64,000 nt of DNA from Hexactinellida sp. DTS-2022 (Eukaryota; Porifera; Hexactinellida), in NCBI GenBank assembly GCA_028753945.1, contig JAPNXP010000009.1, positions 6,557,540 to 6,621,539 of the forward strand, in the 5' to 3' direction. Below, one piece after another: positions 1 through 64,000 of this stretch. The position numbers and the translations under genes were made by a program. Each line of letters opens with the position of its first letter. Position 1 is the first letter of the stretch. The notes beneath the pieces are model-generated. The model was not told the DNA's origin and ran no database searches. It saw nothing but the letters and a program-made list of their open reading frames with translations.

Positions 1-1643
1 TATCTTGCCATTCTACAAAGGAGAACCTCGTTAGTATTCGCTATTTAGATATCTACTTTATAACATTGTACGCATTTTGCGTACAATATATAGACGTTGG
101 GATTCAAAATTCATTATATTAACCGATAACATAATGAAATATTCATACTTTCCATATCTAGCCATTCTACAAAGGAGAACCTCGTTAGTATTCGCTATTT
201 ATATATCCACTTTATCACATTGTACGCATTTTGCGTACAATATATAGACTTTGGGATTCAAAATTAATTATATCAACCAATAACATAATGATACATTCAT
301 CATTTCTATATCTAGCCATTCTACAAAGGAGAACCTCGTTAGTATTCGCTATTTATATATCCACAGTATAACATTGTACGCATTTTGCGTACAATATATA
401 GACGTTGGGATTCAAAATTTATTATATCAACCAATAACATAATGAAACATTCATACTTTCTATATGTAGGACATTCTACAATGGAGAACCTCGTTAGTAT
501 TCGCTATTTATATATCTACTGTATAATATTGTAGGGATTTTGCGTACAATATATAGACTTTGGGATCCAAATTAATTATATCAACCAATAACATAATGAA
601 ACATTCATACTTTCTATATGTAGGACATTCTACAATGGAGAACCTCGTTAGTATTCACTATTTATATATCCACTGTATAATATTGTACGCATTTTGCGTG
701 CAATATATAGACGTTGGGACTCAAAATTTATTATATCAACCAATAACATAATGAAACATTCATACTTTTTATATCTAGACATTCTACAAAGGAGAACCTC
801 GTTAGTATTCGCTATTTATATATCCACTTTATAACATTGTACGCATTTTGCGTACAATATATAGACGTTGGGATTCAAAATTTATTATATCAACCAATAA
901 CATAATGAAACATTCATCATTTCTATATCTAGCCATTCTACAAAGGAGAACCTCGTTAGTATTCGCTATTTATATATCCACTTTATAACATTGTACGCAT
1001 TTTGCGTACAATATATAGACTTTGGGATTCAAAATTAATTATATCAACCAATAACATAATGATACATTCATCATTTCTATATCTTGCCATTCTACAAAGG
1101 AGAACCTCGTTAGTATTCGCTATTTATATATCCACTGTATAACATTGTACGCATTTTGCGTACAATATATGGACGTTGGGATTCAAATTAATTATATCAA
1201 CCAATAACATAATGAAACATTCATCATTTGTATATCTAGCCATTCTACAAAGGAGAACCTCGTTAGTATTCGCTATTTATATATCTACTTTATAACATTG
1301 TACGCATTTTGCGTACAATATATAGACGTTGGGATTCAAAATTCATTATATTAACCGATAACATAATGAAACATTCATACTTTCCATATCTAGCCATTCT
1401 ACAAAGGAGAACCTCGTTAGTATTCGCTATTTATATATCTACTTTATAACATTGTACGCATTTTGCGTACAATATATAGACGTTGGGATTCAAAATTCAT
1501 TATATTAACCGATAACATAATGAAACATTCATACTTTCCATATCTAGCCATTCTACAAAGGAGAACCTCGTTAGTATTCGCTATTTATATATCCACTTTA
1601 TAACATTGTACGCATTTTGCGTACAATATATAGACTTTGGGAT
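1..1643 (+). repeat. Higher-order satellite duplication, copy A (shift 2927 bp)
   Basis: This stretch recurs at 2928-4570, a shift of 2927 bp or 19 monomers. Private variants are shared in order, including TTTAGATATC near 45 and 2972 and the GAAATATTC variant near 146 and 3073. The match ends where this copy reads GGATCCAAATT at about 1640 and the other reads GGATTCAAAATT. The left end lies outside the window, so the full unit may be longer. Confidence 0.85.
66..86. repeat. 21-bp dyad in the satellite monomer (first clear copy)
   Basis: A perfect inverted repeat: TTGTACGCA, a 3-bp spacer TTT, then TGCGTACAA. It recurs about every 154 bp through both arms, reading with an AAA spacer on the reversed arm. 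Most monomers keep both arms intact. A few subtypes damage one arm, for example GTAGGGATTTT near 3460, GCGAAC near 5930, and TTTTTCGCA on the reversed arm near 20650. It could be a hairpin-forming site or the binding site of a dimeric protein; neither is proven by sequence. Confidence 0.9.
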
Positions 1644-2927
1644 CCAAATTAATTATATCAACCAATAACATAATGAAACATTCATACTTTCTATATCCCT
1701 TACATTCTACAATGGAGAACCTCGTCAGTATTCGCTATTTATATATCCACTGTATAACATTGTACGCATTTTGCGTACAATATATAGACTTTGGGATCCA
1801 AATTAATTATATCAACCAATAACATAATGAAACATTCATACTTTCTATATGTAGGATATTCTACAATGGAGAACCTCGTTAGTATTCACTATTTATATAT
1901 CCACTTTATAATATTGTGCGCATTTTGCGTACAATATATAGACGTTGGGTTTCAAAATTTATTATATCAACCGATAACATAATGAAACATTCATCATTTC
2001 TATATCTAGCCATTCTACAAAGGAGAACCTCGTTAGTATTCGCTATTTATATATCTACTTTATAACATTGTACGCATTTTGCGTACAATATATAGACGTT
2101 GGGATTCAAAATTCATTATATTAACCGATAACATAATGAAACATTCATACTTTCCATATCTAGCCATTCTACAAAGGAGAACCACGTTAGTATTCGCTAT
2201 TTATATATCCACCTTATAACATTGTACGCATTTTGCGTACAATATATAGACTTTGGGATTCAAAATTAATTATATCAACCAATAACATAATGATACATTC
2301 ATCATTTCTATATCTAGCCATTCTGCAAAGGAGAACCTCGTTAGTATTCGCTATTTATATATCTACTTTATAATATTGTACGCATTTTGCGTACAATATA
2401 TAGACGTTGGGTTTCAAAATTTATTATATCAACCGATAACATAATGAAACATTCATACTTTCTATATCCCTGACATTCTACAATGGAGAATCTCGTTAGT
2501 ATTCGCTATTTATATATCCACCTTATAACATTGTACGCATTTTGCGTACAATATATAGACTTTGGGATTCAAAATTAATTATATCAACCAATAACATAAT
2601 GATACATTCATCATTTCTATATCTAGCCATTCTACAAAGGAGAACCACGTTAGTATTCGCTATTTATATATCTACTTTATAACATTGTACGCATTTTGCG
2701 TACAATATATAGACGTTGGGATTCAAAATTCATTATATTAACCGATAACATAATGAAACATTCATACTTTCCATATCTAGCCATTCTACAAAGGAGAACC
2801 TCGTTAGTATTCGCTATTTATATATCCACTTTATAACATTGTACGCATTTTGCGTACAATATATAGACTTTGGGATTCAAAATTAATTATATCAACCAAT
2901 AACATAATGATACATTCATCATTTCTA

Positions 2928-4570
2928 TATCTTGCCATTCTACAAAGGAGAACCTCGTTAGTATTCGCTATTTAGATATCTACTTTATAACATTGTACGC
3001 ATTTTGCGTACAATATATAGACGTTGGGATTCAAAATTCATTATATTAACCGATAACATAATGAAATATTCATACTTTCCATATCTAGCCATTCTACAAA
3101 GGAGAACCTCGTTAGTATTCGCTATTTATATATCCACTTTATCACATTGTACGCATTTTGCGTACAATATATAGACTTTGGGATTCAAAATTAATTATAT
3201 CAACCAATAACATAATGATACATTCATCATTTCTATATCTAGCCATTCTACAAAGGAGAACCTCGTTAGTATTCGCTATTTATATATCCACAGTATAACA
3301 TTGTACGCATTTTGCGTACAATATATAGACGTTGGGATTCAAAATTTATTATATCAACCAATAACATAATGAAACATTCATACTTTCTATATGTAGGACA
3401 TTCTACAATGGAGAACCTCGTTAGTATTCGCTATTTATATATCTACTGTATAATATTGTAGGGATTTTGCGTACAATATATAGACTTTGGGATCCAAATT
3501 AATTATATCAACCAATAACATAATGAAACATTCATACTTTCTATATGTAGGACATTCTACAATGGAGAACCTCGTTAGTATTCACTATTTATATATCCAC
3601 TGTATAATATTGTACGCATTTTGCGTGCAATATATAGACGTTGGGACTCAAAATTTATTATATCAACCAATAACATAATGAAACATTCATACTTTTTATA
3701 TCTAGACATTCTACAAAGGAGAACCTCGTTAGTATTCGCTATTTATATATCCACTTTATAACATTGTACGCATTTTGCGTACAATATATAGACGTTGGGA
3801 TTCAAAATTTATTATATCAACCAATAACATAATGAAACATTCATCATTTCTATATCTAGCCATTCTACAAAGGAGAACCTCGTTAGTATTCGCTATTTAT
3901 ATATCCACTTTATAACATTGTACGCATTTTGCGTACAATATATAGACTTTGGGATTCAAAATTAATTATATCAACCAATAACATAATGATACATTCATCA
4001 TTTCTATATCTTGCCATTCTACAAAGGAGAACCTCGTTAGTATTCGCTATTTATATATCCACTGTATAACATTGTACGCATTTTGCGTACAATATATGGA
4101 CGTTGGGATTCAAATTAATTATATCAACCAATAACATAATGAAACATTCATCATTTGTATATCTAGCCATTCTACAAAGGAGAACCTCGTTAGTATTCGC
4201 TATTTATATATCTACTTTATAACATTGTACGCATTTTGCGTACAATATATAGACGTTGGGATTCAAAATTCATTATATTAACCGATAACATAATGAAACA
4301 TTCATACTTTCCATATCTAGCCATTCTACAAAGGAGAACCTCGTTAGTATTCGCTATTTATATATCTACTTTATAACATTGTACGCATTTTGCGTACAAT
4401 ATATAGACGTTGGGATTCAAAATTCATTATATTAACCGATAACATAATGAAACATTCATACTTTCCATATCTAGCCATTCTACAAAGGAGAACCTCGTTA
4501 GTATTCGCTATTTATATATCCACTTTATAACATTGTACGCATTTTGCGTACAATATATAGACTTTGGGAT
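2928..4570 (+). repeat. Higher-order satellite duplication, copy B
   Basis: This is the partner of 1-1643. I saw no difference in the lines compared base by base. The segment between the copies (1644-2927) contains other monomer subtypes, so the unit of amplification is a block of many monomers rather than a single monomer. Confidence 0.85.
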
Positions 4571-7500
4571 TCAAAATTAATTATATCAACCAATAACATA
4601 ATGATACATTCATCATTTCTATATCTAGCCATTCTACAAAGGAGAACCTCGTTAGTATTCGCTATTTATATATCTACTTTATAACATTGTACGCATTTTG
4701 CGTACAATATATAGACGTTGGGATTCAAAATTCATTATATTAACCGATAACATAATGAAACATTCATACTTTCCATATCTAGCCATTCTACAAAGGAGAA
4801 CCTCGTTAGTATTCGCTATTTATATATCCACTTTATAACATTGTACGCATTTTGCGTACAATATATAGACTTTGGGATTCAAAATTAATTATATCAACCA
4901 ATAACATAATGATACATTCATCATTTCTATATCTAGCCATTCTACAAAGGAGAACCTCGTTAGTATTCGCTATTTATATATCCACAGTATAACATTGTAC
5001 GCATTTTGCGTACAATATATAGACGTTGGGATTCAAAATTTATTATATCAACCAATAACATAATGAAACATTCATACTTTCTATATGTAGGACATTCTAC
5101 AATGGAGAACCTCGTTAGTATTCGCTATTTATATATCTACTGTATAATATTGTAGGGATTTTGCGTACAATATATAGACTTTGGGATCCAAATTAATTAT
5201 ATCAACCAATAACATAATGAAACATTCATACTTTCTATATGTAGAACATTCTACAATGGAGAACCTCGTTAGTATTCACTATTTATATATCCACTGTATA
5301 ATATTGTACGCATTTTGCGTGCAATATATAGACGTTGGGACTCAAAATTTATTATATCAACCAATAACATAATGAAACATTCATACTTTTTATATCTAGA
5401 CATTCTACAAAGGAGAACCTCGTTAGTATTCGCTATTTATATATCCACTTTATAACATTGTACGCATTTTGCGTACAATATATAGACGTTGGGATTCAAA
5501 ATTTATTATATCAACCAATAACATAATGAAACATTCATCATTTCTATATCTAGCCATTCTACAAAGGAGAACCTCGTTAGTATTCGCTATTTATATATCC
5601 ACTGTATAACATTGTACGCATTTTGCGTACAATATATGGACGTTGGGATTCAAATTAATTATATCAACCAATAACATAATGAAACATTCATCATTTCTAT
5701 ATCTAGCCATTCTACAAAGGAGAACCTCGTTAGTATTCGCTATTTATATATCTACTTTATAACATTGTACGCATTTTGCGTACAATATATAGACGTAGGG
5801 ATCCAAATTAATTATATCAACCAATAACATAATGAAACATTCATACTTTCTATATGTAGGACATTCTACAATGGAGAACCTCGTTAGTATTCGCTATTTA
5901 TATATCTACTTTATAAGTTTGTACGCATTTTGCGAACAATATATAGACGTTGGGATTCAAAATTCATTATATCAACCAATAACATAATGAAACATTCATC
6001 ATTTCTATATCTAGCCATTCTACAAAGGAGAACCTCGTTAGTATTCGCTATTTATATATCCACTTTATAACATTGTACGCATTTTGCGTACAATATATAG
6101 ACTTTGGGATTCAAAATTAATTATATCAACCAATAACATAATGATACATTCATCATTTCTATATCTTGCCATTCTACAAAGGAGAACCTCGTTAGTATTC
6201 GCTATTTATATATCCACTGTATAACATTGTACGCATTTTGCGTACAATATATGGACGTTGGGATTCAAATTAATTATATCAACCAATAACATAATGAAAC
6301 ATTCATCATTTGTATATCTAGCCATTCTACAAAGGAGAACCTCGTTAGTATTCGCTATTTATATATCTACTTTATAACATTGTACGCATTTTGCGTACAA
6401 TATATAGACGTTGGGATTCAAAATTCATTATATTAACCGATAACATAATGAAACATTCATACTTTCCATATCTAGCCATTCTACAAAGGAGAACCTCGTT
6501 AGTATTCGCTATTTATATATCTACTTTATAACATTGTACGCATTTTGCGTACAATATATAGACGTTGGGATTCAAAATTCATTATATTAACCGATAACAT
6601 AATGAAACATTCATACTTTCCATATCTAGCCATTCTACAAAGGAGAACCTCGTTAGTATTCGCTATTTATATATCCACTTTATAACATTGTACGCATTTT
6701 GCGTACAATATATAGACTTTGGGATTCAAAATTAATTATATCAACCAATAACATAATGATACATTCATCATTTCTATATCTAGCCATTCTACAAAGGAGA
6801 ACCTCGTTAGTATTCGCTATTTATATATCCACCTTATAATATTGTACGCATTTTGCGTACAATATATAGACGTTGGGATTCAAAATTTATTATATCAACC
6901 AATAACATAATGAAACATTCATCATTTCTATATCTAGCCATTCTACAAAGGAGAACCTCGTTAGTATTCGCTATTTATATATCCACTTTATAACATTGTA
7001 CGCATTTTGCGTACAATATATAGACTTTGGGATTCAAAATTAATTATATCAACCGATAACATAATGAAACATTCATACTTTCCATATCTAGCCATTCTAC
7101 AAAGGAGAACCTCGTTAGTATTCGCTATTTATATATCCACTTTATAACATTGTACGCATTTTGCGTACAATATATAGACTTTGGGATTCAAAATTAATTA
7201 TATCAACCAATAACATAATGATACATTCATCATTTCTATATCTAGCCATTCTACAAAGGAGAACCTCGTTAGTATTCGCTATTTATATATCCACAGTATA
7301 ACATTGTACGCATTTTGCGTACAATATATAGACGTTGGGATTCAAAATTTATTATATCAACCAATAACATAATGAAACATTCATACTTTCTATATGTAGG
7401 ACATTCTACAATGGAGAACCTCGTTAGTATTCGCTATTTATATATCTACTGTATAATATTGTAGGGATTTTGCGTACAATATATAGACTTTGGGATCCAA

Positions 7501-10500
7501 ATTAATTATATCAACCAATAACATAATGAAACATTCATACTTTCTATATGTAGGACATTCTACAATGGAGAACCTCGTTAGTATTCACTATTTATATATC
7601 CACTGTATAATATTGTACGCATTTTGCGTGCAATATATAGACGTTGGGACTCAAAATTTATTATATCAACCAATAACATAATGAAACATTCATACTTTTT
7701 ATATCTAGACATTCTACAAAGGAGAACCTCGTTAGTATTCGCTATTTATATATCCACTTTATAACATTGTACGCATTTTGCGTACAATATATAGACGTTG
7801 GGATTCAAAATTTATTATATCAACCAATAACATAATGAAACATTCATCATTTCTATATCTAGCCATTCTACAAAGGAGAACCTCGTTAGTATTCGCTATT
7901 TATATATCCACTGTATAACATTGTACGCATTTTGCGTACAATATATGGACGTTGGGATTCAAATTAATTATATCAACCAATAACATAATGAAACATTCAT
8001 CATTTCTATATCTAGCCATTCTACAAAGGAGAACCTCGTTAGTATTCGCTATTTATATATCTACTTTATAACATTGTACGCATTTTGCGTACAATATATA
8101 GACGTAGGGATCCAAATTAATTATATCAACCAATAACATAATGAAACATTCATACTTTCTATATGTAGGACATTCTACAATGGAGAACCTCGTTAGTATT
8201 CGCTATTTATATATCTACTTTATAAGTTTGTACGCATTTTGCGAACAATATATAGACGTTGGGATTCAAAATTCATTATATCAACCAATAACATAATGAA
8301 ACATTCATCATTTCTATATCTAGCCATTCTACAAAGGAGAACCTCGTTAGTATTCGCTATTTATATATCTACTTTATAACATTGTACGCATTTTGCGTAC
8401 AATATATAGACGTTGGGATTCAAAATTTATTATATCAACCAATAACATAATGAAACATTCATCATTTCTATATCTAGCCATTCTACAAAGGAGAACCTCG
8501 TTAGTATTCGCTATTTATATATCCACTTTATAACATTGTACGCATTTTGCGTACAATATATAGACTTTGGGATTCAAAATTAATTATATCAACCAATAAC
8601 ATAATGATACATTCATCATTTCTATATCTTGCCATTCTACAAAGGAGAACCTCGTTAGTATTCGCTATTTATATATCCACTGTATAACATTGTACGCATT
8701 TTGCGTACAATATATGGACGTTGGGATTCAAATTAATTATATCAACCAATAACATAATGAAACATTCATCATTTGTATATCTAGCCATTCTACAAAGGAG
8801 AACCTCGTTAGTATTCGCTATTTATATATCTACTTTATAACATTGTACGCATTTTGCGTACAATATATAGACGTTGGGATTCAAAATTCATTATATTAAC
8901 CGATAACATAATGAAACATTCATACTTTCCATATCTAGCCATTCTACAAAGGAGAACCTCGTTAGTATTCGCTATTTATATATCTACTTTATAACATTGT
9001 ACGCATTTTGCGTACAATATATAGACGTTGGGATTCAAAATTCATTATATTAACCGATAACATAATGAAACATTCATACTTTCCATATCTAGCCATTCTA
9101 CAAAGGAGAACCTCGTTAGTATTCGCTATTTATATATCCACTTTATAACATTGTACGCATTTTGCGTACAATATATAGACTTTGGGATTCAAAATTAATT
9201 ATATCAACCAATAACATAATGATACATTCATCATTTCTATATCTAGCCATTCTACAAAGGAGAACCTCGTTAGTATTCGCTATTTATATATCCACCTTAT
9301 AATATTGTACGCATTTTGCGTACAATATATAGACGTTGGGATTCAAAATTTATTATATCAACCAATAACATAATGAAACATTCATCATTTCTATATCTAG
9401 CCATTCTACAAAGGAGAACCTCGTTAGTATTCGCTATTTATATATCCACTTTATAACATTGTACGCATTTTGCGTACAATATATAGACTTTGGGATTCAA
9501 AATTAATTATATCAACCAATAACATAATGATACATTCATCATTTCTATATCTAGCCATTCTACAAAGGAGAACCTCGTTAGTATTCGCTATTTATATATC
9601 TACTTTATAATATTGTACGCATTTTGCGTACAATATATAGACGTTGGGTTTCAAAATTTATTATATCAACCGATAACATAATGAAACATTCATACTTTCT
9701 ATATCCCTGACATTCTACAATGGAGAATCTCGTTAGTATTCGCTATTTATATATCCACCTTATAACATTGTACGCATTTTGCGTACAATATATAGACTTT
9801 GGGATTCAAAATTAATTATATCAACCAATAACATAATGATACATTCATCATTTCTATATCTAGCCATTCTACAAAGGAGAACCTCGTTAGTATTCGCTAT
9901 TTATATATCTACTTTATAACATTGTACGCATTTTGCGTACAATATATAGACGTTGGGATTCAAAATTCATTATATTAACCGATAACATAATGAAACATTC
10001 ATACTTTCCATATCTAGCCATTCTACAAAGGAGAACCTCGTTAGTATTCGCTATTTATATATCCACTTTATAACATTGTACGCATTTTGCGTACAATATA
10101 TAGACTTTGGGATTCAAAATTAATTATATCAACCAATAACATAATGATACATTCATCATTTCTATATCTAGCCATTCTACAAAGGAGAACCTCGTTAGTA
10201 TTCGCTATTTATATATCCACAGTATAACATTGTACGCATTTTGCGTACAATATATAGACGTTGGGATTCAAAATTTATTATATCAACCAATAACATAATG
10301 AAACATTCATACTTTCTATATGTAGGACATTCTACAATGGAGAACCTCGTTAGTATTCGCTATTTATATATCTACTGTATAATATTGTAGGGATTTTGCG
10401 TACAATATATAGACTTTGGGATCCAAATTAATTATATCAACCAATAACATAATGAAACATTCATACTTTCTATATGTAGGACATTCTACAATGGAGAACC

Positions 10501-13500
10501 TCGTTAGTATTCGCTATTTATATATCCACTGTATAACATTGTACGCATTTTGCGTACAATATATGGACGTTGGGATTCAAATTAATTATATCAACCAATA
10601 ACATAATGAAACATTCATCATTTCTATATCTAGCCATTCTACAAAGGAGAACCTCGTTAGTATTCGCTATTTATATATCTACTTTATAACATTGTACGCA
10701 TTTTGCGTACAATATATAGACGTAGGGATCCAAATTAATTATATCAACCAATAACATAATGAAACATTCATACTTTCTATATGTAGGACATTCTACAATG
10801 GAGAACCTCGTTAGTATTCGCTATTTATATATCTACTTTATAACTTTGTACGCATTTTGCGTACAATATATAGACTTTGGGATTCAAAATTCATTATATC
10901 AACCAATAACATAATGAAACATTCATCATTTCTATATCTAGCCATTCTACAAAGGAGAACCTCGTTAGTATTCGCTATTTATATATCTACTTTATAACAT
11001 TGTACGCATTTTGCGTACAATATATTGACATTGGGATTCAAAATTAATTATATCAACCAATAACATAATGAAACATTCATACTTTCAATATCCCTGACAT
11101 TCTACAATGGAGAACCTCGTTACTATTCGCTATTTATATATCCACAGTATAACATTGTACACATTTTGCGTACAATATATAAACGTTTGGATTCAAAATT
11201 TATTATATCAACCAATAACATAATGAAACATTCATACTTTCTATATGTAGGACATTCTACAATGGAGAACCTCGTTAGTATTCGCTATTTATATATCTAC
11301 TGTATAATATTGTAGGCATTTTGCGTACAATATATAGACTTTGGGATCCAAATTAATTATATCAACCAATAACATAATGAAACATTCATACTTTCTATAT
11401 CTAGACATTCTACAAAGGAGAACCTCGTTAGTATTCGCTATTTATATATCCACTTTATAACATTGTACGCATTTTGCGTACAATATATAGACGTTGGGAT
11501 TCAAAATTCATTATATTAACCGATAACATAATGAAACATTCATACTTTCCATATCTAGCCATTCTACAAAGGAGAACCTCGTTAGTATTCGCTATTTATA
11601 TATCCACTTTATAACATTGTACGCATTTTGCGTACAATATATAGACTTTGGGATTCAAAATTAATTATATCAACCAATAACATAATGATACATTCATCAT
11701 TTCTATATCTAGCCATTCTACAAAGGAGAACCTCGTTAGTATTCGCTATTTATATATCCACAGTATAACATTGTACGCATTTTGCGTACAATATATAGAC
11801 GTTGGGATTCAAAATTTATTATATCAACCAATAACATAATGAAACATTCATACTTTCTATATGTAGGACATTCTACAATGGAGAACCTCGTTAGTATTCG
11901 CTATTTATATATCTACTGTATAATATTGTAGGGATTTTGCGTACAATATATAGACTTTGGGATCCAAATTAATTATATCAACCAATAACATAATGAAACA
12001 TTCATACTTTCTATATGTAGGACATTCTACAATGGAGAACCTCGTTAGTATTCACTATTTATATATCCACTGTATAATATTGTACGCATTTTGCGTGCAA
12101 TATATAGACGTTGGGACTCAAAATTTATTATATCAACCGATAACATAATGAAACATTCATACTTTTTATATCTAGACATTCTACAAAGGAGAACCTCGTT
12201 AGTATTCGCTATTTATATATCCACTTTATAACATTGTACGCATTTTGCGTACAATATATAGACGTTGGGATTCAAAATTTATTATATCAACCAATAACAT
12301 AATGAAACATTCATACTTTCTATATCCCTGACATTCTACAAAGGAGAACCTCGTTAGTATTCGCTATTTATATATCCACAGTATAACATTGTACGCATTT
12401 TGCGTACAATATATAGACGTTGGGATTCAAAATTTATTATACAGTATCAACCAATAACATAATGAAACATTCATACTTTCTATATGTAGGACATTCTACA
12501 ATGGAGAACCTCGTTAGTATTCGCTATTATATATCTACTGTATAATATTGTAGGGATTTTGCGTACAATATATAGACTTTGGGATCCAAATTAATTATAT
12601 CAACCAATAACATAATGAAACATTCATACTTTCTATATGTAGGACATTCTACAATAGAGAACCTCGTTAGTATTCACTATTTATATATCCACTGTATAAT
12701 ATTGTACGCATTTTGCGTGCAATATATAGACGTTGGGACTCAAAATTTATTATATCAACCAATAACATAATGAAACATTCATACTTTTTATATCTAGACA
12801 TTCTACAAAGGAGAACCTCGTTAGTATTCGCTATTTATATATCCACTTTATAACATTGTACGCATTTTGCGTACAATATATAGACGTTGGGATTCAAAAT
12901 TTATTATATCAACCAATAACATAATGAAACATTCATACTTTCTATATCCCTGACATTCTACAAAGGAGAACCTCGTTAGTATTCGCTATTTATATATCCA
13001 CAGTATAACATTGTACACATTTTGCGTACAATATATAAACGTTGGGATTCAAAATTTATTATATCAACCAATAACATAATGAAACATTCATACTTTCTAT
13101 ATGTAGGACATTCTACAATGGAGAACCTCGTTAGTATTCGCTATTTATATATCTACTGTATAATATTGTAGGCATTTTGCGTACAATATATAGACTTTGG
13201 GATCCAAATTAATTATATCAACCAATAACATAATGAAACATTCATACTTTCTATATCTAGACATTCTACAAAGGAGAACCTCGTTAGTATTCGCTATTTA
13301 TATATCCACTTTATAACATTGTACGCATTTTGCGTACAATATATAGACGTTGGGATTCAAAATTTATTATATCAACCAATAACATAATGAAACATTCATA
13401 CTTTCTATGTGTAGGACATTCTACAATGGAGAAACTCGTTAGTATTCACTATTTATATATCCACTGTATAATATTGTACGCATTTTGCGTACAATATATA

Positions 13501-15843
13501 GACGTTGGGACTCAAAATTTATTCTATCAACCAATAACATAATGAAACATTCATACTTTCTATATCTAGACATTCTACAAAGGAGAAACTCGTTAGTATT
13601 CGCTATTTATATATCTACTGTATAACATTGTACGCATTTTGCGTACAATATATAGACGTTGGGATTCAAAATTCATTATATTAACCGATAACATAATGAA
13701 ACATTCATACTTTCAATATCTAGACATTCTACAATGGAGAACCTCGTTAGTATTCGCTATTTATATATCCACTTTATAACATTGTACGCATTTTGCGAAA
13801 AATATATAGACGTTGGGATTCAAAATTCATTATATTAACCGATAACATAATGAAACATTCATACTTTCTATATCTAGACATTCTACAATGGAGAACCTCG
13901 TTAGTATTCGCTATTTATATATCCACTTTATAACATTGTACGCATTTTGCGTACAATATATAGACGTTGGATTCAAAATTTATTATATCAACCAATAACA
14001 TAATGAAACATTCATACTTTCTATATCCCTGACATTCTACAAAGGAGAACCTCGTCAGTATTCGCTATTTATATATCCACTTTATAACATTGTACGCATT
14101 TTGCGTACAATATATAGACGTTGGGATTCAAAATTTATTATTTCAACCGATAACATAATGAAACATTCATACTTTCTATATCTAGACATTCTACAATGGA
14201 GAACCTCGTTAGTATTCGCTATTTATATATCCACTTTATAACATTGTACGCATTTTGCGTACAATATATTGACGTTGGGATTCAAATTAATTATATCAAC
14301 CAATAACATAATGAAACATTCATCATTTCTATATCTAGCCATTCTACAAAGGAGAACCTCGTTAGTATTCGCTATTTATATATCTACTTTATAACATTGT
14401 ACGCATTTTGCGTACAATATATAGACGTAGGGATCCAAATTAATTATATCAAGCAATAACATAATGAAACATTCATACTTTCTATATGTAGGACATTCTA
14501 CAATGGAGAACCTCGTTAGTATTCGCTATTTATATATCTACTTTATAACTTTGTACGCATTTTGCGTACAATATATAGACTTTGGGATTCAAAATTCATT
14601 ATATCAACCAATAACATAATGAAACATTCATCATTTCTATATCTAGCCATTCTACAAAGGAGAACCTCGTTAGTATTCGCTATTTATATATCTACTTTAT
14701 AACATTGTACGCATTTTGCGTACAATATATTGACATTGGGATTCAAAATTAATTATATCAACCAATAACATAATGAAACATTCATACTTTCTATATCTAG
14801 ACATTCTACAAAGGAGAAACTCGTTAGTATTCGCTATTTATATATCTACTGTATAACATTGTACGCATTTTGCGTACAATATATAGACGTTGGGATTCAA
14901 AATTCATTATATTATCCGATAACATAATGAAACATTCATACTTTCAATATCTAGGCATTCTACAAAGGAGAACCTCGTTAGTATTCGCTATTTATATATC
15001 CACTTTATAACATTGTACGCATTTTGCGTACAATATATAGACGTTGGGATTCAAAATTCATTATATTAACCGATAACATAATGAAACATTCATACTTTCT
15101 ATATCTAGACATTCTACAATGGAGAATCTCGTTAGTATTCGCTATTTATATATCCACTTTATAACATTGTACGCATTTTGCGTACAATATATAGACGTTG
15201 GGATTCAAAATTTATTATATCAACCAATAACATAATGAAACATTCATACTTTCTATATGTAGGACATTCTACAATGGAGAAACTCGTTAGTATTCACTAT
15301 TTATATATCCACTGTATAATATTGTACGCATTTTGCGTACAATATTTAGACGTTGGGACTCAAAATTTATTATATCAACCAATAACATAATGAAACATTC
15401 ATACTTTCTATATCTAGACATTCTACAAAGGAGAACCTCGTTAGTATTCGCTATTTATATATCCACTTTATAACATTGTACGCATTTTGCGTACAATATA
15501 TAGACGTTGGGATTCAAAATTTATTATATCAACCAATAACATAATGAAACATTCATACTTTCTATATGTAGGACATTCTACAAAGGAGAAACTCGTTAGT
15601 ATTCACTATTTATATATCCACTGTATAATATTGTACGCATTTTGCGTACAATATATAGACGTTGGGACTCAAAATTTATTATATCAACCAATAACATAAT
15701 GAAACATTCATACTTTCTATGTCCCTTACATTCTACAATGGAGAACCTCGTCAGTATTCGCTATTTATATATCCACTGTATAACATTGTACGCATTTTGC
15801 GTGCAATGTGTAGACTTTGGGATTCAAAATTAATTATCTCAAC

Positions 15844-15998
15844 CAGAGGCGGCGCGGCTTTTGGGGGCCCCCGGGTGATCGACCTACTAGTCCCCTTTGT
15901 CCAGGGCCCCGTGGGACCTGAACTAGGGGCCCCCTTTGTAATCGGTTGAGGGGCCCGCGGGTGAATCACCCGTGCGGGGTGTGCCCGCGCCGCCCATG
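15844..15998 (+). mobile_element. 155-bp GC-rich hAT-type MITE, copy 1
   Basis: A short non-autonomous DNA transposon, very GC-rich against the AT-rich satellite. The ends are CAGAGGCGGCGCGG and, read inward from the other side, CATGGGCGGCGCGG: 14-bp terminal inverted repeats with two mismatches, of the CA-start type common in hAT elements. The left flank 15836-15843 is ATCTCAAC. That octamer reappears (as GTTGAGAT) at 40598-40605 beside copy 2 rather than on this copy's right flank. Satellite orientation switches from plus to minus across this element. It has no coding capacity. Confidence 0.8.
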
Positions 15999-18900
15999 GA
16001 TATAATGAATTTTGAATCCCAAAGTCTATATATTGTACGCAAAATGCGTACAAAGTTATAAAGTAGATATATAAATAGCGAATACTAACGAGGTTCTCCA
16101 TTGTAGAATGTCCTACATATAGAAAGTATGAATGTTTCATTATGTTATTGCTTGATATAATTAATTTGGATCCCTACGTCTATATATTGTACGCAAAATG
16201 CGTACAATGTTATAAAGTAGATATATAAATAGCGAATACTATCGAGGTTCTCCTTTGTAGAATGGCTAGATATAGAAATGATGAATGTTTCATTATGTTA
16301 TTGGTTGATATAATTAATTTGAATCCCAACGTCCATATATTGTACGCAAAATGCGTACAATGTTATAAAGTGGAAATATAAATAGCGAATACTAACGAGG
16401 TTCTCCTTTGTAGAATGTCAGGGATATAGAAAGTATGAATGTTTCATTATGTTATTGGTTGATATAATAAATTTTGAATCCCAACGTCTATATATTGTAC
16501 GCAAAATGCGTACAATGTTATAAAGTGGATATATAAATAGCGAATACTAACGAGGTTCTCCTTTGTAGAATGTCTAGATATAAAAAGTATGAATGTTTCA
16601 TTATGTTATTGGTTGATATAATAAATTTTGAGTCCCAACGTCTATATATTGCACGCAAAATGCGTACAATATTATACAGTGGATATATAAATAGTGAATA
16701 CTAACGAGGTTCTCTATTGTAGAATGTCCTACATATAGAAAGTATGAATGTTTCATTATGTTATTGGTTGATATAATTAATTTGGATCCCAAAGTCTATA
16801 TATTGTACGCAAAATCCCTACAATATTATACAGTAGATATATAAATAGCGAATACTAACGAGGTTCTCCATTGTAGAATGTCCTACATATAGAAAGTATG
16901 AATGTTTCATTATGTTATTGGTTGATACTGTATAATAAAGTTTGAATCCCAACGTCTATATATTGTACGCAAAATGCGTACAATGTTATACTGTGGATAT
17001 ATAAATAGCGAATACTAACGAGGTTCTCCTTTGTAGAATGTCAGGGATATAGAAAGTATGAATGTTTCATTATGTTATTGGTTGATATAATTAATTTTGA
17101 ATCCCAATGTCAATATATTGTACGCAAAATGCGTACAATGTTATAAAGTAGATATATAAATAGCGAATACTAACGAGGTTCTCCTTTGTAGAATGGCTAG
17201 ATATAGAAATGATGAATGTTTCATTATGTTATTGGTTGATATAATGAATTTTGAATCCCAACGTCTATATATTGTTCGCAAAATGCGTACAAACTTATAA
17301 AGTAGATATATAAATAGCGAATACTAACGAGGTTCTCCATTGTAGAATGTCCTACATATAGAAAGTATGAATGTTTCATTATGTTATTGGTTGATATAAT
17401 TAATTTGGATCCCAAAGTCTATATATTGTACGCAAAATGCGTACAATGTTATACAGTGGATATATAAATAGCGAATACTAACGAGGTTCTCCTTTGTAGA
17501 ATGGCTAGATATGGAAAGTATGAATGTTTCATTATGTTATCGGTTAATATAATGAATTTTGAATCCCAAAGTCTATATATTGTACGCAAAATGCGTACAA
17601 TGTTATAAGGTGGATATATAAATAGCGAATACTAACGAGGTTCTCCTTTGTAGAATGGCTAGATATGGAAAGTATGAATGTTTCATTATGTTATCGGTTA
17701 ATATAATGAATTTTGAATCCCAACGTCTATATATTGTACGCAAAATGCGTACAATGTTATAAAGTAGATATATAAATAGCGAATACTAACGAGGTTCTCC
17801 TTTGTAGAATGGCTAGATATAGAAATGATGAATGTTTCATTATGTTATCGGTTGATATAATAAATTTTGAAACCCAACGTCTATATATTGTACGCAAAAT
17901 GCGCACAATATTATAAAGTGGATATATAAATAGTGAATACTAACGAGGTTCTCCATTGTAGAATATCCTACATATAGAAAGTATGAATGTTTCATTATGT
18001 TATTGGTTGATATAATTAATTTGGATCCCAAAGTCTATATATTGTACGCAAAATGCGTACAATGTTATACAGTGGATATATAAATAGCGAATACTGACGA
18101 GGTTCTCCATTGTAGAATGTAAGGGATATAGAAAGTATGAATGTTTCATTATGTTATTGGTTGATATAATTAATTTTGAATCCCAATGTCAATATATTGT
18201 ACGCAAAATGCGTACAATGTTATACAGTGGATATATAAATAGCGAATACTAACGAGTTTCTCCTTTGTAGAATGTCCTACATATAGAAAGTATGATTGTT
18301 TCATTATGTTATTGGTTGAGATAATTAATTTTGAATCCCAAAGTCTATACATTGTACGCAAAATGCGTACAATGTTATACAGTGGATATATAAATAGCGA
18401 ATACTGACGAGGTTCTCCATTGTAGAATGTAAGGGACATAGAAAGTATGAATGTTTCATTATGTTATTGGTTGATATAATAAATTTTGAGTCCCAACGTC
18501 TATATATTGTACGCAAAATGCGTACAATATTATACAGTGGATATATAAATAGTGAATACTAACGAGTTTCTCCATTGTAGAATGTCCTACATATAGAAAG
18601 TATGAATGTTTCATTATGTTATTGGTTGATATAATAAATTTTGAATCCCAACGTCTATATATTGTACGCAAAATGCGTACAATGTTATAAAGTGGATATA
18701 TAAATAGCGAATACTAACGAGGTTCTCCTTTGTAGAATGTCTAGATATAGAAAGTATGAATGTTTCATTATGTTATTGGTTGATATAATAAATTTTGAAT
18801 CTCAAAGTCTATATATTGTACGCAAAATGCGTACAATGTTATAAAGTGGATATATAAATAGCGAATACTAACGAGTTTCTCCTTTGTAGAATGTCCTACA

Positions 18901-21488
18901 TATAGAAAGTATGAATGTTTCATTATTTTATTGGTTGATATAATTAATTTTGATACCCAAAGTCTATATATTGTACGCAAAATGCGTACAATATTAGAAA
19001 ATGGATATAAATAGCGAATACTAACGAGTTTCTCCTTTGTAGAATGTCTACATATAGAAAGTATGAATGTTTCATTATGTTATTGGTTGAGATAATTAAT
19101 TTTGAATCCCAAAGTCTATATATTGTACGCAAAATGCGCACAATATTAGAAAGTGGATTTATAAATAGCGAATACTAACGAGGTTCTCCATTGGAGAATG
19201 TCAGGGACATAGAAAGTATGAATGTTTCATTATGTTATCGGTTGAGATAATTAATTTTGAATCTCAAAGTCTATATATTGTACGCAAAATGCGTACAATG
19301 TTATACAGTGGATATATAAAAAGCGAATACTAACGAGGTTCTCCATTGTAGAATGTCTAGATATAGAAAGTATGAATGTTTCATTATGTTATTGGTTGAT
19401 ATAATAAATTTTGAATCCCAACGTCTATATATTGTACGCAAAATGCGTACAATGTTATAAAGTGGATATATAAATAGCGAATACTAACGAGTTTCTCCTT
19501 TGTAGAATGTCCTACATATAGAAAGTATGAATGTTTCATTATTTTATTGGTTGATATAATTAATTTTGATACCCAACGTCCATATATTGTACGCAAAATG
19601 CGTACAATGTTATACAGTGGATATATAAATAGCGAATACTAACGAGGTTTTCCTTTGTAGAATGTCTAGATATAGAAATTATGAATGTTTCATTATGTTA
19701 TTGGTTGATATAATTAATTTTGAATCCCAACGTCAATATATTGTACGCAAAATGCGTACATTGTTATAAAGTAGATATATAAATAGCGAATACTAACGAG
19801 GTTCTCCATTGTAGAATGTCAGGGATATAGAAAGTATGAATGTTTCATTATGTTATTGGTTGATATAATTAATTTTGAATCCCAATGTCAATATATTGTA
19901 CGCAAAATGCGTACAATGTTATAAAGTAGATATATAAATAGCGAATACTAACGAGGTTCTCCTTTGTAGAATGTCTAGATATAGAAAGTATGAATGTTTC
20001 ATTATGTTATTGGTTGATATAATAAATTTTGAGTCCCAACGTCTATATATTGTACGCAAAATGCGTACAATATTATACAGTGGATATATAAATAGTGAAT
20101 ACTAACGAGTTTCTCCATTGTAGAATGTCCTACATATAGAAAGTATGAATGTTTCATTATGTTATTGGTTGATATAATAAATTTTGAATCCCAACGTCTA
20201 TATATTGTACGCAAAATGCGTACAATGTTATAAAGTGGATATATAAATAGCGAATACTAACGAGATTCTCCATTGTAGAATGTCTAGATATAGAAAGTAT
20301 GAATGTTTCATTATGTTATCGGTTAATATAATGAATTTTGTATCCCAACGTCTATATATTGTACGCAAAATGCGTACAATGTTATAAAGTGGATATATAA
20401 ATAGCGAATACTAACGAGGTTCTCCTTTGTAGAATGTCAGGGATATAGAAAGTATGAATGTTTCATTATGTTATTGGTTGATATAATAAATTTTGAATCC
20501 AACGTCTATATATTGTACGCAAAATGCGTACAATGTTATAAAGTGGATATATAAATAGCGAATACTAACGAGGTTCTCCATTGTAGAATGTCTAGATATA
20601 GAAAGTATGAATGTTTCATTATGTTATCGGTTAATATAATGAATTTTGAATCCCAACATCTATATATTTTTCGCAAAATGCGTACAATGTTATAAAGTGG
20701 ATATATACATAGCGAATACTAACGAGGTTCTCCATTGTAGAATGTCTAGATATTGAAAGTATGAATGTTTCATTATGTTATCGGATAATATAATGAATTT
20801 TGAATCCCAACGTCTATATATTGTACGCAAAATGCGTACAATGTTATACAGTAGATATATAAATAGCGAATACTAACGAGTTTCTCCTTTGTAGAATGTC
20901 TAGATATAGAAAGTATGAATGTTTCATTATGTTATTGGTTGATAGAATAAATTTTGAGTCCCAACGTCTATATATTGTACGCAAAATGCGTACAATATTA
21001 TACAGTGGATATATAAATAGTGAATACTAACGAGTTTCAACATTGTAGAATGTCCTACACATAGAAAGTATGAATGTTTCATTATGTTATTGGTTGATAT
21101 AATAAATTTTGAGTCCCAACGTCTATATATTGTACGCAAAATGCGTACAATGTTATAAAGTGGATATATAAATAGCGAATACTAACGAGGTTCTCCTTTG
21201 TAGAATGTCTAGATATAGAAAGTATGAATGTTTCATTATGTTATTGGTTGATATAATTAATTTGGATCCCAAAGTCTATATATTGTACGCAAAATGCCTA
21301 CAATATTATACAGTAGATATATAAATAGCGAATACTAACGAGGTTCTCCATTGTAGAATGTCCTACATATAGAAAGTATGAATGTTTCATTATGTTATTG
21401 GTTGATATAATAAATTTGGAATCCCAACGTTTATATATTGTACGCAAAATGTGTACAATGTTATACTGTGGATATATAAATAGCGAAT

Positions 21489-24400
21489 AGTAACGAGGTT
21501 CTCCATTGTAGAATGTCAGGGATATAGAAAGTATGAATGTTTCATTATGTTATCGGTTAATATAATGAATTTTGAATCCCAACATCTATATATTTTTCGC
21601 AAAATGCGTACAATGTTATAAAGTGGATATATACATAGCGAATACTAACGAGGTTCTCCATTGTAGAATGTCTAGATATTGAAAGTATGAATGTTTCATT
21701 ATGTTATCGGGTAATATAATGAATTTTGAATCCCAACGTCTATATATTGTACGCAAAATGCGTACAATGTTATACAGTAGATATATAAATAGCGAATACT
21801 AACGAGTTTCTCCTTTGTAGAATGTCTAGATATAGAAAGTATGAATGTTTCATTATGTTATTGGTTGATAGAATAAATTTTGAGTCCCAACGTCTATATA
21901 TTGTACGCAAAATGCGTACAATATTATACAGTGGATATATAAATAGTGAATACTAACGAGTTTCAACATTGTAGAATGTCCTACACATAGAAAGTATGAA
22001 TGTTTCATTATGTTATTGGTTGATATAATAAATTTTGAGTCCCAACGTCTATATATTGTACGCAAAATGCGTACAATGTTATAAAGTGGATATATAAATA
22101 GCGAATACTAACGAGGTTCTCCTTTGTAGAATGTCTAGATATAGAAAGTATGAATGTTTCATTATGTTATCGGTTAATATAATGAATTTTGAATCCCAAC
22201 ATCTATATATTTTTCGCAAAATGCGTACAATGTTATAAAGTGGATATATACATAGCGAATACTAACGAGGTTCTCCATTGTAGAATGTCTAGATATTGAA
22301 AGTATGAATGTTTCATTATGTTATCGGTTAATATAATGAATTTTGAATCCCAACGTCTATATATTGTACGCAAAATGCGTACAATGTTACACAGTAGATA
22401 TATAAATAGCGAATACTAACGAGTTTCTCCTTTGTAGAATGTCTAGATATAGAAAGTATGAATGTTTCATTATGTTATTGGTTGATAGAATAAATTTTGA
22501 GTCCCAACGTCTATATATTGTACGCAAAATGCGTACAATATTATACAGTGGATATATAAATAGTGAATACTAACGAGTTTCAACATTGTAGAATGTCCTA
22601 CACATAGAAAGTATGAATGTTTCATTATGTTATTGGTTGATATAATAAATTTTGAGTCCCAACGTCTATATATTGTACGCAAAATGCGTACAATGTTATA
22701 AAGTGGATATATAAATAGCGAATACTAACGAGGTTCTCCTTTGTAGAATGTCTAGATATAGAAAGTATGAATGTTTCATTATGTTATTGGTTGATATAAT
22801 AAATTTGGAATCCCAACGTTTATATATTGTACGCAAAATGTGTACAATGTTATAAAGTGGATATATAAATAGCGAATACTAACGAGGTTCTCCTTTGTAG
22901 AATGTCTAGATATAGAAAGTATGAATGTTTCATTATGTTATTGGTTGATATAATTAATTTTGAATCCCAATGTCAATATATTGTACGCAAAATGCGTACA
23001 ATGTTATAAAGTAGATATATAAATAGCGAATACTAACGAGGTTATCCTTTGTAGAATGGCTAGATATAGAAATTATGAATGTTTCATTATGTTATTGGTT
23101 GATATAATTAATTTTGAATCCCAACGTCAATATATTGTACGCAAAATGCGTACATTGTTATAAAGTAGATATATAAATAGCGAATACTAACGAGGTTCTC
23201 CATTGTAGAATGTCCTACATATAGAAAGTATGAATGTTTCATTATGTTATTGGTTGATATAATTAATTTGGATCCCAAAGTCTATATATTGTACGCAAAA
23301 TGCGTACAATGTTATACAGTGGATATATATATAGCGAATACTAACGAGGTTCTCCATTGTAGAATGTCAGGGATATAGAAAGTATGAATGTTTCATTATG
23401 TTATTGGTTGATATAATTAATTTTGAATCCCAATGTCTATATATTGTACGCAAAATGCGTACAATGTTATAAAGTGGATATATAAATAGCGAATACTAAC
23501 GAGGTTCTCCTTTGTAGAATGTCAGGGATATAGAAAGTATGAATGTTTCATTATGTTATTGGTTGATATAATTAATTTTGAATCCCAACGTCAATATATT
23601 GTACGCAAAATGCGTACAATGTTATACAGTGGATATATAAATAGCGAATACTAACGAGGTTCTCCTTTGTAGAATGTCTAGATATAGAAAGTATGAATGT
23701 TTCATTATGTTATTGGTTGATATAATAAATTTTGAGTCCCAACGTCTATATATTGTACGCAAAATGCGTACAATATTATACAGTGGATATATAAATAGTG
23801 AATACTAACGAGTTTCTCCATTGTAGAATGTCCTACATATAGAAAGTATGAATGTTTCATTATGTTATTGGTTGATATAATAAATTTTGAATCCCAACGT
23901 CTATATATTGTACGCAAAATGCGTACAATGTTATAAAGTGGATATATAAATAGCGAATACTAACGAGATTCTCCATTGTAGAATGTCTAGATATAGAAAG
24001 TATGAATGTTTCATTATGTTATCGGTTAATATAATGAATTTTGAATCCCAACGTCTATATATTGTACGCAAAATGCGTACAATATTATACAGTGGATATA
24101 TAAATAGTGAATACTAACGAGTTTCAACATTGTAGAATGTCCTACACATAGAAAGTATGAATGTTTCATTATGTTATTGGTTGATATAATAAATTTTGAG
24201 TCCCAACGTCTATATATTGTACGCAAAATGCGTACAATGTTATAAAGTGGATATATAAATAGCGAATACTAACGAGGTTCTCCTTTGTAGAATGTCTAGA
24301 TATAGAAAGTATGAATGTTTCATTATGTTATTGGTTGATATAATTAATTTGGATCCCAAAGTCTATATATTGTACGCAAAATGCCTACAATATTATACAG

Positions 24401-24729
24401 TAGATATATAAATAGCGAATACTAACGAGGTTCTCCATTGTAGAATGTCCTACATATAGAAAGTATGAATGTTTCATTATGTTATTGGTTGATATAATAA
24501 ATTTGGAATCCCAACGTTTATATATTGTACGCAAAATGTGTACAATGTTATACTGTGGATATATAAATAGCGAATAGTAACGAGGTTCTCCATTGTAGAA
24601 TGTCAGGGATATAGAAAGTATGAATGTTTCATTATGTTATTGGTTGATATAATTAATTTGGATCCCAAAGTCTATATATTGTACGCAAAATGCGTACAAT
24701 GTTATACAGTGGATATATAAATAGCGAAT
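21489..24729 (-). repeat. 3241-bp higher-order satellite unit, copy 1
   Basis: A 21-monomer block duplicated in tandem with a shift of 3241 bp. Private features repeat in order: TTTTTCGCA dyad variants, the TACACATAG subtype, the AATAGTAACG variant and a TATATATATAGCG monomer (23325 and 26566). The left boundary is set by a single difference, AATAGTAACG against AATACTAACG near 21488 and 24729. Confidence 0.85.
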
Positions 24730-27700
24730 ACTAACGAGGTTCTCCATTGTAGAATGTCAGGGATATAGAAAGTATGAATGTTTCATTATGTTATCGGTTA
24801 ATATAATGAATTTTGAATCCCAACATCTATATATTTTTCGCAAAATGCGTACAATGTTATAAAGTGGATATATACATAGCGAATACTAACGAGGTTCTCC
24901 ATTGTAGAATGTCTAGATATTGAAAGTATGAATGTTTCATTATGTTATCGGGTAATATAATGAATTTTGAATCCCAACGTCTATATATTGTACGCAAAAT
25001 GCGTACAATGTTATACAGTAGATATATAAATAGCGAATACTAACGAGTTTCTCCTTTGTAGAATGTCTAGATATAGAAAGTATGAATGTTTCATTATGTT
25101 ATTGGTTGATAGAATAAATTTTGAGTCCCAACGTCTATATATTGTACGCAAAATGCGTACAATATTATACAGTGGATATATAAATAGTGAATACTAACGA
25201 GTTTCAACATTGTAGAATGTCCTACACATAGAAAGTATGAATGTTTCATTATGTTATTGGTTGATATAATAAATTTTGAGTCCCAACGTCTATATATTGT
25301 ACGCAAAATGCGTACAATGTTATAAAGTGGATATATAAATAGCGAATACTAACGAGGTTCTCCTTTGTAGAATGTCTAGATATAGAAAGTATGAATGTTT
25401 CATTATGTTATCGGTTAATATAATGAATTTTGAATCCCAACATCTATATATTTTTCGCAAAATGCGTACAATGTTATAAAGTGGATATATACATAGCGAA
25501 TACTAACGAGGTTCTCCATTGTAGAATGTCTAGATATTGAAAGTATGAATGTTTCATTATGTTATCGGTTAATATAATGAATTTTGAATCCCAACGTCTA
25601 TATATTGTACGCAAAATGCGTACAATGTTACACAGTAGATATATAAATAGCGAATACTAACGAGTTTCTCCTTTGTAGAATGTCTAGATATAGAAAGTAT
25701 GAATGTTTCATTATGTTATTGGTTGATAGAATAAATTTTGAGTCCCAACGTCTATATATTGTACGCAAAATGCGTACAATATTATACAGTGGATATATAA
25801 ATAGTGAATACTAACGAGTTTCAACATTGTAGAATGTCCTACACATAGAAAGTATGAATGTTTCATTATGTTATTGGTTGATATAATAAATTTTGAGTCC
25901 CAACGTCTATATATTGTACGCAAAATGCGTACAATGTTATAAAGTGGATATATAAATAGCGAATACTAACGAGGTTCTCCTTTGTAGAATGTCTAGATAT
26001 AGAAAGTATGAATGTTTCATTATGTTATTGGTTGATATAATAAATTTGGAATCCCAACGTTTATATATTGTACGCAAAATGTGTACAATGTTATAAAGTG
26101 GATATATAAATAGCGAATACTAACGAGGTTCTCCTTTGTAGAATGTCTAGATATAGAAAGTATGAATGTTTCATTATGTTATTGGTTGATATAATTAATT
26201 TTGAATCCCAATGTCAATATATTGTACGCAAAATGCGTACAATGTTATAAAGTAGATATATAAATAGCGAATACTAACGAGGTTATCCTTTGTAGAATGG
26301 CTAGATATAGAAATTATGAATGTTTCATTATGTTATTGGTTGATATAATTAATTTTGAATCCCAACGTCAATATATTGTACGCAAAATGCGTACATTGTT
26401 ATAAAGTAGATATATAAATAGCGAATACTAACGAGGTTCTCCATTGTAGAATGTCCTACATATAGAAAGTATGAATGTTTCATTATGTTATTGGTTGATA
26501 TAATTAATTTGGATCCCAAAGTCTATATATTGTACGCAAAATGCGTACAATGTTATACAGTGGATATATATATAGCGAATACTAACGAGGTTCTCCATTG
26601 TAGAATGTCAGGGATATAGAAAGTATGAATGTTTCATTATGTTATTGGTTGATATAATTAATTTTGAATCCCAATGTCTATATATTGTACGCAAAATGCG
26701 TACAATGTTATAAAGTGGATATATAAATAGCGAATACTAACGAGGTTCTCCTTTGTAGAATGTCAGGGATATAGAAAGTATGAATGTTTCATTATGTTAT
26801 TGGTTGATATAATTAATTTTGAATCCCAACGTCAATATATTGTACGCAAAATGCGTACAATGTTATACAGTGGATATATAAATAGCGAATACTAACGAGG
26901 TTCTCCTTTGTAGAATGTCTAGATATAGAAAGTATGAATGTTTCATTATGTTATTGGTTGATATAATAAATTTTGAGTCCCAACGTCTATATATTGTACG
27001 CAAAATGCGTACAATATTATACAGTGGATATATAAATAGTGAATACTAACGAGTTTCTCCATTGTAGAATGTCCTACATATAGAAAGTATGAATGTTTCA
27101 TTATGTTATTGGTTGATATAATAAATTTTGAATCCCAACGTCTATATATTGTACGCAAAATGCGTACAATGTTATAAAGTGGATATATAAATAGCGAATA
27201 CTAACGAGATTCTCCATTGTAGAATGTCTAGATATAGAAAGTATGAATGTTTCATTATGTTATCGGTTAATATAATGAATTTTGAATCCCAACGTCTATA
27301 TATTGTACGCAAAATGCGTACAATATTATACAGTGGATATATAAATAGTGAATACTAACGAGTTTCAACATTGTAGAATGTCCTACACATAGAAAGTATG
27401 AATGTTTCATTATGTTATTGGTTGATATAATAAATTTTGAGTCCCAACGTCTATATATTGTACGCAAAATGCGTACAATGTTATAAAGTGGATATATAAA
27501 TAGCGAATACTAACGAGGTTCTCCTTTGTAGAATGTCTAGATATAGAAAGTATGAATGTTTCATTATGTTATTGGTTGATATAATTAATTTGGATCCCAA
27601 AGTCTATATATTGTACGCAAAATGCCTACAATATTATACAGTAGATATATAAATAGCGAATACTAACGAGGTTCTCCATTGTAGAATGTCCTACATATAG

Positions 27701-27970
27701 AAAGTATGAATGTTTCATTATGTTATTGGTTGATATAATAAATTTGGAATCCCAACGTTTATATATTGTACGCAAAATGTGTACAATGTTATACTGTGGA
27801 TATATAAATAGCGAATAGTAACGAGGTTCTCCATTGTAGAATGTCAGGGATATAGAAAGTATGAATGTTTCATTATGTTATTGGTTGATATAATTAATTT
27901 GGATCCCAAAGTCTATATATTGTACGCAAAATGCGTACAATGTTATACAGTGGATATATAAATAGCGAAT
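24730..27970 (-). repeat. 3241-bp higher-order satellite unit, copy 2
   Basis: The adjacent tandem copy of 21489-24729. Similarity runs on to about 28015, where AAGTATGATT replaces AAGTATGAAT. The two copies look nearly identical over more than 3 kb, which means recent unequal exchange or an assembly duplication. Confidence 0.85.
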
Positions 27971-29850
27971 ACTAACGAGGTTCTCCATTGTAGAATGTCA
28001 GGGATATAGAAAGTATGATTGTTTCATTATGTTATTGGTTGATATAATTAATTTTGAATCCCAATGTCTATATATTGTACGCAAAATGCGTACAATGTTA
28101 TAAAGTGGATATATAAATAGCGAATACTAACGAGGTTCTCCTTTGTAGAATGTCAGGGATATAGAAAGTATGAATGTTTCATTATGTTATTGGTTGATAT
28201 AATTAATTTTGAATCCCAACGTCAATATATTGTACGCAAAATGCGTACAATGTTATACAGTGGATATATAAATAGCGAATACTAACGAGGTTCTCCATTG
28301 TAGAATGTCTAGATATAGAAAGTATGAATGTTTCATTATGTTATTGGTTGAGATAATTAATTTTGAATCCCAAAGTCTATACATTGTACGCAAAATGCAT
28401 ACAATGTTATACAGTGGATATATAAATAGCGAATACTGACGAGGTTCTCCATTGTAGAATGTAAGGGACATAGAAAGTATGAATGTTTCATTATGTTATT
28501 GGTTGATATAATAAATTTTGAGTCCCAACGTCTATATATTGTACGCAAAATGCGTACAATATTATACAGTGGATATATAAATAGTGAATACTAACGAGTT
28601 TCTCCTTTGTAGAATGTCTAGATATAGAAAGTATGATTGTTTCATTATGTTATTGGTTGATATAATAAATTTTGAATCCCAACGTCTATATATTGTACGC
28701 AAAATGCGTACAATGTTATAAAGTGGATATATAAATAGCGAATACTAACGAGGTTCTCCATTGTAGAATGTCTAGATATAGAAAGTATGAATGTTTCATT
28801 ATGTTATCGGTTAATATAATGAATTTTGAATCCCAACATCTATATATTTTTCGCAAAATGCGTACAATGTTATAAAGTGGATATATACATAGCGAATACT
28901 AACGAGGTTCTCCATTGTAGAATGTCAGGGATATAGAAAGTATGATTGTTTCATTATGTTATTGGTTGATATAATTAATTTTGAATCCCAATGTCTATAT
29001 ATTGTACGCAAAATGCGTACAATGTTATAAAGTGGATATATAAATAGCGAATACTAACGAGGTTCTCCTTTGTAGAATGTCAGGGATATAGAAAGTATGA
29101 ATGTTTCATTATGTTATTGGTTGATATAATTAATTTTGAATCCCAACGTCAATATATTGTACGCAAAATGCGTACAATGTTATACAGTGGATATATAAAT
29201 AGCGAATACTAACGAGGTTCTCCATTGTAGAATGTCTAGATATAGAAAGTATGAATGTTTCATTATGTTATTGGTTGAGATAATTAATTTTGAATCCCAA
29301 AGTCTATACATTGTACGCAAAATGCGTACAATGTTATACAGTGGATATATAAATAGCGAATACTGACGAGGTTCTCCATTGTAGAATGTAAGGGACATAG
29401 AAAGTATGAATGTTTCATTATGTTATTGGTTGATATAATAAATTTTGAGTCCCAACGTCTATATATTGTACGCAAAATGCGTACAATATTATACAGTGGA
29501 TATATAAATAGTGAATACTAACGAGTTTCTCCTTTGTAGAATGTCTAGATATAGAAAGTATGATTGTTTCATTATGTTATTGGTTGATATAATAAATTTT
29601 GAATCCCAACGTCTATATATTGTACGCAAAATGCGTACAATGTTATAAAGTGGATATATAAATAGCGAATACTAACGAGGTTCTCCATTGTAGAATGTCT
29701 AGATATAGAAAGTATGAATGTTTCATTATGTTATCGGTTAATATAATGAATTTTGAATCCCAACATCTATATATTTTTCGCAAAATGCGTACAATGTTAT
29801 AAAGTGGATATATACATAGCGAATACTAACGAGGTTCTCCATTGTAGAAT
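27962..29850 (-). repeat. Tandem pair of 927-bp (6-monomer) satellite blocks
   Basis: 27962-28923 matches 28889-29850 at a shift of 927 bp. One difference seen is GCATACA at about 28397 against GCGTACA at about 29324. Both copies carry the GACATAG/TAAGGG subtype and a monomer with TATACATTG in place of TATATATTG. Confidence 0.8.
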
Positions 29851-32847
29851 GTCTAGATATTGAAAGTATGAATGTTTCATTATGTTATCGGATAATATAA
29901 TGAATTTTGAATCCCAACGTCTATATATTGTACGCAAAATGCGTACAATGTTATACAGTAGATATATAAATAGCGAATACTAACGAGTTTCTCCTTTGTA
30001 GAATGTCTAGATATAGAAAGTATGAATGTTTCATTATGTTATTGGTTGATAGAATAAATTTTGAGTCCCAACGTCTATATATTGTACGCAAAATGCGTAC
30101 AATATTATACAGTGGATATATAAATAGTGAATACTAACGAGTTTCAACATTGTAGAATGTCCTACACATAGAAAGTATGAATGTTTCATTATGTTATTGG
30201 TTGATATAATAAATTTTGAGTCCCAACGTCTATATATTGTACGCAAAATGCGTACAATGTTATAAAGTGGATATATAAATAGCGAATACTAACGAGGTTC
30301 TCCTTTGTAGAATGTCTAGATATAGAAAGTATGAATGTTTCATTATGTTATTGGTTGATATAATTAATTTGGATCCCAAAGTCTATATATTGTACGCAAA
30401 ATGCCTACAATATTATACAGTAGATATATAAATAGCGAATACTAACGAGGTTCTCCATTGTAGAATGTCCTACATATAGAAAGTATGAATGTTTCATTAT
30501 GTTATTGGTTGATATAATAAATTTGGAATCCCAACGTGTATATTGTACGCAAAATGTGTACAATGTTATACTGTGGATATATAAATAGCGAATAGTAACG
30601 AGGTTCTCCATTGTAGAATGTCAGGGATATAGAAAGTATGAATGTTTCATTATGTTATTGGTTGATATAATTAATTTTGAATCCCAATGTCAATATATTG
30701 TACGCAAAATGCGTACAATGTTATAAAGTAGATATATAAATAGCGAATACTAACGAGGTTCTCCTTTGTAGAATGGCTAGATATAGAAAGTATGAATGTT
30801 TCATTATGTTATTGGTTGATATAATTAATTTTGAATCCCAACGTTAATATATTGTACGCAAAATGCGTACATTGTTATAAAGTAGATATATAAATAGCGA
30901 ATACTAACGAGGTTCTCCATTGTAGAATGTCCTACATATAGAAAGTATGAATGTTTCATTATGTTATTGGTTGATATAATTAATTTGGATCCCAAAGTCT
31001 ATATATTGTACGCAAAATGCGTACAATGTTATACAGTGGATATATAAATAGCGAATACTAACGAGGTTCTCCTTTGTAGAATGTCAGGGATATAGAAAGT
31101 ATGAATGTTTCATTATGTTATTGGTTGATATAATAAATTTTGAATCCAACGTCTATATATTGTACGCAAAATGCGTACAATGTTATAAAGTGGATATATA
31201 AATAGCGAATACTAACGAGGTTCTCCATTGTAGAATGTCTAGATATAGAAAGTATGAATGTTTCATTATGTTATCGGTTAATATAATGAATTTTGAATCC
31301 CAACATCTATATATTTTTCGCAAAATGCGTACAATGTTATAAAGTGGATATATAAATAGCGAATACTAACGAGGTTCTCCATTGTAGAATGTCTAGATAT
31401 TGAAAGTATGAATGTTTCATTATGTTATCGGATAATATAATGAATTTTGAATCCCAACGTCTATATATTGTACGCAAAATGCGTACAATGTTATACAGTA
31501 GATATATAAATAGCGAATACTAACGAGTTTCTCCTTTGTAGAATGTCTAGATATAGAAAGTATGAATGTTTCATTATGTTATTGGTTGATAGAATAAATT
31601 TTGAGTCCCAACGTCTATATATTGTACGCAAAATGCGTACAATATTATACAGTGGATATATAAATAGTGAATACTAACGAGTTTCAACATTGTAGAATGT
31701 CCTACACATAGAAAGTATGAATGTTTCATTATGTTATTGGTTGATATAATAAATTTTGAGTCCCAACGTCTATATATTGTACGCAAAATGCGTACAATGT
31801 TATAAAGTGGATATATAAATAGCGAATACTAACGAGGTTCTCCTTTGTAGAATGTCTAGATATAGAAAGTATGAATGTTTCATTATGTTATTGGTTGATA
31901 TAATTAATTTGGATCCCAAAGTCTATATATTGTACGCAAAATGCCTACAATATTATACAGTAGATATATAAATAGCGAATACTAACGAGGTTCTCCATTG
32001 TAGAATGTCCTACATATAGAAAGTATGAATGTTTCATTATGTTATTGGTTGATATAATAAATTTGGAATCCCAACGTGTATATTGTACGCAAAATGTGTA
32101 CAATGTTATACTGTGGATATATAAATAGCGAATAGTAACGAGGTTCTCCATTGTAGAATGTCAGGGATATAGAAAGTATGAATGTTTCATTATGTTATTG
32201 GTTGATATAATTAATTTTGAATCCCAATGTCAATATATTGTACGCAAAATGCGTACAATGTTATAAAGTAGATATATAAATAGCGAATACTAACGAGGTT
32301 CTCCTTTGTAGAATGGCTAGATATAGAAAGTATGAATGTTTCATTATGTTATTGGTTGATATAATTAATTTTGAATCCCAACGTTAATATATTGTACGCA
32401 AAATGCGTACATTGTTATAAAGTAGATATATAAATAGCGAATACTAACGAGGTTCTCCATTGTAGAATGTCCTACATATAGAAAGTATGAATGTTTCATT
32501 ATGTTATTGGTTGATATAATTAATTTGGATCCCAAAGTCTATATATTGTACGCAAAATGCGTACAATGTTATACAGTGGATATATAAATAGCGAATACTA
32601 ACGAGGTTCTCCTTTGTAGAATGTCAGGGATATAGAAAGTATGAATGTTTCATTATGTTATTGGTTGATATAATAAATTTTGAATCCAACGTCTATATAT
32701 TGTACGCAAAATGCGTACAATGTTATAAAGTGGATATATAAATAGCGAATACTAACGAGGTTCTCCATTGTAGAATGTCTAGATATAGAAAGTATGAATG
32801 TTTCATTATGTTATCGGTTAATATAATGAATTTTGAATCCCAACATC
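29816..32847 (-). repeat. Tandem pair of 1540-bp (10-monomer) satellite blocks
   Basis: 29816-31355 is followed by a matching block from 31356, with shared private variants such as the shortened CAACGTGTATATTG monomer at about 30533 and 32073. The second copy is interrupted by the 248-bp transposon at 32848, and the pattern resumes after it (TTTTTCGCA at 33112, TCTAGATATTG at 33188). The transposon therefore arrived after or during this amplification. Confidence 0.8.
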
Positions 32848-33095
32848 CATGGGCGCCGAAACTCTCAAACGCTAGGGGGGGTGTGACGTAATATTCAAAT
32901 GTCAAAGTTAAAAAAACAATGCGTATGGGGATAAAATCAATGTTGGATGGGGATAATTGTATAGATATATACATCATCAACTGAAATTTATACAAACTCA
33001 TTATGGAATCATTAATTTTCCATTTTTCTTCCCTGACTTCTCCTCGGCCAGGGGGGGTGACACCCTCCCTGACCCCCCCACTTTCGGCGCCTATG
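32848..33095. mobile_element. 248-bp non-autonomous hAT-type element in the satellite
   Basis: The termini are CATGGGCGCCGAAA and, inverted, CATAGGCGCCGAAA: 14 bp with one mismatch. The exact 8-bp target duplication CCAACATC lies at 32840-32847 and 33096-33103. Removing the element and one octamer restores a normal monomer (CCCAACATCTATATATTTTT). An 8-bp duplication with CA-start termini points to hAT. The interior has G/C homopolymer runs near both ends and no transposase frame. Long frames crossing it are satellite plus element read-through. Confidence 0.88.
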
Positions 33096-36000
33096 CCAAC
33101 ATCTATATATTTTTCGCAAAATGCGTACAATGTTATAAAGTGGATATATACATAGCGAATACTAACGAGGTTCTCCATTGTAGAATGTCTAGATATTGAA
33201 AGTATGAATGTTTCATTATGTTATCGGATAATATAATGAATTTTGAATCCCAACGTTATATATTGTACGCAAAATGCGTACAATGTTATACAGTAGATAT
33301 ATAAATAGCGAATACTAACGAGGTTCTCCATTGTAGAATGTCCTACATATAGAAAGTATGAATGTTTCATTATGTTATTGGTTGATATAATTAATTTGGA
33401 TCCCAAAGTCTATATATTGTACGCAAAATGCGTACAATGTTATACAGTGGATATATAAATAGCGAATACTAACGAGGTTCTCCATTGTAGAATGTCAGGG
33501 ATATAGAAAGTATGAATGTTTCATTATGTTATTGGTTGATATAATTAATTTTGAATCCCAATGTCAATATATTGTACGCAAAATGCGTACAATGTTATAC
33601 AGTGGATATATAAATAGCGAATACTAACGAGTTTCTCCTTTGTAGAATGTCCTACATATGGAAAGTATGATTGTTTCATCATGTTATTGGTTGAGATAAT
33701 TAATTTTGAATCCCAAAGTCTATACATTGTACGCAAAATGCGTACAATGTTATACAGTGGATATATAAATAGCGAATACTGACGAGGTTCTCCATTGTAG
33801 AATGTAAGGGACATAGAAAGTATGAATGTTTCATTATGTTATTGGTTGATATAATAAATTTTGAGTCCCAACGTCTATATATTGTACGCAAAATGCGTAC
33901 AATATTATACAGTGGATATATAAATAGTGAATACTAACGAGTTTCTCCTTTGTAGAATGTCTAGATATAGAAAGTATGAATGTTTCATTATGTTATTGGT
34001 TGATATAATAAATTTTGAATCCCAACGTCTATATATTGTACGCAAAATGCGTACAATGTTATAAAGTGGATATATAAATAGCGAATACTAACGAGGTTCT
34101 CCTTTGTAGAATGTCTAGATATAGAAAGTATGAATGTTTCATTATGTTATTGGTTGATATAATAAATTTTGAGTCCCAACGTCTATATATTGCACGCAAA
34201 ATGCGTACAATATTATACAGTGGATATATAAATAGTGAATACTAACGAGTTTCTCCATTGTAGAATGTCCTACATATAGAAAGTATGAATGTTTCAATAT
34301 GTTATTGGTTGATATAATAAATTTTGAATATCAACGTCTATATATTGTACGCAAAATGCGTACAATGTTATAAAGTAGATATATAAATGGCGAATACTAA
34401 CGAGGTTCTCCATTGTAGAATGTCAGGGATATAGAAAGTATGAATGTTTCATTATGTTATTGGTTGATATAATTAATTTTGAATCCCAATGTCAATATAT
34501 TGTACGCAAAATGCGTACAATGTTATAAAGTAGATATATAAATAGCGAATACTAACGAGGTTCTCCTTTGTAGAATGTCTAGATATAGAAAGTATGAATG
34601 TTTCATTATGTTATTGGTTGATATAATAAATTTTGAGTCCCAACGTCTATATATTGCACGCAAAATGCGTACAATATTATACAGTGGATATATAAATAGT
34701 GAATACTAACGAGTTTCTCCATTGTAGAATGTCCTACATATAGAAAGTATGAATGTTTCAATATGTTATTGGTTGATATAATAAATTTTGAATCCCAACG
34801 TCTATATATTGTACGCAAAATGCGTACAATGTTATAAAGTAGATATATAAATGGCGAATACTAACGAGGTTCTCCATTGTAGAATGTCAGGGATATAGAA
34901 AGTATGAATGTTTCATTATGTTATTGGTTGATATAATTAATTTGGATCCCAAAGTCTATATATTGTACGCAAAATGCCTACAATATTATACAGTAGATAT
35001 ATAAATAGCGAATACTAACGAGGTTCTCCATTGTAGAATGTCCTACATATAGAAAGTATGAATGTTTCATTATGTTATTGGTTGATATAATAAATTTGGA
35101 ATCCCAACGTTTATATATTGTACGCAAAATGTGTACAATGTTATACTGTGGATATATAAATAGCGAATAGTAACGAGGTTCTCCATTGTAGAATGTCAGG
35201 GATATAGAAAGTATGAATGTTTCATTATGTTATTGGTTGATATAATTAATTTGGATCCCAAAGTCTATATATTGTACGCAAAATGCGTACAATGTTATAC
35301 AGTGGATATATAAATAGCGAATACTAACGAGGTTCTCCATTGTAGAATGTCAGGGATATAGAAAGTATGAATGTTTCATTATGTTATTGGTTGATATAAT
35401 TAATTTTGAATCCCAATGTCAATATATTGCACGCAAAATGCGTACAATGTTATACAGTGGATATATAAATAGCGAATACTAACGAGTTTCTCCTTTGTAG
35501 AATGTCCTACATATAGAAAGTATGATTGTTTCATTATGTTATTGGTTGAGATAATTAATTTTGAATCCCAAAGTCTATACATTGTACGCAAAATGCGTAC
35601 AATGTTATACAGTGGATATATAAATAGCGAATACTGACGAGGTTCTCCATTGTAGAATGTAAGGGACATAGAAAGTATGAATGTTTCATTATGTTATTGG
35701 TTGATATAATAAATTTTGAGTCCCAACGTCTATATATTGTACGCAAAATGCGTACAATATTATACAGTGGATATATAAATAGTGAATACTAACGAGTTTC
35801 TCCTTTGTAGAATGTCTAGATATAGAAAGTATGAATGTTTCATTATGTTATTGGTTGATATAATTAATTTTGAATCCCAACGTCTATATATTGTACGCAA
35901 AATGCGTACAATGTTATAAAGTGGATATATAAATAGCGAATACTAACGAGGTTCTCCTTTGTAGAATGTCTAGATATAGAAAGTATGAATGTTTCATTAT

Positions 36001-37711
36001 GTTATTGGTTGATATAATAAATTTTGAGTCCCAACGTCTATATATTGCACGCAAAATGCGTACAATATTATACAGTGGATATATAAATAGTGAATACTAG
36101 CGAGTTTCTCCATTGTAGAATGTCCTACATATAGAAAGTATGAATGTTTCAATATGTTATTGGTTGATATAATAAATTTTGAATCCCAACGTCTATATAT
36201 TGTACGCAAAATGCGTACAATGTTATAAAGTAGATATATAAATGGCGAATACTAACGAGGTTCTCCATTGTAGAATGTCAGGGATATAGAAAGTATGAAT
36301 GTTTCATTATGTTATTGGTTGATATAATTAATTTTGAATCCCAATGTCAATATATTGTACGCAAAATGCGTACAATGTTATAAAGTAGATATATAAATTG
36401 CGAATACTAACGAGGTTCTCCTTTGTAGAATGTCTAGATATAGAAAGTATGAAAGTTTCATTATGTTATTGGTTGATATAATAAATTTTGAGTCCCAACG
36501 TCTATATATTGTACGCAAAATGCGTACAATATTATACAGTGGATATATAAATAGTGAATACTAACGAGTTTCTCCATTGTAGAATGTCCTACATATAGAA
36601 AGTATGAATGTTTCATTATGTTATTGGTTGATATAATAAATTTTGAATCCCAACGTCTATATATTGTACGCAAAATGCGTACAATGTTATAAAGTGGATA
36701 TATAAATAGCGAATACTAACGAGGTTCTCCATTGTAGAATGTCTAGATATAGAAAGTATGAATGTTTCATTATGTTATCGGTTAATATAATGAATTTTGA
36801 ATCCCAACATCTATATATTTTTCGCAAAATGCGTACAATGTTATAAAGTGGATATACACATAGCGAATACTAACGAGGTTCTCCATTGTAGAATGTCTAG
36901 ATATTGAAAGTATGAATGTTTCATTATGTTATCGGATAATATAATGAATTTTGAATCCCAACGTCTATATATTGTACGCAAAATGCGTACAATGTTATAA
37001 AGTGGATATATAAATAGCGAATACTAACGAGATTCTCCATTGTAGAATGTCTAGATATAGAAAGTATGAATGTTTCATTATGTTATCGGTTAATATAATG
37101 AATTTTGAATCCCAACGTCTATATATTGTACGCAAAATGCGTACAATGTTATAAAGTGGATATATAAATAGCGAATACTAACGAGGTTCTCCTTTGTAGA
37201 ATGTCTAGATATTGAAAGTATGAATGTTTCATTATGTTATTGGTTGATATAATAAATTTTGAATCCAACGTCTATATATTGTACGCAAAATGCGTACAAT
37301 GTTATAAAGTGGATATATAAATAGCGAATACTAACGAGGTTCTCCATTGTAGAATGTCTAGATATAGAAAGTATGAATGTTTCATTATGTTATCGGTTAA
37401 TATAATGAATTTTGAATCCCAACATCTATATATTTTTCGCAAAATGCGTACAATGTTATAAAGTGGATATACACATAGCGAATACTAACGAGGTTCTCCA
37501 TTGTAGAATGTCTAGATATTGAAAGTATGAATGTTTCATTATGTTATCGGATAATATAATGAATTTTGAATCCCAACGTCTATATATTGTACGCAAAATG
37601 CGTACAATGTTATACAGTAGATATATAAATAGCGAATACTAACGAGTTTCTCCTTTGTAGAATGTCTAGATATAGAAAGTATGAATGTTTCATTATGTTA
37701 TTGGTTGATAG
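33096..37711 (-). repeat. 154-bp satellite array, reversed arm, part 2
   Basis: About 30 monomers in the same reversed orientation between two transposon insertions. It starts with the right target duplication of the 248-bp element and ends with GTTGATAG (37704-37711), the left target duplication of the 570-bp element. A monomer around 33240 lacks one base (CAACGTTATATATTG) relative to its neighbours. Confidence 0.96.
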
Positions 37712-38281
37712 CAGGGTTGGGTTCAAGTACAATTTACTTAAGTACTTCTGTAATTAAGTACATTTTCTGAGTACTTGTACTTGTACTTAAGTACTTTCAC
37801 CATTTTTCCGTTGTACTTGTACTTGTACTTAATTACTTTCCTCATTTTTCTAAAGTACTTGCACTTGTACTTGAGTACTTGTTACTCGTGACTTTTTTAT
37901 CATTCAATATATTTCCAACACACATCATTGATGTTCCTCAAATCCCATCTCATATAAAGTAGTGTTACTTAATACTTAGTATACTAGGAATTGTGTTCGT
38001 GTCAATGACTACTGCTAAATCAATTAAATAGATTTGGATGATACTATATAAACTATGTATTTAGCAATTTCTACTATTAGTACGAGAGATTTATCATAAG
38101 AGCTTGGGAAGTACTTGTACTTGTACTTGTACTTAAGTATTTTCCTAATTTTTTCATTGTACTTGTACTTGTACTTAAGTACTTTAATTTACCTGTACTT
38201 GTACTTGTATTGTACTTGAATATCTGAAAAGTAGTAGTACTTGTACTTAAGTACTTTCAAATGTACTTGAACCCAACCCTG
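37712..38281. mobile_element. 570-bp non-autonomous hAT-type element with TACTTG-rich ends
   Basis: A perfect 20-bp terminal inverted repeat CAGGGTTGGGTTCAAGTACA at both ends and an exact 8-bp target duplication GTTGATAG at 37704-37711 and 38282-38289. The terminus matches the CAGGGTTGGG type typical of hAT elements. Sub-terminal regions on both sides are packed with TACTTGTACTT and AAGTACTT iterations (about 37725-37885 and 38105-38270), a usual arrangement for transposase-binding arrays. The middle is plain AT-rich sequence with no transposase frame. Confidence 0.92.
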
Positions 38282-40605
38282 GTTGATAGAATAAATTTTG
38301 AGTCCCAACGTCTATATATTGTACGCAAAATGCGTACAATATTATACAGTGGATATATAAATAGTGAATACTAACGAGTTTCAACATTGTAGAATGTCCT
38401 ACACATAGAAAGTATGAATGTTTCATTATGTTATTGGTTGATATAATAAATTTTGAGTCCCAACGTCTATATATTGTACGCAAAATGCGTACAATGTTAT
38501 AAAGTGGATATATAAATAGCGAATACTAACGAGGTTCTCCTTTGTAGAATGTCTAGATATAGAAAGTATGAATGTTTCATTATGTTATTGGTTGATATAA
38601 TTAATTTGGATCCCAAAGTCTATATATTGTACGCAAAATGCCTACAATATTATACAGTAGATATATAAATAGCGAATACTAACGAGGTTCTCCATTGTAG
38701 AATGTCCTACATATAGAAAGTATGAATGTTTCATTATGTTATTGGTTGATATAATAAATTTGGAATCCCAACGTTTATATATTGTACGCAAAATGTGTAC
38801 AATGTTATACTGTGGATATATAAATAGCGAATAGTAACGAGGTTCTCCATTGTAGAATGTCAGGGATATAGAAAGTATGAATGTTTCATTATGTTATTGG
38901 TTGATATAATTAATTTTGAATCCCAATGTCAATATATTGTACGCAAAATGCGTACAATGTTATAAAGTAGATATATAAATAGCGAATACTAACGAGGTTC
39001 TCCTTTGTAGAATGGCTAGATATAGAAATGATGAATGTTTCATTATGTTATTGGTTGATATAATGAATTTTGAATCCCAAAGTCTATATATTGTACGCAA
39101 AATGCGTACAAAGTTATAAAGTAGATATATAAATAGCGAATACTAACGAGGTTCTCCATTGTAGAATGTCCTACATATAGAAAGTATGAATGTTTCATTA
39201 TGTTATTGCTTGATATAATTAATTTGGATCCCTACGTCTATATATTGTACGCAAAATGCGTACATTGTTATAAAGTAGATATATAAATAGCGAATACTAA
39301 CGAGGTTCTCCATTGTAGAATGTCCTACATATAGAAAGTATGAATGTTTCATTATGTTATTGGTTGATATAATTAATTTTGAATCCCAATGTCAATATAT
39401 TGTACGCAAAATGCGTACAATGTTATAAAGTGGATATATAAATAGCGAATACTAACGAGGTTCTCCTTTGTAGAATGTCAGGGATATAGAAAGTATGAAT
39501 GTTTCATTATGTTATTGGTTGATATAATTAATTTTGAATCCCAACGTCAATATATTGTACGCAAAATGCGTACAATGTTATACAGTGGATATATAAATAG
39601 CGAATACTAACGAGGTTCTCCATTGTAGAATGTCTAGATATAGAAAGTATGAATGTTTCATTATGTTATTGGTTGATATAATTAATTTGAATCCCAACGT
39701 CCATATATTGTACGCAAAATGCGTACAATGTTATACAGTGGATATATAAAATAGCGAATACTAACGAGGTTCTCCTTTGTATAATGTCTAGATATAAAAA
39801 GTATGAATGTTTCATTATGTTATCGGTTAATATAATGAATTTTGAATCCCAACGTCTATATATTGTACGCAAAATGCGTACAATGTTATAAAGTGGATAT
39901 ATAAATAGCGAATACTGACGAGGTTCTCCATTGTAGAATGTCCTACATATAGAAAGTATGAATGTTTCATTATGTTATTGGTTGATATAATTAATTTGGA
40001 TCCCAAAGTCTATATATTGTACGCAAAATGAGTACAATGTTATAAAGTGGATATATAAATAGCGAATACTAACGAGGTTCTCCTTTGTAGAATGTCTAGA
40101 TATAGAAATTATGAATGTTTCATTATGTTATTGGTTGATATAATTAATTTTGAATCCCAACGTCAATATATTGTACGCAAAATGCGTACATTGTTATAAA
40201 GTAGATATATAAATAGCGAATACTAACGAGGTTCTCCATTGTAGAATGTCCTACATATAGAAAGTATGAATGTTTCATTATGTTATTGGTTGATATAATT
40301 AATTTGGATCCCAAAGTCTATATATTGTACGCAAAATGCGTACAATGTTATACAGTGGATATATAAATAGCGAATACTAACGAGGTTCTCCATTGTAGAA
40401 TGTCAGGGATATAGAAAGTATGAATGTTTCATTATGTTATTGGTTGATATAATTAATTTTGAATCCCAATGTCAATATATTGTACGCAAAATGCGTACAA
40501 TGTTATACAGTGGATATATAAATAGCGAATACTAACGAGTTTCTCCTTTGTAGAATGTCCTACATATAGAAAGTATGATTGTTTCATTATGTTATTGGTT
40601 GAGAT
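38282..40605 (-). repeat. 154-bp satellite array, reversed arm, part 3
   Basis: About 15 monomers in reverse orientation, ending mid-monomer at GGTTGAGAT against copy 2 of the 155-bp MITE. The last monomer is the rare ATGATTGTTTC...GGTTGAGAT subtype, also found complete near 18275-18360, 33640-33740 and 35505-35590. This identifies which monomer type the MITE originally entered. Confidence 0.95.
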
Positions 40606-40760
40606 CATGGGCGGCGCGGCCGCACCCCGCACGGGTGATTCACCCGCGGGCCCCTCAACCGATTACAAAGGGGGCCCCTAGTTCAGGTCCCACGGGGCCC
40701 TGGACAAAGGGGACTAGTAGGTCGATCACCCGGGGGCCCCCAAAAGCCGCGCCGCCTCTG
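40606..40760 (-). mobile_element. 155-bp GC-rich hAT-type MITE, copy 2 (inverted)
   Basis: The reverse complement of 15844-15998 with only two differences in 155 bp, both in GCGGCCGCACC against GCGGGCACACC near one end. The inner flank GTTGAGAT (40598-40605) is the complement of ATCTCAAC beside copy 1. The outer flank (TAGGAGGT) is not satellite and shows no matching octamer. The two copies form a 24.6-kb-spaced inverted pair at the ends of the reversed satellite arm. A frame that reads through it is not a gene. Confidence 0.82.
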
Positions 40761-40820
40761 TAGGAGGTTACTGTCCTCTTGAGTGTATAGCAAAACGGAG
40801 TGCGGCGGAGAGATAGAGAG
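40761..40820. other. Short unique spacer beside the satellite edge
   Basis: Sixty bases between the MITE and the foldback. They include a purine-rich GAGAGATAGAGAGAG stretch that continues into the foldback arm. No gene or RNA feature is recognised. Confidence 0.5.
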
Positions 40821-41073
40821 AGACATCAGTTGAAGATTAAAATAATTATTAAATCCGGCGTATATATACTAATCGTGTCTGTCACAGGTGTTTGGGTCTG
40901 TATCTGTAGACAAAGGTTGCAGGTTTTTAACTTGCAAGCTAATTAATTACTACACTCAATATCCGCTGTGTATGTTTTGTACTTTGCAGGTTTGAACACC
41001 TGTGACATACTCGATTAGTATATATACGCCGGATTTAATAATAATTTTAATCTTCAATTGATGCCTGATGTCT
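40821..41073. repeat. Foldback (inverted repeat) with 72/79-bp arms
   Basis: The left arm 40821-40892 and right arm 40995-41073 are inverted copies. They share GAAGATTAAAAT, ATTAAATCCGGCG, TATATATACTAATCG and GTCACAGGTGTT with few mismatches and one 7-base indel near the outer end. The spacer is about 102 bp. No clear target duplication flanks it. It may be a MITE or foldback remnant of unknown family, or a stable hairpin transcript. Confidence 0.75.
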
Positions 41074-41101
41074 CGCTCTCACCTCGTTCCACGTTCCACG
41101 T

Positions 41102-41505
41102 TCCATTATCGCTCAGAGGGTACCAAATTGGGTACCCTCGTGTCCATTGCAATTTGCTAGTGCTGCGCCCCTTCTCTCAACTGATTGGGATCCATAAGGT
41201 GTAGGGAGCAACTTGCGGAGGTTGCGAACTACGCTTTATGGTGAAACTTCAGTTGGGGAAAGGGGCGTCCGACAGTACTACGATTATAAATTTGGGAGAG
41301 TACACCAACTTGGGTATATCTCACTATTCATTCCATTGGGCTGGTGCTGTCCCCTGCTTCTTGGCTGGCTTTTGAACCTCGATGAGTGGCAATCGGCTTG
41401 CGGAGGCCGAACGTTGCTTGTTGGGGGGAGATTCCAGTGATGAGTAGGGGGTCCGCCGGCACCGGCCCTTCGTTTGCATCTTGAACTCTGCGGTCTAGAA
41501 GTTCT
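41102..41505. repeat. Direct repeat 1 of a structured, unidentified 405-bp unit
   Basis: This recurs at 42026-42432 with a shift of 924-927 bp and only scattered substitutions. It contains a perfect small hairpin (GAGGGTACC, AAATTG, GGTACCCTC). It also holds a long three-tier stem: 41166-41183 pairs with 41250-41267 (18 bp including G-U pairs, one C-A mismatch), 41192-41204 with 41229-41241 (13 bp), and GCAAC with GTTGC around an 8-base loop TTGCGGAG. A second hairpin at 41393-41410 (TCGGC/GCCGA) has the same loop. No coding frame is convincing. It may be a non-coding RNA gene pair or the terminal repeats of a mobile element. Confidence 0.7.
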
Positions 41506-42025
41506 CTCTCTCTCTCATTGCTGATCAGCTCAATTGGTATGCTAGCTTCCAATTTAATTCCCGTTGTATGTATTTTACGCTGCCTCTCTAGTTATCATGA
41601 TCTCTCTCTCTCTCTCTCTCATGCTGATGTGAAGTGATCTGATCATTTCATTCACCAGGAAGTCTTGAAGTCTATGGAAGTTGTTCGCTCACAACTGATC
41701 AATTCAATTGGTATGTTTGCTTCCAATTTAATCCCGTTGTATGTATTTTACACTGCCTCTCTAGTTATCATCACCTCTCTCTCTCTCTCTCATGCTGACG
41801 TGATGGGTGCTCATTTAGAAGTTCCTTAGGAGTTCCTCACTCTAACTCATTAGCTCTCAGATCAGCTCAATTGGTAAGCTAGCCGTAGTTAGCCGTTGTA
41901 ATTCCCTTTGTATATATATTTACGCTGCCTTCTAGTTATCCCTCTCGCCTCTAACCGATGGACTGATGTGACTGGTGCTCATTTAGAAGTTCTTCACTCG
42001 CAACTTAGAGACCTCTTTACCTCGT
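41506..42025. repeat. Diverged tandem triplication with TC microsatellites
   Basis: Three imperfect units begin near 41521, 41695 and 41859, of about 174, 163 and 150 bp. Each has GATCAGCTCAATTGGTA or a variant, then TTCCAATTTAATTCCCG or a variant, TGTATGTATTTTACGCTGCC, TCTAGTTATC and a TC-rich run (41502-41517, about 41601-41620 and 41770-41790). The last two also share GTGCTCATTTAGAAGTTC. The AGCTCAATTGG motif resembles a pol III A box, but no clear B box sits at tRNA-like distance. Confidence 0.65.
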
Positions 42026-42432
42026 TTCATTATCGCTCAGAGGGTACCAAATTGGGTACCCTCATGTCCATTGCAATTTGCTAGTGCTGCGCCCCTTTTC
42101 TCAACTGATTGGGATCCATAAGGTGTAGGGAGCAACTTGCGGAGGTTGCGAACTACGCTTTATGGTGAAACTTCAGTTGGGGAAAGGGGCGTCCGACAGT
42201 ACTGCGGTTATAAATTTGGGAGAATATACTAACTTGGGTATATCTCACTATTCATTCCATTGGGCTGGTGTTGTCCCCTGCTTCTTGGCTGGCTTTTGAA
42301 CCTCGATGAGTGGCAATCGGCTTGCGGAGGCCGAGCGTTGCTTGTTGGGGGGAGATTGCAGTGATGAGTAGGGGGTCCGCCGGCACCGGCCCTTCGTTTG
42401 CATCTTTAACTCCTCTGCGGTCTAGAAGTTCT
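42026..42432. repeat. Direct repeat 2 of the structured 405-bp unit
   Basis: The second copy of 41102-41505, retaining the outer, middle and top stems. A C-to-T change in the outer stem (CCCCTTTTC against CCCCTTCTC) turns a C-A mismatch of copy 1 into a T-A pair. Both TTGCGGAG loops are kept. The shared right boundary is TCTAGAAGTTCT. The change is consistent with selection on structure but a single change is weak evidence. Confidence 0.7.
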
Positions 42433-42637
42433 TAACTCAAGGCCCCACCGAACTTGTATTTATAATATTATTACTTTCTGTATTGTAATTATTATATAAT
42501 TAAACATTACAAAGTCTCAATCACTATTATAGTACACGGGTTACAAACAGAAACTAAGAATAATATTACTAAATTTTGACTAGCAAGAGTATTTCATATA
42601 ATTTACGCAGTTATAACAAACTCATTACTAATCTAAC

Positions 42638-42711
42638 GTGTTGTTGCAGTTTATGGAAAGTCCTGGTGTGCACACGGATACACCAGGCACGTCCATAAAC
42701 TGTAACATCGT
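42638..42711 (+). ncRNA. Pre-miRNA-like hairpin (candidate)
   Basis: The arms 42647-42669 and 42680-42702 pair as 11 bp (CAGTTTATGGA with TCCATAAACTG), a symmetric 4x4 internal loop, then 8 bp (CCTGGTGT with ACACCAGG), closed by a 10-base loop. The base extends through GTTGTG/TAACATCG with a few wobbles and one mismatch to about 30 paired positions in 74 nt. Size, loop and imperfect pairing match animal microRNA precursors. A palindromic transposon remnant would look similar and strand cannot be decided. No known family is recognised. Confidence 0.4.
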
Positions 42712-42905
42712 TTGTAAACTACTATTTACTATTATTAGAACACGGGATAAAAATAAGAATTGTAGCTAAATTGGCATCCAACAAGTATAAATTATTGCTC
42801 CTTATACGAAGTTCAATATAACCGGCATGTTCTTATAACCGACATAAATTATAGGGAATATGGCAACCGTTTTCCAAACATAGTGTGCTTATATCCGACA
42901 TCTAC

Positions 42906-42960
42906 TGTAGTACAATAGAACCTCATTAGTCGGACAAAGATCCGATTTAGCAGAGTTGTG
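42906..42960. mobile_element. Possible pogo/Tigger-type terminal fragment
   Basis: The run TACAATAGAACCTCATTAGT followed by CGGACAAAGATCCGATTTAG resembles the terminal motif of pogo/Tigger-family elements and their MITEs (a CAGTAGAACCTCG-like start, then a CGGAC block). Only one end is visible, with no matching inverted end or TA duplication found, so this would be a decayed fragment. Confidence 0.3.
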
Positions 42961-43183
42961 TATAGTATTTCTTGTTATTTTTTTGTTGTTTTTTCGAACA
43001 CCCCTAACATTCTTTAAATGATAGCTAATAAAGAGGGTAAATAGAATACAAGCTAAGGAAGATAGTTAGGTTTTCAATTCCAGAAGGAACTTAGCCTTAA
43101 ATGTTATTAATTAACTTCTGTATATAATAATATATTGCTGTATTAGGTAGGGTTACATATTCCCTTTAAACACGGAGCATATA

Positions 43184-44641
43184 ATGAGTAAAAGAAAAGA
43201 AAACAGCTTGGACGAAGTTATCGAAGATTTGGGTCAATTCGGCACATATCAGTTCAAATTATTTTTAACCTTGCTACCATTCAACTTGTGCAGCCCATTC
43301 TATGTAATTTTCGTTATGTTTCTGAGCAAGTCACCTGCATGGTACTGCAATGATGTGTTATTAAAGGTTTCTAAATGGAACGTAGTGTGTCAGGAGGAGT
43401 GGGCGATTAATCTGCTTCTGTCCATAGCTTTTGTCGGGGCTATGTTTGGCTCTTATTTTTTTGGATTCATAGCAGACAAATACGGTAGAAAGCCGACTTA
43501 TTTATTGGGAGTGCTCATTCTTGCCGTATTAAGCTTTTGCTTAGGCCTTTTTAATGGGAATTACTATTTGTTTGCTTTATACACATTATTTTGTGGATTT
43601 GCTATGCAGGGCACTTACCAAGTGGGGTATGTGTTACTCCTGGAGTTTGTTGGTCCGGATAAGAGAGCCCTAATCGCCACCCTAATTAGTTTGTGCGGAA
43701 CTCTAGGCTACATGCTGACTCCTCTGGTTGCATTCCTTGTTCCTAACCATCGGGTCTTGTACTTGAGTCTGTCTGTCGTATTTATTGGGATTTTGCTTAC
43801 TTATTCTTTCGTTCCTGAATCTCCACGTTGGTTACTTCTCACTCGTCAACATTCCAAGCTAAAGACGCTGCTCGATCAAATAGCAGAGGCAAACGGGACT
43901 CAGTACTCCCCTCCTACTCTCAGCGACCAGTTGTCACGAGACTCGACCCTTGATGGGTCCACAACCACTTGTACTAACTGCCTAGACATGTTCACTAAAC
44001 CGGTGATTCGATCTCGCGTGTACATTTCCTCTCTCATTTGGTTCGTAGTCTGCAGTTCATACTATGGGCTCTCTTACAGCGCCAAGATGCTGGACGGAAG
44101 TATCTACCTTAACGTGTTTCTGGGCGGGGTTGTCGAGCTGCCTTCCATCCTGTTGGCATACCTGTTGCTCCGCTACAGGGGCAGGAGGAGCAGCCTCGGG
44201 ATCATGACGCTTATTATTTCTCTCAGCACCTTGGGGTCCGTCCTGAGCTCTCTGTTCGGCCTCGAGCGAGTGCTCCTGTTGTTCACACTCTCCGCAAAAT
44301 GCTCGGTCACAGGGACATTTCTCATTTTGTACATATTCACTCTAGAATTGCTCCCGACCTCAGTTCGGACTATTGGGCTTGGCGTTTGTTCTGTTTTTGC
44401 CAGAATCGGCGGTATTACGGTTCCGATTGTGTTTGCGGCTCTCCCAGACCGCACATACGTGTTTCTATACTTCTCCACTATAACCCTTTTGGCGGTGGTG
44501 ACCCTCCTCTGTCTGCCCGAGACCAGAGGAGTCCCCATGCCCGACTCGATCGAGCAGCTGCTCTCTGCAGAGAGGCCCGGGCCGGACAAGAATTCCGCTC
44601 CGCTGATGGAGCTAGAAGAGTTGTCAACAGACTCTGTGTGA
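43184..44641 (+). CDS. SLC22-type major facilitator transporter
   Basis: A 485-residue, single-exon MFS transporter resembling organic cation/anion transporters, which move small organic ions across the plasma membrane. About twelve hydrophobic segments are visible (roughly 24-48, 74-95, 104-123, 127-152, 163-186, 189-209, 277-297, 306-329, 337-357, 361-387, 396-419, 423-444). Family signatures: the N-terminal DEVIEDLGQFG, MFS motif A GFIADKYGRKP (94-104), PESPRWLL after segment 6, LELLPTSVRTIGLG, and the closing LPETRGVPMPDSIEQ. The first extracellular loop (about 49-73) is far shorter than the roughly 100 residues usual in OCT/OAT proteins but keeps WNVVCQEEW. Codons shift from AT-rich to GC-rich midway. 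The start is the first ATG of the frame. Substrate cannot be predicted. Family confidence is high, subfamily moderate. Confidence 0.88.
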   Translation: MSKRKENSLDEVIEDLGQFGTYQFKLFLTLLPFNLCSPFYVIFVMFLSKSPAWYCNDVLLKVSKWNVVCQEEWAINLLLSIAFVGAMFGSYFFGFIADKYGRKPTYLLGVLILAVLSFCLGLFNGNYYLFALYTLFCGFAMQGTYQVGYVLLLEFVGPDKRALIATLISLCGTLGYMLTPLVAFLVPNHRVLYLSLSVVFIGILLTYSFVPESPRWLLLTRQHSKLKTLLDQIAEANGTQYSPPTLSDQLSRDSTLDGSTTTCTNCLDMFTKPVIRSRVYISSLIWFVVCSSYYGLSYSAKMLDGSIYLNVFLGGVVELPSILLAYLLLRYRGRRSSLGIMTLIISLSTLGSVLSSLFGLERVLLLFTLSAKCSVTGTFLILYIFTLELLPTSVRTIGLGVCSVFARIGGITVPIVFAALPDRTYVFLYFSTITLLAVVTLLCLPETRGVPMPDSIEQLLSAERPGPDKNSAPLMELEELSTDSV

Positions 44642-44801
44642 TTCATAACTATATTTATTTCTGTATAGGGAAGTTCTGCTTTAATTAATTTAATACCTTT
44701 ATTTATTTGCCTGTGCCACTAGATTTTAGATTTAGTTTGCATATCTTATACAGCCTGGTACTAACTAGATTTATAATTATCGACTGCCTGTAGTGTTGGA
44801 G
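44642..44801. other. Short intergenic spacer, transporter to UBAP1
   Basis: 160 bp of AT-rich DNA carrying both the 3' end of the transporter transcript and the 5' end of the next gene. There is no canonical AATAAA, only AT-rich stretches such as TTATTTATTTGCC. Such a short gap leaves little room for a separate terminator and promoter. Confidence 0.6.
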
Positions 44802-46028
44802 ATGTCCCGCAGTTTATCCTACAATCTCGACCAGATTATTCCAGTCCTGCAAATGCAATTTATTCCAAACCCTTTCGAGAGATTGTGTGTAAAGCTGGAT
44901 ACTTCCTCTCTCCCCCAGGATCCGCTGGAGGATTCCCAGGTGGATTATGACTTCGCATTTGAAGAGGAAGTTGTGGCCAAATCTACTGAACAGCTGCAGA
45001 GCCTTGTTGCCAGCGAGCCGCCGTCTATCGATCCTAGTTTTGCTGAGAACGGAGAGCTGCTGATCCCGATTGAGAAACTTATTACAACAAATGTTTCTCC
45101 CTCTACACAGGAGCCTGTCCACAACGGACTCGGGTCTCTTCTGGACATCGAGGGGTTCGACACGCAGAGCACGGACCCCTTCCAGGAGGCGGAACTGCGG
45201 ACTATCAACGACATGGAGGAGCTCCAGACTCTGATATTCCCCCAGACTAGCTCCGCTCCTGCTTTCTCCTGCGAGGACAGTTCGGCCCTGCCCTCCTCTG
45301 AGATAACAGAAGAGTCCAGCCAGCGCTACATGAATATAGACGAACTCTCCTCCAGACTCGAAGCTCCCGACTCTTCTCCGGAGCATAACTCTCCCAAGCC
45401 TCCTGTCCCGGCCCCTCGCCGGCTCCGGGGGACCGGCGCTCTGCCCCCTGGCTCCCCCACGCCGCCCCCAAGAGCCACAAATCCCAAAAACGTCGCACGT
45501 ATTTCTCCGCCCCTCCCTGAGGAGGCGGTGCCGTCACAGGATTATCTCCCGCCGCTCCCTCCTATCCCGACTGGCAACTTTTATATCGCAAACCTAACTG
45601 ACTCCATGTCACGCGACATCCGACACCAGGTGCCACTGGCCTCTCCGACGGACGCGGTCCCTCTCTACGAACCGCCGCAGGAGCCGCTCTCCGAGGAAGA
45701 CAAGCTGTACCAACATTTAGTTGGCATGGGGTTTCACTTGGAGTCTGTTCAAAGTATTAGCTCGAGTTTCGGTACGAAAGATGAATCGCAACTAATCGAG
45801 TATATGCTCTCAACTCAGAACATTGCAGAGGCCAACAATTGGCCGCTAAAAGTGGTTGAAACAGCTTTTATTTTCCTGAAGGCAGATACAGACCAAATCA
45901 AGCCATACATGGAAACGTTTTCAAAATACAAGGAGATGGGTTTCGGCGATGAAAGTATTCATTCTGCTCTCGCCAAATGTGGAAAGGAGTACGAGAAAAT
46001 GCTCGAAATTCTGATTGGCAATGCCTAA
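44802..46028 (+). CDS. UBAP1: Ubiquitin-associated protein 1 (ESCRT-I subunit)
   Basis: A 408-residue protein. UBAP1 joins TSG101, VPS28 and VPS37 in an endosome-specific ESCRT-I that sorts ubiquitinated membrane proteins into multivesicular bodies. The N-terminus (about 1-60) matches the UMA segment that docks on ESCRT-I, including a QVDYDFAFEEE block. The middle is acidic and disordered with a proline-rich stretch (PKPPVPAPRR, PTPPPRA; about 195-235). The last 112 residues (297-408) form the SOUBA ubiquitin-binding domain, with two MGF loops (LVGMGF about 306-311, KEMGFG about 377-382). The frame stays open nine bases upstream through a GTG; the real start is taken as the ATG at 44802. Single exon. 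Identification rests on both ends matching the family; the linker is not conserved. Confidence 0.87.
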   Translation: MSRSLSYNLDQIIPVLQMQFIPNPFERLCVKLDTSSLPQDPLEDSQVDYDFAFEEEVVAKSTEQLQSLVASEPPSIDPSFAENGELLIPIEKLITTNVSPSTQEPVHNGLGSLLDIEGFDTQSTDPFQEAELRTINDMEELQTLIFPQTSSAPAFSCEDSSALPSSEITEESSQRYMNIDELSSRLEAPDSSPEHNSPKPPVPAPRRLRGTGALPPGSPTPPPRATNPKNVARISPPLPEEAVPSQDYLPPLPPIPTGNFYIANLTDSMSRDIRHQVPLASPTDAVPLYEPPQEPLSEEDKLYQHLVGMGFHLESVQSISSSFGTKDESQLIEYMLSTQNIAEANNWPLKVVETAFIFLKADTDQIKPYMETFSKYKEMGFGDESIHSALAKCGKEYEKMLEILIGNA

Positions 46029-46208
46029 CGTGTCCCAAATAGGATTCCACCGCCCAGTGCCTCAGCTCGGAATCTGACTTCTAATTGTCCATCTTGTTAC
46101 AGTTGCTGTAAATTGTTTGAGTACTGTCAATGTTTGAATAAGATTTATGCATAATTGTACTCACAATATTAATTTCCCTTGAAATTATTTTAATTCAAAT
46201 TAGCTATA
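46029..46208. other. Intergenic spacer, UBAP1 to PPP2R3C
   Basis: 180 bp, AT-rich towards the right. GAATAAGATT at about 46137 is a weak poly(A)-signal variant; no canonical AATAAA. TTCAAATTAG just before the next ATG looks like a 3' splice acceptor and could serve a 5'-UTR intron or trans-splicing, but nothing here proves it. Confidence 0.5.
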
Positions 46209-47731
46209 ATGGCAACCCTGCTCACAGCAACTGATCAAGTGCCTGGAGTCGATGACTCCACCACAAACACTACTGAGGCTTCTGAGACCTTACACACCCC
46301 CTACAAGCTCTCTCTGCCGCAGGAACCTTCAGAGAGCAACAAAAAGCGCAAACGGCTCCCGTCCGAGTTGCCACTCGCGTCGCGCTCTCTGACAGAGCAC
46401 CAGCTGCTGGTGGAGAGCTACCAGCGGCTGAGCGGGGGGCGGCTGCCCGCGCAGCACCGCTCGCTTAGCGTTATTCCCAGGTTCTACAGCCGGGCGCCCC
46501 GGGCCGAGTCCGCACTCGCGCAGAAGCTGCGGGAGGAGGCCAGGAGCCGCTTCCTCAAGGAGAGGAGCACCGAGCTGCTAGACAACCAGGAGGTACCCTC
46601 TCCTACCTTATATACTGTACGTAGTTAGTGTATTTACTTGTGTTAAAGGTGCAACAGATATTTCATCTTTTGGAGAAGAGAAGCAAGTCTTGCTCGCTCG
46701 ACAGCTATTCTAAGGTGGACATGAGCGAGCAGCTGCTCAAGTACGACGAGTTCGTGTCTGTGGGCAGGCAATCCTCCGCCAAGTGCAAGTCCTTCTTCAA
46801 ACCTTCGACTTTTGCAAAACTTTTCGAAGGAGATCATCAAGGTAGAATTTCTGTAGCGAATTTCTTCACCTATGTAATGCGGAAAGTGTGGCTGCACCAA
46901 ACTCGCATAGGGCTTAGCATATACGACGTACAAGGACAGGGTTATTTGCGAGAGACAGATCTGGAGAATTACATAATTGAGCTTATACCAACACTTCCCC
47001 AACTCGAGTGTTTGGAAATAAGTTTTTACTCTTTCTATGTCTGCACAGCCGTTCGGAAATTCTTTTTCTTTCTCGACCCGATGCGCACCGGTCGCGTTAA
47101 GATCCAGGACATCCTCGCTTCGCAGTTCCTGGACGAGCTGCTCGAGCTGCGGGACGAAGAGCTCCCGAAAGAAGCGCAGTTTTCCAACTGGTTCTCTGCC
47201 ACTTCCGCCCTGCGGGTGTACGGACAGTACCTCGCGCTCGACAGAGACCACAACGGAATGCTGAGCATAGAGGAGCTCTCCCACTTTGCTAAGGGAACTC
47301 TAACTCATGTTTTCCTGCAACAGCTGTTCCAGGAATGCCTGACCTACGAAGGAGAGATGGACTACAAAGCTTATCTCGACTTTGTTCTCGCGATGGAGCA
47401 CAGGAAGGAGACACAGGCACTTCAGTACTTCTTTCGAATTTTAGATTTGAACAAAGACGGCTATCTGCACCTGATGAACCTTAATTACTTCTTCCGAGGG
47501 ATTCAGTTAATGCTGAATGAGTGTGGCCACGACCACATTAGGTTCGAAGACGTTCAAAATGAAATATTTGATATGGTAAAGCCGTCCCACCCTTGGAAGA
47601 TAACTCTGCAAGACTTGATACAAAGCGGGCAGGGCGAGACTGTTGTCAATATCCTGATTGACCTGGATGGGTTCTGGACTTATGAGAATAGAGAGAATAT
47701 TCTGGCTGAAAATCAGGACCCTGGTTCTTAA
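46209..47731 (+). CDS. PPP2R3C: PP2A regulatory subunit B'' gamma (two exons)
   Basis: Exons 46209-46592 and 46649-47731 join in phase 0 to give 488 residues. PPP2R3C (G5PR) is a B''-type subunit that targets protein phosphatase 2A and is linked to centrosome/spindle and immune-cell functions. Exon 1 has a basic, low-complexity N-terminus, then the conserved IPRFYSRAP and QKLREEARSRF...ELLDNQE (89-128). Exon 2 continues with the hallmark MRKVWLHQTRIGLS, YLRETDLENYIIELIPTLPQ (about 203-247), FYVCTAVRKFFFFLDP, and two EF-hands. The first EF-hand (326-337, D-D-N-G-E pattern) looks competent. In the second (394-405) the final Glu is Asn, so it may bind calcium poorly. IDLDGFWTYENRE closes the domain. 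The N-terminus is slightly longer than in vertebrates. Confidence 0.93.
46593..46648 (+). other. 56-nt intron in PPP2R3C
   Basis: Donor GAG|GTACCC and acceptor GTTAAAG|GTGCAA give a 56-nt GT-AG intron in phase 0 that joins LLDNQE to VQQIFHLLEK, matching the continuous sequence known in the family. Reading through instead stops 36 nt later. This is the only intron needed in the six-gene island and shows how small introns are in this genome. Confidence 0.88.
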
Positions 47732-47858
47732 GGTAAAATCATTTAGGTTTATTGCCTTGACTTACTAACCGCATGTTACTTTGGAGAATAATATTTAGTA
47801 CACTCCTGTTTTAAGTTAAAAACTAATTTATTTAAACAAGCACAGTTAGCAGTGAACT
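47732..47858. other. 127-bp spacer, PPP2R3C to SPRYD3
   Basis: The tightest gap in the island. AGAATAATATTTAG at about 47783 is a weak poly(A)-signal variant. AACAAGCACAGTTAGCAG lies just before the SPRYD3 start and ends in a possible splice acceptor AG. No TATA element is evident. Co-transcription or strongly overlapping regulatory regions are possible. Confidence 0.5.
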
Positions 47859-49088
47859 ATGGCCTGCAAGCAGCACCACAGTCTCATTCCCCGGTTCAAC
47901 CCCTCCAACCTTAAATTCAACCAAGTCAAGATGACCCTCGCCTACAAGGCGGCAGGCGGGTCTGTCGCTGGGTTTATCTGGTCGTACCCTCTCTTCCACA
48001 AGTGGTCATACTTCGAGATTGACGTCATCAAACTCGGCCGTTCAGGAACTATAACGATCGGTCTTTGTCCGGCAAATTATAGCCTCACTCAACAACCAGG
48101 CTGGGACAGACATTCTATAGGTTACCATGGAGACGATGGGAAGTTATTCCAGGAGGACGGCTCGGGAGCCGGCTGGAAAGGAACGCCCTACGAAGAGGGC
48201 GACAGGATAGGCTGCGGCATAGACTTCGAAGCGGGGATATCTAGCAACTGTTCTGTTTATTTTACAAAGAACGGCGAACTCATTGATACTATTGCAAACG
48301 TTCGCATTCCCAATGGCGGTTTGTACCCAATGGTGGGCATGCACAGTCCTGGCGAAAAGGCGCGACTGAACCTGCTTCCCGAGGCGCGGGAGGCCGCTAG
48401 CGACCCGGACGGGGATGTGGCCATGGGGGAGTTAGTTTGGACGCCTTCTCTGTACTGCTCCTGGAGGAAGGTGAATACTAATATATTCTTTGAAGAGAAC
48501 GGCACCATTCTGACGCACATGGGCGGCGGCAGCCCGCAAGACGACATTAGTCTAGCGCAGTGGCATGTGCCTATTTCTAGGACTCTGAACTGTTTTCAGA
48601 TTGAGATATTGCAGGTAAATGGTGCTGTTGCTGTCGGGTTTACAATTGGAAAATATAATTTCCAGAGTTTCCCTGGTTGGGAGACGAACTCAATCGCCTA
48701 CCACTCGGACGACGGAAAAATGTTCAATGAGAAAGGCTTTGGTGCTCCGTACGGCGAGGCTTGTAAGGCCGGTGACGTCATGGCTGTTTGGGCTTGTTTC
48801 AAGACCGACGAGTCGGATTCCCAGCTGGCGTCTCAGCTGAGCTCCGAGGAGTGGATGCCGCCCTTCCGCGAGGACGGGTCCGCCTCCGAAGACTCGGACT
48901 CCGGCGCGGAGAGCAGCGAGGAGGACATCTGGGAAGGCGGGTCCACGATTAATGTGTTCTTCAGTAAAAACGGCCATAAATACAAGCAAGTTTCTGTAAA
49001 GATAGCAAAGGGGGGATTCTTCCCCACCGTTGGGCTCTTAAAGAATGGAGATAAAGTTAGAGTCACCATGCAACCGTACAGTGGTTAG
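47859..49088 (+). CDS. SPRYD3: SPRY domain-containing protein 3
   Basis: A 409-residue, single-exon protein with two SPRY domains and no RING, B-box or SOCS box, as in SPRYD3. SPRY domains are beta-sandwich protein-interaction modules; the cellular role of SPRYD3 is poorly defined. Domain 1 is about 38-175, domain 2 about 232-407. Each repeats the same landmarks: QPGWDRHSIGYHGDDGKLF (79-97) and FPGWETNSIAYHSDDGKMF (271-289); EGDRIGCGID and AGDVMAVWAC; VYFTKNGE (133) and VFFSKNGH (366); GGLYPMVGMHS and GGFFPTVGLL. An acidic Ser/Asp/Glu insert (about 317-360) splits domain 2, as a long acidic insert does in vertebrate SPRYD3. The family match is good over the whole length. Confidence 0.88.
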   Translation: MACKQHHSLIPRFNPSNLKFNQVKMTLAYKAAGGSVAGFIWSYPLFHKWSYFEIDVIKLGRSGTITIGLCPANYSLTQQPGWDRHSIGYHGDDGKLFQEDGSGAGWKGTPYEEGDRIGCGIDFEAGISSNCSVYFTKNGELIDTIANVRIPNGGLYPMVGMHSPGEKARLNLLPEAREAASDPDGDVAMGELVWTPSLYCSWRKVNTNIFFEENGTILTHMGGGSPQDDISLAQWHVPISRTLNCFQIEILQVNGAVAVGFTIGKYNFQSFPGWETNSIAYHSDDGKMFNEKGFGAPYGEACKAGDVMAVWACFKTDESDSQLASQLSSEEWMPPFREDGSASEDSDSGAESSEEDIWEGGSTINVFFSKNGHKYKQVSVKIAKGGFFPTVGLLKNGDKVRVTMQPYSG

Positions 49089-49559
49089 CCTGAGGCAGTT
49101 TTATGCATGGCTGAGAGAGTAAACTTTTGTACTTGTTGGATTGGATTATATGAATATTAGAAAATACAGAAATACTCATTTCATTATTGTTCATTCATAA
49201 TGTGTATTTTTGAGCTAATTAGTTTATTAACAATGTAATAATTACGTTAATTAATAATATCTCTTACTAACTGTTTGAATGGACGTACATGGATAGCATT
49301 ACACCTCTATGGTTGTTATGAGATTGTAATTGGCAAAACACTTTAGTTGTATTTGTTCTATTCCTAAGCTTCAGATTGACATTAATTGTTTGAATTAATA
49401 CATTCTTTCGGTTGTTTTTTCTTGTCACATCTTTGTTCATTATGCTGAAGTTACTCATTCATATCTGCCTCAGTCGGACAGCTCTCAGTCAGTATAAATG
49501 TTCAAATTCCTACTAATTAATTATCCATTATTTTCATCCAAATTCGTCATTCTCACTCA
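49089..49559. other. 471-bp AT-rich spacer, SPRYD3 to nanos
   Basis: The longest gap in the island and therefore the best candidate for an independent promoter. A TATA-like element lies at 49493-49498. No convincing coding frame on either strand. AT-rich sequence such as GAATATTAGAAAATACAGAAA follows the SPRYD3 stop, without a canonical AATAAA. Confidence 0.6.
49493..49498 (+). promoter_or_regulatory. TATA-like element upstream of nanos
   Basis: CAGTATAAATG contains TATAAA 62 nt before the nanos ATG. About 30 nt downstream, TTATCCATTA and TTTTCATCCA contain pyrimidine-CA steps suitable for initiation. This suggests nanos has its own promoter despite the tight packing. Position-based inference only. 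Confidence 0.4.
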
Positions 49560-50180
49560 ATGGTAACTCGATCACTTGTCTTCTCGGAGAAATCCTATTC
49601 GCCCTTTTGCGACTACTTTGGTCTCGCTTCTGTTATCCAGATAATTAAATCCCCGCCTTCCCCCACTATTTCAGATACTGCATCCGAAGCTAACTCGCAC
49701 ACAACTGACTCAGATAGAGATAGCGGATTTTCAGATTCGAGCTCTTGTCTCTGCTCTTCTCCAGAAAAGAAACTAGATTCAAAACTAAATCCTTTTGCCA
49801 CTCCCTTTTCCCCTTTGTCAACTTGCCACACTCACATAAACCCCCCTACATCTCCGTGTAACCTTGTAACTGAGACCCTTCCTACCGTTGGGAAATCTTT
49901 ATGTTTTGTAAATTCAGAGCTTCGCTTTAAATTGCGAGTTCAAAGGTGCAGAGCCGCCCAGAACAAAGATCGTTACAGGAAAGTGAAGTTCTGTGTGTTC
50001 TGTCGCAAGAGTGGACAAGCAGAACACATTCAGAATTCTCATATCCTCAAATTGGAAGACGGTCGCGTCTGCTGCCCCTACCTGCGCGCCTACGTCTGTC
50101 CCACGTGCGGGGCTTCTGGGGATGACGCGCACACAATTAAATACTGCCCTGCAACTCAGCCGAAAATAATTTTTACTTGA
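49560..50180 (+). CDS. nanos: Nanos translational repressor
   Basis: A 206-residue, single-exon Nanos protein. Nanos acts with Pumilio on target mRNA 3' UTRs and recruits the CCR4-NOT deadenylase to silence them in germline and stem cells. The C-terminal zinc domain fits the family spacing exactly: Cys145, Cys148, His161, Cys172 for the first knuckle and Cys180, Cys183, His191, Cys196 for the second, including [19 protein letters not shown]. Near the N-terminus, [13 protein letters not shown] (14-26) resembles the NOT1-interacting motif, although the Trp seen there in vertebrate Nanos is Cys17. The middle is Ser/Thr-rich and disordered ([12 protein letters not shown], 51-62). The start is the first ATG. 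Which Nanos paralogue it is cannot be said. Confidence 0.95.
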
Positions 50181-50346
50181 ATATACATTATTGTACTATA
50201 TTTTATTTTAGATTTGTATATTTCCACATGCATCCGCGCTGTAATACTATATTTATATATACTGTATAATATATAAGTTTATGTATATTATGTTAGCCTG
50301 TACACTACAATTCATTTATATATATATGCTACATTTGTACTTCTGC
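50181..50346 (+). promoter_or_regulatory. Probable nanos 3' UTR rich in TGTA motifs
   Basis: This stretch between the nanos stop and the poly(A) signal holds seven TGTA tetramers (50092+100 region at 50192, then 50215, 50240, 50263, 50282, 50299 and 50336), where about one would be expected for this base composition. Two extend to TGTATATT (50215-50222, 50282-50289), close to the PUF-protein consensus TGTANATA. The rest is AT-rich repeats such as TTATATATATAT. Regulation by Pumilio is inference. Confidence 0.4.
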
Positions 50347-50352
50347 AATAAA
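50347..50352 (+). terminator. Poly(A) signal for nanos
   Basis: Canonical AATAAA within CTGCAATAAACATTGTG, 167 nt after the nanos stop and 71 nt before the CFAP221 ATG. Its position is consistent with cleavage just upstream of the next gene. Confidence 0.55.
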
Positions 50353-50422
50353 CATTGTGAATATTATTTCAACCTAATTTTCGACTGCTTGGGATTCTTA
50401 ATAGTCTATTTCAAAGTAGATA

Positions 50423-52678
50423 ATGGCATCTCCAGAAAGGAAGAGTCAATCGAAATCACTGTATGGCCACCATTTCCCAGATTCTGAGTATAAAAACAAA
50501 TCCATTTGCGTGGAGCCAAGTCAGGTGTTATTTCGCAGTTATAGGATAGGCCAACCGGTCACTCAAACTCTGCGCATTGTAAACACCTCAGGCTCCGAAC
50601 AGCGCTTCCATATACTGCCTTTAGAGAGTGGGCAATTCTCACTGCACTATGAAAAGAAGCGGAAACTGTTGCCAGGCATGAATCAAATAGTCAAAATAAG
50701 CTTTGATCCTCAAAACTACTCAGCATGCTCGCAAACATTGCATATTCACTGTCCCAATGAACAAAACCTTTCTATCCCAATCGTTGCATGCCCAAGTCCC
50801 GAATTATCAGGATTCCCTAGCACTCTTCATTTTCCTAACACTTCCATTGGGACAAGTAACTTCTTACAGTTTACACTTTCTTCAAACATATTTATCCCTT
50901 TTCAATTCCTTTTCCAATTCAACCCACCAACAGATATATACTCTGTAATGCCTTCTAGCGGTAGTGTCCCCCCTGAAGGTAATGCACTCATTAGCGTCAC
51001 TTTCACGCCGAATCAGTTACGCACCACGACATCTAACCTTGAGTTAACTCTACCAGAGATTGACTCTGAACTCAGAATTTGCCCTTGCACAGGCTCATGT
51101 CTGCCGGAAAATATAAACCCCAACATCAAACATATCGGTAAATCCAAAATTTCAACTAAGTTATTACAAAAAGGAGGTGTTAAGTTAACAACTCGAAAAT
51201 TTGGTATAAACGCCAAGAAAAGCATTACAGTTCCATCTAAAACTATTTCAAAATCTATGGAAGCTTGTCACGTGTCACTTCGAGACCGAGAAAGGTATTT
51301 CTTGCATGAAGTGAGTCAGGAAAAGGATGAAGAAAAAATGAGTCAACTGAGGGGATCGACCATTCTTGGATTCCCTCAGCTTTCCCAATCGGATCTATCT
51401 CAATTAATCTCTCAAAGGGAGATACTAAATATGTCATCTCACTTTCAAAGATTGGATCTGACGGAAATAATGACGGATAAAATTGAACGAAACAAGGATC
51501 ATTTCCATGCAGAATCTCACCATATATTACCTTACAACAATTTGGCAGAAATTCCAAACTGGAGAAAAAAGAAAGAATCGTTTGGTCGATTTTCACAAGC
51601 TGCGAGAAGAGTAGTTATACAATTACGTGCAGGGCGCAGGCTGAAATGTATCCAGCAGTATTTTCAAGAACTGAACAAGGGCGAAGTTAAATCGAAACCT
51701 TTATCCTCAAACGACGCCCGTAAATTTATTCAGTTCAACGAGCCGATTCCATTCCTCTTTATCAATGAGGATACCCAAGAGGAAACGCCAGCATCCATGG
51801 ATCCTTTTGTACCATTAGAAATAAGTATGCCAGAAATTGAGTTTGAAGTAGAAGAGCCAACCTTTCCAACAGTCGATCCTGTTTACTATGAGCAGCAAAA
51901 CTACATGAAAACACCATTATCCTCTCACGATCCGTTCCTTCTAGTTTCGTTCGGTAAAAAGAAGAGAGAGGGGGCTAAACATGAGTACCTGGGTGTAGAG
52001 ACCCAAAAGCGAGAGGAAAAGTTATCTGCATTGCATGAAGAGATTCTTGAAACTATGACTCGACCTTTTCCTGAGCATCTAAAGAAAGGTCCCCCCGTGC
52101 CAAGAACTTCTATCGTCAAGCCTTTATATGAGGTACCAGTTTATTTACCACTTTGTCCAGTAACTGAAATTAATCCTGAATACCATCTGCTTCCATTTAA
52201 ACCTACACCGTTCGATCAGATCAGAACGGATCGAACTCCCGAACAGGAGGAGTATATCAAAATGCTAAAAAAGGAGTTGACGCCCGAAGTTGATACCATC
52301 TCAATACTCGAAGAGATTCAGCCATACCTTTCCCCAGATCTGATACCGTATTACCCAGAAGATCTTCCATTTTTTCTGCCTGAAAACCCAGCGCCCTATA
52401 TGAAAGCTCCACTTGAGGAATTTTCCTCTGAGGATCGTGAAAAATTAATAATGAAAGAGAATGTTCCCACTTTCGATATGGTATTTGAGAAGTATAAAAT
52501 GCCACCAGAAAGCGAGAGATATGTTCACCTGGATAGAGAAGCAGAGTTCAGAAAAATTAAAGACATTGAAAGCGAAAAAGATAAAAAATTGAAATCTAAA
52601 GTTGATGCGAGAATGAAGGTGGTCAAAGGTCTAATGCCTCAGGAGATGATAGAACAAGTTCCAGAATGGATGTGGTGA
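50423..52678 (+). CDS. CFAP221: Cilia- and flagella-associated protein 221 (PCDP1)
   Basis: A 751-residue, uninterrupted frame. CFAP221 is a calmodulin-binding component of the C1d projection of the axonemal central pair, needed for normal ciliary beating. Two tandem ASH/MSP-like immunoglobulin-fold segments are visible (about 29-122 and 129-226), with family landmarks RIVNTSGSEQRFHILP, LLPGMNQIVKISFDPQ, SIPIVACP and MPSSGSVPPEGNALISVTFTP. A basic helix FGRFSQAARRVVIQLRAGRR (387-406) matches the conserved calmodulin-binding, IQ-like region. The C-terminal third is proline- and acid-rich, ending in a charged helix (DIESEKDKKLKSKVDARMK). It is shorter than the human protein (about 840). The start at 50423 is the first ATG; a longer overlapping frame upstream is out of register. 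Confidence 0.9.
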   Translation: MASPERKSQSKSLYGHHFPDSEYKNKSICVEPSQVLFRSYRIGQPVTQTLRIVNTSGSEQRFHILPLESGQFSLHYEKKRKLLPGMNQIVKISFDPQNYSACSQTLHIHCPNEQNLSIPIVACPSPELSGFPSTLHFPNTSIGTSNFLQFTLSSNIFIPFQFLFQFNPPTDIYSVMPSSGSVPPEGNALISVTFTPNQLRTTTSNLELTLPEIDSELRICPCTGSCLPENINPNIKHIGKSKISTKLLQKGGVKLTTRKFGINAKKSITVPSKTISKSMEACHVSLRDRERYFLHEVSQEKDEEKMSQLRGSTILGFPQLSQSDLSQLISQREILNMSSHFQRLDLTEIMTDKIERNKDHFHAESHHILPYNNLAEIPNWRKKKESFGRFSQAARRVVIQLRAGRRLKCIQQYFQELNKGEVKSKPLSSNDARKFIQFNEPIPFLFINEDTQEETPASMDPFVPLEISMPEIEFEVEEPTFPTVDPVYYEQQNYMKTPLSSHDPFLLVSFGKKKREGAKHEYLGVETQKREEKLSALHEEILETMTRPFPEHLKKGPPVPRTSIVKPLYEVPVYLPLCPVTEINPEYHLLPFKPTPFDQIRTDRTPEQEEYIKMLKKELTPEVDTISILEEIQPYLSPDLIPYYPEDLPFFLPENPAPYMKAPLEEFSSEDREKLIMKENVPTFDMVFEKYKMPPESERYVHLDREAEFRKIKDIESEKDKKLKSKVDARMKVVKGLMPQEMIEQVPEWMW

Positions 52679-52745
52679 ATATTGATTCGTTTGGTTACTC
52701 TGGACATTCCCACTTTCCTTACATCATGTTGTATACAATTTACCA

Positions 52746-52751
52746 AATAAA
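52746..52751 (+). terminator. Poly(A) signal for CFAP221
   Basis: Canonical AATAAA in TACCAAATAAAAATATATTC, 68 nt beyond the CFAP221 stop. It is the last gene signal before the repeat-derived flank. Confidence 0.6.
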
Positions 52752-52980
52752 AATATATTCTCATATGTTAGGTACATAGTATAAAGCAAATTAATTAATC
52801 ACACAATAGTTTGAAGTATATTATTAAAGTTTATCAGACTTACTGGTGTTAACTTAATTTGTAATATTCTAAGGGTTACTTTTGGGCTATTCAAATGTTA
52901 CTTAACGCAATCTCCCTGATGTATAGCCACCTTCCATGATAATGACAAGTATTTATGACCATTTTGTGCTGTTTTTACGA
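52752..52980. other. AT-rich spacer beyond CFAP221
   Basis: No gene recognised. The right part (CCATGATAATGACAAGTATT at about 52937) weakly resembles CCATAAGAAGATAGATTTTA of the 212-bp satellite and may be a third, more decayed monomer. Confidence 0.4.
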
Positions 52981-53400
52981 AAATTGTTTCCCTGACAAAT
53001 ATTAAATTGGACAATTAGATCAAATCAAAACTCCCGGCTTATAACCCTGATCCATTGAAGACAATTAAAAAACCGTACAAATTCAAATAGCATTGCTTTA
53101 CGCCGGAAATTCGAATATAATCCATTAAAAAGATTGATTTTAGCATTCATGAAATGGGCCATTTGGAATGCGATTTTGTTATCAAAAAAAATAATCTCGA
53201 CTTAGAATTGGCTAATCTTTACACCAGATTACCCAGAACTCACTTTGAATGGCGAGAGGTTTCACTTAGGATCCATACATTCACACTTTAATTGCACTTC
53301 TTTTTATTTAAACCTAATCCATACTAGAAAGTTAGTAAAGTGATGATTTCCAGTAGCACCGATGATCCCTTTATAAGACGATTTTGTTACTAATAAACAA
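52981..53400 (+). repeat. Two decayed monomers at the edge of the 212-bp satellite
   Basis: About 52981-53191 and 53192-53400 align over their length with the 212-bp monomer, with many differences. Matches include CCATTAAAAAGATTGATTTTA for CCATAAGAAGATAGATTTTA, GGGCCATTTGGAATGCGATT for GTACATTTGGAAGGTGACTG, and ACACCAGATTACCCAGAACT for TCACCAGACATCCCAAACAT. The second ends with AATAAACAA, identical to the array. Such degraded edge units are typical of satellite borders. Confidence 0.7.
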
Positions 53401-56400
53401 TCCAGGTCACTTTAAAAAGAGATTTACTTTTCACCAGACATCCCAAACATCACATAAAGATAGCCAGTCCTTTCACTATACCTCATAAAAGACAATTAAT
53501 AAGAAGAATTCTATCACTCCCTTCGTTCCCAGCCAATTTTTAACCATAAGAAGATAGATTTTAAGAATGCTATAAAAGTACATTTGGAAGGTGACTGTTT
53601 GACAATAAACAATCCAGGTCACTTTAAAAAGAGATTTACTTTTCACCAGACATCCCAAACATCACATAAAGATAGCCAGTCCTTTCACTATACCTCATAA
53701 AAGACAATTAATAAGAAGAATTCTATCACTCCCTTCGTTCCCAGCCAATTTTTAACCATAAGAAGATAGATTTTAAGAATGCTATAAAAGTACATTTGGA
53801 AGGTGACTGTTTGACAATAAACAATCCAGGTCACTTTAAAAAGAGATTTACTTTTCACCAGACATCCCAAACATCACATAAAGATAGCCAGTCCTTTCAC
53901 TATACCTCATAAAAGACAATTAATAAGAAGAATTCTATCACTCCCTTCGTTCCCAGCCAATTTTTAACCATAAGAAGATAGATTTTAAGAATGCTATAAA
54001 AGTACATTTGGAAGGTGACTGTTTGACAATAAACAATCCAGGTCACTTTAAAAAGAGATTTACTTTTCACCAGACATCCCAAACATCACATAAAGATAGC
54101 CAGTCCTTTCACTATACCTCATAAAAGACAATTAATAAGAAGAATTCTATCACTCCCTTCGTTCCCAGCCAATTTTTAACCATAAGAAGATAGATTTTAA
54201 GAATGCTATAAAAGTACATTTGGAAGGTGACTGTTTGACAATAAACAATCCAGGTCACTTTAAAAAGAGATTTACTTTTCACCAGACATCCCAAACATCA
54301 CATAAAGATAGCCAGTCCTTTCACTATACCTCATAAAAGACAATTAATAAGAAGAATTCTATCACTCCCTTCGTTCCCAGCCAATTTTTAACCATAAGAA
54401 GATAGATTTTAAGAATGCTATAAAAGTACATTTGGAAGGTGACTGTTTGACAATAAACAATCCAGGTCACTTTAAAAAGAGATTTACTTTTCACCAGACA
54501 TCCCAAACATCACATAAAGATAGCCAGTCCTTTCACTATACCTCATAAAAGACAATTAATAAGAAGAATTCTATCACTCCCTTCGTTCCCAGCCAATTTT
54601 TAACCATAAGAAGATAGATTTTAAGAATGCTATAAAAGTACATTTGGAAGGTGACTGTTTGACAATAAACAATCCAGGTCACTTTAAAAAGAGATTTACT
54701 TTTCACCAGACATCCCAAACATCACATAAAGATAGCCAGTCCTTTCACTATACCTCATAAAAGACAATTAATAAGAAGAATTCTATCACTCCCTTCGTTC
54801 CCAGCCAATTTTTAACCATAAGAAGATAGATTTTAAGAATGCTATAAAAGTACATTTGGAAGGTGACTGTTTGACAATAAACAATCCAGGTCACTTTAAA
54901 AAGAGATTTACTTTTCACCAGACATCCCAAACATCACATAAAGATAGCCAGTCCTTTCACTATACCTCATAAAAGACAATTAATAAGAAGAATTCTATCA
55001 CTCCCTTCGTTCCCAGCCAATTTTTAACCATAAGAAGATAGATTTTAAGAATGCTATAAAAGTACATTTGGAAGGTGACTGTTTGACAATAAACAATCCA
55101 GGTCACTTTAAAAAGAGATTTACTTTTCACCAGACATCCCAAACATCACATAAAGATAGCCAGTCCTTTCACTATACCTCATAAAAGACAATTAATAAGA
55201 AGAATTCTATCACTCCCTTCGTTCCCAGCCAATTTTTAACCATAAGAAGATAGATTTTAAGAATGCTATAAAAGTACATTTGGAAGGTGACTGTTTGACA
55301 ATAAACAATCCAGGTCACTTTAAAAAGAGATTTACTTTTCACCAGACATCCCAAACATCACATAAAGATAGCCAGTCCTTTCACTATACCTCATAAAAGA
55401 CAATTAATAAGAAGAATTCTATCACTCCCTTCGTTCCCAGCCAATTTTTAACCATAAGAAGATAGATTTTAAGAATGCTATAAAAGTACATTTGGAAGGT
55501 GACTGTTTGACAATAAACAATCCAGGTCACTTTAAAAAGAGATTTACTTTTCACCAGACATCCCAAACATCACATAAAGATAGCCAGTCCTTTCACTATA
55601 CCTCATAAAAGACAATTAATAAGAAGAATTCTATCACTCCCTTCGTTCCCAGCCAATTTTTAACCATAAGAAGATAGATTTTAAGAATGCTATAAAAGTA
55701 CATTTGGAAGGTGACTGTTTGACAATAAACAATCCAGGTCACTTTAAAAAGAGATTTACTTTTCACCAGACATCCCAAACATCACATAAAGATAGCCAGT
55801 CCTTTCACTATACCTCATAAAAGACAATTAATAAGAAGAATTCTATCACTCCCTTCGTTCCCAGCCAATTTTTAACCATAAGAAGATAGATTTTAAGAAT
55901 GCTATAAAAGTACATTTGGAAGGTGACTGTTTGACAATAAACAATCCAGGTCACTTTAAAAAGAGATTTACTTTTCACCAGACATCCCAAACATCACATA
56001 AAGATAGCCAGTCCTTTCACTATACCTCATAAAAGACAATTAATAAGAAGAATTCTATCACTCCCTTCGTTCCCAGCCAATTTTTAACCATAAGAAGATA
56101 GATTTTAAGAATGCTATAAAAGTACATTTGGAAGGTGACTGTTTGACAATAAACAATCCAGGTCACTTTAAAAAGAGATTTACTTTTCACCAGACATCCC
56201 AAACATCACATAAAGATAGCCAGTCCTTTCACTATACCTCATAAAAGACAATTAATAAGAAGAATTCTATCACTCCCTTCGTTCCCAGCCAATTTTTAAC
56301 CATAAGAAGATAGATTTTAAGAATGCTATAAAAGTACATTTGGAAGGTGACTGTTTGACAATAAACAATCCAGGTCACTTTAAAAAGAGATTTACTTTTC

Positions 56401-59400
56401 ACCAGACATCCCAAACATCACATAAAGATAGCCAGTCCTTTCACTATACCTCATAAAAGACAATTAATAAGAAGAATTCTATCACTCCCTTCGTTCCCAG
56501 CCAATTTTTAACCATAAGAAGATAGATTTTAAGAATGCTATAAAAGTACATTTGGAAGGTGACTGTTTGACAATAAACAATCCAGGTCACTTTAAAAAGA
56601 GATTTACTTTTCACCAGACATCCCAAACATCACATAAAGATAGCCAGTCCTTTCACTATACCTCATAAAAGACAATTAATAAGAAGAATTCTATCACTCC
56701 CTTCGTTCCCAGCCAATTTTTAACCATAAGAAGATAGATTTTAAGAATGCTATAAAAGTACATTTGGAAGGTGACTGTTTGACAATAAACAATCCAGGTC
56801 ACTTTAAAAAGAGATTTACTTTTCACCAGACATCCCAAACATCACATAAAGATAGCCAGTCCTTTCACTATACCTCATAAAAGACAATTAATAAGAAGAA
56901 TTCTATCACTCCCTTCGTTCCCAGCCAATTTTTAACCATAAGAAGATAGATTTTAAGAATGCTATAAAAGTACATTTGGAAGGTGACTGTTTGACAATAA
57001 ACAATCCAGGTCACTTTAAAAAGAGATTTACTTTTCACCAGACATCCCAAACATCACATAAAGATAGCCAGTCCTTTCACTATACCTCATAAAAGACAAT
57101 TAATAAGAAGAATTCTATCACTCCCTTCGTTCCCAGCCAATTTTTAACCATAAGAAGATAGATTTTAAGAATGCTATAAAAGTACATTTGGAAGGTGACT
57201 GTTTGACAATAAACAATCCAGGTCACTTTAAAAAGAGATTTACTTTTCACCAGACATCCCAAACATCACATAAAGATAGCCAGTCCTTTCACTATACCTC
57301 ATAAAAGACAATTAATAAGAAGAATTCTATCACTCCCTTCGTTCCCAGCCAATTTTTAACCATAAGAAGATAGATTTTAAGAATGCTATAAAAGTACATT
57401 TGGAAGGTGACTGTTTGACAATAAACAATCCAGGTCACTTTAAAAAGAGATTTACTTTTCACCAGACATCCCAAACATCACATAAAGATAGCCAGTCCTT
57501 TCACTATACCTCATAAAAGACAATTAATAAGAAGAATTCTATCACTCCCTTCGTTCCCAGCCAATTTTTAACCATAAGAAGATAGATTTTAAGAATGCTA
57601 TAAAAGTACATTTGGAAGGTGACTGTTTGACAATAAACAATCCAGGTCACTTTAAAAAGAGATTTACTTTTCACCAGACATCCCAAACATCACATAAAGA
57701 TAGCCAGTCCTTTCACTATACCTCATAAAAGACAATTAATAAGAAGAATTCTATCACTCCCTTCGTTCCCAGCCAATTTTTAACCATAAGAAGATAGATT
57801 TTAAGAATGCTATAAAAGTACATTTGGAAGGTGACTGTTTGACAATAAACAATCCAGGTCACTTTAAAAAGAGATTTACTTTTCACCAGACATCCCAAAC
57901 ATCACATAAAGATAGCCAGTCCTTTCACTATACCTCATAAAAGACAATTAATAAGAAGAATTCTATCACTCCCTTCGTTCCCAGCCAATTTTTAACCATA
58001 AGAAGATAGATTTTAAGAATGCTATAAAAGTACATTTGGAAGGTGACTGTTTGACAATAAACAATCCAGGTCACTTTAAAAAGAGATTTACTTTTCACCA
58101 GACATCCCAAACATCACATAAAGATAGCCAGTCCTTTCACTATACCTCATAAAAGACAATTAATAAGAAGAATTCTATCACTCCCTTCGTTCCCAGCCAA
58201 TTTTTAACCATAAGAAGATAGATTTTAAGAATGCTATAAAAGTACATTTGGAAGGTGACTGTTTGACAATAAACAATCCAGGTCACTTTAAAAAGAGATT
58301 TACTTTTCACCAGACATCCCAAACATCACATAAAGATAGCCAGTCCTTTCACTATACCTCATAAAAGACAATTAATAAGAAGAATTCTATCACTCCCTTC
58401 GTTCCCAGCCAATTTTTAACCATAAGAAGATAGATTTTAAGAATGCTATAAAAGTACATTTGGAAGGTGACTGTTTGACAATAAACAATCCAGGTCACTT
58501 TAAAAAGAGATTTACTTTTCACCAGACATCCCAAACATCACATAAAGATAGCCAGTCCTTTCACTATACCTCATAAAAGACAATTAATAAGAAGAATTCT
58601 ATCACTCCCTTCGTTCCCAGCCAATTTTTAACCATAAGAAGATAGATTTTAAGAATGCTATAAAAGTACATTTGGAAGGTGACTGTTTGACAATAAACAA
58701 TCCAGGTCACTTTAAAAAGAGATTTACTTTTCACCAGACATCCCAAACATCACATAAAGATAGCCAGTCCTTTCACTATACCTCATAAAAGACAATTAAT
58801 AAGAAGAATTCTATCACTCCCTTCGTTCCCAGCCAATTTTTAACCATAAGAAGATAGATTTTAAGAATGCTATAAAAGTACATTTGGAAGGTGACTGTTT
58901 GACAATAAACAATCCAGGTCACTTTAAAAAGAGATTTACTTTTCACCAGACATCCCAAACATCACATAAAGATAGCCAGTCCTTTCACTATACCTCATAA
59001 AAGACAATTAATAAGAAGAATTCTATCACTCCCTTCGTTCCCAGCCAATTTTTAACCATAAGAAGATAGATTTTAAGAATGCTATAAAAGTACATTTGGA
59101 AGGTGACTGTTTGACAATAAACAATCCAGGTCACTTTAAAAAGAGATTTACTTTTCACCAGACATCCCAAACATCACATAAAGATAGCCAGTCCTTTCAC
59201 TATACCTCATAAAAGACAATTAATAAGAAGAATTCTATCACTCCCTTCGTTCCCAGCCAATTTTTAACCATAAGAAGATAGATTTTAAGAATGCTATAAA
59301 AGTACATTTGGAAGGTGACTGTTTGACAATAAACAATCCAGGTCACTTTAAAAAGAGATTTACTTTTCACCAGACATCCCAAACATCACATAAAGATAGC

Positions 59401-62400
59401 CAGTCCTTTCACTATACCTCATAAAAGACAATTAATAAGAAGAATTCTATCACTCCCTTCGTTCCCAGCCAATTTTTAACCATAAGAAGATAGATTTTAA
59501 GAATGCTATAAAAGTACATTTGGAAGGTGACTGTTTGACAATAAACAATCCAGGTCACTTTAAAAAGAGATTTACTTTTCACCAGACATCCCAAACATCA
59601 CATAAAGATAGCCAGTCCTTTCACTATACCTCATAAAAGACAATTAATAAGAAGAATTCTATCACTCCCTTCGTTCCCAGCCAATTTTTAACCATAAGAA
59701 GATAGATTTTAAGAATGCTATAAAAGTACATTTGGAAGGTGACTGTTTGACAATAAACAATCCAGGTCACTTTAAAAAGAGATTTACTTTTCACCAGACA
59801 TCCCAAACATCACATAAAGATAGCCAGTCCTTTCACTATACCTCATAAAAGACAATTAATAAGAAGAATTCTATCACTCCCTTCGTTCCCAGCCAATTTT
59901 TAACCATAAGAAGATAGATTTTAAGAATGCTATAAAAGTACATTTGGAAGGTGACTGTTTGACAATAAACAATCCAGGTCACTTTAAAAAGAGATTTACT
60001 TTTCACCAGACATCCCAAACATCACATAAAGATAGCCAGTCCTTTCACTATACCTCATAAAAGACAATTAATAAGAAGAATTCTATCACTCCCTTCGTTC
60101 CCAGCCAATTTTTAACCATAAGAAGATAGATTTTAAGAATGCTATAAAAGTACATTTGGAAGGTGACTGTTTGACAATAAACAATCCAGGTCACTTTAAA
60201 AAGAGATTTACTTTTCACCAGACATCCCAAACATCACATAAAGATAGCCAGTCCTTTCACTATACCTCATAAAAGACAATTAATAAGAAGAATTCTATCA
60301 CTCCCTTCGTTCCCAGCCAATTTTTAACCATAAGAAGATAGATTTTAAGAATGCTATAAAAGTACATTTGGAAGGTGACTGTTTGACAATAAACAATCCA
60401 GGTCACTTTAAAAAGAGATTTACTTTTCACCAGACATCCCAAACATCACATAAAGATAGCCAGTCCTTTCACTATACCTCATAAAAGACAATTAATAAGA
60501 AGAATTCTATCACTCCCTTCGTTCCCAGCCAATTTTTAACCATAAGAAGATAGATTTTAAGAATGCTATAAAAGTACATTTGGAAGGTGACTGTTTGACA
60601 ATAAACAATCCAGGTCACTTTAAAAAGAGATTTACTTTTCACCAGACATCCCAAACATCACATAAAGATAGCCAGTCCTTTCACTATACCTCATAAAAGA
60701 CAATTAATAAGAAGAATTCTATCACTCCCTTCGTTCCCAGCCAATTTTTAACCATAAGAAGATAGATTTTAAGAATGCTATAAAAGTACATTTGGAAGGT
60801 GACTGTTTGACAATAAACAATCCAGGTCACTTTAAAAAGAGATTTACTTTTCACCAGACATCCCAAACATCACATAAAGATAGCCAGTCCTTTCACTATA
60901 CCTCATAAAAGACAATTAATAAGAAGAATTCTATCACTCCCTTCGTTCCCAGCCAATTTTTAACCATAAGAAGATAGATTTTAAGAATGCTATAAAAGTA
61001 CATTTGGAAGGTGACTGTTTGACAATAAACAATCCAGGTCACTTTAAAAAGAGATTTACTTTTCACCAGACATCCCAAACATCACATAAAGATAGCCAGT
61101 CCTTTCACTATACCTCATAAAAGACAATTAATAAGAAGAATTCTATCACTCCCTTCGTTCCCAGCCAATTTTTAACCATAAGAAGATAGATTTTAAGAAT
61201 GCTATAAAAGTACATTTGGAAGGTGACTGTTTGACAATAAACAATCCAGGTCACTTTAAAAAGAGATTTACTTTTCACCAGACATCCCAAACATCACATA
61301 AAGATAGCCAGTCCTTTCACTATACCTCATAAAAGACAATTAATAAGAAGAATTCTATCACTCCCTTCGTTCCCAGCCAATTTTTAACCATAAGAAGATA
61401 GATTTTAAGAATGCTATAAAAGTACATTTGGAAGGTGACTGTTTGACAATAAACAATCCAGGTCACTTTAAAAAGAGATTTACTTTTCACCAGACATCCC
61501 AAACATCACATAAAGATAGCCAGTCCTTTCACTATACCTCATAAAAGACAATTAATAAGAAGAATTCTATCACTCCCTTCGTTCCCAGCCAATTTTTAAC
61601 CATAAGAAGATAGATTTTAAGAATGCTATAAAAGTACATTTGGAAGGTGACTGTTTGACAATAAACAATCCAGGTCACTTTAAAAAGAGATTTACTTTTC
61701 ACCAGACATCCCAAACATCACATAAAGATAGCCAGTCCTTTCACTATACCTCATAAAAGACAATTAATAAGAAGAATTCTATCACTCCCTTCGTTCCCAG
61801 CCAATTTTTAACCATAAGAAGATAGATTTTAAGAATGCTATAAAAGTACATTTGGAAGGTGACTGTTTGACAATAAACAATCCAGGTCACTTTAAAAAGA
61901 GATTTACTTTTCACCAGACATCCCAAACATCACATAAAGATAGCCAGTCCTTTCACTATACCTCATAAAAGACAATTAATAAGAAGAATTCTATCACTCC
62001 CTTCGTTCCCAGCCAATTTTTAACCATAAGAAGATAGATTTTAAGAATGCTATAAAAGTACATTTGGAAGGTGACTGTTTGACAATAAACAATCCAGGTC
62101 ACTTTAAAAAGAGATTTACTTTTCACCAGACATCCCAAACATCACATAAAGATAGCCAGTCCTTTCACTATACCTCATAAAAGACAATTAATAAGAAGAA
62201 TTCTATCACTCCCTTCGTTCCCAGCCAATTTTTAACCATAAGAAGATAGATTTTAAGAATGCTATAAAAGTACATTTGGAAGGTGACTGTTTGACAATAA
62301 ACAATCCAGGTCACTTTAAAAAGAGATTTACTTTTCACCAGACATCCCAAACATCACATAAAGATAGCCAGTCCTTTCACTATACCTCATAAAAGACAAT

Positions 62401-64000
62401 TAATAAGAAGAATTCTATCACTCCCTTCGTTCCCAGCCAATTTTTAACCATAAGAAGATAGATTTTAAGAATGCTATAAAAGTACATTTGGAAGGTGACT
62501 GTTTGACAATAAACAATCCAGGTCACTTTAAAAAGAGATTTACTTTTCACCAGACATCCCAAACATCACATAAAGATAGCCAGTCCTTTCACTATACCTC
62601 ATAAAAGACAATTAATAAGAAGAATTCTATCACTCCCTTCGTTCCCAGCCAATTTTTAACCATAAGAAGATAGATTTTAAGAATGCTATAAAAGTACATT
62701 TGGAAGGTGACTGTTTGACAATAAACAATCCAGGTCACTTTAAAAAGAGATTTACTTTTCACCAGACATCCCAAACATCACATAAAGATAGCCAGTCCTT
62801 TCACTATACCTCATAAAAGACAATTAATAAGAAGAATTCTATCACTCCCTTCGTTCCCAGCCAATTTTTAACCATAAGAAGATAGATTTTAAGAATGCTA
62901 TAAAAGTACATTTGGAAGGTGACTGTTTGACAATAAACAATCCAGGTCACTTTAAAAAGAGATTTACTTTTCACCAGACATCCCAAACATCACATAAAGA
63001 TAGCCAGTCCTTTCACTATACCTCATAAAAGACAATTAATAAGAAGAATTCTATCACTCCCTTCGTTCCCAGCCAATTTTTAACCATAAGAAGATAGATT
63101 TTAAGAATGCTATAAAAGTACATTTGGAAGGTGACTGTTTGACAATAAACAATCCAGGTCACTTTAAAAAGAGATTTACTTTTCACCAGACATCCCAAAC
63201 ATCACATAAAGATAGCCAGTCCTTTCACTATACCTCATAAAAGACAATTAATAAGAAGAATTCTATCACTCCCTTCGTTCCCAGCCAATTTTTAACCATA
63301 AGAAGATAGATTTTAAGAATGCTATAAAAGTACATTTGGAAGGTGACTGTTTGACAATAAACAATCCAGGTCACTTTAAAAAGAGATTTACTTTTCACCA
63401 GACATCCCAAACATCACATAAAGATAGCCAGTCCTTTCACTATACCTCATAAAAGACAATTAATAAGAAGAATTCTATCACTCCCTTCGTTCCCAGCCAA
63501 TTTTTAACCATAAGAAGATAGATTTTAAGAATGCTATAAAAGTACATTTGGAAGGTGACTGTTTGACAATAAACAATCCAGGTCACTTTAAAAAGAGATT
63601 TACTTTTCACCAGACATCCCAAACATCACATAAAGATAGCCAGTCCTTTCACTATACCTCATAAAAGACAATTAATAAGAAGAATTCTATCACTCCCTTC
63701 GTTCCCAGCCAATTTTTAACCATAATAAGATAGATTTTAAGAATGCTATAAAAGTACATTTGGAAGGTGACTGTTTGACAATAAACAATCCAGGTCACTT
63801 TAAAAAGAGATTTACTTTTCACCAGACATCCCAAACATCACATAAAGATAGCCAGTCCTTTCACTATACCTCATAAAAGACAATTAATAAGAAGAATTCT
63901 ATCACTCCCTTCGTTCCCAGCCAATTTTTAACCATAAGAAGATAGATTTTAAGAATGCTATAAAAGTACATTTGGAAGGTGACTGTTTGACAATAAACAA
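53401..64000 (+). repeat. 212-bp satellite array, 50 near-identical copies
   Basis: Exactly 50 periods of 212 bp, from TCCAGGTCACTTTAAAAAG to the window edge in the same phase. All monomers inspected are identical except one substitution at about 63726 (CCATAATAAGATAG for CCATAAGAAGATAG). Unrelated in sequence to the 154-bp family. Each unit contains a TATAAAAG box and an AATAAA hexamer, and a minus-strand 60-residue frame that opens at TTG. The frame is a by-product of repetition rather than a gene family. The array continues past the window. Confidence 0.97.

Follow-up and report, generated by a model that had tools for sequence, protein, structure and literature searches.

A probable 24.6-kb inversion of satellite DNA bounded by opposed copies of a 155-bp transposon with a split target duplication

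Given a correct assembly, a 24.6-kb stretch of single-polarity satellite has very probably been inverted. The stretch lies between two oppositely oriented copies of a 155-bp transposable element, here termed E, and the two halves of one 8-bp target duplication are divided between its ends. For the cause of the inversion we favour one-step alternative transposition of the reversed-ends type, to which we assign a probability of about 0.5. All tests on the inversion use the sequence of the window itself, the window being the whole 64,000-nt stretch of DNA that was analysed.

Opposed satellite arrays and the element at their junctions

The window, which is free of any N, is eukaryotic, and its genes suggest an animal-like genome. 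It comprises 40 kb of a ~154-bp satellite as well as compact genes in a 12.6-kb island; a 212-bp satellite (99% matches) runs from 53392 to the window end. Pfam domains were matched by five of six submitted open reading frames (ORFs; MFS/sugar transporter, EF-hand, SPRY, Nanos-type zinc finger and ASH/CFAP65-like Ig domains), and the Pfam search with the ORF at 44805-46025 gave no match. Searching Rfam at gathering thresholds returned 0 matches, as did an exact-pattern scan for the satellite in viral contigs. The satellite arrays and the two copies of E are arranged as follows.

1-15843, minus strand: left satellite array (A), ~154-bp monomers of uniform polarity; TRF period 154, 102.8 copies over 1-15845
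15844-15998, plus strand: E copy 1, a 155-bp non-autonomous DNA transposon; terminal inverted repeats (TIRs) CAGAGGCGGCGCGGC and CATGGGCGGCGCGGG, matching at 12/15
15999-40605, plus strand: satellite block X, 24,607 bp of opposite polarity, with two further simple transposon insertions inside
40606-40760, minus strand: E copy 2, 155 bp, inverted; 3' TIR matching the 5' TIR at 13/15

Satellite polarity was followed with two 30-bp anchors taken from different parts of the monomer. The left array contained reverse matches only (0 forward/102 reverse and 0/103 for the two anchors), and positions 15999-40605 contained forward matches only (152 forward/0 reverse and 154/0). Neither anchor occurred in 40761-64000 (0/0 for both). 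The sign of the GC skew switched at 16000, coinciding with the switch in satellite polarity. A sequence-only reading of this DNA had placed the polarity reversal at 15844-15998 and had it persist to 40605, and the anchors counted show no exception to this. The same reading had described one 155-bp element at both ends of the block, in opposite orientation and with two differences; its coordinates proved exact to the base, the copies being 98.7% identical and differing at element positions 139 and 141.

No further copy of E was detected in the window (blastn, expectation value 1), nor was a transposase or an intact parent element for E found there. Neither viral nor prokaryote contigs contained an exact 24-base pattern from E (0 matches). 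As single-stranded DNA, copy 1 is predicted to fold on its tips with an energy of -41.6 kcal/mol, compared with a shuffle mean of -33.2 (z -2.73), and 3 of 200 shuffles folded equally well.

A target duplication divided between the block ends

The sites that bear on the target duplication, together with two unrelated insertions that serve as internal controls, are these.

15836-15843, plus strand: one half of the split target duplication, ATCTCAAC, left of E copy 1
15999-16006, plus strand: inner flank of E copy 1, GATATAAT, without a duplication partner; t1 in the model
18315-18322, plus strand: best unoccupied (empty) paralogous site, GTTGAGAT; others at 33690 and 35545
32848-33095, no strand assigned: 248-bp TIR element (CATGGGCGCCGAAA / CATAGGCGCCGAAA) with an intact 8-bp duplication, CCAACATC, on its own sides; internal control
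37712-38281, no strand assigned: 570-bp TIR element (CAGGGTTGGGTTCAAGTA at both ends) with an intact 8-bp duplication, GTTGATAG; internal control
40598-40605, plus strand: other half of the split target duplication, GTTGAGAT, on the inner side of E copy 2
40761-40768, plus strand: outer flank of E copy 2, TAGGAGGT, the first bases of non-satellite DNA; t2 in the model

When read in element orientation, copy 1 is flanked by ATCTCAAC on the left and GATATAAT on the right, and copy 2 by ACCTCCTA on the left and ATCTCAAC on the right. Neither copy has a duplication of its own, as the own flank pairs agree at 2/8 positions for copy 1 and 4/8 for copy 2. Swapping the flanks resulted in an 8/8 match between the left side of copy 1 and the right side of copy 2, ATCTCAAC at 15836-15843 being the exact reverse complement of GTTGAGAT at 40598-40605. 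The octamer left of copy 1 thus has its partner on the inner side of copy 2 and not on the right side of copy 1, as had been claimed. The reciprocal swapped pair, formed by the inner flank of copy 1 and the outer flank of copy 2 (ATTATATC / TAGGAGGT), agrees at 0/8. Each copy of the octamer now abuts a different end of E, in one case the 5' end of copy 1 and in the other the 3' end of copy 2. Such complementary ends are what a transposition demands, and the TIR pair at these presumed active ends is the one matching at 13/15, against 12/15 for the lesser pair.

Both control elements in block X are still flanked by perfect duplications of their own. Legible duplications can therefore survive at ordinary insertions in this array, E being the exception. 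The 570-bp element occupies the same monomer register as the target of E.

Two other origins were considered and rejected. Independent insertions of two E copies at an older polarity switch would be expected to carry their own duplications, which the own-side values do not provide. Plain breakage unrelated to E does not account for breakpoints that both fall exactly at E ends, nor for the duplicated target.

On the plus strand of the window ATCTCAAC and TAGGAGGT each occur once and GTTGAGAT occurs 8 times. At the matching monomer register GTTGAGAT was present in 0 of 102 left-array monomers and in 7 of 152 block monomers, and it is an uncommon allele there. The exact in-register overlap of 8 bp constitutes further evidence, for which we infer a chance of ~1 in 154 if the phase is free; it may not be free, as another transposon used the same register. 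The break at GATATAAT lies 3 bp off the register used at GTTGAGAT, so that a small deletion is possible at this point.

Re-inversion of the block had been predicted to restore a simple insertion with an 8-bp duplication, and the unoccupied paralogous sites agree. The joined flanks form continuous satellite containing the octamer once, and each 146-bp side of the junction differs by 0-2 edits from the three empty sites at 18315, 33690 and 35545. Sequence comparison shows that the inner end of copy 2 and the left array fit as one continuous satellite with a single GTTGAGAT. A rare monomer subtype, said to be seen whole near 18275-18360, is indeed found there, and more copies of it exist (33690 and 35545).

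For these comparisons each 146-bp flank, leaving out the octamer, was aligned to 252 candidate sites. The block-side flank was closest to 18315 (0 edits), 35545 (1) and 33690 (2), with the next site at 6 edits. The left-array-side flank was closest to 18315, 29274, 33690 and 35545 (2 edits each) and 28347 (3), followed by a site at 7 edits. All close sites of both flanks carry GTTGAGAT. Over a longer range, the joined flanks were 98-100% identical to the 18315 locus per 100 columns from about -310 to +490 (~800 bp). Past this interval identity was 88-96% on the right side, and the left side gave two blocks at 94% before the alignment dissolved into gaps. When 4 kb were compared, the 35545 register came first (94.7%) and the 18315 register fourth (94.3%), with two other registers between them; over this distance the joined sequence resembles these sites no more than it does others, and the evidence is therefore local.

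With one flank exchanged for that of a random site, a score equal to the observed one arose in 5 of 150 and 2 of 150 draws. In a coarser test, random in-frame joins of monomers reached the observed block identity in 86 of 1925 cases with two monomers per side, 51 of 1896 with three and 83 of 1854 with four. Fixing one end and drawing the other at random gave 5 and 6 of 241, 7 and 2 of 236, and 9 and 6 of 231 for two, three and four monomers per side. That these junction probabilities are no more than modest reflects the many duplicated blocks in the array. Truly adjacent pairs scored at least as well in 57%, 49% and 47% of 243, 239 and 235 cases, respectively. As about half of them score as well, the restored junction looks like ordinary contiguous satellite.

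The decay with distance of similarity between the block and the left array was neutral (rho -0.11 in the present order and -0.10 after re-inversion). The six best listed of 241 long matches to the 930-bp inner flank of copy 1 (15999-16928) all lie in the left array, a result that is demanded by no model considered.

The same split duplication would be left by an assembly artefact, in which the block was flipped between the inverted 155-bp repeats and the true chromosome carries one simple insertion of E within the satellite plus another E at the satellite edge. Satellite DNA is difficult to assemble, a flip may arise at inverted repeats, and an exact duplication of 3,287 bp within block X (21491-24777 = 24732-28018) shows that the region is a demanding one. 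However, any read able to assemble 40 kb of 154-bp satellite is presumably far longer than the 155-bp repeat. We consider an artefact very unlikely.

Affiliation of the element

Elements of the hAT superfamily have short terminal inverted repeats with the tip consensus YARNG and a target preference of nTnnnnAn. E begins with CAGAGGCGGCGCGGC and ends with CATGGGCGGCGCGGC in copy 2 or ...GGG in copy 1. Its 5' tip, CAGAG, fits the consensus, and its 3' tip, CATGG, has a T at the third place. The target octamer GTTGAGAT fits the preferred target as judged by eye; the putative donor flanks GATATAAT and TAGGAGGT do not, which counts against the reversed-ends route described below. A target duplication of the hAT-type length of 8 bp is obtained after re-inversion (ATCTCAAC, 8/8), and the octamer is present once in the three empty paralogous sites. 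P-superfamily elements, too, make duplications of 7 to 8 bp. The target duplication of Galileo is 7 bp long (PMC2775673).

We consider it likely that E belongs to hAT because of its 8-bp duplication, its 5' tip and its target octamer. The 3' tip departs from the consensus and no transposase was detected in the window, and the earlier designation of E as a hAT MITE is weakened to that extent.

Routes to the inversion

The sequence-only reading had offered recombination between the two MITEs, or their aberrant transposition, as the origin of the inversion. Our analysis supports this pair of routes, between which that reading did not choose; the reciprocal 0/8 pair was not mentioned in it. This pair argues against recombination between two intact insertions, and favours either reversed-ends transposition or recombination with a copy that lacked a duplication.

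When two insertions recombine ectopically, both duplications are exchanged and the copies become chimeric (Delprat 2009, PMC2775673). Two intact E insertions recombining in this manner should have left both duplications exchanged, but the two swapped pairs agree at 8/8 and 0/8. NAHR would instead have had to pair a simple insertion of E at GTTGAGAT with a duplication-less E that was already present, in inverted orientation, at the boundary of satellite and unique DNA. Such an event yields the same final structure, the copies are inverted with respect to each other and 98.7% identical, and NAHR has been argued both for the Galileo inversion of Drosophila buzzatii, between transposable elements (PMC2775673), and for cod inversions with hAT-MITE-rich breakpoints (PMC12368964). 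However, the available homology is just 155 bp, and the 0/8 of the second pair means that this route needs an extra insertion and an extra rearrangement. We regard it as possible, with the odds somewhat against it.

Hybrid element insertion, in which two sister chromatids or homologues would each have supplied an end of one E for insertion at GTTGAGAT, predicts that the inversion is bounded by E on both sides and that the duplication at the new site is split (case A in the Figure S1 legend of PMC2775673). It also predicts copies that are initially identical and reciprocal flanks that match, whereas two differences and 0/8 were observed, and it requires a donor copy that was already without its duplication. 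We consider this route very unlikely.

Aberrant transposition by the ends of two copies at separate sites leads to an inversion accompanied by a deletion or duplication (PMC2775673). When the DNA between two separate insertions is lost (case D in the Figure S1 legend), unrelated reciprocal flanks are expected (PMC2775673). Reversed-ends transposition in maize places one element inside the inversion and the other just outside, and the inter-element DNA is lost (PMC8225341). The window displays an E copy at each breakpoint in opposite orientation, a new duplication that is split between the breakpoints and joined to one 5' and one 3' end, and reciprocal flanks that do not match (0/8), the former intact duplication of each flank being presumed. 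Reversed-ends transposition predicts one exchanged pair, an unrelated other pair and unique DNA beside copy 2, all in one step. Since the final structures of this route and of recombination with a duplication-less copy are identical, our preference for transposition is one of parsimony.

In the reversed-ends model, two E copies in direct orientation would have been present at the start, one within the satellite, close to its edge, and the other in the adjoining unique DNA. Transposase acting in trans would have paired their two facing ends (3' of one and 5' of the other), and the DNA between the paired ends would have been lost. Insertion of the paired ends 24.6 kb away at GTTGAGAT would then have made the fresh 8-bp duplication. 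As each copy would have kept its other end in the chromosome, the intervening satellite, from donor to target, would have flipped, and the outcome would be satellite fused to unique DNA across E. We put forward tentatively, as a reading just short of even odds, that in a natural animal genome a tiny non-autonomous element, through one reversed-ends transposition, both flipped the 24.6 kb and removed the old array edge, fusing satellite to the gene island.

Several known systems resemble parts of this arrangement. In inversion 2z3 of Drosophila buzzatii, Galileo copies of opposite orientation lie at the breakpoints with displaced duplications, and later insertions keep their own; in contrast to the single matching pair found here, both duplications are exchanged and the copies are chimeric (PMC2775673). 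Atlantic cod provides hAT MITEs at inversion breakpoints in an animal, but the inversions are large-scale and associated with tandem accumulations of MITEs; the main text of that study contains 0 occurrences of 'target site duplication' or 'TSD' (PMC12368964). The maize Ac/fAc system, of the hAT superfamily, shares the element at each breakpoint, the new-target duplication at the new junctions and the retention in place of one end of each element (PMC8225341). It differs in that the progenitor allele is known and the system active (PMC8225341), whereas progenitor and transposase are presumed in the present case. Also unlike Ac/fAc, E is non-autonomous and 155 bp long, and the inverted DNA consists of satellite.

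The VANDAL elements of Arabidopsis belong to the MULE superfamily. Their alternative transposition, and the VANDAL5-linked inversion of the heterochromatic knob on chromosome 4 (cited in PMC12312487), are similar in that rearrangement is attributed to neighbouring DNA transposon ends. They differ in the head-to-head arrangement of the VANDAL21 pair and in the paracentric nature of the knob inversion, which has an end inserted in a distal gene (PMC12312487).

Inversions bounded by transposable elements and carrying displaced duplications are thus already known in flies and maize, and inversions with hAT MITEs have been proposed in cod. Among the literature matches listed, none described a reversed-ends inversion within a satellite array, although this does not prove that no such case exists. 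The class of mechanism is a known one, and the present case is a clean, unusually legible natural example inside a satellite array.

The breakpoints of satellite polarity switches are hard to read, as the flanking repeats look alike. Here the monomer subtypes give unoccupied reference sites in the same array, so that the breakpoint becomes readable to the base and the mechanism is narrowed. Combining a split duplication with a subtype-matched empty site is an approach that is transferable to other satellite arrays in long-read assemblies. If the reading given here is true, alternative transposition would be a route to the polarity switches and sharp boundaries of satellite arrays.

Long exact repeats in the satellite

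The satellite of ~154-bp monomers contains a 3,287-bp exact repeat (21491-24777 = 24732-28018) with an offset of 3,241 bp, corresponding to ~21 monomers. Further exact blocks of like kind were found at 29816-31307 / 31356-32847 and at 1-1643 / 2928-4570, the latter pair being clipped by the window edge. These long exact repeats could have arisen by segmental duplication in the recent past, or they could be a product of the assembly.

The flank beyond E copy 2

Immediately beyond copy 2 of the 155-bp transposon E lies a foldback-like inverted repeat with 74% identity (40821-41066). It is followed by a direct repeat of 413 bp (41096-41505 / 42020-42432; 96% identity), and neither repeat had a match in Rfam. 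The compact gene island at 40761-53391 (12.6 kb), which includes a Nanos-type gene consisting of one single ORF of 206 aa, is flanked by two unlike satellite arrays, of 154 bp and 212 bp.

Transposon targets and a dyad within the monomer

Two distinct transposons have targeted a common monomer register, at the octamers GTTGATAG and GTTGAGAT; by manual count, a third target starts 23 bp farther along the monomer.

Transposon target octamers in the satellite
37704-37711, register common with 40598-40605
40598-40605, register common with 37704-37711
32840-32847, CCAACATC, 23 bp along from the register of the other two

The satellite may harbour an insertion hotspot. At the transposon-target register, a single monomer displays a minor irregular alteration, TTGATACTGTATAATAAAG (16922-16940), possibly an excision scar. 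The consensus monomer of block 15999-40605 also carries a 9-bp dyad, TTGTACGCA-AAA-TGCGTACAA, which is a candidate protein-binding site.
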